NCBI GenBank assembly: GCA_003194525.1
Contig: NBIV01000140.1
Coordinates: forward strand, 124,001 to 188,000
Direction of reading: 5' to 3'
From: Gracilariopsis chorda
Lineage: Eukaryota > Rhodophyta > Florideophyceae > Gracilariales > Gracilariaceae
DNA length: 64,000 nt
Shown here: piece by piece, positions 1-64,000 of the stretch
Layout: the number at the start of each line of letters is the position of its first letter
How positions within the stretch are numbered: position 1 is the stretch's first letter
Translations under genes and position numbers: made by a program
The notes under the pieces: generated by a model
What the model saw: the letters and a program-made list of their open reading frames with translations, nothing else
What the model was told of the DNA's origin: nothing
The model's database searches: none

Positions 1-357
1 CACGAGCCCACCGCACTTGTTGCTCGCTACAGCAGTATCCACAGGAGACTTGAGCTAATAGACGCAGAAATAGGTTGAGCAACTCGTGCCCTACGCCAGG
101 AAGAAATTCAGCATGACAATAGCAGAGTAGTTCGCTTCAACGTTGGTGACGAAGTGCTCGTACCAAAAGGACAAGCACTCAATGCCAAGAAGAAACGGGC
201 TCCATTTGAGTCCAGTTTCTACGGCCCCTGCCGAGTAATAAGCGCATCGCACCCACGCTATGTTCTAAGTAGCCCGCATCGAAGGATATCCCAAGAACCT
301 ATACACGCCGGAAGGCTGGCATTGTACTGTTCACGTCATGCTCATCTGCAGGAGTAG
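1..357 (+). mobile_element. LTR retrotransposon fossil: C-terminal integrase tail of pol
   Basis: The frame up to 357 reads like the C-terminal end of a Ty3/gypsy-type integrase. A V-G-D-E-V-L-V-P stretch is followed by a basic segment, then F-Y-G-P-C-R-V-I and a closing H-A-G-R-L. This is the usual order of the small SH3-like/GPF region that ends many pol polyproteins. Only the last part of the element is inside the window; the rest lies to the left. It looks old and degraded, with at least one break. No LTR was identified to its right. The family call rests on motif shape only. Confidence 0.55.
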
Positions 358-1255
358 ACTATTTAAGTAAATGTGATAGGACTCAATGCGTACAATTAGA
401 ATAATGTAGTAGCTGCCAAGAAGAACCACTGTTTGCAGCTACTTGTGTTTGTTTATACGAATAGATTTCAAGCATAGTACCAACCGAAAAGCTAGTTCGG
501 AACCAGCTCATCAACTTTCGCTTTCGAACTCATCATGGGGCAAGTACTTGATGGAACTTTCGCCTGGGTCTTTGCGATAAGCCCATACATGACGACCGTC
601 CGAGAAATGAACGGGAGGGAGAAACTCAGCAAGATCTCGGCCACCTAGTTCAGTGGCAGAAGACATGACTTGGCGAATATTCTTCTCTGCAGCCACGATA
701 GCTACCATTACGAAATGAAATCAAGGATCATCTTCCTTCCGATCGACGAAGCGAGAGCGACTAGAACGTCTCGGAGGACCTTCCCCACCCGCAAAGTGAG
801 CTGGAACAGAGCCGATTAGCACACGAACCTCACCCAAAGTAAGCTGAGGAAGAGCAGCGTAAGCACTGAAAAGTTCCGGCCCATAACCATAACCTGCTCG
901 AGTAGTTTTGATTGGCGGCGTCCGTAAGGCCCCACGATGTATAGGAGGGACGATACCAATATTGTCACCTTGCTCGACATGTGTGCCTCTACCAACGGAC
1001 GTGTGGGGATCTTGAACCCCACGGAAAAGAGTATAACGTTCCCTTAACTCCGGGCAAAGGCAGTCAGAGCCAATTACTTCATCACGGTATTGACTTATGA
1101 TTGGAAGAACTTATCTAAACGAACGGGTAACTTCGGTGGAAAGAAAGATTAACGCAATCATCTCCTGAACAGCTCTTATATAGAAGAGCATTGCAAAGCG
1201 AGTGGAGCCTGCTTCGAGCGTTTTTGCCACCTTTCCCCATGGCTTCTCTTCCTAT
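358..1255. other. Flank left of the array, no recognised gene
   Basis: About 0.9 kb between the integrase tail and the first array unit. It may contain the untranslated end or LTR of the fossil element to the left, but no direct repeat partner is visible in the window. A 65-codon ATG frame on the - strand (511-708) and a 68-codon frame (816-1022) resemble nothing I know and are not called as genes. Similarity to the later unit junctions starts near 1252-1256. Confidence 0.5.
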
Positions 1256-1483
1256 CCGAACACTTATCCCTCTTCTACAACTTTAGTGTAGATCGATTTT
1301 GGAGGCGTAAGGGTCGCAGGAAGATATTCAAAGTGGGCGTGGCCTAGTCGTGTCGTTCACTTTTGGCTTAGTACCTAGTCACGCTAGAGGCGTTTTCGGT
1401 GTGGTCTGGTATTCGCTTGCGCCTAAAGGTCGCTAAACGAGAGAGCACGGAGCTTGACGGGAAGGCCTGTTATATAATGCTGA

Positions 1484-1623
1484 AACGCCGCTCGGGGCGG
1501 CGGTTTTAGGGGGGAATGTGTCGTGTGCTTGTGGTGCACAAGAATTGGTTGGATATGTTTTTGAATTGCACATTTTTTAATGGGCGCTGCCCAGCTTCCA
1601 GCATGGAAGCTGAGCATAGCGCC
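1484..1623. other. Conserved hairpin-forming segment in the unit lead
   Basis: Two stem-loops lie close together. At about 1484-1507, CGCCGC pairs with GCGGCG and is followed by TTTT. At 1583-1623 a long stem forms: GGCGCT with AGCGCC outside, and CAGCTTCCA with TGGAAGCTG (9 bp, 3-nt loop) inside. A third, smaller stem, TCTACA/TGTAGA, lies at 1274-1292. All six units carry them. In unit 6 the first stem is one base shorter but still a palindrome. The function is unknown; possibilities are a structured UTR or non-coding RNA, or simply cruciform-prone DNA. Confidence 0.6.
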
Positions 1624-1827
1624 TGCATAAATGCACACCTCTCGCACTTGTGGCTTCACCGCTTTGGGGAGAGGTAGGAAGGAACTTGCACACCCGAAAT
1701 GCTCAGTGGCTCGTTCGTCCGCATTGCATCCACCTTTCGCTGAAAAACGCGCACCCCCGACATCCTCTTTTCTTGCGCAACACAAATGTTGAAAAAAACG
1801 CATTCCTTGGTTTCCACAAATGCCCCC

Positions 1828-2352
1828 AAAACCAATTGCTTTCGCCCTCTCGCACAATATGCGTTAACATGCCCGCATTGCGTTGTTTTAGCAAATGTAG
1901 CAAAACCAAAGCGCTTTCGCAGTTTTGTACAATGTGCAAAAAAAATCTGCGCTTTGCTTGCTCTCACCTAAACGGCCCAAAACGAAGTGCTTTCGCATAT
2001 TGCTACAATTTGTGAAAACATACACGGATTGCTAGGTTGTGGTAAATGTGCCCAAAACCAAGCGCTTTGCATCATTTGCACAATATGCGTAAACATACGC
2101 AAAATATTTGCTTTGTGCAAATGTGTCCTAAACAAAGCGCCGTTTTACATTTGTACAATGTCCCAAATATTCACAGGTTGCTTGGTGTCTGCCAAGCTGC
2201 CCAAAACCAAGCGCTTTCCCAAATTCTGCGAATGAAACAAAAAACATTCCCCGCGCTTGGTCTACGAAACGATGACTAAAACCAAGCGCATGGAGCATGC
2301 CACCAAACCTTGCAAAGCCAGCTCAGAAAGCATCATTCCAAAGCCTACAACA
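1828..2352. repeat. Degenerate ~75-bp minisatellite, core AAAACCAAGCGCTTT
   Basis: The core motif AAAACCAAGCGC or a close variant begins at 1828, 1902, 1979, 2054, about 2129, 2203 and 2278, so the period is 74-77 bp. A typical copy also contains ACAATATGCGTAAACAT about 25 bp after the core. A further core lies at 2415, roughly two periods on. The copies are well diverged from one another within a unit, yet each copy is almost identical between units. The minisatellite is therefore older than the amplification of the array. Equivalent stretches lie about 9.82 kb further on in every unit, including the partial unit 6. Confidence 0.85.
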
Positions 2353-2595
2353 CGCACATATGCGCGTGCCGGTATTTTCAAGACCTCCCTACAAGGTTCT
2401 GACTAATCATGGCTAAAACCAAGCGCTGGGGCGCCCTGTATTGGTGGGCTAAATCTTCAAAAATGGGCTCAATTACGCTACTTACACGACATGCACGCGG
2501 CACGTGCCATATGTGCCTCAAATCAAGGGCAAACGGCGATGTTAAAACCTAATTTTTTGAAGTACGCGCTTGGTTTTCGTCGGACCCAAGCATTC

Positions 2596-2603
2596 TATAA
2601 ATA
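2596..2603 (+). promoter_or_regulatory. TATA-box-like site upstream of the PLE
   Basis: TATAAATA stands between the minisatellite and the first PLE direct repeat. It could be part of a pol II promoter reading rightwards, but no start site can be shown. The same site is kept in units 2-6. Confidence 0.3.
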
Positions 2604-2780
2604 CTAGCCAGGTTTTTTGAGGTCAAGCGTTTGTTTCATGACCGGCACACAACGCTTCGTCATCCACTGAAGGCATCAAAAAGGTAGATACACCGATTTC
2701 ACCACTCATTCAACGTTTTGCGTCAGAACCAAGCCCTTGCTGACACCCCTGACAACCAAGCGCAAACCCAACCTTACGGC

Positions 2781-2901
2781 CAACACTACTATAAGGAAAC
2801 ATGGAAGCCGCTATACCAGTATGCTACAGTAAATTATATCTGGCTGGCAATCAGAGATCAATGGCCCTACGCAAAGATCCATTCCGAAGGCAAAACGGTA
2901 G
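2781..2901 (+). repeat. Left direct repeat (pseudo-LTR-like) of the PLE
   Basis: This stretch resembles 5670-5791 over about 120 bp. Both contain ACCAGTATGCTAC, ATCTGGCTGGC, AGATCAAT and AACGGTAGC in the same order. Read in frame, both give the same short peptide pattern (QYAT..YIWLA, then DQ.P and IHS.G.TV), so the left copy is the 3' coding tail of an upstream PLE copy. Partial tandem copies of this kind are the 'pseudo-LTRs' known for Penelope-like elements. The left copy continues in an open frame to 3004. Confidence 0.65.
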
Positions 2902-3072
2902 CCAAGACGATAATCTCAAGCAAAGACCACAGAACAGGGATAGGACTAGAAGAAGAATCCAGCAATGACATCCAACACAGCCCCCGAGACGCGCAGGTCC
3001 TCTGAGTCCTCCGAGTGCTTGAAGGCCTAGCTGTCACAGCTGTACTACGTAGAGCAGTGCGTAGAATAGGTC

Positions 3073-3080
3073 TATATAAG
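3073..3080 (+). promoter_or_regulatory. TATA-box-like site inside the PLE 5' region
   Basis: TATATAAG lies about 270 bp upstream of the likely PLE start codon at 3350. It is followed by a long C/T-rich stretch (3095-3255), as often seen at initiation regions. It is a plausible promoter within the PLE pseudo-LTR, inferred from position and consensus only. Confidence 0.35.
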
Positions 3081-5669
3081 GAACTTTCACCCAGCAAATC
3101 CCTTCTCCACTCATCTCTCCTCACCACCAACCGGGGCACTGAAGAGTCCTAAAAACGAAGGCGCTTTGCGTATTTCGATTTTGTAAGCCTCAAGCCGTCT
3201 CTCGTACCCCTTCTATCCTCTCTTTCTCATCCCCCTTTTCTGTCCCTTTCCCACCTCTCACCGCGAGTGACCCGGCATATCCCCACCATACATTTCAACC
3301 AAAAAAATACCTTAAGAGGGACAGTTGCCGTCGTCGATCTCTTCTCAACATGGCTCCAGGAACCCGGTCTTCTTCAAATGCCACTTCAAATGATGGGCTA
3401 TACAGTTGAGTCGAGGAGCACCTCCACACCGTCACTGCAACCCTTGGCAAAGAGATTGAAGACGTCGAGAAGAAGATCGCCTCACGCCGCGTCGTTTTGC
3501 ATCAACATATTGAACATCGACGAAATGGAACGCTGCCGAAAGGAATTGTGGCGCCACGAATGCCGCAGTTCCCAGCGACCATGGCAAATGAATTCCGTGG
3601 GACGTTTGACACCCTTGCTGAGCAGTTCAACAAAAGCGTCGTGGACGTATCCATCGAACTATGGAACTAGGAACTAACTTAGTTACAGGCCGAGAAAGAA
3701 CAGATCATCAAAGACACTCGAGAAAAAAGTCCATGAGGCGCTTATCTATGCCGCAGGACTCCTTGATGATGTACAACCCTTTGGGATCACTAGTCTGGTC
3801 CAATGCTACATGACTAGCTTTCTAGCTCAACTGAAAGAGCAGAAAAGCAGCGGACCTCCTGAAGAATGCTGCTGCCGAGGCCGATGAACTGGAGGCTCCT
3901 CAGGGACTTGATTGGCTGGACAAAGATGTTCAGTCAATGAAGAAGAAGATAGCCGTTCTTCGCTCTGGTACGGCATAGGCTACCTGTAAAGGGAATAAAA
4001 AACCCCCAGCGGAGGGCAAGAAAACCCCTAAACCGGGAGATGGGAAAGCAAAAGCCGTACAGGCAAAGAAGAACAAGTCGAAAAAAGGCAAGGCGCACCA
4101 GAAAGGGGCGCCAAAGCAAATTAAACCGTTCAAGACCACGGAAACCCGGTTCTTCCATCATCAATGAAGTGAAGTTCAACACCCCTATTGTTATACGCAT
4201 CGAAGAGATATCGTACTGTGTACGAAGAGTTCTCTTCGCTGGTAGTGGGTTCGCTATAAGGAATTCACTCCAAGAATGCCTCGAGGAAGCAATATCAAAG
4301 CTCCCAGGAAAACTGGAAAGAACGGGAAAAGTGCTTCCTATACCTACCTCATTAATGGGCATGAGGGACCTGAGAAAGGTTGCAGAGTTGGTGAGGTCAG
4401 CAAGGAAGCCCAGAACCCTTTCTAACATTTTAAAGAAAGGGTTCACACACATCTGGAATAAGGAATGGATTGGCAAGGAAGCAGAACAGAATCTTGGTCT
4501 TGTGCTTATGCACAGAAAGGTATACTCCAGACTCATCGAGTCGGAGTTAAGCAAGGGTGTACTTTCTGAAGTGAAATCATTCCACTTTGAGCAGAATTTC
4601 AGTAACCTTGCAAGGTTTCCCAGAAGCGGAACGCTACCTCCATTGGACTGGAAAAGCATCCTTGATGAGGCCAAGGAATGCAATAGCCCCAATTCACTGT
4701 ACATCCTTCCGCAGATTCACAAGGCTACACTTGGAAGCAAGCTAATAACAGCTCCATGCTCGTTTGTATGCAGCAGTTTATCAAGAAGGCTTAGCTCCAT
4801 CCTGAATGTTGTACAGAAAATCAAGGTGATAAATGTCAACAGCAAACAGGTCGTACGCCAACTGGAATAACTATACGTGCCAAGGTACTGCGTCTTTGTC
4901 ACATAAGATGTGGAGCAATGTTACCCCAACATCGACATCAAGGATGCGCGTAAAACCTTGGTGGAGTACTTGCCGGATATCTTTCAAACCCAGAACATCT
5001 TCCGGGCTCGTCCCCAGACTAATTATGAAGAACAACTTCATAACGGTTAGCGGAAAGATACTGAAGCAAGAAACAGATACAGCAACTGGTACAGCAGTGG
5101 CACTAGCCTTCACAAACATATATCTGTACTTAAACTTCTCGCGAATCTTCAAAACATTTGCCAACAGGATCATCTTCCAAAGACGTAACGTTGATGATGG
5201 ATTAATGATCCTAAGGTACATGGATTCTGCCCTAACGATTATGGAATTCCTTAATGCTTGCACAAACCTCTCTCTAACGTATGAGATGAGCACTGAAAGG
5301 GCAGTTTTCTTGGACCTCGAGATATACAAAGGAGAACGATTCCGAAAGGAAAATAAGTTGGATCTCATGGTGTACACAAAACCCATATCCAAGTTCCTTT
5401 ATCTCCATGGCACATCTGATCATCCGGAACACGTCTTTACGGGTATTGTGAAAGGAGAAATGATCAGATTTCTCCGGAACACGGACTCTTAGGACATATG
5501 CGAAAAGAAAGTAGCCTTTCTTTTCGGAACATTAGCCCAAAGCGGATACTCTGGAAGGTACCTCAGAGACGCAATCCGATATGTAAGCAGCAAGGATAAA
5601 AATTCATATCTCCATGGAATTATGGATAAGGAAGAGTTCAATCGAGGCTCCTTTGTCACTTGCCAGTAC

Positions 5670-5791
5670 CACCCCGAAGCCAAGAAACCATGAAAGCGGC
5701 AATACCAGTATGCTACGTTAAAGTACATCTGGCTGGCCACCTGAGATCAATTGCCCCACAAAAATATCCACTCCAAAGGCCAAACGGTAGC
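5670..5791 (+). repeat. Right direct repeat (pseudo-LTR-like) of the PLE, cut by the LINE
   Basis: This is the partner of 2781-2901. It ends abruptly at AACGGTAGC, where the poly-G and 3' end of the LINE begin. The left copy runs on past this point, so the right copy was truncated or interrupted there. The missing part is not found on the other side of the LINE. Confidence 0.65.
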
Positions 5792-5800
5792 GGGGGGGGG

Positions 5801-5841
5801 TTCAGCTCAGCCCGTAAGGGCTGAGCCACTATTTATTGTGG
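5801..5841 (-). other. LINE 3'-end double hairpin with AATAAA
   Basis: On the element strand the 3' UTR ends with CCAC-(AATAAATA)-GTGG, then a 9-bp perfect stem (GCTCAGCCC / GGGCTGAGC, 4-nt loop), then a short spacer and 7-10 C residues. AATAAA lies in the loop of the first stem. Many LINE reverse transcriptases recognise a 3' stem-loop of their own RNA, so this pair is a candidate. Equivalents begin near 15625, 25446, 35270 and 45088. Confidence 0.65.
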
Positions 5842-6275
5842 TCATTTTCCCAATGATTGAGCAACAGACTACACACTAACCTATATGCTTGCCAAATGAG
5901 GGGGGGAATGAGTAGGGAGGCTGTTCCTTGCTTGCCCCGGCGGGGATCCATTAGATTCCCGTACCTGTAGCAGGGCAGGTACAAAGTGTCAGTCAGAAGC
6001 CGCATGGTTGCGGGTGAGTTTCAAGTCTTCTCAAACGAGGCGTTTTCCAATCCACGAGCCGGGTGGTGCAGAGAGCGTTGAGGGAGAGAAGGTGTGGGAG
6101 TCGTCCAAAGTCTTGCGGTAGAGGTGAAATCAGAGTAAGCGTACCGGCTCTATGCTTCATCTGTTGCCCTCGTTCCGCCCGGTTCCAACTCCGGGTCATC
6201 CAAATCAACGATCTTCAGCCTTGACGTGGCGGTTTGGCTGTTATAGCTTAGTTGGACATCGTTGTAGCTATTTCT

Positions 6276-9185
6276 CTAATGGAGGTCACGAAGCGAAGCA
6301 CACTTTTCCAGCACTTCATCAGCTTCCTTTTCCAGGGAGGGGGACCAAGAGTTTCGATCTAATAGGCGTCGCATATCGGGAACCAAGGCCCGAAGAGCAT
6401 CTGTTCGAACAGGGAGCTTCGATAGATACCAAAGGACTCCTTGATGTACAGCCTTGCGAGAAAGGGTGCAGGACTTTAATAAACGAGCGAGGGTAGTCCA
6501 GGAGATAGGCGTAACACGCGCGCGACCCATATTAGCGAGATCAAACTCTTCCATATATATCTTACGCTTCACGACCGTTTTGAAATCCGTCAACCCATCA
6601 ATATCATCCGGGAGCTTCATCCGTTCCAGTTCCATTCGCACAGCTGGTATGTCCCTTGCCAGCTGCAAAGCGCGAGACGCACGCGCCCACAGTTCCGCTT
6701 TGTGTGGAGATTCATTGCGAGTTTCATGAGAAACAAGACGAAGAAGGCGGAAGCGAGCAGCGAGAGCAGCGATATGCACGCGACGGCGAGTTTGCAGGGA
6801 GGGCAACTTCGTCAATGCGCACGAGCGATCCAGATGAGAGGGGGCGACAGACACCCCAAGGATCCAGGCGTGAGCTTCCATTTCCAGTTTTTTCGGTAGA
6901 CTGGAGACCTCTGCAGTGAGCGGCTGTACAGGGAGGCAATACTCGAACAGCGAGAGTATCTTTGTCCTGACGATATTAACCTTGCTCAGCACGGAGAGCG
7001 GGGAATCAGACGTGATGCAGCGAATCCGGCGCAGCCCGACTCTAGCCGAGTCGATTCTCTCCAAAAACCTCTGGGGAGTAGGCCCGCGGTGTGAGAAAGA
7101 AAACCACAGATAGCAAGCTTCTTCCACCACCTGTATAGGTTCCTGGCCCAGTAAGAAAGGTTCATGACCATTTCCGCATACGACGTAGGACTTGGAGGCA
7201 TTCCATCGCATACCCATGATATTTGCCCAAGAGCTGCAAGCGTTGAGTTGCTTCATAAGAGTAGCATTGTCTTCAGCCAGTAAAGCGACATCATCCGCGA
7301 AGCAACTAGACACACTCCTGGGGATCCGACACAGATATTCCAAGAATGTGTCCATAAAGATATTAAAGAGATTCGGGCTGAGTGGATCGCCTTGGGGAAC
7401 TCCAATGACCATAGTTGCCAAGACATTCGAGACTTGCTGCTTTGTCTTGATCCGAATTGGCGTTAAGAGAGCCGGGAGCATACGAGAAGTGTCAACTGGG
7501 AGACGGGCGGTACATAGATCCAGTAGTTTCCCGCGAGGCACCGGGTCATAGGCACTCTTCAAATCCAGAAACGCAGCGTTGGAGAAGCCTTCGCGCGCGC
7601 ACTTAGCAGCGTAAGCAACTCCCAGCTCTGTGTTAGAGCCCTGGATGAAGCCCCATTGGTTGCGGTGGAAGAAGTACACTTCCGAGATGCAGTAGTGGAG
7701 AGCCTTCGTTATCACCTTTCGCAACACCGATAGCAGTGTGATTGGGCGGTAAATGGCAGGAAGGGTTGGGTCACCTTTCTTGTAGATGGGAGCCACAAAG
7801 CCAGAACGAAGGATGCGCGGGGTATAAGCGAGTCTGCCTACAGCCGTCCATAGTTCCAAGAGAGCGGTCGAAAAGAGTCCAGGCTCCAGTTTCAGAGCTT
7901 CCAAGTGGACAAAATCCGGTCCAGGAGACTTCTTCTTCTTTCCGCAGGTAATAGCCATTTCCAAATGCTTCTTTAAATATGGCGGTACTTCGAAATTCCC
8001 GACCGATACGATCGGTTCTTCATCAGGCTGGTGGGCCTGCAGGTGAGCTGTGAAGTCGTCAGGAGCGAGCTTCACGGGTTCGAGGTTAGATCCCTCGGAG
8101 CGTACAAGCCTGTTAAGCTTTGGGATAAGATCCTCAGGGGGACCTTCTTCAAGTTCATCCCGTTGTTGGTCGGCTATCCGGCGACGGTTTCTCCGGAACT
8201 TTCGCTTGATTTTGCGATCAAGAGCCTTGACCTTGGCACGCAGGTTGACTGACTGCGGTACCATTTTGAGTAGTCGAGACCTTTCCTTCGCCATTAAGTC
8301 CAGTTCCCGGTTCCAGCCAGGCCTGTGACGAGCTGGTCTGGGAGAGATATTTCCTAACCAAGGCCGTAAGATGTCCTTAGCGAGCTCCAAAGTAGCAGAT
8401 TCCAGAGCATCGGGTGATTCCACTGCTTGTAGCTGCGTGATGGCTGTCGAGAGATGCTTTTTGTAGGAACGCTTGGCTTCATCCTGGAGCTTGGGGTTGC
8501 TTAGGAGAGCCTGGGAGATATGATCCTTCAACGTATTTGGTGTCGTTAGTGGGAAAGAGACGAGCACTGGAGCATGATCCGATGGCCAAGAGCCTCCCAA
8601 TACGCGTGGGACCGAGGCCCAGAGCCCTCGATACAAGAATATGTCCACCACGCTAGAGCCACGATGGGTGATGTAGGTGGGAGACTTCGGAGCGGCGATC
8701 ATAAAACGGGACTGCATCATCCATTTCCAAAGCCGATTACCCTGAGGAGTCGTGATCTTGTCCCATCTGCTGTTACGGGCATTCAGGTCACCAACAATAA
8801 TTGCAGATCCCCTACTCAGCCGCGTAACATCGAAGAGGAAAGATTGCATCTCTTCGGCGGAACACTGAGGCTTGACATACACACACAAGAAATTGACGGA
8901 GAGAAACGTACCAGCCAAGATCTGGTATGCACGAGTAGAGACTTCTTCTCGCTTCTTGAAGGCGCCATATTTCTTATAGAAAACAGCGACGCCTCCACCA
9001 AGTCGGGAGCGGTTGGGCGAAGAGTAGGCGTCCGCCGAATCATAGAACAGCGCTTCATCCTCGACAATCCTCCCTGCTGACCAAGTCTCCGTAAGACAGA
9101 CAAGGTCAGACATGTTGAGCAGTGTTTTGACACTGCCCAGTTTGGGTGTGGTGCACCCATTAATGTTGAAAGTGGTGATCAGCAT
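6276..9185 (-). CDS. LINE ORF2: APE endonuclease and reverse transcriptase (unit 1)
   Basis: A 969-aa uninterrupted frame starting with ATG. Residues 1-210 form an exonuclease/endonuclease/phosphatase domain: N7/N9 (TTFNING), E33 (LTETW), GDLNA at 132-136, D181 (VVDIFL) and S-D-H at 202-204. The RT spans about 420-690: Y-R-P-I-T-L-L, D541 in FLDLKSAYD, the G-V-P-Q-G-D-P-L-S-P box near 600, and F-A-D-D at 629-632. These supply the target-nicking and copying activities of target-primed reverse transcription. The start overlaps the ORF1 stop (ATGCTGA), which suggests coupled translation. All expected catalytic residues are present. The stop is TAG, and the same frame stays open for 41 more codons. 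The C-terminal third has no domain I recognise. Confidence 0.93.
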   Translation of the reverse strand: MLITTFNINGCTTPKLGSVKTLLNMSDLVCLTETWSAGRIVEDEALFYDSADAYSSPNRSRLGGGVAVFYKKYGAFKKREEVSTRAYQILAGTFLSVNFLCVYVKPQCSAEEMQSFLFDVTRLSRGSAIIVGDLNARNSRWDKITTPQGNRLWKWMMQSRFMIAAPKSPTYITHRGSSVVDIFLYRGLWASVPRVLGGSWPSDHAPVLVSFPLTTPNTLKDHISQALLSNPKLQDEAKRSYKKHLSTAITQLQAVESPDALESATLELAKDILRPWLGNISPRPARHRPGWNRELDLMAKERSRLLKMVPQSVNLRAKVKALDRKIKRKFRRNRRRIADQQRDELEEGPPEDLIPKLNRLVRSEGSNLEPVKLAPDDFTAHLQAHQPDEEPIVSVGNFEVPPYLKKHLEMAITCGKKKKSPGPDFVHLEALKLEPGLFSTALLELWTAVGRLAYTPRILRSGFVAPIYKKGDPTLPAIYRPITLLSVLRKVITKALHYCISEVYFFHRNQWGFIQGSNTELGVAYAAKCAREGFSNAAFLDLKSAYDPVPRGKLLDLCTARLPVDTSRMLPALLTPIRIKTKQQVSNVLATMVIGVPQGDPLSPNLFNIFMDTFLEYLCRIPRSVSSCFADDVALLAEDNATLMKQLNACSSWANIMGMRWNASKSYVVCGNGHEPFLLGQEPIQVVEEACYLWFSFSHRGPTPQRFLERIDSARVGLRRIRCITSDSPLSVLSKVNIVRTKILSLFEYCLPVQPLTAEVSSLPKKLEMEAHAWILGVSVAPSHLDRSCALTKLPSLQTRRRVHIAALAARFRLLRLVSHETRNESPHKAELWARASRALQLARDIPAVRMELERMKLPDDIDGLTDFKTVVKRKIYMEEFDLANMGRARVTPISWTTLARLLKSCTLSRKAVHQGVLWYLSKLPVRTDALRALVPDMRRLLDRNSWSPSLEKEADEVLEKCASLRDLH

Positions 9186-10606
9186 TCAGCGGAGGCCTCT
9201 TGGCGCGCTGGCAAGAGTTCCTTAGGCGGGTGTTCCTGGTCTTCTTCAACGCAGTGCGGTGGTTCCTGCATCCGAGAAGTGTCATCGGCCTCACTGCGTG
9301 TTGAAGGTTCCGGCGAATCGAACTCGAGCGAGGGATGGGAGTCCTTTAGACCTTGAGCCTGCTTGGAGTACCACTCCTTCGCGGTGGGAGATCTTGAGCG
9401 GAGCGCACACCAATTCCAGCGACGATAACATGATTTGGCATAAGTTCTCACATTTGCTGGGCTTGATTTCGACCCAGTTGGATCAAAAGTCTCCAGGTGA
9501 CGGCGGCGAAGAATGGCCATGGTCGAGGTGAGCCTGTGAACCAGGGGGCGGTGGCATAGAACCTCCAAGATATTGTTTCCAATAAACGAAAGACCCACAC
9601 CCGCCCATTTCGGAAGGGATAAAAGAAGCGCCTTCCTTAGAGCACCCAGAGGTCCCCTGGGTACATTGCCAAAATAAACCGCGACCAGGCTTGGTCGGGC
9701 ATTTTGCTGGGGCCGAGAGAACCCCGCAGCGGCTAGAACTTTCCTGGTGTCGGCGATCTTCGTCTTCGTCTGCTCGGGAAGCTTTTCCAGGGCAGGCTTA
9801 GCGGCGATTTCCGCCCAAGAGGGCTTAGAGGAATTGACGGTTTTGATTTTTCGACCTTCATCGGCCGAGACTGACGCCATTCCCTTTGAAGCGACGGCAA
9901 GTGAAAGATACTCCTTGGGAGCAGGAGCAGCCGGCAGAGGTCTCGATTGCTTCACTCGGGCGGGCGCAGGTTCTGCTTCCGTCTTCTGTGATGCGATTTG
10001 GGCTTTGAGGGCCCTGATTTCTTCCTGTAGATCGTTGATAGTTTCAATAAAATGTCCACATTGAGCCATTAGTACATTGTTTTCCAGTTCCAATTCTTCA
10101 TAAGTCTCCTTCTTCTTAAGCTTCACGGCTGAGTCCAAAACATAGGACGTCGATGAGGCCACGGATTCCAAGGGTTTGGGAGAATCGGCGTCCAAGGTAG
10201 ACGGTAAAGCGGAGAAAATAGAGGCCTTTGGTCTCTGCGGGGTGTTGGGGATCCGCCTTTGAAATCCTTGTGGTTTCCGTGGTGCGGTCGGGGCATCGGA
10301 GGCCTGAGGCTCTCGAGGAGGAGCGACTGTGGGAGCAGGGGCCTCCGCCGGCACTGATGTTGCAGCCAGAAGTGCATCAAGTCTGCCTCCGGTAATCTTC
10401 CTTTGACTAATGCGGCACTTCGCTATGAGACGGCCATGAGCAGACCCGTTAAGGGCAAGGAGCTTGGGCTTCTTGCAATAAGCAAAAGAAAGAAAGGTCT
10501 TCTTCCTCGTGAACTCTTCGGTAAACGCCCATTTGCGGCTTTCGGGTGTTAGGGTCCCGGAATCCTCAGAATCTTTGAAAACGGTGTGTCCACCTTTGGT
10601 AGCCGT
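9179..10606 (-). CDS. LINE ORF1: coiled-coil RNA-binding-type protein (unit 1)
   Basis: Open frame of about 475 codons ending in TGA inside the ORF2 start. Unit 5 has ATG (…ATGGCTACG…) at the start equivalent to 10606; here that codon is ACG and no ATG lies nearby, so translation would need a non-AUG start or has been lost. Visible parts: a basic N-terminus with K-C-R-I-S (unit 5 has K-C-R-I-C, a possible zinc-binding CxxC); a proline/alanine-rich stretch; a coiled coil (about residues 170-212, LELENN…INDLQEEIRALKAQ); and a conserved block near 310-365 (VYFGNVPRGPLG…LSFIGNN) that may be RNA-binding. LINE ORF1 proteins package element RNA and often trimerise through a coiled coil. That role is inferred. 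Confidence 0.8.
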   Translation of the reverse strand, partial: TATKGGHTVFKDSEDSGTLTPESRKWAFTEEFTRKKTFLSFAYCKKPKLLALNGSAHGRLIAKCRISQRKITGGRLDALLAATSVPAEAPAPTVAPPREPQASDAPTAPRKPQGFQRRIPNTPQRPKASIFSALPSTLDADSPKPLESVASSTSYVLDSAVKLKKKETYEELELENNVLMAQCGHFIETINDLQEEIRALKAQIASQKTEAEPAPARVKQSRPLPAAPAPKEYLSLAVASKGMASVSADEGRKIKTVNSSKPSWAEIAAKPALEKLPEQTKTKIADTRKVLAAAGFSRPQQNARPSLVAVYFGNVPRGPLGALRKALLLSLPKWAGVGLSFIGNNILEVLCHRPLVHRLTSTMAILRRRHLETFDPTGSKSSPANVRTYAKSCYRRWNWCALRSRSPTAKEWYSKQAQGLKDSHPSLEFDSPEPSTRSEADDTSRMQEPPHCVEEDQEHPPKELLPARQEASAEC

Positions 10607-11078
10607 ATTTAACAAAATGAGGGGCAGCCACGAAGTTCACAAAGTAGGTCCTTAGCCTGTGGTTGGCTGGGAGCGGTACACGTGGCTGTCAGCTCGCTGG
10701 AACCCGCCGGCGGCGCCGACGAAGACGACGGAGCGGTGGGTTGCGCGGGGAAGACGACGACGGAACTCGCGAAGAACGAAACGTAGAAGCGATCCAGCCC
10801 GAGATAACGCCTATCAAGCGCGGTAGAACGGTAAAGCGGAGCAAGGCGCACAAGACGATGTGCCTTGGGATAGACGCGCACGTACGCGCGGGGTAGAAAG
10901 ACGCCTCCGAAAGCAGCAGGATGCGCAGAGTGCGCACGCGAGAAAACGGAAGTTGACGTAGCTCGGGAACGAGACGCGCAATGCGCGCGGAGGCAACGTG
11001 AGCGGACGCGCAGCAAGTCCTTTGTTCGATGCAGACGACACCGCCTAGGACAGATTTAGGAGGGGAGTTTGGCTCTAC
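10607..11078 (-). other. LINE 5' leader, GC-rich
   Basis: About 470 bp of GC-rich sequence upstream of ORF1 on the - strand, joined directly to the lead of the next unit. A 135-codon frame (11016-10609) runs through it but begins with TTG. It is arginine/serine-rich as expected of translated GC-rich DNA and is not called as a gene. A promoter internal to this leader is likely by analogy with other LINEs but cannot be shown. Confidence 0.5.
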
Positions 11079-12604
11079 CCGAACACTTATCTCTCTTCTA
11101 CAACTTTAGTGTAGATCGATTTTGGAGGCGTAAGGGTCGCAGGCAGATATTCAAAGTGGGCGTGGCCTAGTCGTGTCGTTCACTTTTGGCTTAGTACCTA
11201 GTCACGCTAGAAGCGTTTTCGGTGTGGTCTGGTATTCGCTTGCGCCTAAAGGTCGCTAAACGAGAGAGCACGGAGCTTGACGGGAAGGCCTGTTATATAA
11301 TGCTGAAACGCCGCTCGGGGCGGCGGTTTTAGGGGGGAATGTGTCGTGTGCTTGTGGTGCACAAGAATTGGTTGGATATGTTTTTGAATTGCACATTTTT
11401 TAATGGGCGCTGCCCAGCTTCCAGCATGGAAGCTGAGCATAGCGCCTGCATAAATGCACACCTCTCGCACTTGTGGCTTCACCGCTTTGGGGAGAGGTAG
11501 GAAGGAACTTGCACACCCGAAATGCTCAGTGGCTCGTTCGTCCGCATTGCATCCACCTTTCGCTGAAAAACGCGCACCCCCGACATCCTCTTTTCTTGCG
11601 CAACACAAATGTTGAAAAAAAACGCATTCCTTGGTTTCCACAAATGCCCCCAAAACCAATTGCTTTCGCCCTCTCGCACAATATGCGTTAACATGCCCGC
11701 ATTGCGTTGTTTTAGCAAATGTAGCAAAACCAAAGCGCTTTCGCAGTTTTGTACAATGTGCAAAAAAAATCTGCGCTTTGCTTGCTCTCACCTAAACGGC
11801 CCAAAACGAAGTGCTTTGGCATATTGCTACAATTTGTGAAAACATACACGGATTGCTAGGTTGTGGTAAATGTGCCCAAAACCAAGCGCTTTGCATCATT
11901 TGCACAATATGCGTAAACATACGCAAAATATTTGCTTTGTGCAAATGTGTCCTAACCAAAGCGCCGTTTTACATTTGTACAATGTACCAAATATTCACAG
12001 GTTGCTTGGTGTCTGCCAAGCTGCCCAAAACCAAGCGCTTTCCCAAATTCTGCGAATGAAACAAAAAACATTCCCCGCGCTTGGTCTACGAAACGATGAC
12101 TAAAACCAAGCGCATGGAGCATGCGACCAAACCTTGCAAAGCCAGCTCAGAAAGCATCATTCCAAAGCCTACAACACGCACATATGCGCGTGCCGGTATT
12201 TTCAAGACCTCCCTACAAGGTTCTGACTAATCATGGCTAAAACCAAGCGCTGGGGCGCCCTGTATTGGTGGGCTAAATCTTCAAAAATGGGCTCAATTAC
12301 GCTACTTACACGACATGCACGCGGCACGTGCCATATGTGCCTCAAATCAAGGGCAAACGGCGATGTCAAAACCTAATTTTTTGAAGTACGCGCTTGGTTT
12401 TCGTCGGACCCAAGCATTCTATAAATACTAGCCAGGTTTTTTGAGGTCAAGCGTTTGTTTCATGACCGGCGCACAACGCTTCGTCATCCACTGAAGGCAT
12501 CAAAAAGGTAGATACACCGATTTCACCACTCATTCAACGTTTTGCGTCAGAACCAAGCCCTTGCTGACACCCCTGACAACCAAGCGCAAACCCAACCTTA
12601 CGGC

Positions 12605-15600
12605 CAACACTACTATAAGGAAACATGGAAGCCGCTATACCAGTATGCTACAGTAAATTATATCTGGCTGGCAATCAGAGATCAATGGCCCTACGCAAAG
12701 ATCCATTCCGAAGGCAAAACGGTAGCCAAGACGATAATCTCAAGCAAAGACCACAGAACAGGGATAGGACTAGAAGAAGAATCCAGCAATGACATCCAAC
12801 ACAGCCCCCGAGACGCGCAGGTCCTCTGAGTCCTCCGAGTGCTTGAAGGCCTAGCTGTCACAGCTGTACTACGTAGAGCAGTGCGTAGAATAGGTCTATA
12901 TAAGGAACTTTCACCCAGCAAATCCCTTCTCCACTCATCTCTCCTCACCACCAACCGGGGCACTGAAGAGTCCTAAAAACGAAGGCGCTTTGCGTATTTC
13001 GATTTTGTAAGCCTCAAGCCGTCTCTCGTACCCCTTCTATCCTCTCTTTCTCATCCCCCTTTTCTGTCCCTTTCCCACCTCTCACCGCGAGTGACCCGGC
13101 ATATCCCCACCATACATTTCAACCAAAAAAATACCTTAAGAGGGACAGTTGCCGTCGTCGATCTCTTCTCAACATGGCTCCAGGAACCCGGTCTTCTTCA
13201 AATGCCACTTCAAATGATGGGCTATACAGTTGAGTCGAGGAGCACCTCCACACCGTCACTGCAACCCTTGGCAAAGAGATTGAAGACGTCGAGAAGAAGA
13301 TCGCCTCACGCCGCGTCGTTTTGCATCAACATATTGAACATCGACGAAATGGAACGCTGCCGAAAGGAATTGTGGCGCCACGAATGCCGCAGTTCCCAGC
13401 GACCATGGCAAATGAATTCCGTGGGACGTTTGACACCCTTGCTGAGCAGTTCAACAAAAGCGTCGTGGACGTATCCATCGAACTATGGAACTAGGAACTA
13501 ACTTAGTTACAGGCCGAGAAAGAACAGATCATCAAAGACACTCGAGAAAAAGTCCATGAGGCGCTTATCTATGCCGCAGGACTCCTTGATGATGTACAAC
13601 CCTTTGGGATCACTAGTCTGGTCCAATGCTACATGACTAGCTTTCTAGCTCAACTGAAAGAGCAGAAAAGCAGCGGACCTCCTGAAGAATGCTGCTGCCG
13701 AGGCCGATGAACTGGAGGCTCCTCAGGGACTTGATTGGCTGGACAAAGATGTTCAGTCAATGAAGAAGAAGATAGCCGTTCTTCGCTCTGGTACGGCATA
13801 GGCTACCTGTAAAGGGAATAAAAATCCCCCAGCGGAGGGCAAGAAAACCCCTAAACCGGGAGATGGGAAAGCAAAAGCCGTACAGGCAAAGAAGAACAAG
13901 TCGAAAAAAGGCAAGGCGCTACAGAAAGGGGCGCCAAAGCAAATTAAACCGTTCAAGACCACGGAAACCCGGTTCTTCCATCATCAATGAAGTGAAGTTC
14001 AACACCCCTATTGTTATACGCATCGAAGAGATATCGTACTGTGTACGAAGAGTTCTCTTCGCTGGTAGTGGGTTCGCTATAAGGAATTCACTCCAAGAAT
14101 GCCTCGAGGAAGCAATATCAAAGCTCCCAGGAAAACTGGAAAGAACGGGAAAAGTGCTTCCTATACCTACCTCATTAATGGGCATGAGGGACCTGAGAAA
14201 GGTTGCAGAGTTGGTGAGGTCAGCAAGGAAGCCCAGAACCCTTTCTAACATTTTAAAGAAAGGGTTCACACACATCTGGAATAAGGAATGGATTGGCAAG
14301 GAAGCAGAACAGAATCTTGGTCTTGTGCTTATGCACAGAAAGGTATACTCCAGACTCATCGAGTCGGAGTTAAGCAAGGGTGTACTTTCTGAAGTGAAAT
14401 CATTCCACTTTGAGCAGAATTTCAGTAACCTTGCAAGGTTTCCCAGAAGCGGAACGCTACCTCCATTGGACTGGAAAAGCATCCTTGATGAGGCCAAGGA
14501 ATGCAATAGCCCCAATTCACTGTACATCCTTCCGCAGATTCACAAGGCTACACTTGGAAGCAAGCTAATAACAGCTCCATGCTCGTTTGTATGCAGCAGT
14601 TTATCAAGAAGGCTTAGCTCCATCCTGAATGTTGTACAGAAAATCAAGGTGATAAATGTCAACAGCAAACAGGTCGTACGCCAACTGGAATAACTATACG
14701 TGCCAAGGTACTGCGTCTTTGTCACATAAGATGTGGAGCAATGTTACCCCAACATCGACATCAAGGATGCGCGTAAAACCTTGGTGGAGTACTTGCCGGA
14801 TATCTTTCAAACCCAGAACATCTTCCGGGCTCGTCCCCAGACTAATTATGAAGAACAACTTCATAACGGTTAGCGGAAAGATACTGAAGCAAGAAACAGA
14901 TACAGCAACTGGTACAGCAGTGGCACTAGCCTTCACAAACATATATCTGTACTTAAACTTCTCGCGAATCTTCAAAACATTTGCCAACAGGATCATCTTC
15001 CAAAGACGTAACGTTGATGATGGATTAATGATCCTAAGGTACATGGATTCTGCCCTAACGATTATGGAATTCCTTAATGCTTGCACAAACCTCTCTCTAA
15101 CGTATGAGATGAGCACTGAAAGGGCAGTTTTCTTGGACCTCGAGATATACAAAGGAGAACGATTCCGAAAGGAAAATAAGTTGGATCTCATGGTGTACAC
15201 AAAACCCATATCCAAGTTCCTTTATCTCCATGGCACATCTGATCATCCGGAACACGTCTTTACGGGTATTGTGAAAGGAGAAATGATCAGATTTCTCCGG
15301 AACACGGACTCTTAGGACATATGCGAAAAGAAAGTAGCCTTTCTTTTCGGAACATTAGCCCAAAGCGGATACTCTGGAAGGTACCTCAGAGACGCAATCC
15401 GATATGTAAGCAGCAAGGATAAAAATTCATATCTCCATGGAATTATGGATAAGGAAGAGTTCAATCGAGGCTCCTTTGTCACTTGCCAGTACCACCCCGA
15501 AGCCAAGAAACCATGAAAGCGGCAATACCAGTATGCTACGTTAAAGTACATCTGGCTGGCCACCTGAGATCAATTGCCCCACAAAAATATCCACTCCAAA

Positions 15601-15614
15601 GGCCAAACGGTAGC
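12605..15614 (+). mobile_element. Penelope-like element, decayed, unit 2
   Basis: Same element and same pattern of decay as in unit 1, between direct repeats at 12605-12725 and about 15493-15614. It is not independently inserted: its flanks match those of the other units. Confidence 0.75.
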
Positions 15615-16099
15615 GGGGGGGGGGTTCAGCTCAGCCCGTAAGGGCTGAGCCACTATTTATTGTGGTCATTTTCCCAATGATTGAGCAACAGACTACACAC
15701 TAACCTATATGCTTGCCAAATGAGGGGGGGAATGAGTAGGGAGGCTGTTCCTTGCTTGCCCCGGCGGGGATCCATTAGATTCCCGTACCTGTAGCAGGGC
15801 AGGTACAAAGTGTCAGTCAGGAGCCGCATGGTTGCGGGTGAGTTTCAAGTCTTCTCAAACGAGGCGTTTTCCAATCCACGAGCCGGGTGGTGCAGAGAGC
15901 GTTGAGGGAGAGAAGGTGTGGGAGTCGTCCAAAGTCTTGCAGTAGAGGTGAAATCAGAGTAAGCGTACCGGCTCTATGCTTCATCTGTTGCCCTCGTTCC
16001 GCCCGGTTCCAACTCCGGGTCATCCAAATCAACGATCTTCAGCCTTGACGTGGCGGTTTGGCTGTTATAGCTTAGTTGGACATCGTTGTAGCTATTTCT

Positions 16100-19009
16100 C
16101 TAATGGAGGTCACGAAGCGAAGCACACTTTTCCAGCACTTCATCAGCTTCCTTTTCCAGGGAGGGGGACCAAGAGTTTCGATCTAATAGGCGTCGCATAT
16201 CGGGAACCAAGGCCCGAAGAGCATCTGTTCGAACAGGGAGCTTCGATAGATACCAAAGGACTCCTTGATGTACAGCCTTGCGAGGCAGGGTGCAGGACTT
16301 TAATAAACGAGCGAGGGTAGTCCAGGAGATAGGCGTAACACGCGCGCGACCCATATTAGCGAGATCAAACTCTTCCATATATATCTTACGCTTCACGACC
16401 GTTTTGAAATCCGTCAACCCATCAATATCATCCGGGAGCTTCATCCGTTCCAGTTCCATTCGCACAGCTGGTATGTCCCTTGCCAGCTGCAAAGCGCGAG
16501 ACGCACGCGCCCACAGTTCCGCTTTGTGTGGAGATTCATTGCGAGTTTCATGAGAAACAAGACGAAGAAGGCGGAAGCGAGCAGCGAGAGCAGCGATATG
16601 CACGCGACGGCGAGTTTGCAGGGAGGGCAACTTCGTCAATGCGCACGAGCGATCCAGATGAGAGGGGGCGACAGACACCCCAAGGATCCAGGCGTGAGCT
16701 TCCATTTCCAGTTTTTTCGATAGACTGGAGACCTCTGCAGTGAGCGGCTGTACAGGGAGGCAATACTCGAACAGCGAGAGTATCTTTGTCCTGACGATAT
16801 TAACCTTGCTCAGCACGGAGAGCGGGGAATCAGACGTGATGCAGCGAATCCGGCGCAGCCCGACTCTAGCCGAGTCGATTCTCTCCAAAAACCTCTGGGG
16901 AGTAGGCCCGCGGTGTGAGAAAGAAAACCACAGATAGCAAGCTTCTTCCACCACCTGTATAGGTTCCTGGCCCAGTAAGAAAGGTTCATGACCATTTCCG
17001 CATACGACGTAGGACTTGGAGGCATTCCATCGCATACCCATGATATTTGCCCAAGAGCTGCAAGCGTTGAGTTGCTTCATAAGAGTAGCATTGTCTTCAG
17101 CCAGTAAAGCGACATCATCCGCGAAGCAACTAGACACACTCCTGGGGATCCGACACAGATATTCCAAGAATGTGTCCATAAAGATATTAAAGAGATTCGG
17201 GCTGAGTGGATCGCCTTGGGGAACTCCAATTACCATAGTTGCCAAGACATTCGAGACTTGCTGCTTTGTCTTGATCCGAATTGGCGTTAAGAGAGCCGGG
17301 AGCATACGAGAAGTGTCAACTGGGAGACGGGCGGTACATAGATCCAGTAGTTTCCCGCGAGGCACCGGGTCATAGGCACTCTTCAAATCCAGAAACGCAG
17401 CGTTGGAGAAGCCTTCGCGCGCGCACTTAGCAGCGTAAGCAACTCCCAGCTCTGTGTTAGAGCCCTGGATGAAGCCCCATTGGTTGCGGTGGAAGAGGTA
17501 CACTTCCGAGATGCAGTAGTGGAGAGCCTTCGTTATCACCTTTCGCAACACCGATAGCAGTGTGATTGGGCGGTAAATGGCAGGAAGGGTTGGGTCACCT
17601 TTCTTGTAGATGGGAGCCACAAAGCCAGAACGAAGGATGCGCGGGGTATAAGCGAGTCTGCCTACAGCCGTCCATAGTTCCAAGAGAGCGGTCGAAAAGA
17701 GTCCAGGCTCCAGTTTCAGAGCTTCCAAGTGGACAAAATCCGGTCCAGGAGACTTCTTCTTCTTTCCGCAGGTAATAGCCATTTCCAAATGCTTCTTTAA
17801 ATATGGCGGTACTTCGAAATTCCCGACCGATACGATCGGTTCTTCATCAGGCTGGTGGGCCTGCAGGTGAGCTGTGAAGTCGTCAGGAGTGAGCTTCACG
17901 GGTTCGAGGTTAGATCCCTCGGAGCGTACAAGCCTGTTAAGCTTTGGGATAAGATCCTCAGGGGGACCTTCTTCAAGTTCATCCCGTTGTTGGTCGGCTA
18001 TCCGGCGACGGTTTCTCCGGAACTTTCGCTTGATTTTGCGATCAAGAGCCTTGACCTTGGCACGCAGGTTGACTGACTGCGGTACCATTTTGAGTAGTCG
18101 AGACCTTTCCTTCGCCATTAAGTCCAGTTCCCGGTTCCAGCCAGGCCTGTGACGAGCTGGTCTGGGAGAGATATTTCCTAACCAAGGCCGTAAGATGTCC
18201 TTAGCGAGCTCCAAAGTAGCAGATTCCAGAGCATCGGGTGATTCCACTGCTTGTAGCTGCGTGATGGCTGTCGAGAGATGCTTTTTGTAGGAACGCTTGG
18301 CTTCATCCTGGAGCTTGGGGTTGCTTAGGAGAGCCTGGGAGATATGATCCTTCAACGTATTTGGTGTCGTTAGTGGGAAAGAGACGAGCACTGGAGCATG
18401 ATCCGATGGCCAAGAGCCTCCCAATACGCGTGGGACCGAGGCCCAGAGCCCTCGATACAAGAATATGTCCACCACGCTAGAGCCACGATGGGTGATGTAG
18501 GTGGGAGACTTCGGAGCGGCGATCATAAAACGGGACTGCATCATCCATTTCCAAAGCCGATTACCCTGAGGAGTCGTGATCTTGTCCCATCTGCTGTTAC
18601 GGGCATTCAGGTCACCAACAATAATTGCAGATCCCCTACTCAGCCGCGTAACATCGAAGAGGAAAGATTGCATCTCTTCGGCGGAACACTGAGGCTTGAC
18701 ATACACACACAAGAAATTGACGGAGAGAAACGTACCAGCCAAGATCTGGTATGCACGAGTAGAGACTTCTTCTCGCTTCTTGAAGGCGCCATATTTCTTA
18801 TAGAAAACAGCGACGCCTCCACCAAGTCGTGAGCGGTTGGGTGAAGAGTAGGCGTCCGCCGAATCATAGAACAGCGCTTCATCCTCGACAATCCTCCCTG
18901 CTGACCAAGTCTCCGTAAGACAGACAAGGTCAGACATGTTGAGCAGTGTTTTGACACTGCCCAGTTTGGGTGTGGTGCACCCATTAATGTTGAAAGTGGT
19001 GATCAGCAT
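16100..19009 (-). CDS. LINE ORF2: APE endonuclease and reverse transcriptase (unit 2)
   Basis: 969 aa, differing from the unit-1 protein at four positions: T for A in KL(A/T)PDDF, L for F in SEVY(F/L)FH, S for P in VSSL(P/S)KK, and P for S in CTL(S/P)RK. All endonuclease and RT motif residues listed for unit 1 are intact. L at SEVYLFH is also found in units 3-5, so the F of unit 1 is the derived state. Confidence 0.93.
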   Translation of the reverse strand: MLITTFNINGCTTPKLGSVKTLLNMSDLVCLTETWSAGRIVEDEALFYDSADAYSSPNRSRLGGGVAVFYKKYGAFKKREEVSTRAYQILAGTFLSVNFLCVYVKPQCSAEEMQSFLFDVTRLSRGSAIIVGDLNARNSRWDKITTPQGNRLWKWMMQSRFMIAAPKSPTYITHRGSSVVDIFLYRGLWASVPRVLGGSWPSDHAPVLVSFPLTTPNTLKDHISQALLSNPKLQDEAKRSYKKHLSTAITQLQAVESPDALESATLELAKDILRPWLGNISPRPARHRPGWNRELDLMAKERSRLLKMVPQSVNLRAKVKALDRKIKRKFRRNRRRIADQQRDELEEGPPEDLIPKLNRLVRSEGSNLEPVKLTPDDFTAHLQAHQPDEEPIVSVGNFEVPPYLKKHLEMAITCGKKKKSPGPDFVHLEALKLEPGLFSTALLELWTAVGRLAYTPRILRSGFVAPIYKKGDPTLPAIYRPITLLSVLRKVITKALHYCISEVYLFHRNQWGFIQGSNTELGVAYAAKCAREGFSNAAFLDLKSAYDPVPRGKLLDLCTARLPVDTSRMLPALLTPIRIKTKQQVSNVLATMVIGVPQGDPLSPNLFNIFMDTFLEYLCRIPRSVSSCFADDVALLAEDNATLMKQLNACSSWANIMGMRWNASKSYVVCGNGHEPFLLGQEPIQVVEEACYLWFSFSHRGPTPQRFLERIDSARVGLRRIRCITSDSPLSVLSKVNIVRTKILSLFEYCLPVQPLTAEVSSLSKKLEMEAHAWILGVSVAPSHLDRSCALTKLPSLQTRRRVHIAALAARFRLLRLVSHETRNESPHKAELWARASRALQLARDIPAVRMELERMKLPDDIDGLTDFKTVVKRKIYMEEFDLANMGRARVTPISWTTLARLLKSCTLPRKAVHQGVLWYLSKLPVRTDALRALVPDMRRLLDRNSWSPSLEKEADEVLEKCASLRDLH

Positions 19010-20430
19010 TCAGCGGAGGCCTCTTGGCGCGCTGGCAAGAGTTCCTTAGGCGGGTGTTCCTGGTCTTCTTCAACGCAGTGCGGTGGTTCCTGCATCCGAG
19101 AAGTGTCATCGGCCTCACTGCGTGTTGAAGGTTCCGGCGAATCGAACTCGAGCGAGGGATGGGAGTCCTTTAGACCTTGAGCCTGCTTGGAGTACCACTC
19201 CTTCGCGGTGGGAGATCTTGAGCGGAGCGCACACCAATTCCAGCGACGATAACATGATTTGGCATAAGTTCTCACATTTGCTGGGCTTGATTTCGACCCA
19301 GTTGGATCAAAAGTCTCCAGGTGACGGCGGCGAAGAATGGCCATGGTCGAGGTGAGCCTGTGAACCAGGGGGCGGTGGCATAGAACCTCCAAGATATTGT
19401 TTCCAATAAACGAAAGACCCACACCCGCCCATTTCGGAAGGGATAAAAGAAGCGCCTTCCTTAGAGCACCCAGAGGTCCCCTGGGTACATTGCCAAAATA
19501 AACCGCGACCAGGCTTGGTCGGGCATTTTGCTGGGGCCGAGAGAACCCCGCAGCGGCTAGAACTTTCCTGGTGTCGGCGATCTTCGTCTTCGTCTGCTCG
19601 GGAAGCTTTTCCAGGGCAGGCTTAGCGGCGATTTCCGCCCAAGAGGGCTTAGAGGAATTGACGGTTTTGATTTTTTGACCTTCATCGGCCGAGACTGACG
19701 CCATTCCCTTTGAAGCGACGGCAAGTGAAAGATACTCCTTGGGAGCAGGAGCAGCCGGCAGAGGTCTCGATTGCTTCACTCGGGCGGGCGCAGGTTCTGC
19801 TTCCGTCTTCTGTGATGCGATTTGGGCTTTGAGGGCCCTGATTTCTTCCTGTAGATCGTTGATAGTTTCAATAAAATGTCCACATTGAGCCATTAGTACA
19901 TTGTTTTCCAGTTCCAATTCTTCATAAGTCTCCTTCTTCTTAAGCTTCACGGCTGAGTCCAAAACATAGGACGTCGATGAGGCCACGGATTCCAAGGGTT
20001 TGGGAGAATCGGCGTCCAAGGTAGACGGTAAAGCGGAGAAAATAGAGGCCTTTGGTCCCTGCGGGGTGTTGGGGATCCGCCTTTGAAATCCTTGTGGTTT
20101 CCGTGGTGCGGTCGGGGCATCGGAGGCCTGAGGCTCTCGAGGAGGAGCGACTGTGGGAGCAGGGGCCTCCGCCGGCACTGATGTTGCAGCCAGAAGTGCA
20201 TCAAGTCTGCCTCCGGTAATCTTCCTTTGACTAATGCGGCACTTCGCTATGAGACGGCCATGAGCAGACCCGTTAAGGGCAAGGAGCTTGGGCTTCTTGC
20301 AATAAGCAAAAGAAAGAAAGGTCTTCTTCCTCGTGAACTCTTCGGTAAACGCCCATTTGCGGCTTTCGGGTGTTAGGGTCCCGGAATCCTCAGAATCTTT
20401 GAAAACGGTGTGTCCACCTTTGGTAGCCGT
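19003..20430 (-). CDS. LINE ORF1 (unit 2)
   Basis: Open frame like unit 1, with ACG at the expected start codon. Differences include G for R in NTPQ(G/R)PKA, shared with units 3-5, and Q for R in DEG(Q/R)KIK, unique to this copy. The 7-nt overlap with ORF2 is kept. Confidence 0.8.
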   Translation of the reverse strand, partial: TATKGGHTVFKDSEDSGTLTPESRKWAFTEEFTRKKTFLSFAYCKKPKLLALNGSAHGRLIAKCRISQRKITGGRLDALLAATSVPAEAPAPTVAPPREPQASDAPTAPRKPQGFQRRIPNTPQGPKASIFSALPSTLDADSPKPLESVASSTSYVLDSAVKLKKKETYEELELENNVLMAQCGHFIETINDLQEEIRALKAQIASQKTEAEPAPARVKQSRPLPAAPAPKEYLSLAVASKGMASVSADEGQKIKTVNSSKPSWAEIAAKPALEKLPEQTKTKIADTRKVLAAAGFSRPQQNARPSLVAVYFGNVPRGPLGALRKALLLSLPKWAGVGLSFIGNNILEVLCHRPLVHRLTSTMAILRRRHLETFDPTGSKSSPANVRTYAKSCYRRWNWCALRSRSPTAKEWYSKQAQGLKDSHPSLEFDSPEPSTRSEADDTSRMQEPPHCVEEDQEHPPKELLPARQEASAEC

Positions 20431-22427
20431 ATTTAACAAAATGAGGGGCAGCCACGAAGTTCACAAAGTAGGTCCTTAGCCTGTGGTTGGCTGGGAGCGG
20501 TACACGTGGCTGTCAGCTCGCTGGAACCCGCCGGCGGCGCCGACGAAGACGACGGAGCGGTGGGTTGCGCGGGGAAGACGACGACGGAACTCGCGAAGAA
20601 CGAAACGTAGAAGCGATCCAGCCCGAGATAACGCCTATCAAGCGCGGTAGAACGGTAAAGCGGAGCAAGGCGCACAAGACGATGTGCCTTGGGATAGACG
20701 CGCACGTACGCGCGGGGTAGAAAGACGCCTCCGAAAGCAGCAGGATGCGGAGAGTGCGCACGCGAGAAAACGGAAGTTGACGTAGCTCGGGAACGAGACG
20801 CGCAATGCGCGCGGAGGCAACGTGAGCGGACGCGCAGCAAGTCCTTTGTTCGATGCAGACGACACCGCCTAGGACAGATTTAGGAGGGGAGTTTGGCTCT
20901 ACCCGAACACTTATCTCTCTTCTACAACTTTAGTGTAGATCGATTTTGGAGGCGTAAGGGTCGCAGGCAGATATTCAAAGTGGGCGTGGCCTAGTCGTGT
21001 CGTTCACTTTTGGCTTAGTACCTAGTCACGCTAGAAGCGTTTTCGGTGTGGTCTGGTATTCGCTTGCGCCTAAAGGTCGCTAAACGAGAGAGCACGGAGC
21101 TTGACGGGAAGGCCTGTTATATAATGCTGAAACGCCGCTCGGGGCGGCGGTTTTAGGGGGAATGTGTCGTGTGCTTGTGGTGCACAAGAATTGGTTGGAT
21201 ATGTTTTTGAATTGCACATTTTTTAATGGGCGCTGCCCAGCTTCCAGCATGGAAGCTGAGCATAGCGCCTGCATAAATGCACACCTCTCGCACTTGTGGC
21301 TTCACCGCTTTGGGGAGAGGTAGGAAGGAACTTGCACACCCGAAATGCTCAGTGGCTCGTTCGTCCGCATTGCATCCACCTTTCGCTGAAAAACGCGCAC
21401 CCCCGACATCATCTTTTCTTGCGCAACACAAATGTTGAAAAAAAACGCATTCCTTGGTTTCCACAAATGCCCCCAAAACCAATTGCTTTCGCCCTCTCGC
21501 ACAATATGCGTTAACATGCCCGCATTGCGTTGTTTTAGCAAATGTAGCAAAACCAAAGCGCTTTCGCAGTTTTGTACAATGTGCAAAAAAAATCTGCGCT
21601 TTGCTTGCTCTCACCTAAACGGCCCAAAACGAAGTGCTTTGGCATATTGCTACAATTTGTGAAAACATACACGGATTGCTAGGTTGTGGTAAATGTGCCC
21701 AAAACCAAGCGCTTTGCATCATTTGCACAATATGCGTAAACATACGCAAAATATTTGCTTTGTGCAAATGTGTCCTAACCAAAGCGCCGTTTTACATTTG
21801 TACAATGTGCCAAATATTCACAGGTTGCTTGGTGTCTGCCAAGCTGCCCAAAACCAAGCGCTTTCCCAAATTCTGCGAATGAAACAAAAAACATTCCCCG
21901 CGCTTGGTCTACGAAACGATGACTAAAACCAAGCGCATGGAGCATGCGACCAAACCTTGCAAAGCCAGCTCAGAAAGCATCATTCCAAAGCCTACAACAC
22001 GCACATATGCGCGTGCCGGTATTTTCAAGACCTCCCTACAAGGTTCTGACTAATCATGGCTAAAACCAAGCGCTGGGGCGCCCTGTATTGGTGGGCTAAA
22101 TCTTCAAAAATGGGCTCAATTACGCTACTTACACGACATGCACGCGGCACGTGCCATATGTGCCTCAAATCAAGGGCAAACGGCGATGTTAAAACCTAAT
22201 TTTTTGAAGTACGCGCTTGGTTTTCGTCGGACCCAAGCATTCTATAAATACTAGCCAGGTTTTTTGAGGTCAAGCGTTTGTTTCATGACCGGCGCACAAC
22301 GCTTCGTCATCCACTGAAGGCATCAAAAAGGTAGATACACCGATTTCACCACTCATTCAACGTTTTGCGTCAGAACCAAGCCCTTGCTGACACCCCTGAC
22401 AACCAAGCGCAAACCCAACCTTACGGC

Positions 22428-25400
22428 CAACACTACTATAAGGAAACATGGAAGCCGCTATACCAGTATGCTACAGTAAATTATATCTGGCTGGCAATCA
22501 GAGATCAATGGCCCTACGCAAAGATCCATTCCGAAGGCAAAACGGTAGCCAAGACGATAATCTCAAGCAAAGACCACAGAACAGGGATAGGACTAGAAGA
22601 AGAATCCAGCAATGACATCCAACACAGCCCCCGAGACGCGCAGGTCCTCTGAGTCCTCCGAGTGCTTGAAGGCCTAGCTGTCACAGCTGTACTACGTAGA
22701 GCAGTGCGTAGAATAGGTCTATATAAGGAACTTTCACCCAGCAAATCCCTTCTCCACTCATCTCTCCTCACCACCAACCGGGGCACTGAAGAGTCCTAAA
22801 AACGAAGGCGCTTTGCGTATTTCGATTTTGTAAGCCTCAAGCCGTCTCTCGTACCCCTTCTATCCTCTCTTTCTCATCCCCCTTTTCTGTCCCTTTCCCA
22901 CCTCTCACCGCGAGTGACCCGGCATATCCCCACCATACATTTCAACCAAAAAAATACCTTAAGAGGGACAGTTGCCGTCGTCGATCTCTTCTCAACATGG
23001 CTCCAGGAACCCGGTCTTCTTCAAATGCCACTTCAAATGATGGGCTATACAGTTGAGTCGAGGAGCACCTCCACACCGTCACTGCAACCCTTGGCAAAGA
23101 GATTGAAGACGTCGAGAAGAAGATCGCCTCACGCCGCGTCGTTTTGCATCAACATATTGAACATCGACGAAATGGAACGCTGCCGAAAGGAATTGTGGCG
23201 CCACGAATGCCGCAGTTCCCAGCGACCATGGCAAATGAATTCCGTGGGACGTTTGACACCCTTGCTGAGCAGTTCAACAAAAGCGTCGTGGACGTATCCA
23301 TCGAACTATGGAACTAGGAACTAACTTAGTTACAGGCCGAGAAAGAACAGATCATCAAAGACACTCGAGAAAAAGTCCATGAGGCGCTTATCTATGCCGC
23401 AGGACTCCTTGATGATGTACAACCCTTTGGGATCACTAGTCTGGTCCAATGCTACATGACTAGCTTTCTAGCTCAACTGAAAGAGCAGAAAAGCAGCGGA
23501 CCTCCTGAAGAATGCTGCTGCCGAGGCCGATGAACTGGAGGCTCCTCAGGGACTTGATTGGCTGGACAAAGATGTTCAGTCAATGAAGAAGAAGATAGCC
23601 GTTCTTCGCTCTGGTACGGCATAGGCTACCTGTAAAGGGAATAAAAAACCCCCAGCGGAGGCAAGAAAACCCCTAAACCGGGAGATGGGAAAGCAAAAGC
23701 CGTACAGGCAAAGAAGAACAAGTCGAAAAAAGGCAAGGCGCTACAGAAAGGGGCGCCAAAGCAAATTAAACCGTTCAAGACCACGGAAACCCGGTTCTTC
23801 CATCATCAATGAAGTGAAGTTCAACACCCCTATTGTTATACGCATCGAAGAGATATCGTACTGTGTACGAAGAGTTCTCTTCGCTGGTAGTGGGTTCGCT
23901 ATAAGGAATTCACTCCAAGAATGCCTCGAGGAAGCAATATCAAAGCTCCCAGGAAAACTGGAAAGAACGGGAAAAGTGCTTCCTATACCTACCTCATTAA
24001 TGGGCATGAGGGACCTGAGAAAGGTTGCAGAGTTGGTGAGGTCAGCAAGGAAGCCCAGAACCCTTTCTAACATTTTAAAGAAAGGGTTCACACACATCTG
24101 GAATAAGGAATGGATTGGCAAGGAAGCAGAACAGAATCTTGGTCTTGTGCTTATGCACAGAAAGGTATACTCCAGACTCATCGAGTCGGAGTTAAGCAAG
24201 GGTGTACTTTCTGAAGTGAAATCATTCCACTTTGAGCAGAATTTCAGTAACCTTGCAAGGTTTCCCAGAAGCGGAACGCTACCTCCATTGGACTGGAAAA
24301 GCATCCTTGATGAGGCCAAGGAATGCAATAGCCCCAATTCACTGTACATCCTTCCGCAGATTCACAAGGCTACACTTGGAAGCAAGCTAATAACAGCTCC
24401 ATGCTCGTTTGTATGCAGCAGTTTATCAAGAAGGCTTAGCTCCATCCTGAATGTTGTACAGAAAATCAAGGTGATAAATGTCAACAGCAAACAGGTCGTA
24501 CGCCAACTGGAATAACTATACGTGCCAAGGTACTGCGTCTTTGTCACATAAGATGTGGAGCAATGTTACCCCAACATCGACATCAAGGATGCGCGTAAAA
24601 CCTTGGTGGAGTACTTGCCGGATATCTTTCAAACCCAGAACATCTTCCGGGCTCGTCCCCAGACTAATTATGAAGAACAACTTCATAACGGTTAGCGGAA
24701 AGATACTGAAGCAAGAAACAGATACAGCAACTGGTACAGCAGTGGCACTAGCCTTCACAAACATATATCTGTACTTAAACTTCTCGCGAATCTTCAAAAC
24801 ATTTGCCAACAGGATCATCTTCCAAAGACGTAACGTTGATGATGGATTAATGATCCTAAGGTACATGGATTCTGCCCTAACGATTATGGAATTCCTTAAT
24901 GCTTGCACAAACCTCTCTCTAACGTATGAGATGAGCACTGAAAGGGCAGTTTTCTTGGACCTCGAGATATACAAAGGAGAACGATTCCGAAAGGAAAATA
25001 AGTTGGATCTCATGGTGTACACAAAACCCATATCCAAGTTCCTTTATCTCCATGGCACATCTGATCATCCGGAACACGTCTTTACGGGTATTGTGAAAGG
25101 AGAAATGATCAGATTTCTCCGGAACACGGACTCTTAGGACATATGCGAAAAGAAAGTAGCCTTTCTTTTCGGAACATTAGCCCAAAGCGGATACTCTGGA
25201 AGGTACCTCAGAGACGCAATCCGATATGTAAGCAGCAAGGATAAAAATTCATATCTCCATGGAATTATGGATAAGGAAGAGTTCAATCGAGGCTCCTTTG
25301 TCACTTGCCAGTACCACCCCGAAGCCAAGAAACCATGAAAGCGGCAATACCAGTATGCTACGTTAAAGTACATCTGGCTGGCCACCTGAGATCAATTGCC

Positions 25401-25436
25401 CCACAAAAATATCCACTCCAAAGGCCAAACGGTAGC
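22428..25436 (+). mobile_element. Penelope-like element, decayed, unit 3
   Basis: Same element, boundaries and state of decay as in units 1 and 2. Confidence 0.75.
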
Positions 25437-25920
25437 GGGGGGGGGTTCAGCTCAGCCCGTAAGGGCTGAGCCACTATTTATTGTGGTCATTTTCCCAATG
25501 ATTGAGCAACAGACTACACACTAACCTATATGCTTGCCAAATGAGGGGGGGAATGAGTAGGGAGGCTGTTCCTTGCTTGCCCCGGCGGGGATCCATTAGA
25601 TTCCCGTACCTGTAGCAGGGCAGGTACAAAGTGTCAGTCAGGAGCCGCATGGTTGCGGGTGAGTTTCAAGTCTTCTCAAACGAGGCGTTTTCCAATCCAC
25701 GAGCCGGGTGGTGCAGAGAGCGTTGAGGGAGAGAAGGTGTGGGAGTCGTCCAAAGTCTTGCGGTAGAGGTGAAATCAGAGTAAGCGTACCGGCTCTATGC
25801 TTCATCTGTTGCCCTCGTTCCGCCCGGTTCCAACTCCGGGTCATCCAAATCAACGATCTTCAGCCTTGACGTGGCGGTTTGGCTGTTATAGCTTAGTCGG
25901 ACATCGTTGTAGCTATTTCT

Positions 25921-28830
25921 CTAATGGAGGTCACGAAGCGAAGCACACTTTTCCAGCACTTCATCAGCTTCCTTTTCCAGGGAGGGGGACCAAGAGTTTC
26001 GATCTAATAGGCGTCGCATATCGGGAACCAAGGCCCGAAGAGCATCTGTTCGAACAGGGAGCTTCGATAGATACCAAAGAACTCCTTGATGTACAGCCTT
26101 GCGAGAAAGGGTGCAGGACTTTAATAAACGAGCGAGGGTAGTCCAGGAGATAGGCGTAACACGCGCGCGACCCATATTAGCGAGATCAAACTCTTCCATA
26201 TATATCTTACGCTTCACGACCGTTTTGAAATCCGTCAACCCATCAATATCATCCGGGAGCTTCATCCGTTCCAGTTCCATTCGCACAGCTGGTATGTCCC
26301 TTGCCAGCTGCCAAGCGCGAGACGCACGCGCCCACAGTTCCGCTTTGTGTGGAGATTAATTGCGAGTTTCATGAGAAACAAGACGAAGAAGGCGGAAGCG
26401 AGCAGCGAGAGCAGCGATATGCACGCGACGGCGAGTTTGCAGGGAGGGCAACTTCGTCAATGCGCACGAGCGATCCAGATGAGAGGGGGCGACAGACACC
26501 CCAAGGATCCAGGCGTGAGCTTCCATTTCCAGTTTTTTCGATAGACTGGAGACCTCTGCAGTGAGCGGCTGTACAGGGAGGCAATACTCGAACAGCGAGA
26601 GTATCTTTGTCCTGACGATATTAACCTTGCTCAGCACGGAGAGCGGGGAATCAGACGTGATGCAGCGAATCCGGCGCAGCCCGACTCTAGCCGAGTCGAT
26701 TCTCTCCAAAAACCTCTGGGGAGTAGGCCCGCGGTGTGAGAAAGAAAACCACAGATAGCAAGCTTCTTCCACCACCTGTATAGGTTCCTGGCCCAGTAAG
26801 AAAGGTTCATGACCATTTCCGCATACGACGTAGGACTTGGAGGCATTCCATCGCATACCCATGATATTTGCCCAAGAGCTGCAAGCGTTGAGTTGCTTCA
26901 TAAGAGTAGCATTGTCTTCAGCCAGTAAAGCGACATCATCCGCGAAATAACTAGACACACTCCTGGGGATCCGACACAGATATTCCAAGAATGTGTCCAT
27001 AAAGATATTAAAGAGATTCGGGCTGAGTGGATCGCCTTGGGGAACTCCAATGACCATAGTTGCCAAGACATTCGAGACTTGCTGCTTTGTCTTGATCCGA
27101 ATTGGCGTTAAGAGAGCCGGGAGCATACGAGAAGTGTCAACTGGGAGACGGGCGGTACATAGATCCAGTAGTTTCCCGCGAGGCACCGGGTCATAGGCAC
27201 TCTTCAAATCCAGAAACGCAGCGTTGGAGAAGCCTTCGCGCGCGCACTTAGCAGCGTAAGCAACTCCCAGCTCTGTGTTAGAGCCCTGGATGAAGCCCCA
27301 TTGGTTGCGGTGGAAGAGGTACACTTCCGAGATGCAGTAGTGGAGAGCCTTCGTTATCACCTTTCGCAACACCGATAGCAGTGTGATTGGGCGGTAAATG
27401 GCAGGAAGGGTTGGGTCACCTTTCTTGTAGATGGGAGCCACAAAGCCAGAACGAAGGATGCGCGGGGTATAAGCGAGTCTGCCTACAGCCGTCCATAGTT
27501 CCAAGAGAGCGGTCGAAAAGAGTCCAGGCTCCAGTTTCAGAGCTTCCAAGTGGACAAAATCCGGTCCAGGAGACTTCTTCTTCTTTCCGCAGGTAATAGC
27601 CATTTCCAAATGCTTCTTTAAATATGGCGGTACTTCGAAATTCCCGACCGATACGATCGGTTCTTCATCAGGCTGGTGGGCCTGCAGGTGAGCTGTGAAG
27701 TCGTCAGGAGTGAGCTTCACGGGTTCGAGGTTAGATCCCTCGGAGCGTACAAGCCTGTTAAGCTTTGGGATAAGATCCTCAGGGGGACCTTCTTCAAGTT
27801 CATCCCGTTGTTGGTCGGCTATCCGGCGACGGTTTCTCCGGAACTTTCGCTTGATTTTGCGATCAAGAGCCTTGACCTTGGCACGCAGGTTGACTGACTG
27901 CGGTACCATTTTGAGTAGTCGAGACCTTTCCTTCGCCATTAAGTCCAGTTCCCGGTTCCAGCCAGGCCTGTGACGAGCTGGTCTGGGAGAGATATTTCCT
28001 AACCAAGGCCGTAAGATGTCCTTAGCGAGCTCCAAAGTAGCAGATTCCAGAGCATCGGGTGATTCCACTGCTTGTAGCTGCGTGATGGCTGTCGAGAGAT
28101 GCTTTTTGTAGGAACGCTTGGCTTCATCCTGGAGCTTGGGGTTGCTTAGGAGAGCCTGGGAGATATGATCCTTCAACGTATTTGATGTCGTTAGTGGGAA
28201 AAAGACGAGCACTGGAGCATGATCCGATGGCCAAGAGCCTCCCAATACGCGTGGGACCGAGGCCGAGAGCCCTCGATACAAGAATATGTCCACCACGCTA
28301 GAGCCACGATGGGTGATGTAGGTGGGAGACTTCGGAGCGGCGATCATAAAACGGGACTGCATCATCCATTTCCAAAGCCGATTACCCTGAGGAGTCGTGA
28401 TCTTGTCCCATCTGCTGTTACGGGCATTCAGGTCACCAACAATAATTGCAGATCCCCTACTCAGCCGCGTAACATCGAAGAGGAAAGATTGCATCTCTTC
28501 GGCGGAACACTGAGGCTTGACATACACACACAAGAAATTGACGGAGAGAAACGTACCAGCCAAGATCTGGTATGCACGAGTAGAGACTTCTTCTCGCTTC
28601 TTGAAGGCGCCATATTTCTTATAGAAAACAGCGACGCCTCCACCAAGTCGGGAGCGGTTGGGCGAAGAGTAGGCGTCCGCCGAATCATAGAACAGCGCTT
28701 CATCCTCGACAATCCTCCCTGCTGACCAAGTCTCCGTAAGACAGACAAGGTCAGACATGTTGAGCAGTGTTTTGACACTGCCCAGTTTGGGTGTGGTGCA
28801 CCCATTAATGTTGAAAGTGGTGATCAGCAT
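25921..28830 (-). pseudogene. LINE ORF2 with a nonsense codon (unit 3)
   Basis: The frame encodes endonuclease and RT for 824 codons, then meets TAA at 26356-26358, where units 1, 2 and 5 have GAA (the E of NESPHKAEL). It continues in the same frame to the normal TAG at 25921. The endonuclease and RT core lie before the stop. Other changes are Y before FADD, S for W in GL(S/W)ASV, and SFP to FFP; all are shared with unit 4 and S for W also with unit 5. Confidence 0.88.
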
Positions 28831-30251
28831 TCAGCGGAGGCCTCTTGGCGCGCTGGCAAGAGTTCCTTAGGCGGGTGTTCCTGGTCTTCTTCAACGCAGT
28901 GCGGTGGTTCCTGCATCCGAGAAGTTTCATCGGCCTCACTGCGTGTTGAAGGTTCCGGCGAATCGAACTCGAGCGAGGGATGGGAGTCCTTTAGACCTTG
29001 AGCCTGCTTGGAGTACCACTCCTTCGCGGTGGGAGATCTTGAGCGGAGCGCACACCAATTCCAGCGACGATAACATGATTTGGCATAAGTTCTCACATTT
29101 GCTGGGCTTGATTTCGACCCAGTTGGATCAAAAGTCTCCAGGTGACGGCGGCGAAGAATGGCCATGGTCGAGGTGAGCCTGTGAACCAGGGGGCGGTGGC
29201 ATAGAACCTCCAAGATATTGTTTCCAATAAACGAAAGACCCACACCCGCCCATTTCGGAAGGGATAAAAGAAGCGCCTTCCTTAGAGCACCCAGAGGTCC
29301 CCTGGGTACATTGCCAAAATAAACCGCGACCAGGCTTGGTCGGGCATTTTGCTGGGGCCGAGAGAACCCCGCAGCGGCTAGAACTTTCCTGGTGTCGGCG
29401 ATCTTCGTCTTCGTCTGCTCGGGAAGCTTTTCCAGGGCAGGCTTAGCGGCGATTTCCGCCCAAGAGGGCTTAGAGGAATTGACGGTTTTGATTTTTCGAC
29501 CTTCATCGGCCGAGACTGACGCCATTCCCTTTGAAGCGACGGCAAGTGAAAGATACTCCTTGGGAGCAGGAGCAGCCGGCAGAGGTCTCGATTGCTTCAC
29601 TCGGGCGGGCGCAGGTTCTGCTTCCGTCTTCTGTGATGTGATTTGGGCTTTGAGGGCCCTGATTTCTTCCTGTAGATCGTTGATAGTTTCAATAAAATGT
29701 CCACATTGAGCCATTAGTACATTGTTTTCCAGTTCCAATTCTTCATAAGTCTCCTTCTTCTTAAGCTTCACGGCTGAGTCCAAAACATAGGACGTCGATG
29801 AGGCCACGGATTCCAAGGGTTTGGGAGAATCGGCGTCCAAGGTAGACGGTAAAGCGGAGAAAATAGAGGCCTTTGGTCCCTGCGGGGTGTTGGGGATCCG
29901 CCTTTGAAATCCTTGTGGTTTCCGTGGTGCGGTCGGGGCATCGGAGGCCTGAGGCTCTCGAGGAGGAGCGACTGTGGGAGCAGGGGCCTCCGCCGGCACT
30001 GATGTTGCAGCCAGAAGTGCATCAAGTCTGCCTCCGGTAATCTTCCTTTGACTAATGCGGCACTTCGCTATGAGACGGCCATGAGCAGACCCGTTAAGGG
30101 CAAGGAGCTTGGGCTTCTTGCAATAAGCAAAAGAAAGAAAGGTCTTCTTCCTCGTGAACTCTTCGGTAAACGCCCATTTGCGGCTTTCGGGTGTTAGGGT
30201 CCCGGAATCCTCAGAATCTTTGAAAACGGTGTGTCCACCTTTGGTAGCCGT
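28824..30251 (-). CDS. LINE ORF1 (unit 3)
   Basis: Open frame, ACG at the expected start. Changes unique to this copy include T for A in KAQI(T/A)SQK and E for D in SEAD(E/D)TSR. Otherwise it matches unit 2. Confidence 0.78.
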   Translation of the reverse strand, partial: TATKGGHTVFKDSEDSGTLTPESRKWAFTEEFTRKKTFLSFAYCKKPKLLALNGSAHGRLIAKCRISQRKITGGRLDALLAATSVPAEAPAPTVAPPREPQASDAPTAPRKPQGFQRRIPNTPQGPKASIFSALPSTLDADSPKPLESVASSTSYVLDSAVKLKKKETYEELELENNVLMAQCGHFIETINDLQEEIRALKAQITSQKTEAEPAPARVKQSRPLPAAPAPKEYLSLAVASKGMASVSADEGRKIKTVNSSKPSWAEIAAKPALEKLPEQTKTKIADTRKVLAAAGFSRPQQNARPSLVAVYFGNVPRGPLGALRKALLLSLPKWAGVGLSFIGNNILEVLCHRPLVHRLTSTMAILRRRHLETFDPTGSKSSPANVRTYAKSCYRRWNWCALRSRSPTAKEWYSKQAQGLKDSHPSLEFDSPEPSTRSEADETSRMQEPPHCVEEDQEHPPKELLPARQEASAEC

Positions 30252-32248
30252 ATTTAACAAAATGAGGGGCAGCCACGAAGTTCACAAAGTAGGTCCTTAG
30301 CCTGTGGTTGGCTGGGAGCGGTACACGTGGCTGTCAGCTCGCTGGAACCCGCCGGCGGCGCCGACGAAGACGACGGAGCGGTGGGTTGCGCGGGGAAGAC
30401 GACGACGGAACTCGCGAAGAACGAAACGTAGAAGCGATCCAGCCCGAGATAACGCCTATCAAGCGCGGTAGAACGGTAAAGCGGAGCAAGGCGCACAAGA
30501 CGATGTGCCTTGGGATAGACGCGCACGTACGCGCGGGGTAGAAAGACGCCTCCGAAAGCAGCAGGATGCGCAGAGTGCGCACGCGAGAAAACGGAAGTTG
30601 ACGTAGCTCGGGAACGAGACGCGCAATGCGCGCGGAGGCAACGTGAGCGGACGCGCAGCAAGTCCTTTGTTCGATGCAGACGACACCGCCTAGGACAGAT
30701 TTAGGAGGGGAGTTTGGCTCTACCCGAACACTTATCTCTCTTCTACAACTTTAGTGTAGATCGATTTTGGAGGCGTAAGGGTCGCAGGCAGATATTCAAA
30801 GTGGGCGTGGCCTAGTCGTGTCGTTCACTTTTGGCTTAGTACCTAGTCACGCTAGAAGCGTTTTCGGTGTGGTCTGGTATTCGCTTGCGCCTAAAGGTCG
30901 CTAAACGAGAGAGCACGGAGCTTGACGGGAAGGCCTGTTATATAATGCTGAAACGCCGCTCGGGGCGGCGGTTTTAGGGGGGAATGTGTCGTGTGCTTGT
31001 GGTGCACAAGAATTGGTTGGATATGTTTTTGAATTGCACATTTTTTAATGGGCGCTGCCCAGCTTCCAGCATGGAAGCTGAGCATAGCGCCTGCATAAAT
31101 GCACACCTCTCGCACTTGTGGCTTCACCGCTTTGGGGAGAGGTAGGAAGGAACTTGCACACCCGAAATGCTCAGTGGCTCGTTCGTCCGCATTGCATCCA
31201 CCTTTCGCTGAAAAACGCGCACCCCCGACATCATCTTTTCTTGCGCAACACAAATGTTGAAAAAAACGCATTCCTTGGTTTCCACAAATGCCCCCAAAAC
31301 CAATTGCTTTCGCCCTCTCGCACAATATGCGTTAACATGCCCGCATTGCGTTGTTTTAGCAAATGTAGCAAAACCAAAGCGCTTTCGCAGTTTTGTACAA
31401 TGTGCAAAAAAAATCTGCGCTTTGCTTGCTCTCACCTAAACGGCCCAAAACGAAGTGCTTTGGCATATTGCTACAATTTGTGAAAACATACACGGATTGC
31501 TAGGTTGTGGTAAATGTGCCCAAAACCAAGCGCTTTGCATCATTTGCACAATATGCGTAAACATACGCAAAATATTTGCTTTGTGCAAATGTGTCCTAAC
31601 CAAAGCGCCGTTTTACATTTGTACAATGTGCCAAATATTCACAGGTTGCTTGGTGTCTGCCAAGCTGCCCAAAACCAAGCGCTTTCCCAAATTCTGCGAA
31701 TGAAACAAAAAACATTCCCCGCGCTTGGTCTACGAAACGATGACTAAAACCAAGCGCATGGAGCATGCGACCAAACCTTGCAAAGCCAGCTCAGAAAGCA
31801 TCATTCCAAAGCCTACAACACGCACATATGCGCGTGCCGGTATTTTCAAGACCTCCCTACAAGGTTCTGACTAATCATGGCTAAAACCAAGCGCTGGGGC
31901 GCCCTGTATTGGTGGGCTAAATCTTCAAAAATGGGCTCAATTACGCTACTTACACGACATGCACGCGGCACGTGCCATATGTGCCTCAAATCAAGGGCAA
32001 ACGGCGATGTTAAAACCTAATTTTTTGAAGTACGCGCTTGGTTTTCGTCGGACCCAAGCATTCTATAAATACTAGCCAGGTTTTTTGAGGTCAAGCGTTT
32101 GTTTCATGACCGGCGCACAACGCTTCGTCATCCACTGAAGGCATCAAAAAGGTAGATACACCGATTTCACCACTCATTCAACGTTTTGCGTCAGAACCAA
32201 GCCCTTGCTGACACCCCTGACAACCAAGCGCAAACCCAACCTTACGGC

Positions 32249-35200
32249 CAACACTACTATAAGGAAACATGGAAGCCGCTATACCAGTATGCTACAGTAA
32301 ATTATATCTGGCTGGCAATCAGAGATCAATGGCCCTACGCAAAGATCCATTCCGAAGGCAAAACGGTAGCCAAGACGATAATCTCAAGCAAAGACCACAG
32401 AACAGGGATAGGACTAGAAGAAGAATCCAGCAATGACATCCAACACAGCCCCCGAGACGCGCAGGTCCTCTGAGTCCTCCGAGTGCTTGAAGGCCTAGCT
32501 GTCACAGCTGTACTACGTAGAGCAGTGCGTAGAATAGGTCTATATAAGGAACTTTCACCCAGCAAATCCCTTCTCCACTCATCTCTCCTCACCACCAACC
32601 GGGGCACTGAAGAGTCCTAAAAACGAAGGCGCTTTGCGTATTTCGATTTTGTAAGCCTCAAGCCGTCTCTCGTACCCCTTCTATCCTCTCTTTCTCATCC
32701 CCCTTTTCTGTCCCTTTCCCACCTCTCACCGCGAGTGACCCGGCATATCCCCACCATACATTTCAACCAAAAAAATACCTTAAGAGGGACAGTTGCCGTC
32801 GTCGATCTCTTCTCAACATGGCTCCAGGAACCCGGTCTTCTTCAAATGCCACTTCAAATGATGGGCTATACAGTTGAGTCGAGGAGCACCTCCACACCGT
32901 CACTGCAACCCTTGGCAAAGAGATTGAAGACGTCGAGAAGAAGATCGCCTCACGCCGCGTCGTTTTGCATCAACATATTGAACATCGACGAAATGGAACG
33001 CTGCCGAAAGGAATTGTGGCGCCACGAATGCCGCAGTTCCCAGCGACCATGGCAAATGAATTCCGTGGGACGTTTGACACCCTTGCTGAGCAGTTCAACA
33101 AAAGCGTCGTGGACGTATCCATCGAACTATGGAACTAGGAACTAACTTAGTTACAGGCCGAGAAAGAACAGATCATCAAAGACACTCGAGAAAAAGTCCA
33201 TGAGGCGCTTATCTATGCCGCAGGACTCCTTGATGATGTACAACCCTTTGGGATCACTAGTCTGGTCCAATGCTACATGACTAGCTTTCTAGCTCAACTG
33301 AAAGAGCAGAAAAGCAGCGGACCTCCTGAAGAATGCTGCTGCCGAGGCCGATGAACTGGAGGCTCCTCAGGGACTTGATTGGCTGGACAAAGATGTTCAG
33401 TCAATGAAGAAGAAGATAGCCGTTCTTCGCTCTGGTACGGCATAGGCTACCTGTAAAGGGAATAAAAAACCCCCAGCGGAGGGCAAGAAAACCCCTAAAC
33501 CGGGAGATGGGAAAGCAAAAGCCGTACAGGCAAAGAAGAACAAGTCGAAAAAAGGCAAGGCGCTACAGAAAGGGGCGCCAAAGCAAATTAAACCGTTCAA
33601 GACCACGGAAACCCGGTTCTTCCATCATCAATGAAGTGAAGTTCAACACCCCTATTGTTATACGCATCGAAGAGATATCGTACTGTGTACGAAGAGTTCT
33701 CTTCGCTGGTAGTGGGTTCGCTATAAGGAATTCACTCCAAGAATGCCTCGAGGAAGCAATATCAAAGCTCCCAGGAAAACTGGAAAGAACGGGAAAAGTG
33801 CTTCCTATACCTACCTCATTAATGGGCATGAGGGACCTGAGAAAGGTTGCAGAGTTGGTGAGGTCAGCAAGGAAGCCCAGAACCCTTTCTAACATTTTAA
33901 AGAAAGGGTTCACACACATCTGGAATAAGGAATGGATTGGCAAGGAAGCAGAACAGAATCTTGGTCTTGTGCTTATGCACAGAAAGGTATACTCCAGACT
34001 CATCGAGTCGGAGTTAAGCAAGGGTGTACTTTCTGAAGTGAAATCATTCCACTTTGAGCAGAATTTCAGTAACCTTGCAAGGTTTCCCAGAAGCGGAACG
34101 CTACCTCCATTGGACTGGAAAAGCATCCTTGATGAGGCCAAGGAATGCAATAGCCCCAATTCACTGTACATCCTTCCGCAGATTCACAAGGCTACACTTG
34201 GAAGCAAGCTAATAACAGCTCCATGCTCGTTTGTATGCAGCAGTTTATCAAGAAGGCTTAGCTCCATCCTGAATGTTGTACAGAAAATCAAGGTGATAAA
34301 TGTCAACAGCAAACAGGTCGTACGCCAACTGGAATAACTATACGTGCCAAGGTACTGCGTCTTTGTCACATAAGATGTGGAGCAATGTTACCCCAACATC
34401 GACATCAAGGATGCGCGTAAAACCTTGGTGGAGTACTTGCCGGATATCTTTCAAACCCAGAACATCTTCCGGGCTCGTCCCCAGACTAATTATGAAGAAC
34501 AACTTCATAACGGTTAGCGGAAAGATACTGAAGCAAGAAACAGATACAGCAACTGGTACAGCAGTGGCACTAGCCTTCACAAACATATATCTGTACTTAA
34601 ACTTCTCGCGAATCTTCAAAACATTTGCCAACAGGATCATCTTCCAAAGACGTAACGTTGATGATGGATTAATGATCCTAAGGTACATGGATTCTGCCCT
34701 AACGATTATGGAATTCCTTAATGCTTGCACAAACCTCTCTCTAACGTATGAGATGAGCACTGAAAGGGCAGTTTTCTTGGACCTCGAGATATACAAAGGA
34801 GAACGATTCCGAAAGGAAAATAAGTTGGATCTCATGGTGTACACAAAACCCATATCCAAGTTCCTTTATCTCCATGGCACATCTGATCATCCGGAACACG
34901 TCTTTACGGGTATTGTGAAAGGAGAAATGATCAGATTTCTCCGGAACACGGACTCTTAGGACATATGCGAAAAGAAAGTAGCCTTTCTTTTCGGAACATT
35001 AGCCCAAAGCGGATACTCTGGAAGGTACCTCAGAGACGCAATCCGATATGTAAGCAGCAAGGATAAAAATTCATATCTCCATGGAATTATGGATAAGGAA
35101 GAGTTCAATCGAGGCTCCTTTGTCACTTGCCAGTACCACCCCGAAGCCAAGAAACCATGAAAGCGGCAATACCAGTATGCTACGTTAAAGTACATCTGGC

Positions 35201-35259
35201 TGGCCACCTGAGATCAATTGCCCCACAAAAAATATCCACTCCAAAGGCCAAACGGTAGC
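32249..35259 (+). mobile_element. Penelope-like element, decayed, unit 4
   Basis: Same element, boundaries and state of decay as in units 1-3. Confidence 0.75.
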
Positions 35260-35744
35260 GGGGGGGGGGTTCAGCTCAGCCCGTAAGGGCTGAGCCACTA
35301 TTTATTGTGGTCATTTTCCCAATGATTGAGCAACAGACTACACACTAACCTATATGCTTGCCAAATGAGGTGGGGAATGAGTAGGGAGGCTGTTCCTTGC
35401 TTGCCCCGGCGGGGATCCATTAGATTCCCGTACCTGTAGCAGGGCAGGTACAAAGTGTCAGTCAGGAGCCGCATGGTTGCGGGTGAGTTTCAAGTCTTCT
35501 CAAACGAGGCGTTTTCCAATCCACGAGCCGGGTGGTGCAGAGAGCGTTGAGGGAGAGAAGGTGTGGGAGTCGTCCAAAGTCTTGCGGTAGAGGTGAAATC
35601 AGAGTAAGCGTACCGGCTCTATGCTTCATCTGTTGCCCTCGTTCCGCCCGGTTCCAACTCCGGGTCATCCAAATCAACGATCTTCAGCCTTGACGTGGCG
35701 GTTTGGCTGTTATAGCTTAGTTGGACATCGTTGTAGCTATTTCT

Positions 35745-38654
35745 CTAATGGAGGTCACGAAGCGAAGCACACTTTTCCAGCACTTCATCAGCTTCCTTTT
35801 CCAGGGAGGGGGACCAAGAGTTTCGATCTAATAGGCGTCGCATATCGGGAACCAAGGCCCGAAGAGCATCTGTTCGAACAGGGAGCTTCGATAGATACCA
35901 AAGGACTCCTTGATGTACAGCCTTGCGAGAAAGGGTGCAGGACTTTAATAAACGAGCGAGGGTAGTCCAGGAGATAGGCGTAACACGCGCGCGACCCATA
36001 TTAGCGAGATCAAACTCTTCCATATATATCTTACGCTTCACGACCGTTTTGAAATCCGTCAACCCATCAATATCATCCGGGAGCTTCATCCGTTCCAGTT
36101 CCATTCGCACAGCTGGTATGTCCCTTGCCAGCTGCCAAGCGCGAGACGCACGCGCCCACAGTTCCGCTTTGTGTGGAGATTAATTGCGAGTTTCATGAGA
36201 AACAAGACGAAGAAGGCGGAAGCGAGCAGCGAGAGCAGCGATATGCACGCGACGGCGAGTTTGCAGGGAGGGCAACTTCGTCAATGCGCACGAGCGATCC
36301 AGATGAGAGGGGGCGACAGACACCCCAAGGATCCAGGCGTGAGCTTCCATTTCCAGTTTTTTCGATAGACTGGAGACCTCTGCAGTGAGCGGCTGTACAG
36401 GGAGGCAATACTCGAACAGCGAGAGTATCTTTGTCCTGACGATATTAACCTTGCTCAGCACGGAGAGCGGGGAATCAGACGTGATGCAGCGAATCCGGCG
36501 CAGCCCGACTCTAGCCGAGTCGATTCTCTCCAAAAACCTCTGGGGAGTAGGCCCGCGGTGTGAGAAAGAAAACCACAGATAGCAAGCTTCTTCCACCACC
36601 TGTATAGGTTCCTGGCCCAGTAAGAAAGGTTCATGACCATTTCCGCATACGACGTAGGACTTGGAGGCATTCCATCGCATACCCATGATATTTGCCCAAG
36701 AGCTGCAAGCGTTGAGTTGCTTCATAAGAGTAGCATTGTCTTCAGCCAGTAAAGCGACATCATCCGCGAAATAACTAGACACACTCCTGGGGATCCGACA
36801 CAGATATTCCAAGAATGTGTCCATAAAGATATTAAAGAGATTCGGGCTGAGTGGATCGCCTTGGGGAACTCCAATGACCATAGTTGCCAAGACATTCGAG
36901 ACTTGCTGCTTTGTCTTGATCCGAATTGGCGTTAAGAGAGCCGGGAGCATACGAGAAGTGTCAACTGGGAGACGGGCGGTACATAGATCCAGTAGTTTCC
37001 CGCGAGGCACCGGGTCATAGGCACTCTTCAAATCCAGAAACGCAGCGTTGGAGAAGCCTTCGCGCGCGCACTTAGCAGCGTAAGCAACTCCCAGCTCTGT
37101 GTTAGAGCCCTGGATGAAGCCCCATTGGTTGCGGTGGAAGAGGTACACTTCCGAGATGCAGTAGTGGAGAGCCTTCGTTATCACCTTTCGCAACACCGAT
37201 AGCAGTGTGATTGGGCGGTAAATGGCAGGAAGGGTTGGGTCACCTTTCTTGTAGATGGGAGCCACAAAGCCAGAACGAAGGATGCGCGGGGTATAAGCGA
37301 GTCTGCCTACAGCCGTCCATAGTTCCAAGAGAGCGGTCGAAAAGAGTCCAGGCTCCAGTTTCAGAGCTTCCAAGTGGACAAAATCCGGTCCAGGAGACTT
37401 CTTCTTCTTTCCGCAGGTAATAGCCATTTCCAAATGCTTCTTTAAATATGGCGGTACTTCGAAATTCCCGACCGATACGATCGGTTCTTCATCAGGCTGG
37501 TGGGCCTGCAGGTGAGCTGTGAAGTCGTCAGGAGCGAGCTTCACGGGTTCGAGGTTAGATCCCTCGGAGCGTACAAGCCTGTTAAGCTTTGGGATAAGAT
37601 CCTCAGGGGGACCTTCTTCAAGTTCATCCCGTTGTTGGTCGGCTATCCGGCGACGGTTTCTCCGGAACTTTCGCTTGATTTTGCGATCAAGAGCCTTGAC
37701 CTTGGCACGCAGGTTGACTGACTGCGGTACCATTTTGAGTAGTCGAGACCTTTCCTTCGCCATTAAGTCCAGTTCCCGGTTCCAGCCAGGCCTGTGACGA
37801 GCTGGTCTGGGAGAGATATTTCCTAACCAAGGCCGTAAGATGTCCTTAGCGAGCTCCAAAGTAGCAGATTCCAGAGCATCGGGTGATTCCACTGCTTGTA
37901 GCTGCGTGATGGCTGTCGAGAGATGCTTTTTGTAGGAACGCTTGGCTTCATCCTGGAGCTTGGGGTTGCTTAGGAGAGCCTGGGAGATATGATCCTTCAA
38001 CGTATTTGATGTCGTTAGTGGGAAAAAGACGAGCACTGGAGCATGATCCGATGGCCAAGAGCCTTCCAATACGCGTGGGACCGAGGCCGAGAGCCCTCGA
38101 TACAAGAATATGTCCACCACGCTAGAGCCACGATGGGTGATGTAGGTGGGAGACTTCGGAGCGGCGATCATAAAACGGGACTGCATCATCCATTTCCAAA
38201 GCCGATTACCCTGAGGAGTCGTGATCTTGTCCCATCTGCTGTTACGGGCATTCAGGTCACCAACAATAATTGCAGATCCCCTACTCAGCCGCGTAACATC
38301 GAAGAGGAAAGATTGCATCTCTTCGGCGGAACACTGAGGCTTGACATACACACACAAGAAATTGACGGAGAGAAACGTACCAGCCAAGATCTGGTATGCA
38401 CGAGTAGAGACTTCTTCTCGCTTCTTGAAGGCGCCATATTTCTTATAGAAAACAGCGACGCCTCCACCAAGTCGGGAGCGGTTGGGCGAAGAGTAGGCGT
38501 CCGCCGAATCATAGAACAGCGCTTCATCCTCGACAATCCTCCCTGCTGACCAAGTCTCCGTAAGACAGACAAGGTCAGACATGTTGAGCAGTGTTTTGAC
38601 ACTGCCCAGTTTGGGTGTGGTGCACCCATTAATGTTGAAAGTGGTGATCAGCAT
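35745..38654 (-). pseudogene. LINE ORF2 with a nonsense codon (unit 4)
   Basis: As in unit 3: 824 codons, then TAA at 36180-36182, then open again to 35745. It differs from unit 3 in RVL(E/G)GSW, where E is shared with unit 5, and in KL(A/T)PDDF. The shared stop shows that this part of units 3 and 4 descends from one copy. Confidence 0.88.
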
Positions 38655-40073
38655 TCAGCGGAGGCCTCTTGGCGCGCTGGCAAGAGTTCCTTAGGCGGGT
38701 GTTCCTGGTCTTCTTCAACGCAGTGCGGTGGTTCCTGCATCCGAGAAGTGTCATGGCCTCACTGCGTGTTGAAGGTTCCGGCGAATCGAACTCGAGCGAG
38801 GGATGGGAGTCCTTTAGACCTTGAGCCTGCTTGGAGTACCACTCCTTCGCGGTGGGAGATCTTGAGCGGAGCGCACACCAATTCCAGCGACGATAACATG
38901 ATTTGGCATAAGTTTCCACATTTGCTGGGCTTGATTTCGACCCAGTTGGATCAAAAGTCTCCAGGTGACGGCGGCGAAGAATGGCCATGGTCGAGGTGAG
39001 CCTGTGAACCAGGGGGCGGTGGCATAGAACCTCCAAGATATTGTTTCCAATAAACGAAAGACCCACACCCGCCCATTTCGGAAGGGATAAAAGAAGCGCC
39101 TTCCTTAGAGCACCCAGAGGTCCCCTGGGTACATTGCCAAAATAAACCGCGACCAGGCTTGGTCGGGCATTTTGCTGGGCCGAGAGAACCCAGCAGCGGC
39201 TAGAACTTTCCTGGTGTCGGCGATCTTCGTCTTCGTCTGCTCGGGAAGCTTTTCCAGGGCAGGCTTAGCGGCGATTTCCGCCCAAGAGGGCTTAGAGGAA
39301 TTGACGGTTTTGATTTTTCGACCTTCATCGGCCGAGGCTGACGCCATTCACTTTGAAGCGACAGCAGGTGAAAGATACTCCTTGGGAGCAGGAGCAGCCG
39401 GCAGAGGTCTCGATTGCTTCACTCGGGCGGGCGCAGGTTCTGCTTCCGTCTTCTGTGATGCGATTTGGGCTTTGAGGGCCCTGATTTCTTCCTGTAGATC
39501 GTTGATAGTTTCCATAAAATGTCCACATTGAGCCGTTAGTCCATTGTTTTCCAGTTCCAATTCTTCATAAGTCTTCTTCTTCTTAAGCTTCACGGCTGAG
39601 TCCAAAACATAGGACGTCGATGAGGCCACGGATTCCAAGGGTTTGGGAGAATCGGCGTCCAAGATAGACGGTAAAGCGGGGAAAATAGAGGCCTTTGGTC
39701 CCTGCGGGGTGTTGGGGATCCGCCTTTGAAATCCTTGTGGTTTCCGAGGTGCGGTCGGGGCATCGGAGGCCTGAGGCTCTCGAGGAGGAGCGACTGTGGG
39801 AGCAGGGGCCTCCGCTGGCACTGATGTTGCAGCCAGAAGTGCATCAAGTCTGCCTCCGGTAATCTTCCTTTGACTAATGCGGCACTTCGCTATGAGACGG
39901 CCATGAGCAGACCCGTTAAGGGCAAGGAGCTTGGGCTTCTTGCAATAAGCAAAAGAAAGAAAGGTCTTCTTCCTCGTGAACTCTTCGGTAAACGCCCGTT
40001 TGCGGCTTTCGGGTGTTAGGGTCCCGGAATCCTCAGAATCTTTGAAAACGGTGTGTCCACCTTTGGTAGCCGT
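38648..40073 (-). pseudogene. LINE ORF1, broken (unit 4)
   Basis: The frame is interrupted three times: TGA after the A-S-K near 39348 (shared with unit 5), a one-base deletion near 39175 and another near 38754. The middle part has the unit-5 states (GLTAQCGHFMET; ASASADEG). The N-terminal part has the TFLSFAYCKK insertion and the ACG start of units 1-3. Confidence 0.85.
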
Positions 40074-42071
40074 ATTTAACAAAATGAGGGGCAGCCACGA
40101 AGTTCACAAAGTAGGTCCTTAGCCTGTGGTTGGCTGGGAGCGGTACACGTGGCTGTCAGCTCGCTGGAACCCGCCGGCGGCGCCGACGAAGACGACGGAG
40201 CGGTGGGTTGCGCGGGGAAGACGACGACGGAACTCGCGAAGAACGAAACGTAGAAGCGATCCAGCCCGAGATAACGCCTATCAAGCGCGGTAGAACGGTA
40301 AAGCGGAGCAAGGCGCACAAGACGATGTGCCTTGGGATAGACGCGCACGTACGCGCGGGGTAGAAAGACGCCTCCGGAAGCAGCAGGATGCGCAGAGTGC
40401 GCACGCGAGAAAACGGAAGTTGACGTAGCTCGGGAACGAGACGCGCAATGCGCGCGGAGGCAACGTGAGCGGACGCGCAGCAAGTCCTTTGTTCGATGCA
40501 GACGACACCGCCTAGGACAGATTTAGGAGGGGAGTTTGGCTCTACCCGAACACTTATCTCTCTTCTACAACTTTAGTGTAGATCGATTTTGGAGGCGTAA
40601 GGGTCGCAGGCAGATATTCAAAGTGGGCGTGGCCTAGTCGTGTCGTTCACTTTTGGCTTAGTACCTAGTCACGCTAGAAGCGTTTTCGGTGTGGTCTGGT
40701 ATTCGCTTGCGCCTAAAGGTCGCTAAACGAGAGAGCACGGAGCTTGACGGGAAGGCCTGTTATATAATGCTGAAACGCCGCTCGGGGCGGCGGTTTTAGG
40801 GGGGAATGTGTCGTGTGCTTGTGGTGCACAAGAATTGGTTGGATATGTTTTTGAATTGCACATTTTTTAATGGGCGCTGCCCAGCTTCCAGCATGGAAGC
40901 TGAGCATAGCGCCTGCATAAATGCACACCTCTCGCACTTGTGGCTTCACCGCTTTGGGGAGAGGTAGGAAGGAACTTGCACACCCGAAATGCTCAGTGGC
41001 TCGTTCGTCCGCATTGCATCCACCTTTCGCTGAAAAACGCGCACCCCCGACATCCTCTTTTCTTGCGCAACACAAATGTTGAAAAAAAACGCATTCCTTG
41101 GTTTCCACAATTGCCCCCAAAACCAATTGCTTTCGCCCTCTCGCACAATATGCGTTAACATGCCCGCATTGCGTTGTTTTAGCAAATGTAGCAAAACCAA
41201 AGCGCTTTCGCAGTTTTGTACAATGTGCAAAAAAAATCTGCGCTTTGCTTGCTCTCACCTAAACGGCCCAAAACGAAGTGCTTTCGCATATTGCTACAAT
41301 TTGTGAAAACATACACGGATTGCTAGGTTGTGGTAAATGTGCCCAAAACCAAGCGCTTTGCATCATTTGCACAATATGCGTAAACATACGCAAAATATTT
41401 GCTTTGTGCAAATGTGTCCTAAACAAAGCGCCGTTTTACATTTGTACAATGTGCCAAATATTCACAGGTTGCTTGGTGTCTGCCAAGCTGCCCAAAACCA
41501 AGCGCTTTCCCAAATTCTGCGAATGAAACAAAAAACATTCCCCGCGCTTGGTCTACGAAACGATGACTAAAACCAAGCGCATGGAGCATGCGACCAAACC
41601 TTGCAAAGCCAGCTCAGAAAGCATCATTCCAAAGCCTACAACACGCACATATGCGCGCGCCGGTATTTTCAAGACCTCCCTACAAGGTTCTGACTAATCA
41701 TGGCTAAAACCAAGCGCTGGGGCGCCCTGTATTGGTGGGCTAAATCTTCAAAAATGGGCTCAATTACGCTACTTACACGACATGCACGCGGCACGTGCCA
41801 TATTTGCCTCAAATCAAGGGCAAACGGCGATGTCAAAACCTAATTTTTTGAAGTACGCGCTTGGTTTTCGTCGGACCCAAGCATTCTATAAATACTAGCC
41901 AGGTTTTTTGAGGTCAAGCGTTTGTTTCATGACCGGCGCACAACGCTTCGTCATCCACTGAAGGCATCAAAAACGTAGATACACCGATTTCACCACTCAT
42001 TCAACGTTTTGCGTCAGAACCAAGCCCTTGCTGACACCCCTGACAACCAAGCGCAAACCCAACCTTACGGC

Positions 42072-45000
42072 CAACACTACTATAAGGAAACATGGAAGCC
42101 GCTATACCAGTATGCTACAGTAAATTATATCTGGCTGGCAATCAGAGATCAATGGCCCTACGCAAAGATCCATTCCGAAGGCAAAACGGTAGCCAAGACG
42201 ATAATCTCAAGCAAAGACCACAGAACAGGGATAGGACTAGAAGAAGAATCCAGCAATGACATCCAACACAGCCCCCGAGACGCGCAGGTCCTCTGAGTCC
42301 TCCGAGTGCTTGAAGGCCTAGCTGTCACAGCTGTACTACGTAGAGCAGTGCGTAGAATAGGTCTATATAAGGAACTTTCACCCAGCAAATCCCTTCTCCA
42401 CTCATCTCTCCTCACCACCAACCGGGGCACTGAAGAGTCCTAAAAACGAAGGCGCTTTGCGTATTTCGATTTTGTAAGCCTCAAGCCGTCTCTCGTACCC
42501 CTTCTATCCTCTCTTTCTCATCCCCCTTTTCTGTCCCTTTCCCACCTCTCACCGCGAGTGACCCGGCATATCCCCACCATACATTTCAACAAAAAAATAC
42601 CTTAAGAGGGACAGTTGCCGTCGTCGATCTCTTCTCAACATGGCTCCAGGAACCCGGTCTTCTTCAAATGCCACTTCAAATGATGGGCTATACAGTTGAG
42701 TCGAGGAGCACCTCCACACCGCCACTGCAACCCTTGGCAAAGAGATTGAAGACGTCGAGAAGAAGATCGCCTCACGCCGCGTCGTTTTGCATCAACATAT
42801 TGAACATCGACGAAATGGAACGCTGCCGAAAGGAATTGTGGCGCCACGAATGCCGCAGTTCCCAGCGACCATGGCAAATGAATTCCGTGGGACGTTTGAC
42901 ACCCTTGCTGAGCAGTTCAACAAAAGCGTCGTGGACGTATCCATCGAACTATGGAACTAGGAACTAACTTAGTTACAGGCCGAGAAAGAACAGATCATCA
43001 AAGACACTCGAGAAAAAGTCCATGAGGCGCTTATCTATGCCGCAGGACTCCTTGATGATGTACAACCCTTTGGGATCCCTAGTCTGGTCCAATGCTACAT
43101 GACTAGCTTTCTAGCTCAACTGAAAGAGCAGAAAAGCAGCGGACCTCCTGAAGAATGCTGCTGCCGAGGCCGATGAACTGGAGGCTCCTCAGGGACTTGA
43201 TTGGCTGGACAAAGATGTTCAGTCAATGAAGAAGAAGATAGCCGTTCTTCGCTCTGGTACGGCATAGGCTACCTGTAAAGGGAATAAAAAACCCCCAGCG
43301 GAGGGCAAAAAAAACCCTAAACCGGGAGATGGGAAAGCAAAAGCCGTACAGGCAAAGAAGAACAAGTCGAAAAAAGGCAAGGCGCTCCAGAAAGGGGCGC
43401 CAAAGCAAATTAAACCGTTCAAGACCACGGAAACCCGGTTCTTCCATCATCAATGAAGTGAAGTTCAACACCCCTATTGTTATACGCATCGAAGACATAT
43501 CGTACTGTGTACGAAGAGTTCTCTTCGCTGGTAGTGGGTTCGCTATAAGGAATTCACTCCAAGAATGCCTCGAGGAAGCAATATCAAAGCTCCCAGGAAA
43601 ACTGGAAAGAACGGGAAAAGTGCTTCCTATACCTACCTCATTAATGGGCATGAGGGACCTGAGAAAGGTTGCAGAGTTGGTGAGGTCAGCAAGGAAGCTC
43701 AGAACCCTTTCTAACATTTTAAAGAAAGGGTTCACACACATCTGGAATAAGGAATGGATTGGCAAGGAAGCAGAACAGAATCTTGGTCTTGTGCTTATGC
43801 ACAGAAAGGTATACTCCAGACTCATCGAGTCGGAGTTAAGCAAGGGTGTACTTTCTGAAGTGAAATCATTCCACTTTGAGCAGAATTTCAGTAACCTTGC
43901 AAGGTTTCCCAGAAGCGGAACGCTACCTCCAATGGACTGGAAAAGCATCCTTGATGAGGCCAAGGAATGCAATAGCCCCAATTCACTGTACATCCTTCCG
44001 CAGATTCACAAGGCTACACTTGGAAGCAAGCTAATAACAGCTCCATGCTCGTTTGTATGCAGCAGTTTATCAAGAAGGCTTAGCTCCATCCTGAATGTTG
44101 TACAGAAAATCAAGGTGATAAATGTCAACAGCAAACAGGTCGTACGCCAACTGGAATAACTATACGTGCCAAGGTACTGCGTCTTTGTCACATAAGATGT
44201 GGAGCAATGTTACCCCAACATCGACATCAAGGATGCGCGTAAAACCTTGGTGGAGTACTTGCCGGATATCTTTCAAACCCAGAACATCTTCCGGGCTCGT
44301 CCCCAGACTAATTATGAAGAACAACTTCATAACGGTTAACGGAAAGATACTGAAGCAAGAAACAGGTACAGCAACTGGTACAGCGGTGGCACTAGCCTTC
44401 ACAAACATATATCTGTACTTAAACTTCTCGCGAATCTTCAAAACATTTGCCAACAGGATCATCTTCCAAAGACGTAACGTTGATGATGGATTAATGATCC
44501 TAAGGTACATGGATTCTGCCCTAACGATTATGGAATTCCTTAATGCTTGCACAAACCTCTCTCTAACGTATGAGATGAGCACTGAAAGGGCAGTTTTCTT
44601 GGACCTCGAGATAAACAAAGGAGAACGATTCCGAAAGGAAAATAAGTTGGATCTCATGGTGTACACAAAACCCATATCCAAGTTCCTTTATCTCCATGGC
44701 ACATATGATCATCCGGAACACGTCTTTACGGGTATTGTGAAAGGAGAAATGATCAGATTTCTCCGGAACACGGACTCTTAGGACATATGCGAAAAGAAAG
44801 TAGCCTTTCTTTTCGGAACATTAGCCCAAAGCGGATACTCTGGAAGGTACCTCAGGGACGCAATCCGATATGTAAGCAGCAAGGATAAAAATTCATATCT
44901 CCATGGAAATATGGATAAGGAAGAGTTCAATCCAGGCTCCTTTGTCACTTGCCAGTACCACCCCGAAGCCAAGAAAACATGAAAGTGGCAATACCAGTAT

Positions 45001-45080
45001 GCTACGTTAAAGTACATCTGGCTGGCCACCTGAGATCAATTGCCCGACAAAAAGATCCACTCCAAAAGCCAAACGGTAGC
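42072..45080 (+). mobile_element. Penelope-like element, decayed, unit 5
   Basis: Same element and breaks as in the other units, with more private substitutions than units 1-4, as in the rest of this unit. Confidence 0.75.
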
Positions 45081-45561
45081 GGGGGGGTCAGCTCAGCCCG
45101 TAAGGGCTGAGCCACTATTTATTGTGGTCACTTTCCCAATGATTGAGCAACAGACTACACACTAACCTATATGCTTGCCAAATGAGGGGGGGAATGAGTA
45201 GGGAGGCTGTTCCTTGCTTGCCCCGGCGGGGATACATTAGATTCCCGTACCTGTAGCAGGGCAGGTACAAAGTGTCAGTCAGGAGCCACATGGTTGCGGG
45301 TGAGTTTCAAGTCTTCTCAAACGAGGCGTTTTCCAATCCACGAGCCGGATGGTGCGGAGAGCGTTGAGGGAGAGAAGGTGAGGGAGTCGTCCAAAGTCTT
45401 GCGGTAGAGGTGAAATCAGAGTAAGCGTACCGGCTCTATGCTTCAACTGTTGCCCTTGTTCCGCCCGGTTCCAACTCCGGGTCATCCAAATCAACGATCT
45501 TCAGCTTTGACGTGGCGCTTTGGCTGTTATAGCTTAGTTGGACATCGTTGTAGCTATTTCT

Positions 45562-48471
45562 CTAATGGAGGTCACGAAGCGAAGCACACTTTTCCAGCAC
45601 TTCATCAGCTTCCTTTTCCAGGGAGGGGGACCAAGAGTTTCGACCTAATAGGCGTCGCATATCGGGAACCAAGGCCCGAAGAGCATCTGTTCGAACAGGG
45701 AGCTTCGATAGATACCAAAGGACTCCTTGATGTACAGCCTTGCGAGACAGGGTGCCTTACTTGAGTAAAGAAGCGAAGGTAGTCCAGGAGATAGGCGTAA
45801 CACGCGCGCGACCCATATTAGCGAGATCAAACTCTTCCATATACATCTTACGTTTCACGACCGTTTTGAAATCCGTCAACCCATCAATATCATCCGGGAG
45901 CTTCATCCGTTCCAGTTCCATTCGCACAGCTGGTATGTCCCTTGCCAGCTGCCAAGCGCGAGACGCACGCGCCCACAGTTCCGCTTTGTGTGGAGATTCA
46001 TTGCAAGTTTCATGAGAAACAAGACAACGAAGAGGGAAACGAGCAGCGAGAGCAGCGATATGCACGCGACGGCGAGTTTGCAGGGAGGGCAACTTCGTCA
46101 ATGCGCGCGAGCGATCCAGATGAGAGGGGGCGACAGACACCCCAAGGATCCAGGCGTGAGCTTCCATTTCCAGTTTTTGCGATAGACTGGAGACCTCTGC
46201 AGTGAGCGGCTGTACAGGGAGGCAATACTCGAACAGCGAGAGTATCTTTGTCCTGACGATATTAACCTTGCTCAGCACGGAGAGCGGGGAATCAGACGTG
46301 ATGCGGCGAATCTGGCGTAGCCCGACTCTAGCCGAGTCGATTCTCTCCAAAAACCTCTGGGGAGTAGGCCTGCGGTGTGAGAAAGAAAACCCCAGATAGC
46401 AAGCTTTTTCCACCACCTGTATAGGTTCCTGGCCCAGTAAGAAGGGTTCATGACCATTTCCGCATACGACGTAGGACTTGGAGGCATTCCATCGTATACC
46501 CATGATATTTGCCAAAGAGCTGCAAGCGTTGAGTTGCTTCATAAGAGTAGCATTGTCTTCAGCCAGTAAAGCGACATCATCCGCGAAGCAACTAGACACA
46601 CTCCTGGGGATCCGACACAGATATTCCAAGAATGTGTCCATAAAGATATTAAAGAGATTCGGGCTGAGTAGATCGCCTTGGGGAACTCCAATGACCATAG
46701 TTGCCAAGACATTCGAGACTTGCTGCTTTGTCTTGATCCGAATTGGCGTTAAGAGAGCCGGGAGCATACGAGAAGTGTCAACTGGGAGACGGGCGGTACA
46801 TAGATCCAGTAGTTTCCCGCGAGGCACCGAGTCATAGGCACTCTTCAAATCCAGAAACGCAGCGTTGGAGAAGCCTTCGCGCGCGCACTTAGCGGCGTAA
46901 GCAACTCCCAGCTCTGTGTTAGAGCCCTGGATGAAGCCCCATTGGTTGCGGTGGAAGAGGTACACTTCCGAGATGCAGTAGTGGAGAGCCTTCGTTATCA
47001 CCTTTCGCAACACCGATAGCAGTGTGATTGGGCGGTAAATGGCAGGAAGGGTTGGGTCACCTTTCTTGTAGATGGGAGCCACAAAGCCAGAACGAAGGAT
47101 GCGCGGGGTATAAGCGAGTCTGCCTACAGCCGTCCATAGTTCCAAGAGAGCGGTCGAAAAGAGTCCAGGCTCCAGTTTCAGAGCTTCCAAGGGGACAAAA
47201 TCCGGTCCAGGAGACTTCTTCTTCTTTCCGCAGGTAATAGCCATTTCCAAATGCTTCTTTAAATATGGCGGTACTTCGAAATTCCCGACCGATACGATCG
47301 GTTCTTCATCAGGCTGGTGGGCCTGCAGGTGAGCTGTGAAGTTGTCAGGAGCGAGCTTCACGGGTTCGAGGTTAGATCCCTCGGAGCGTACAAGCCTGTT
47401 AAGCTTTGGGATAAGATCCTCAGGGGGACCTTCTTCAAGTTCATCCCGTTGTTGGTCGGCTATCCGGCGACGGTTTCTCCGGAACTTTCGCTTGATTTTG
47501 CGATCAAGAGCCTTGACCTTGGCACGCAGGTTGACTGACTGCGGTACCATCTTGAGTAGTCGAGACCTTTCCTTCGCCATTAAGTCCAGTTCCCGGTTCC
47601 AGCCAGGCCTGTGACGAGCTGGTCTGGGAGAGATATTTCCTAACCAAGGCCGTAAGATGTCCTTAGCGAGCTCCAAAGTAGCAGATTCCAGAGCATCGGG
47701 TGATTCCACTGCTTGTAGCTGCGTGATGGCTGTCGAGAGATGCTTTTTGTAGGAACGCTTGGCTTCATCCTGGAGCTTGGGGTTGCTTAGGAGAGCCTGG
47801 GAGATACGATCCTTCAACGTATTTGGTGTCGTTAGTGGGAAAGAGACGAGCACTGGAGCATGATCCGATGGCCAAGAGCCTTCCAATACGCGTGGGACCG
47901 AGGCCGAGAGCCCTCGATACAAGAATATGTCCACCACGCTAGAGCCACGATGGGTGATGTAGGTGGGAGACTTCGGAGCGGCGATCATAAAACGGGACTG
48001 CATCATCCATTTCCAAAGCCGATTACCCTGAGGAGTCGTGATCTTGTCCCATCTGCTGTTACGGGCATTCAGGTCACCAACAATAATTGCAGATCCCCTA
48101 CTCAGCCGCGTAACATCGAAGAGGAAAGATTGCATCTCTTCGGCGGAACACTGAGGCTTGACATACACACACAAGAAATTGACGGAGAGAAACGTACCAG
48201 CCAAGATCTGGTATGCACGAGTAGAGACTTCTTCTCGCTTCTTGAAGGCGCCATATTCCTTATAGAAAACAGCGACGCCTCCACCAAGTCGGGAGCGGTT
48301 GGGCGAAGAGTAGGCGTCCGCCGAATCATAGAACAGCGCTTCATCCTCCACAATCCTCCCTGCTGACCAAGTCTCCGTAAGACAGACAAGGTCAGACATG
48401 TTGAGCAGTGTTTTGACACTGCCCAGTTTGGGTGTGGTGCACCCATTAATGTTGAAAGTGGTGATCAGCAT
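45562..48471 (-). pseudogene. LINE ORF2 with a late nonsense codon (unit 5)
   Basis: 904 codons are open from the ATG at 48471. TAA at 45757-45759 replaces the S of LLKSCTL, and the frame then continues to the usual TAG at 45562. Endonuclease and RT motifs are all before the stop. The box near residue 600 reads GVPQGDLLSP instead of GVPQGDPLSP. Confidence 0.88.
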
Positions 48472-49862
48472 TCAGCGGAGGCCTCTTGGCGCGCTGGCAA
48501 GAGTTCCTTAGGCGGGTGTTCCTGGTCTTCTTCAACGCAGTGCGGTGGTTCCTGCATCCGAGAAGTGTCATTGGCCTCACTGCGTGTTGAAGGTTCCGGC
48601 GAATCGAACTCGAGCGAGGGATGGGAGTCCTTTAGACCTTGAGCCTGCTTGGAGTACCACTCCTTCGCGGTGGGAGATCTTGAGCGGAGCGCACACCAAT
48701 TCCAGCGACGATAACATGATTTGGCGTGAGTTTCCACATTTGCTGGGCTTGATTTCGACCCAGTTGGATCAAAAGTCTCCAGGTGACGGCGGCGAAGAAT
48801 GGCCATGGTCGAGGTGAGCCTGTGAACCAGGGGGCGGTGGCATAGAACCTCCAAGATATTGTTTCCAATAAACGAAAGACCCACAACCGCCCATTTCGGA
48901 AGGGATAAAAGAAGCGCCTTCCTTAGAGCACCCAGAGGTCCCCTGGGTACATTGCCAAAATAAACCGCGACCAGGCTTGGTCGGGCATTTTGCTGGGGCC
49001 GAGAGAACCCAGCAGCGGCTAGAACTTTCCTGGTGTCGGCGATCTTCGTCTTCGTCTGCTCGGGAAGCTTTTCCAGGGCAGGCTTAGCGGCGATTTCCGC
49101 CCAAGAGGGCTTAGAGGAATTGACGGTTTTGATTTTTCGACCTTCATCGGCCGAGGCTGACGCCATTCACTTTGAAGCGACAGCAGGTGAAAGAGACTCC
49201 TTGGGAGCAGGAGCAGCCGGCAGAGGTCTCGATTGCTTCACTCGGGCGGGGGCAGGTTCTGCTTCCGTCTTCTGTGATGCGATTTGGGCTTTGAGGGCCC
49301 TGATTTCTTCCTGTAGATCGTTGATAGTTTCCATAAAATGTCCACATTGAGCCGTTAGTCCATTGTTTTCCAGTTCCAATTCTTCATAAGTCTTCTTCTT
49401 CTTAAGCTTCACGGCTGAGTCCAAAACATAGGACGTCGATGAGGCCACGGATTCCAAGGGTTTGGGAGAATCGGCGTCCAAGATAGACGGTAAAGCGGGG
49501 AAAATAGAGGCCTTTGGTCCCTGCGGGGTGTTAGGGATCCGCCTTTGAAATCCTTGTGGTTTCCGAGGTGCGGTCGGGGCATCGGAGGCCTGAGGCTCTC
49601 GAGGAGGAGCGACTGTGGGAGCAGGGGCCTCCGCCGGCACTGATGTTGCGGCCAGAAGTGCATCAAGTCTGCCTCCGGTAACCTTCCTTTGACAAATGCG
49701 GCACTTCACTATGAGACGGCCATGAGCAGACCCGTGAAGGGCAAGAAGGTTGGGCTTCTTCCTCGTAAACTCTTCGGTAAACCTCCGTGTGCGGCTTTCG
49801 GGTGTTAGGGTCCCGGAATCCTCAGAATCGTTGAAAACGGTGTGTCCACCCTTCGTAGCCAT
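48465..49862 (-). pseudogene. LINE ORF1 with ATG start, one internal stop (unit 5)
   Basis: Starts MATKGGHTVF at 49862. The N-terminal part differs clearly from the other units: it has K-C-R-I-C-Q-R-K with two cysteines and lacks the 10-residue TFLSFAYCKK insertion. A TGA follows A-S-K near 49167; the frame then resumes to the normal end at 48465, still overlapping ORF2 by 7 nt. Confidence 0.85.
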
Positions 49863-50333
49863 ATTTGGCAAAACGAGGGGCAGCCACGAAGTTCACAAAG
49901 TAGATCCTTAGCCTGTGGTTGGCTGGGAGCGGTACACGTGGCTGTCAGGTCGCTGGACCCCGCGGCGGCGGCGAGGAAGACGACGGAGCGGTGGGTTGCG
50001 CGGGGAAGACGACAACGGAACTCGCAAAGAACGAAACGTAGAAGCGATCCAGCCCGAGATAACGCCTATCAAGCGCGGTAGAACGGTAAAGCGGAGCAAG
50101 GCGCACAAGACGATGTGCCTTGGGATAGACGTGCACGTACGCGCGGGGTAGAAAGACGCCTCCAGAAGCAGCAGGAGGCGTAGAGTGCGCACGCGAGAAA
50201 ACGGAAGTTGACGTAGCTCGGGAACGAGACGCGCAATGCGCGCGGAGGCAACGCGAGCGGACGCGCAGCAAGTCCTTTGTTCGATGCAGACGACACCGCC
50301 TAGGACAGATTTAGGAGGGGAGTTTGGCTCTAC

Positions 50334-51799
50334 CCGAACACTTACCCCTCTTCTACAACTTTAGTGTAGATCGATTTTGGAGGCGTAAGGGTCGCAGGAA
50401 GATATTCAAAGTGGGCGTGGCCTAGTCGTGTCGTTCACTTTTGGCTTAGTACCTAGTCACGCTAGAAGCGTTTTCGGTGTGGTCTGGTATTCGCTTGCGC
50501 CTAAAGGTCGCTAAACGAGAGAGCACGGAGCTTGACGGGAAGGCCTGCTATATAATGCTGAAACGCCGCCCGGGCGGCGGTTTTAGGGGGGAATGTGTCG
50601 TGTGCTTGTGGTGCACAAGAATTGGTTGGATATGTTTTTGAATTGCACATTTTTTAATGGGCGCTGCCCAGCTTCCAGCATGGAAGCTGAGCATAGCGCC
50701 TGCATAAATGCACACCTCTTGCACTTGTGGCTTCACCGCTTTGGGGAGACGTAGGAAGGAACTTGCACACCCGAAATGCTCGGTGGCTCGTTCGTCCCCA
50801 TTGCATCCATCTTTCGCTGAAAAACGCGCACCTCCGACATCTTCTTTTCTTGCGCAACACAAATGTTGAAAAAAAAACGCATTCCTTGGTTTCCACAATT
50901 GCCCCCAAAACCAATTGCTTTCGCCCTCTCGCACAATATGCGTTAACATGCCCGCATTGCGTTGTTTTAGCAAATGTAGCAAAACCAAAGCGCTTTCGCA
51001 GTTTTGTACAATGTGCAAAAAAAAACTGCGCTTTGCTTGCTCTCACCTAAATGGCCCAAAACGAAGTGCTTTCGCATATTGCTACAATTTGTGAAAACAT
51101 ACACGGATTGCTAGGTTGTGGTAAATGTGCCCAAAACCAAGCGCTTTGCATCATTTGCACAATATGCGTAAACATACGCAAAATATTTGCATTGTGCAAA
51201 TGTGTCCTAAACCAAGCGCCTTTGTACATTTGTACAATGTGCCAAATATTCACAGGTTGCTTGGTTTCTGCCAAGCTGCCCAAAACCAAGCGCTTTCCCA
51301 AATTCTGCGAATGAAACAAAAAACATTCCCTGCGCTTGGTCTACGAAACGATGGCTAAAACCAAGCGCATGGAGCATGCGACCAAAACTTGCAAAGCCAG
51401 CTCAGAAAGCATCATTCCAAATCCTACAACACGCACATATGCGCGCGCGGGTATTCTCAGGACCTCCCTACAAGGTTCTGACTAATCATGGCTAAAACCA
51501 AGCGCTGGGGCGCCCTGTATTGGTGGGCTAAATCTTCAAAAATGGGCTCAATAACGCTACTTACACGACATGCACGCGGCACGTGCCATATGTGCCTCAA
51601 ATCAAGGGCAAACGGCGATGTCAAAACCTAAATTTTTGAAGTACGCGCTTGGTTTTCATCGAACCCAAGCATTCTATAAATACTAGCCAGGTTTTTTGAG
51701 CTCAAGCGTTTGTTTCATGACCGGCGCACAACGCTTCGCCATCCACTGAAGGCATCAAAAACGTAGATACACCGATTTCACCACTCATTCAACGTTTTG
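50334..51799. repeat. Array unit 6, partial (right edge of array)
   Basis: Contains only the hairpin lead, the minisatellite and the TATAAATA region, and stops at CAACGTTTTG, just before the PLE. It shares AAAAACGTAGATA with unit 5 (units 1-4 have AAAAAGG…) and has many private changes. The break at 51799 is abrupt: the next base belongs to unrelated G/T-rich DNA. Confidence 0.9.
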
Positions 51800-52113
51800 G
51801 GGTTTTCACGTCTATAGCTATAGAGACCAATGTTTTTTTTGGATTAACGAATGGAGGATGGTTTCGTGGATATTAGGATTTCAGGTTTTCAGGTTTTGTA
51901 GGTTTATAGGATTCTATAGATATAGGAGGATTTCAGGATTTACGAGGTTTTCAGGTTTTCTGTGGTTTTGCGCGGTTTTCAAAGGGTTTTCAGTGGGGTT
52001 ATAGGATTGCGAAGGTTTTGCGTTGGGGTTTTATTGATAGAGTGGTTTGACGGTGGTTTTACGGTGGGGTTTCAGTTTACAGGTGGTTTCACGTGGGTTA
52101 CAGTGGGGTTTCC
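51800..52113 (+). repeat. G/T-skewed degenerate short repeats
   Basis: The + strand is almost free of C and is built from variants of GGTTTTCAGG, AGGATTTCAGG and GTGGGGTTTC at roughly 9-12 nt spacing. Strong G/T skew on one strand with short irregular repeats is what degenerate interstitial telomere-like DNA looks like. No perfect tandem telomere repeat is present. No gene is seen here. Confidence 0.55.
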
Positions 52114-52176
52114 ACCCACGGCAACCGGCCGCTGCCACCTGGCACGAGCCACCCACCCAGGCTTGTCCCGTGGCGT

Positions 52177-52273
52177 GTGACACGTATTACACACAAGTGA
52201 CATGCATCACACGCACATGACACGCAGCACACGCTGTGACACGCAGCACACGCTGTGACACGCAGCACACGTA
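52177..52273. repeat. 19-20-bp minisatellite, about five copies
   Basis: The unit GTGACACGCAGCACACGCT is repeated, with the last three copies (52217-52273) nearly identical and two more diverged copies before them. It lies directly upstream of the tRNA-like sequence. Confidence 0.8.
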
Positions 52274-52363
52274 CGCAATTGCAGCTGGCGCTTTGCAACG
52301 CATTACACCGCCACTAATTGCTTGAAGAAGAGCAAAGCTGAGGTGTTTTGCCAAGTGAAAATC

Positions 52364-52440
52364 GCTGCGGTAGCGCAGTGGGTACTGGGCATCCCCACTG
52401 TGCTACCACACCGGTGATCATGGGTTCGATTCTCCACACA
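52364..52440 (+). repeat. tRNA-derived SINE-like head (A and B boxes)
   Basis: TAGCGCAGTGGG (52371-52382) fits the pol III A box and GGGTTCGATTC (52422-52432) fits the B box, with the spacing found in tRNAs. The 5' GCTGCGG has no complementary partner at the 3' end, and the anticodon arm does not fold well. It is therefore not a working tRNA gene, but a tRNA-derived sequence such as a SINE head or tRNA pseudogene. The 3' limit of any SINE body is unclear. Confidence 0.5.
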
Positions 52441-52671
52441 CGCACATTCTGCAGCATGCACTGGCCATGCACGCTGCGCAATGTGTGCGTGTGTGGGGGG
52501 GGAATGTTTTTCTCCCGTTGCCTTTTTCTACTCTAGGTTGGTTTTAGGAAGAAACTAGTTTAATTAAATACATTAGTACGTTCTACAGGTCTCTACGGAC
52601 CGGGAACGATAGTCTATTATGTTTTAGGTGTGGATTGTGTAGGGTACAGGCTACACTGAGGTTTCTCGGAA

Positions 52672-52690
52672 TGGGGGAAGCGTTCCCCCA
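52672..52690. promoter_or_regulatory. Palindrome TGGGGGAA-GCG-TTCCCCCA
   Basis: Perfect 8-bp inverted repeat with a 3-nt spacer, about 680 bp upstream of the recombinase start. Related palindromes lie upstream of the other two 5' ends in this block. It may be a binding site for a dimeric protein. Confidence 0.5.
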
Positions 52691-52879
52691 CTTCAAGCTA
52701 TCACTAAACTGCGCTGGTGACAAACGTGTCACTTGCATGAGAGAAGAAGGTATGTAAAAAAAATGATACTGCAAGTACATGCGTACATCGAGATTTTGAC
52801 CGTAGAGTAATGTACATCGTGCTGTCATGTGATGGAAGGGGTTTACAGGTAACGCCAGCGTAGAAACATATTACCTAAA

Positions 52880-52918
52880 GTACAGTGCGCTGCCTTTTTT
52901 ATTGACAGCGCACTGTAC
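52880..52918. other. 13-bp perfect inverted repeat with T-rich loop
   Basis: GTACAGTGCGCTG and CAGCGCACTGTAC flank a 13-nt loop containing six T. As RNA or single-stranded DNA it would form a stable hairpin. It lies about 450 bp before the recombinase ORF. Its role is unknown. Confidence 0.6.
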
Positions 52919-53366
52919 ATTACATAACACCGCGCTCTCTGAAATTACACAGTCCATGTGGCACGTGCACCATCGTGTGGCCTAGACCACATAGTACGCC
53001 TTTTGCCTTACCTTTAGAGCTGACGGTGAGGGGTGGAAGGCCGAAAGGGGTGCCCAGGGGTTTTAGAGCGTGTGTTTGAGTGACCTGTGTGGCTGTGTAG
53101 AGAAGACAGTTGCGCGCGTGATGTCGATAGAGCGTGACGTACGCGTGTGCAAAGGAGTCACGACGCATCGCTGGTGTACCCACCTCCTTGGTGATCCCAG
53201 ACGTGAGGGGAGGGATTTTAGTTTTGAAGCATTACCAAACCGGGTCTTGAAGTGAACAGAGCTGCAGTCATTCCGTTTCATCACCGCTATCCGAATAGAC
53301 GCATACGAAAACAACACACCGTCGCCAGTTTGTTCCGTATTCATCGCCGTCAGCTTGATACACAAC

Positions 53367-55115
53367 ATGAAGAGCGTTCTCTTCCATCACCTCGAATCCA
53401 ACGATTCCTCACGCCGTGGGCTCGCAAAACCAATCCGATCCGTGTACCGGAAGAAAGCTACATCCTCCGACACTGCCACTTTGTCGCACGAACGACCACG
53501 GACTGCAAAAGGCAGTAAGAACAGCTCCTCTGCACCTCGCACCAACCAGCCACCGCAGGGTCCGACAGCTGCGCAGGGCGTGACAAAAAAGCGAGGCTTT
53601 GTGGCGCCTTTAAACTCTCCCGTACGCCACCGTCAAACACTGCAGGGTGTTGCATCCAAAGCTCAGAGTACCTCCACACACGCAAAGAAAGGCAATGCGG
53701 TTCCAAAGGGCAACTCCCATACGCAATCCGAAAGCCCAACCCGCATCCTGATCCCAAGTATGAAAGCCCGAAAGGCAAATGCTGCAAGTGCGAGGGCAGG
53801 TGCTCCAAGGAATGTACGACGCTCCACTCATGCCGCAGAAGTGGTCACTGGGAACCCCGTAGTACCCGTTGGCGTCGTCGTTGAGAACGTCGAGGAGTTC
53901 TCGACGGAAGAAGTTGGAAAGCAGGTATCGGATGACGAACAGGAGGTGGAAGCTGTTGAGGAAGCTGGCATCGACGTTGTTCAGGTAGTTACAGAGACCC
54001 CAGAGGAAGGAAGTGGTTTAGACAACACGGACGCGGTGTTGGATGTCGACGGAGTTGATACTGAGCGGGTTTTGGACGAAGAAGAACACGAGGAGGAGGT
54101 CAGTCAAGATGTTACAGCCAGAGGGGATGAGGGTGTTGAAGCAACACAGGTCGATCTTCGAGAGTTGTTGCAAAGACAGGAGCGTACTTTGAAGAATAGG
54201 AACAACGAATTGTTCCATGAAAGGGCTGACATATTTCAAAGCCCACGTAACCGGGGTAACGCTGCGGCACTGCTCAGCATACATTCACTTCAAGCCACGA
54301 TGGGTGACCATAGCAACAAGCCTGATACTCCAGAGAGGTTGTGGAAATGTTTGGTGGATCTTGCAGTAGCGCGCGACCCTGGCTTCTTTTCCAGCGACGA
54401 CGCTCGTATGAAAAACTCGAATCGGTATGTGGGAAAGGGTTCTGCCGCGTATTCCGGACTCAAAGTCAACCGGTACAACTGCCTTGACCTGAACGAAATC
54501 TATACGCTTCGATATCGCACAAAGGAGCTGATGAATATGGCATCCGGATCCAGTTTCAAGCTGTTGCAGTCGATTGTGGGCCAGTTCCTGCGGTGGTGTA
54601 TTAGTTCCAAGCGATTGGGCCGCTACGATGGGTGGAAGGAAAGGGCACTTTTCAGACAACTGGCCAAAAAAGACCTCGTCCAAGTGTTTGTGATCCATTT
54701 CATTACCACCTCTTCGTCCTCAACTGTGGCATCGAAGTGCAACGCTCTTCACATTGTCACAAAATATGCGACGCTTAAGTTCAATGACGATGCAACCCGT
54801 CTTCGGATCGCGAGAGTGGCTTTGTATCTAACAACCACCTTCAATGCGGCAAAGTGCAAGTACAGGGAAGACGCCAGACAGAAGCAGGATGCCGATTGCC
54901 GCGTCAAAGAGCACCGCATCGTAACCGAAAGCCACACCAAGAAGGGTATTCGTTTGGCAAGGGCCGTTCTGGAAGACATCATAGACTCTTACTTTGGAAG
55001 GGCGGAGAAGAAGGGGCCCGAGTCCGCGGAGAGGATGTTGGCAAAGACGAGTGGACTTATCAAAAAGTGGTGCCTTAACGTCCTGGGCTTACTTACTCTC
55101 AGCGGTGGTGGCTAG
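53367..55115 (+). CDS. Tyrosine-recombinase-like protein, N-terminal and core-binding part
   Basis: 582 codons from ATG 53367 (the frame extends slightly upstream only with a non-ATG codon). The N-terminus is basic and Ser/Thr-rich. Residues about 175-255 are acidic and probably disordered. From about 370 to 480 comes a helical region (ELMNMASGSS…VGQFLRWC…DLVQVFVIHFI…) that resembles the SAM-like core-binding domain of tyrosine recombinases. The frame ends at TAG 55113-55115, right after L-T-L-S-G-G-G, and continues without another stop in the same frame as the next feature. The two parts make sense only together. The interruption may be read-through, a short intron, or inactivation. DNA-strand exchange is the family role; the substrate is unknown. 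Confidence 0.65.
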   Translation: MKSVLFHHLESNDSSRRGLAKPIRSVYRKKATSSDTATLSHERPRTAKGSKNSSSAPRTNQPPQGPTAAQGVTKKRGFVAPLNSPVRHRQTLQGVASKAQSTSTHAKKGNAVPKGNSHTQSESPTRILIPSMKARKANAASARAGAPRNVRRSTHAAEVVTGNPVVPVGVVVENVEEFSTEEVGKQVSDDEQEVEAVEEAGIDVVQVVTETPEEGSGLDNTDAVLDVDGVDTERVLDEEEHEEEVSQDVTARGDEGVEATQVDLRELLQRQERTLKNRNNELFHERADIFQSPRNRGNAAALLSIHSLQATMGDHSNKPDTPERLWKCLVDLAVARDPGFFSSDDARMKNSNRYVGKGSAAYSGLKVNRYNCLDLNEIYTLRYRTKELMNMASGSSFKLLQSIVGQFLRWCISSKRLGRYDGWKERALFRQLAKKDLVQVFVIHFITTSSSSTVASKCNALHIVTKYATLKFNDDATRLRIARVALYLTTTFNAAKCKYREDARQKQDADCRVKEHRIVTESHTKKGIRLARAVLEDIIDSYFGRAEKKGPESAERMLAKTSGLIKKWCLNVLGLLTLSGGG

Positions 55116-56006
55116 AGACCTCAGGCGTACGCACGGTTGCAGTGTCCGCCCCGAAAGGTTTTAGAGGCAGTGTACGGAGACGATGAGCTCACCCAGGAAG
55201 TTGTCAATGTGAAGACGTTCAGAGAGAAGACCGCTCGTGCTCTCGACATATCGGATGTTGCATTCCCAGTCATCTTGCTTCCATACATTACGTTTCACGT
55301 GGACGTGATAAGGCCGATACTAATCAACCGCCGGCACGTTAAGCCATCTGCTGTTTTCCGAATGAATGAGGCGCTTCCTCTCCATACTCGAACAGGAGAG
55401 TACATGACTCCCAGCAATGTGAGCCACTCCATCCGTGCTTTCATGCGAAGTGTAGACCCAAAGCTCACCAACGTCACGGCAATGAAACTGCGCGCAAGTT
55501 ACGCCACATCCATGCTTCACAGCTACCAGCAAGGAATGTTTAAGGACAGCAAGTTGTCGGAGGACGAGTTCTTGGGGTTAGTAGCGAAGCAGATGAACAC
55601 GTTAGTTGAGCAGTTGCGAGGTACGTACATGGCTGCATACTCCAAGGACTTCACGCAGACGATGAAGCTCTTCACGAAGCACTTCAGCATTGTTATGAAC
55701 GAAAAGAATGACGAGAACGAAAGTTGTGTTGAGACAGAGGAAGGTGAAAACGAGGATGATAAAGAAGTGGTGGTTGGGGACTCGCGTTGGAAGAGACGAC
55801 GCGCTGAGCAACGTCCTAGAATACCAAATCGTCTATTCCACTATGACAGCGAAAGCGATGCAGAAGTACCCTCCCCCAAGCGAAAGGTGAGGAGAAAGAC
55901 CAACGAGACATTAGTGTTCGGTAGTGGAGGTTCCTCGAACAGTGGTTTCGATGGTGAAGACGACGCTGAAAACGTATTCCCTGACGAAGAAGAGGACGAT
56001 GAGTAG
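55116..56006 (+). CDS. Tyrosine-recombinase-like protein, catalytic part
   Basis: In frame with the preceding ORF and without its own ATG. It starts R-P-Q-A-Y, where the arginine fits the first catalytic Arg of tyrosine recombinases. It continues with a beta-hairpin-like stretch (VFRMNEALPLHTRTGEYMT), then K-L-R-A-S-Y-A-T-S-M-L near residue 126, which fits the second catalytic box with M at the usual His. A candidate nucleophile Tyr lies in R-G-T-Y-M-A-A-Y near 170-176. The tail has two basic clusters (WKRRR; PKRKVRRK) that look like nuclear localisation signals, then an acidic end. Cryptons and other eukaryotic recombinase transposons have this general architecture. The final stop is TAG. 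Confidence 0.65.
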   Translation, partial: RPQAYARLQCPPRKVLEAVYGDDELTQEVVNVKTFREKTARALDISDVAFPVILLPYITFHVDVIRPILINRRHVKPSAVFRMNEALPLHTRTGEYMTPSNVSHSIRAFMRSVDPKLTNVTAMKLRASYATSMLHSYQQGMFKDSKLSEDEFLGLVAKQMNTLVEQLRGTYMAAYSKDFTQTMKLFTKHFSIVMNEKNDENESCVETEEGENEDDKEVVVGDSRWKRRRAEQRPRIPNRLFHYDSESDAEVPSPKRKVRRKTNETLVFGSGGSSNSGFDGEDDAENVFPDEEEDDE

Positions 56007-56537
56007 ATCTGGCATTGCAAGTATGGGAATAGGGCTTGGGAATGACGCGCAGTACGCTTAGAACAGCTTATCCGTCGTCAGTGACGTGTGCGGAAAATAA
56101 ATGAGACAGCATGGTTGATTTGGAGAGATAGGATGTGCCAGCATTGTTGAGCGCAGTAATGAGTACTTCTATGCACTCTACAGAAGTGCATGAATGGATG
56201 TGGTCGTGAGCAAATACTTTCATAGGCAGTGAGTTGCGCTCAGCAACGGGATTTTATTGAATGATATAGCAAACGGTGGCAGAAGAAACAAAGTCTCGCA
56301 CTGCAGGGGGTGTAGCCTGCGTCTCCATCTGGGCCCTGTGCTCACGGTATACATACTGCACTCTGGCCAACATTACAGTCCACCCTTACAAACTTATAAC
56401 ATGGTGCAGAACATTCTGTAGGTCCTCGGCAGACATACAGAAGATATAACGGATTGTATGTCGTGGTCACGTGGGCAAGATGTCATGACGTCCACTCTTT
56501 CGCAGTCTCGCATTAATCACCCTTTGTCATTTTGCAT
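56007..56537. other. Convergent intergenic region
   Basis: Lies between the 3' ends of the recombinase gene (+) and the 537-aa gene (-). AATAAATGAG near 56096 could serve as a polyadenylation signal for the + strand gene. A short inverted repeat ATGCACT/AGTGCAT lies near 56172-56193. No gene seen. Confidence 0.5.
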
Positions 56538-58151
56538 TTACTCTGAACGTTCGTATTCGCTCTCCTCTGAATCCGTGTCAGTACTCGACTGACTTGAACT
56601 TAAAGAATCCCTTTCTTCGTAATCGCTCCCTTCCTCCATATCCACCTCCCATACTTCTCCGAGACAAAGTGGGAATGGCAAAGGCTTCCCCATTACAAAC
56701 TGAAAGTAGTAGTAAGGCACATCATCGACGAAGCATTGTTCCTCCCCATGGATTCCCATCGAACTCACTCCATCTTCAACAACATCATCTTCACTAACCT
56801 TCGTCTTGTTCACGTTTGGTAACCGAAAAATGGGCGTTTTACGATAGGCTTCCAGCACCCCTTCCCTCCCCAACTGAAGGCTTGAAGCTGATTGAACTAT
56901 TTGTAGCCGCGACTCTGTATTCATTGAAACGTTAATTACGGATGGAATCGTCCCCACTATGCCCAACTCTTCTTGTTCGTCGTTACTGAAAAAGTCATTC
57001 CACTGTATGTAACGTACAGCAGATCTGTAGTCTGGCTCAAGGAAATCCGTGAAATTGGAGTATTCGTCGAGGTCTTCCGATTGGTAGGATGCCGATCTGC
57101 GCAAGAACACCATCTTCTCGTCTTCGGGTAGAGTCATACGTACAGCATGGATAAATACAACCACATCATCTGTTGAGTGAGCTCCTATACGAACGACGCA
57201 TGTACTAGGAAGGGCAATACTACATCCAATCCTTAGAAAGAACGTTTGCACGCGCTTGCTGTTCACACCCGCCCTGACCGGGGGTACCCACTCGTAGTAG
57301 TTACCTTTCTGCCCTTGCGTTGCACTGTGACCACGAACTACCTCCTCGGTTACAGTTAGATATATTCCTAGCTTCTCCAGCTTCTCTGGAAATAGTCCAC
57401 TTGACCTACTTGGAAGCAGAGTATACAAAATGAACAAGGCCTCTTTGGGACATCCGTTCTCGCTCATGATTGTGTTGTTCCAGCAGTAGCTTTTCAAGGT
57501 CTGACCTTCTGTTGGAAACTTACCAGCTCTAGAATGAATGGTGCTGCGCCTGCGACACAAGGTAACTGATTCAATCGGAGCGTCTATGACGCGCAAGAAA
57601 TCCTGCATTCCACATAGAGGCGGTAGGATAACACAATATCGGAAACCACTCCATGTGTATACCTTGCTATCTGCAGCTCGTTTACCAGAATCCTCCGGTT
57701 TTACCTCCTTCTCATCACATCGCTTGCCTCTCTGACAAACGGTAGACAAAACATATTGGCGTGCGACGATCATGGATTCTAGTGTCTCGCACCTGCCTTT
57801 ACCGCGGTGGTCTGTGAGGCGGACGAGCTTTGCGGTTGACTGTGGTCCCAAGTACGCTTTTTCCATCCGGAAAGGTGTATGAAGGGTAGATAGACCGCTT
57901 ATGACGTCAAACTTCGTGGGCTCTAGGTACTCCAGAATTTCTCCATATTCGCAGACGGTGAGGTTATGCATGCCCATTGAAAACCCAAACCCTTGCTGTA
58001 GACCACGGAACGATGAACGCAATATGTTCGTCTCTTTGCACGCATCCGTGTTCTTTTCATTCTCATTCCAGTTCACAAAGATTTCCAGAGGTTTCCTCTT
58101 CGTCCCTATGAAGTTCACCCATTCCTCCCTACTCTTCGATTTCCTTCCCAT
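56538..58151 (-). CDS. Unrecognised 537-aa protein
   Basis: ATG start at 58151 (MGRKSKSREEW), stop TAA. There is no family I recognise. It shows a basic N-terminus, a middle rich in aromatic residues and Cys without a regular zinc-finger spacing, no evident membrane segment, and a strongly acidic Ser/Glu/Asp-rich C-terminus (about residues 500-537). The acidic tail resembles that of the recombinase-like protein next to it, and both could be nuclear. It is transcribed towards the recombinase gene and divergently from the 308-aa frame at 59154. The long uninterrupted frame and protein-like composition support a real gene. Confidence 0.7.
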   Translation of the reverse strand: MGRKSKSREEWVNFIGTKRKPLEIFVNWNENEKNTDACKETNILRSSFRGLQQGFGFSMGMHNLTVCEYGEILEYLEPTKFDVISGLSTLHTPFRMEKAYLGPQSTAKLVRLTDHRGKGRCETLESMIVARQYVLSTVCQRGKRCDEKEVKPEDSGKRAADSKVYTWSGFRYCVILPPLCGMQDFLRVIDAPIESVTLCRRRSTIHSRAGKFPTEGQTLKSYCWNNTIMSENGCPKEALFILYTLLPSRSSGLFPEKLEKLGIYLTVTEEVVRGHSATQGQKGNYYEWVPPVRAGVNSKRVQTFFLRIGCSIALPSTCVVRIGAHSTDDVVVFIHAVRMTLPEDEKMVFLRRSASYQSEDLDEYSNFTDFLEPDYRSAVRYIQWNDFFSNDEQEELGIVGTIPSVINVSMNTESRLQIVQSASSLQLGREGVLEAYRKTPIFRLPNVNKTKVSEDDVVEDGVSSMGIHGEEQCFVDDVPYYYFQFVMGKPLPFPLCLGEVWEVDMEEGSDYEERDSLSSSQSSTDTDSEESEYERSE

Positions 58152-58524
58152 GATACCCCAGGTGTGTAGATCTGAGACGGAGCAGGGAAAGTTGAACTTC
58201 GTGGTGCCTTGATAGTTCTCAGTTGGCTGAAGACGTCTTGTTTAAGTTCGTTGCAGATGTGTTCTTTACGCGCAGGATAGGGAAACAGAAAGTTAGACTT
58301 CTACGTATGTAGTGTGACTTTTCTCTCGGTTTAGAAGTTCACTTCGCGTTCGAGTGTTAGAGACGACGTTTCGGCGTAGGCTGATGTGGCGTTTTAGTTT
58401 TGTTGCTGCTGTGGTTCGGGAGTGTTGCCATAGAGCTGCGCGGAGGTGGAGATTGTTGGGAGAACTAAATGTGGTGGTGGTTGTAGCCATCGTTGATCAT
58501 AATCTGGTTCGGAGTGGTGGTTTT

Positions 58525-58548
58525 AAATGGGGAAAGATTCCCCCATTT
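58525..58548. promoter_or_regulatory. Palindrome AAATGGGGAA / TTCCCCCATTT
   Basis: Arms of about 10 bp around AGA, with one extra C in the right arm. It lies about 375 bp upstream of the start of the 537-aa gene on the - strand. Same core as the sites at 52672 and 59001. Confidence 0.5.
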
Positions 58549-59000
58549 CGGTAACAGTCGGTGTTTCAAAATGTTGTGCCCCGAATTACACTGGGGGCGA
58601 CGCGCGGTGTAGATGATATGCTGTAGGATGGGTGACGGTTCAAGTGACCGCTCGTGACCTATATGGTGGTGAGCTATGCACGTATAGTGACAACTTTTCT
58701 CCCCGATGGCGCGTGAATGGCCACAGATTCTGACACGTCACATTGGCATACAGGGCGTACAGTGCACGGAGTTTCATTGGTCATGAACATCCGACATCCG
58801 CTGTGAGTACCGTTACTTGTGCAACAGCCTGGACACGTCCTCAGAGGTCCGATGGTGTGCAGTCCGTAAGGCCTGTGCTACTTTTTAATATTCTGTGATA
58901 AAAATTGCGGACAGGAGACACGCCCGCATGGTTCACCGATGAGTACGTTGCATGCTGCGCGCGACCGTGACTGGCGATTTTTACGGGAGGGTAGGGGGAA

Positions 59001-59025
59001 AAGTGGGGGAATCTTTCCCCCACTT
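59001..59025. promoter_or_regulatory. Palindrome AAGTGGGGGAA / TTCCCCCACTT
   Basis: Perfect 11-bp arms with a 3-nt TCT spacer, the best of the three related sites. It lies about 130 bp upstream of the ATG at 59154. Confidence 0.55.
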
Positions 59026-59153
59026 GCGCACTCATCAAGATTTCCCACTATTTGTACCTGCGCCGTATAGCGGGGCTTCATAGCTTCCAGCATAGGCAAA
59101 ACGTCGTCCCTATTTCGTACTCTTCCAAACCTGGGTAAGTACTCTTCGCCTTC

Positions 59154-60080
59154 ATGATGCTGTCGTCTACCACTGAACAAACAAAGACCTCCATTTCCAC
59201 TCAGATCAAGCGTCGAATCGAGCAGGGAAACGGTTCACCGACACGCTATGCCAGCCTGGATATGTTCATAGGGCCCTATTTCGGACGCGCAACCTCCTTT
59301 CTACGCCTACAGACTGTGCGTAAAGACATCGGCGCTCCACAACGATTCCATAGTTGGGAACATCTTCTCGTCGTACAGGGTACCTCGCCAGCTACAAAGG
59401 GGAAACTGGTTGTCATTGGGGGTGGTCATCGGCTCCTATCATCTACTCGAGTTCTACATACGCTAATTCTCCCATACAGGACGGTATCATTTGACGGACT
59501 GGGTGTCGATGGAAAAGATCTGGATTTATTTGCGCATAAAGGGTTGATTGCGTTTTATGTTGAGGTCATTGAGCCCCGGCCCGAAAAGTATGGCTTCATG
59601 GAGCAGGTTGCGCTGTACGGTGATTTGAAGGAGCGCTGGCGGCGAATGGAAAGGGACCGGGTCTCACTGCTCAGGGGTAGAAAGGCAGCTCCTCAGGCAA
59701 TGTCGCACAGGAAGCTGTATGAATTCTACGAAACTACGGTTGACGGAGCTGGTTCGAGTTCAAGGTGGGCTATTGAGTTTCTCATGGATGTGAAGCAGTC
59801 AACAAGGCGTCACTACATGTCCAGCGCTGATCGTCTTTTAGAAGCTGGTGTTGTCCCATACCTCTCTCACCTGGAGAGAATTGGCGTTGCGGTGTTCAAC
59901 AAGTCATCACTCAACTCAGTAAGGAATTGGTCCGTCGAGAAGATCAGAAAGGTGACGGATTTGTGGAAGGTTCGACGGGAGACGGGTGTCAAGGTTCATT
60001 ACTTATTCTCCGATCGCATTGGGCGGGAGGTAGATGGCAAAAGCCGCGGACGAAAAGGTACTGTTCTTCCATCACAATAG
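59154..60080 (+). CDS. Unrecognised 308-aa protein, or N-terminal part of the protease protein
   Basis: ATG at 59154, TAG at 60078-60080. It looks like a folded protein (GKLVVIGGGH, a predicted beta-rich middle, a helical and basic second half with KVRRETG and RGRKGT), but I recognise no family. The frame does not stop after the TAG: it stays open for 63 codons and runs straight into the ATG of the next ORF in the same frame. The two may be one protein of about 1200 residues separated by one TAG, or two genes in the same frame by chance. Confidence 0.6.
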   Translation: MMLSSTTEQTKTSISTQIKRRIEQGNGSPTRYASLDMFIGPYFGRATSFLRLQTVRKDIGAPQRFHSWEHLLVVQGTSPATKGKLVVIGGGHRLLSSTRVLHTLILPYRTVSFDGLGVDGKDLDLFAHKGLIAFYVEVIEPRPEKYGFMEQVALYGDLKERWRRMERDRVSLLRGRKAAPQAMSHRKLYEFYETTVDGAGSSSRWAIEFLMDVKQSTRRHYMSSADRLLEAGVVPYLSHLERIGVAVFNKSSLNSVRNWSVEKIRKVTDLWKVRRETGVKVHYLFSDRIGREVDGKSRGRKGTVLPSQ

Positions 60081-60269
60081 CCATCCAAAAGAGCCGAGAA
60101 TCCAACGTTTGAAGCTGTACAATCGTGTCCCGCAGTAGCGTTACATGGAGATGCTGATTGTGAAACAAAAGCCCGTCGAGCTGCATCGCACCAGAATTCC
60201 CCCAATCTAGTACCTGCACATGCAGGTTCTCCAATTGGATCCATTCCACACCCTATCACACCGACTTCT

Positions 60270-62753
60270 ATGACTCTGCCTCTAACAATCAGCAGTAAGC
60301 TTCCTGCACGCCCGGAATTGGCGAATGTAGCAGCCCGCCATGGAACCTCAACGAGTGATGCCCGTCTGCATAAGCCCATACTGAGTCCCACGGCTCCGTA
60401 CCTTGCGTCGTCGAAAGAGATCTCTCCGCTTCACATACCCCAGGATTCAAAAACCCTTCATCCTTCATCCTACGCCGAAAACAGTATCTATCTACACTCG
60501 CCGTGTACAAAGCGTAATGACCCAGCGAGAATAATTACAGCCACGAACTATGCAACATCGTCGCGTCCAACATGCCCCGGTGACGCCACACCGCCTGGAA
60601 CCTTAACAAATCCGATTTCCTTGCAAAGAGAACCCCCGTCAATGGCAACACCAGGCGAAGTCTGTGCAACATCGGAGCCCACCGCACCACCGCAACAGGA
60701 ATCGCCACGTCGAACAGGTTTGGAATCAGCACCAGCGCATCCAATATTGACTCAAGCAACACCTACGCAAGAGAAGTCATTGCTTTCCCCACCGCCACAC
60801 CACAAGTCCTCGCCTGGCGACACCATGGTTCCGACATTGGAAGTCTTGAATCCACTGCGTGAGATACACTCTTGCGGAGTTCCACAGCGCGTTGTATCCG
60901 CGTTGGCGAGGTCGAAATGGGTTGGAGAGTCGGGCATCTTGGCCACCACTGGAGTTGTACAGAATATACTTCAGAATCTGGTGAAAAAGAAAGAAGAGAT
61001 GCGTGCCGATGTTTTCGACGTTGACCTGGAGGTGGTTATGAAGGTGGCACGGCGCTTTTTGCGAAAGCTTAACGAAACCGGGGGCTATACCAATAGGGAT
61101 TTGTCACAGGTCATGCGGGAAGTGTCCATTGAGATACAAGCAGTAGATGAAAAGGATATCAAGCTTGTGGTCAACGGTGGTGCTTTGAGAAGGAAGATGA
61201 CACTTCTTGAAGAGGATATAGATCCAATCCGAAAGTCTCGCCTGGCTACAGATACATCGGTTATGTTCACACTGTCGTTTTTGACGAAATGGACTAGCGG
61301 TTGTATTGAAAGATGTACCTTGGTCGACTCCATAAGAACTCAGGGGTGGTGGGAGAAGGATCTCTCCGCTGACAAGAACAGTCTACTGGCACTCACGAAA
61401 GTATTCGCTCGACAAGGGACGTCATTCATCACGGCATGTGAAGAAGTGTGGAAGACAGAATTGTGTTTCATGCCGATTTGCGGAGGGGGCCATTGGTCTC
61501 TAGTTGTTATTCTGAATCTGAAGTACCTGTTCGAGGAGTTGGAATGTTTGCCAGACAGGAAGGGGATTCGTAGGGAATCGGGTCGTCGAGCAAGAGTGTA
61601 CTTTGTGGACAGCATAGGAATGTCGTCTCCCCACGCAGTTACGTATGTCAATTTATACTACTATCTGTGCGCCAGCTACCCAGGATTAAGGAAACCGTCA
61701 GTTGAGCATATCATGGAGAACGTATCGAGTCACCAGTGTCGTTTTATGCTACAGGAGTCTTCGGAGTGTGGGTTTTATGTCGCATATCACGTTTCTGTGT
61801 TAAATCGCGCACTTGCTGAACTACTGTTTGAAACACCTGCGCGTGTTCAGGACTTTATAAGGGAAGTGCATTCCTCTTACGACTTCTTGCAATACAAAAG
61901 CGAAGTCCAGAAACGTCTCGAATACCTTCTGGAGAAGTATTATGCGGGGGGGAAGCATGTGTTCGAGATGCAACCGCTGTTGTGGAGTTCATGCACCGGA
62001 GAGGGCGGGGTTTTAGACGCATCACCGCATGCTGACAAAGGAAAACATTGTGAACGGAACAAAGAAGATTTAGCAGAGTGCGGAAGAAATGCTGCACTGC
62101 CACGTCCTGCTGCAAAGAAATTGCGTAAGAGACCGGCGTCTGCAGGTAGCGAAGCGCGGCCGAAGAAGCTTCGACTTACAGAAGGGGTTCCCGTTTCAGT
62201 AGATGGCTCTTATGACGGGTCTGTTAGGAAGACGCTGGACAGGAATTCAACCAAGATGGCACGGGAAGGGGCAAGTACTGAAGAGGGTGGTTGTAACAGC
62301 CAACACGAGCAGAATCGTATTGCTGTAAGAAAATGTTGTGGTGGCGTTGAATGTGACAGTAAGCACGCATGGATATATAGTATCATACAAGGCATTATGG
62401 AGAAGGTGGTCGAGAGGGGTGATCCTGTTGTGGGTACGTGTGCTGGAGAGGGAGTGTTTTTGAAAAATGAGGAACATACAGGTGCTCCAAAGCCAGGAGG
62501 AGGTAATGTTTTGCCAATGCACTGCAGCATGCAGTGTGTAAAGTCTCAAGAAGACGTCGGAAGTTGGAAGGGTACGGAAAGGGCTGGAGAAGCAAGCCCT
62601 CGGATTGTGCTCTTAAGGGCTGTCCAAGAGGCATTGGTGTTGGAGAATGGGGTTAAGGACAAGGATATTAGACGGGAGTGGGATGCTTGTAAGAACAGGA
62701 TATACGAACTGATGCTTAGGATGAAGACGGAGCAACGTGAAACGCATTGTTAG
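60270..62753 (+). CDS. Ulp1/C48-type cysteine protease domain protein (827 aa)
   Basis: ATG 60270, stop TAG. Residues 1-180 are Pro/Ser/Thr-rich and probably disordered. A cysteine-protease domain follows at about 360-560, with H408 in G-G-G-H-W-S-L-V-V, D447 in Y-F-V-D-S-I-G, Q495 and C500 in L-Q-E-S-S-E-C-G-F-Y-V. This order His-Asp-Gln-Cys, with Gln five residues before Cys, is that of the Ulp1 (C48) SUMO-protease family, which also occurs in several DNA transposon groups. The H-D gap of 39 is longer than in yeast Ulp1. A basic patch (about 612-632, RPAAKKLRKRPAS) and a low-complexity tail follow. It could process SUMO-like conjugates or an element protein; which is unknown. Confidence 0.72.
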   Translation: MTLPLTISSKLPARPELANVAARHGTSTSDARLHKPILSPTAPYLASSKEISPLHIPQDSKTLHPSSYAENSIYLHSPCTKRNDPARIITATNYATSSRPTCPGDATPPGTLTNPISLQREPPSMATPGEVCATSEPTAPPQQESPRRTGLESAPAHPILTQATPTQEKSLLSPPPHHKSSPGDTMVPTLEVLNPLREIHSCGVPQRVVSALARSKWVGESGILATTGVVQNILQNLVKKKEEMRADVFDVDLEVVMKVARRFLRKLNETGGYTNRDLSQVMREVSIEIQAVDEKDIKLVVNGGALRRKMTLLEEDIDPIRKSRLATDTSVMFTLSFLTKWTSGCIERCTLVDSIRTQGWWEKDLSADKNSLLALTKVFARQGTSFITACEEVWKTELCFMPICGGGHWSLVVILNLKYLFEELECLPDRKGIRRESGRRARVYFVDSIGMSSPHAVTYVNLYYYLCASYPGLRKPSVEHIMENVSSHQCRFMLQESSECGFYVAYHVSVLNRALAELLFETPARVQDFIREVHSSYDFLQYKSEVQKRLEYLLEKYYAGGKHVFEMQPLLWSSCTGEGGVLDASPHADKGKHCERNKEDLAECGRNAALPRPAAKKLRKRPASAGSEARPKKLRLTEGVPVSVDGSYDGSVRKTLDRNSTKMAREGASTEEGGCNSQHEQNRIAVRKCCGGVECDSKHAWIYSIIQGIMEKVVERGDPVVGTCAGEGVFLKNEEHTGAPKPGGGNVLPMHCSMQCVKSQEDVGSWKGTERAGEASPRIVLLRAVQEALVLENGVKDKDIRREWDACKNRIYELMLRMKTEQRETHC

Positions 62754-63581
62754 GTTCATCCGTCACTGCCGGTCTTCAATTGAAATGCAATGGTGATGAA
62801 CGAATCCTTCCGCAGGGGAGGAACGGTCGTGTATGAAAGACACTTCGGCCTCAAAGATTGTCAGCCAATGGTTTCATACTCAGTGGCACGTAAGTGGGCG
62901 TCTCATGAGTTCTATTTATGGCCTCAAATGTACTAAGAACATTCGTAAAGCTGCAGCTTATGTTTTCCTCTTGGATCTTTAGTGCTCATATAGGGTGAAG
63001 GCTTTTATATGGGTTTAGTCATCGTGGATTTAGACTGCTTATTGCATGCGTGGGAGTGAGGTAGTTCTTAAAGTAGGAAACCGAAAGTACAGAGGGATAC
63101 GGCAGATGTTTATCATGCAATGCAGATGATGCTGATTTTAGGGGGTTTTAGGGGGTACCTACTAGTATGACTTTGTCAGCATCGAGCGGTTTGGCACCAT
63201 ATGGTGCATGTCAGTGATTCGAGTGCACTGACGTGTGCACTCAAATCTACACTGCATTCAAGGTATGTTGAATTTTGGGTTAAGTTTGCGGACTCACTGG
63301 AACGCCGTAAATTTTACAATTTTTTGGCGGACTACAGGCTATACAGTGAAATGGCGATCTGATTGCTCCGTTCGAGTGTAGCCTGCGTCACACTACCAAA
63401 ACGTTGGAACCGGGCTCCTCACTTTGATTTGATTCATGCAAGGAATACCCATCACGGTGAAGTGTAGAGAGTAGTTGCATTGAAGTATTGTAAGTAAACG
63501 TTGTGTCGTACATCTTACGCGTTGAAACAAACTAAAAGCTCCAAAGATTCTCTGCGTCCAAGAGCTCAATGTAGGGGTATC
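62754..63581. other. Intergenic region with short palindromes
   Basis: No gene recognised. It contains TTTTAGGGGG twice in tandem (63136-63155), a 14-bp perfect palindrome GCACCATATGGTGC (63194-63207), and an 8-bp inverted repeat GAGTGCAC/GTGCACTC (63221-63242). Confidence 0.5.
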
Positions 63582-63998
63582 TCATAAATCTTTCTGTTGG
63601 CTATCCATCCTTACCTCCCACTTTCTTCTCCACCAACTTGCCAACCTTAGCAGATTCGGTACGATATCACCAGTACGTGAGAGCCAGGTAGCCCAGAGTC
63701 TATCATTATCTTGGCTTCCTGCAGTGGAAAGCTTTGTCAAGTTTGTGTGATAAGCTGCGCTGTCATTATCGCAGAACAGATCCCGTACAATATGCCTTCT
63801 CGTTCCCTCACTGCATCTCCATAACAGCCATCCAAGGTCCCTTAACCGTACAAGTTCGCATGTAGAAGCAAATCCCATTGCTTCACTGTGGACCTTTAAT
63901 CCTTGACAATACCCGATACCACATTTGTAGCAGCAACCCTGGGCCACCGGAACCAAGTTGCGACAGGCACTGAATCTGTGGCGATCAGAATGGCATCG
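63582..63998 (-). CDS. Unrecognised cysteine-rich protein, 5' end outside the window
   Basis: Open on the - strand from the right edge to TGA at 63582, about 138 codons visible. The visible start has closely spaced Cys and His (C-C-Y-K-C-G-I-G-Y-C, H-S-D-R-H) that could bind zinc. The rest is hydrophilic with several Trp (GWLLWRC, WWRRKW). No family is recognised and it may be a fragment. Composition is protein-like, but support is weak. Confidence 0.35.
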   Translation of the reverse strand, partial: RCHSDRHRFSACRNLVPVAQGCCYKCGIGYCQGLKVHSEAMGFASTCELVRLRDLGWLLWRCSEGTRRHIVRDLFCDNDSAAYHTNLTKLSTAGSQDNDRLWATWLSRTGDIVPNLLRLASWWRRKWEVRMDSQQKDL

Positions 63999-64000
63999 AA

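Follow-up and report, generated by a model that had tools for sequence, protein, structure and literature searches.

The window analyzed here, a 64-kb stretch of Gracilariopsis chorda DNA, contains a large tandem array at positions 1256-51799, made up of five units of 9,788-9,824 bp (1256-50333) and a partial sixth of 1,466 bp (50334-51799; Table 1). This agrees with the earlier note on this DNA, which had described a 9.82-kb unit repeated five and a bit times. Comparison of the window with itself returned long direct repeats, spaced about 9.82 kb apart and of 98.7-99.5% identity, and repeat pieces ending in the partial unit 6 with 96.7-97.1% identity. The same comparison gave no inverted repeats at an E-value of 1e-10. 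Outside the array, the window holds 1.25 kb before the left edge and 12 kb of other DNA with open reading frames (ORFs) past the right edge.

Each unit consists of three parts: a 1.5-kb segment, here named segment A, a relic resembling a Penelope-like element (PLE), and an oppositely oriented LINE. The pairing of a PLE with an opposite LINE that had been proposed before thus holds as a composite tandem unit, to which segment A has to be added. No differences occur among the five internal junctions in the 79 bases preceding the border or in the 11 following it (the latter being the anchor by which the junctions were located), confirming what had been reported of them. The left edge of the array departs from the internal-junction sequence before 1252-1256, and a degenerate GGTTTT-rich stretch lies directly beyond the right edge.

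Table 1. Features of the array, with coordinates in the window
Feature	Position	Strand	Remarks
Unit 1	1256..11078	none	9,823 bp
Unit 2	11079..20902	none	9,824 bp
Unit 3	20903..30723	none	9,821 bp
Unit 4	30724..40545	none	9,822 bp
Unit 5	40546..50333	none	9,788 bp; mosaic, most divergent full unit
Partial unit 6	50334..51799	none	only first 1,466 bp of unit
Left array edge	1252..1256	none	flush with unit junction
Right array edge	51799..51800	none	inside segment A
Segment A of unit 1	1256..2792	none	~1.5 kb, assigned to neither PLE nor LINE
PLE relic of unit 1	2793..5791	+	candidate PLE-type RT motifs over two frames; 14 stops in two frames checked
Left 110-bp direct repeat (pLTR-like)	2793..2902	+	81.8% identical to 5682-5791
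Right 110-bp direct repeat (pLTR-like)	5682..5791	+	pairs with 2793-2902
LINE of unit 1	5792..11078	-	putative 3' end at 5792; 5' end = unit junction
LINE ORF2	6276..9185	-	969 codons in unit 1; Exo_endo_phos, Exo_endo_phos_2, RVT_1
LINE ORF1 frame	9179..10636	-	open for 485 codons in unit 1
LINE 5' untranslated region	10637..11078	-	up to unit junction

A search against Rfam with E-values of up to 1 gave a single match, whose 27.5 bits fall far short of the gathering score of 90, and a tRNA search found none, so that there is no sign of an rDNA-like unit. No hammerhead ribozyme was reported. No convincing target-site duplications were found at the ends of the array, the LINE, or the PLE (longest shared words of 6, 4, and 5 bp, respectively, with the 6-bp word lying away from the edges).

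The three parts of the unit

Segment A contains a degenerate repeat of about 75 bp, with copies at 1828, 1903, 1979, 2054, 2203, and 2278. Degenerate short repeats of this type are frequent in satellite DNA. No further copy of the segment was found in the flanks within the 64-kb window.

The second part is presumably derived from a PLE, given its candidate reverse transcriptase (RT) motifs and the pLTR-like direct repeats on both sides of its ORF. All seven of the PLE/TERT-type RT motifs looked for occur in order within about 0.7 kb, as matched by patterns written after the sequence had been seen; at most 2 of these patterns were found in 300 Markov sequences. Pieces of the relic showed no RT or PLE match in Pfam or the PDB, only weak matches to other families, and a PLE piece had no relatives in viral contigs. 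A single-sequence structure model of a PLE piece was unusable (mean pLDDT of 30.5). The GIY-YIG endonuclease, which is absent in the EN-deficient subclass of PLEs, was not found in a search that covered the 66 codons after the RT and part of the broken region before it; those 66 codons matched GATase (0.016) and ERG2_Sigma1R (0.034) alone, neither of which reached the cut-off. All 14 of the stop codons checked are stops in each of the five units, and, as read from these frames, the relic is dead in all of them.

In Pfam, ORF2 of the LINE matched Exo_endo_phos (3.8e-12), Exo_endo_phos_2 (2.4e-13), and RVT_1 (9e-24), and it gave 12 matches in the PDB, R2 and L1 ORF2 chains among them. With a predicted AP-like endonuclease and RT in ORF2, the LINE is of the APE type. 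For ORF1, the domain search returned only a weak bZIP_1 match, below the cut-off. A C tract on the LINE's own strand (5792-5800) and a hairpin with a 9-bp stem (5805-5826) would appear to be the LINE's own 3' end. The tract counts 9-10 bases in four of the five units, the pattern being unmatched in unit 5. The fold of the 3' region was not more stable than those of shuffled sequences (z 0.45), with just the small hairpin standing out, and the stretches outside the putative LINE ends share no words longer than 4 bp. No relatives of ORF2 were confirmed in viral or GTDB contigs; this result, like that for the PLE piece in viral contigs, says little, since these collections, by their descriptions, comprise viruses and prokaryotes.

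The LINE genes are disrupted to different degrees. Only units 1 and 2 have an ORF2 that is open throughout (969 codons); a stop interrupts it at codon 825 in units 3 and 4, and at codon 905 in unit 5. The expected initiator of ORF1 (10604-10606 in unit 1) reads ACG in units 1-4 and ATG only in unit 5, where, however, a 30-bp gap and a stop follow later in the frame. A stop at codon 252 of ORF1 is common to units 4 and 5. None of the five units combines a complete, ATG-started ORF1 with a complete ORF2.

Exchange and selection among the units

An alignment of units 1-5 has 206 variable columns, those with gaps counted, and the units are therefore not one unit copied five times by the assembler. 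The units are mosaics of one another and were probably homogenized by exchange. In a four-gamete test, 213 of the 465 pairs formed by 31 informative sites were incompatible, which, assuming at most one mutation per site, requires at least 7 recombination events; recurrent mutation could lie behind part of this signal. Neighboring sites shared the same partition in 19 of 30 cases, compared with 10.1 in shuffles (P = 5e-5). Differences between units 5 and 3 range from 0 to 25 per 500 bp (chi2 126.7, df 19, P = 6e-18), and those between units 4 and 3 are heterogeneous as well (P = 2e-13, though with small expected counts). Toward the LINE 5' end of unit 4, 17 informative variants are common to units 4 and 5 only.

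Divergence is greatest in the units at the right edge. Unit 5 differs from the other full units by 1.24-1.45% and has 107 private substitutions, compared with 10, 7, 4, and 2 in units 1, 2, 3, and 4. Over the segment shared with the others, unit 6 diverges by 2.6% from units 1-4 (38 of 1,464-1,465 sites) and by 2.3% from unit 5 (33 of 1,465 sites), with 29 private substitutions in segment A. The edge effect is strong only at the right; on the left, the divergence of unit 1 hardly exceeds that of units 2-4.

Selection appears to be absent from the LINE genes, as the comparison of unit 5 with units 1-3 fits the neutral expectation. Synonymous changes numbered 11-13 in ORF2, where simulation predicted 12.7-13.7, and 12 in ORF1, where it predicted 12.1-12.3. 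NG86 dN/dS between unit 5 and units 1-4 was 0.84-1.00 for ORF2; for ORF1, it was 0.85-0.88 against units 1-3 and 0.54 against unit 4. Within units 1-4, the ORF2 ratios scattered from 0.32 to 2.9, drawn from 3 to 14 changes, counts too small to read. As some of these ratios are below 1, and that of ORF1 between units 4 and 5 is 0.54, weak selection may have acted on the LINE ORFs at some stage. Selection keeping the LINE intact was also considered, and is unsupported by the neutral simulations of unit 5 versus units 1-3. An uninterrupted ORF2 had previously been attributed to the unit and called unusual. The attribution is right for units 1 and 2 and wrong for units 3-5, and the emphasis is lost with an ORF intact in two of five copies, neutral change in unit 5 versus units 1-3, and an ORF1 that lacks either its ATG or its completeness in every unit.

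Origin of the array

The array is a transposon-derived composite tandem repeat, a known kind of sequence: its copies lie head-to-tail with a constant junction, and more than one transposon contributed to the monomer (the LINE recognized by Pfam, the PLE solely by its candidate motifs and the direct repeats on either side). We estimate a probability of about 0.75 that it is a macrosatellite-like repeat formed from transposon remains, amplified and homogenized at the DNA level by unequal crossing-over and gene conversion. The mosaic units, the identical junctions and the left edge flush with them, the right-edge divergence, the shared lesions, and the neutral LINE changes between unit 5 and units 1-3 all argue for such amplification, bearing out the earlier preference for recombination over independent retrotransposition. 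Copies that were already broken were multiplied, as seen from the PLE stops present in all units, the ACG of units 1-4, the ORF2 stop of units 3 and 4, and the ORF1 stop of units 4 and 5.

Such an array would have started from an old PLE relic adjoining the satellite-like segment A, beside which a LINE inserted in the opposite direction. The block of A, PLE, and LINE would then have been duplicated in place, after which unequal crossing-over and gene conversion among the homologous units of about 10 kb may have produced the multiplied, homogenized array. Here, we infer the event behind the first duplication, the order of the insertions, and exchange rather than replication-based copying. A counterpoint to duplication in place is that the array both starts and ends with segment A. 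As it ends inside A, such a duplication requires a second break, where a 5'-truncated retrotransposed copy would give this end directly.

Alternatively, segment A may already have lain on both sides of the PLE and LINE, and exchange between the two copies would have built the array. This would account for an array bounded by A at either end, and the copies offer about 1.5 kb of homology with a degenerate, satellite-like 75-bp repeat. The two copies, however, would need an identical starting base, the first next to the left flank and the second next to the 5' end of the LINE, implying a discrete A element or a coincidence, and no A was found in the flanks within the window. We regard this as an unlikely, though tenable, beginning; as it departs from the preferred reading in the first step only, the two overlap, and the probabilities behind our wording do not sum to 1.

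Less likely still, the whole 9.8-kb unit could be a single minus-strand LINE, whose long 3' region holds the PLE relic and segment A, and which inserted head-to-tail at existing copies, with recombination merely polishing the array later. Seen from the minus strand, the edge that the copies share at 1256 would be its 3' end, and unit 6, as the final copy, would be 5'-truncated in the manner of LINE insertions. Clustered LINE copies in tandem arrays are likewise described for Zepp and ZeppL of green algae, where they arise by nested insertion into existing copies; those arrays, however, consist mostly of element 3' ends (PMC8226300). Here, none of the five internal junctions is truncated or differs from the rest, unit 6 alone is truncated, and a PLE relic is included. 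Against this reading also stand the array edges, which show no convincing target-site duplication and no A-rich tail at 1256, the C tract and hairpin that resemble a 3' end within the unit, and the multiplication of broken copies. A related and more doubtful idea is that the unit itself is mobile, as a LINE with a captured antisense PLE relic and satellite segment as its giant 3' region, inserting full-length and head-to-tail into its own copies and seeding arrays that then recombine like satellites.

Rolling-circle amplification, or amplification from an extrachromosomal circle, followed by insertion of the concatemer, had been offered as an equal alternative to unequal crossing-over, and would also yield identical junctions and homogeneous units. 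A random start phase would be expected, however, yet no more than 4 bp separate the left edge from the position of the unit junction (about 9 of 9,823 phases by plain arithmetic). The divergence of units 5 and 6 is, moreover, several times that among units 1-4, unlike the pattern of a concatemer formed in one burst. We consider this route very improbable.

A telomere-maintaining retrotransposon array like HeT-A/TART or GilM/GilT is suggested by the head-to-tail LINEs and the GGTTTT-rich stretch past the right edge. The head-to-tail order of LINEs recalls these telomeric elements, and a PLE whose partial search gave no endonuclease domain invites comparison with EN-deficient PLEs (PMC10088271, PMC3846280). 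With a non-terminal position in this window (other DNA lies beyond both edges), invariant junctions, a PLE dead in all five units, and no unit with both ORFs complete, this reading can practically be set aside. The same holds for an assembly artefact repeating one unit, given the 206 variable columns, the unit-specific stops, the 30-bp deletion in unit 5, and the diverged partial unit 6.

The preferred reading, a repeat amplified by exchange, has counterparts among composite satellites, whose monomers come from parts of several transposons and are multiplied in tandem by mechanisms that include unequal exchange; the composite monomers reviewed contain multiple short transposon-like stretches, whereas the present monomer spans 9.8 kb and contains a nearly whole LINE (PMC12628747). 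Unequal crossing-over has also been proposed to let copy number fluctuate in tandem arrays of the retroelement Cassandra, which are LTRs separated by internal domains (PMC7215508); no LTR is involved here.

Taken as a whole, the locus has the look of a tandem repeat that is ordinary in all but its large size and was assembled from broken mobile elements. It captures transposon wreckage at an early stage of becoming satellite, with units long and distinct enough for exchange tracts, right-edge divergence, and lost selection on the LINE to be read from one locus. It also carries a warning, in that an intact-looking ORF within a tandem repeat need not signify an active element.

Structure of the tandem array

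Self-comparison of the window yielded long direct repeats of 98.7–99.5% identity with a period of approximately 9.82 kb, along with repeat pieces of 96.7–97.1% identity that extend into a partial last unit; no inverted repeats were found at an E-value of 1e-10. Unit starts were located with the anchor CCGAACACTTA, which marked six of them, and the tandem array of ~9.82-kb units proposed in an earlier note was thereby confirmed. The unit-to-unit junctions are also alike, as that note had claimed: all 5 internal junctions are identical over the 79 bases before the border and the 11 after it, the latter being the anchor itself. The left flank diverges from the unit sequence within 4 bp of the unit-junction point, and the right end of the array falls inside segment A, the first part of the unit.

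Units of the array and features of unit 1
Feature	Position	Strand	Length	Content
Unit 1	start 1256		9,823 bp	
Unit 2	start 11079		9,824 bp	
Unit 3	start 20903		9,821 bp	
Unit 4	start 30724		9,822 bp	
Unit 5	start 40546		9,788 bp	
Partial unit 6	start 50334		1,466 bp	
Segment A	1256-2792		1.5 kb	degenerate ~75-bp repeat; assigned to neither PLE nor LINE
PLE relic	between 2793-2902 and 5682-5791	+		110-bp direct repeats, putative RT motifs
LINE ORF2	6276-9185	-		Exo_endo_phos, Exo_endo_phos_2, RVT_1
LINE ORF1	9179-10636	-		weak bZIP_1, under cut-off

Starting at the right edge, a degenerate GGTTTT-rich stretch (51800-52130; 22 sites, none with more than one mismatch) may be a worn telomere-like or subtelomeric repeat. 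Three similar palindromes, GGGG(G)AA..TTCCCCC, lie near the right-flank ORFs (52674, 58529, and 59006) and may be the ends of another mobile element. Two long reading frames (53256-56006 and 59139-62753) each contain one in-frame TAG, which may reflect recent decay, an intron, or stop readthrough. Within the former, 54243-56003 gave a weak Ndc10_N match under the cut-off (0.026) and, beyond it, a KLRASYATSM box that by eye resembles a tyrosine recombinase; 55116-56003 had no sequence match in the PDB. Within the latter, an 890-codon frame (60081-62753) carries a Ulp1-type (Peptidase_C48) protease domain barely over the cut-off (E 0.00016). By eye, 52370-52440 is tRNA-like or SINE-like, and ARAGORN detected no tRNA in the window. 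On the left, 79-357 resembles by eye the C-terminus of an integrase from an LTR element, with a single weak and unrelated Pfam match (DUF4537, 0.2).

Composition and decay of the unit

The label Penelope-like element (PLE) rests on the 110-bp direct repeats, which are 81.8% identical, and on seven putative PLE-type motifs that occur in order within ~0.7 kb across two frames. None of 300 random Markov sequences contained more than two of the seven; because the patterns were composed after viewing the sequence, this result is weaker than it may seem. The PLE reverse transcriptase (RT) is divided over two frames, with stops, and searches of Pfam and the PDB with PLE pieces returned weak matches to unrelated families and none to an RT.

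ORF2 of the LINE has Pfam matches far over the cut-offs and also matches R2 and L1 ORF2 chains in the PDB by sequence. The bZIP_1 match of ORF1 is its sole one in Pfam, where its C-terminal part had no match. The two frames overlap by 7 bases (ATGCTGA), with the ORF2 start shortly before the ORF1 stop. A C tract and hairpin at 5792-5826 look like the true 3' end of the LINE; the tract measures 9, 10, 9, and 10 bases in units 1–4, and unit 5 had no match to the pattern.

ORF2, earlier described as uninterrupted, is so in units 1 and 2 (2/5); units 3 and 4 have a common stop at codon 825, and a stop interrupts unit 5 at codon 905. ORF1 is open in units 1–3, while unit 4 contains one stop and two single-base gaps; the stop recurs in unit 5 together with a 30-bp gap that keeps the frame. 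The expected ORF1 initiator codon is ACG in units 1–4 and ATG in unit 5 only, the latter probably being the older state. The next in-frame ATG in units 1–3 is residue 180, and a non-AUG start is possible. Owing to the ACG codon, stops, and gaps, none of the five units combines a complete ORF2 with a complete, ATG-started ORF1.

Probable exchange between units and proposed origin of the array

Mosaic units, multiplied broken copies, and drifting LINE ORFs together point to DNA-level amplification with exchange. Among 31 informative sites in units 1–5, 213 of 465 site pairs failed the four-gamete test, implying at least 7 recombination events, provided that no site mutated twice. Adjacent informative sites had the same partition in 19 of 30 cases, versus 10.1 in shuffles (P = 5e-5). 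Between units 5 and 3, near-identical stretches alternate with others in which differences reach 25 per 500 bp (chi2 126.7, df 19), and the 17 informative sites that separate units 4 and 5 from units 1–3 all fall in alignment columns 7344-9658. Inactivating lesions recur across units: the ACG codon in four, ORF2 stop 825 and ORF1 stop 252 in two each, and, of the PLE stops in unit 1, all 14 that were checked recur as stops in every one of the five.

The LINE ORFs drift between unit 5 and units 1–3: 11–13 of 43–46 changes in ORF2 were synonymous (neutral expectation 12.7–13.7), as were 12 of 41–42 in ORF1 (12.1–12.3). Less clear are ORF1 between units 4 and 5 (dN/dS 0.54) and ORF2 among units 1–4 (0.32 to 2.9, few changes). 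Private substitutions number 107 in unit 5, 10 in unit 1, 7 in unit 2, 4 in unit 3, and 2 in unit 4, with 29 in partial unit 6, in segment A. Unit 5 and partial unit 6 diverge most, as expected of an array edge, an effect that is only slight in unit 1, at the left edge.

The best explanation is that the block of segment A, PLE, and LINE was duplicated in place, followed by unequal crossing-over and gene conversion between units. Such a duplication would produce the flush left edge with no extra assumption; the array end within segment A would require a second break. Possibly, the first step was recombination between copies of segment A already present, a reading that overlaps with the best explanation, so that the likelihoods of the rival readings do not sum to 1. 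Both edges would be accounted for by a LINE that, with its 3' end at 1256, inserted into its own copies; PMC8226300 describes Zepp elements as building arrays in this way. Against this reading stand the full-length, identical internal junctions, position 1256 itself, where neither an A-rich tail nor a convincing target-site duplication was seen, and the apparent true 3' end at the C tract and hairpin. A rolling-circle concatemer should not fit, as neither a start at the unit junction nor such unequal divergence between units would be expected of it.

No relatives were confirmed in viral and prokaryote contigs, as would be expected since the DNA looks eukaryotic. In its treatment of satellites, the review PMC12628747 describes their origin from nearly any part of any transposon, including composite monomers, and lists unequal exchange as one mechanism forming them. 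By that description, the array is a large, well-preserved example of a transposon-derived satellite.
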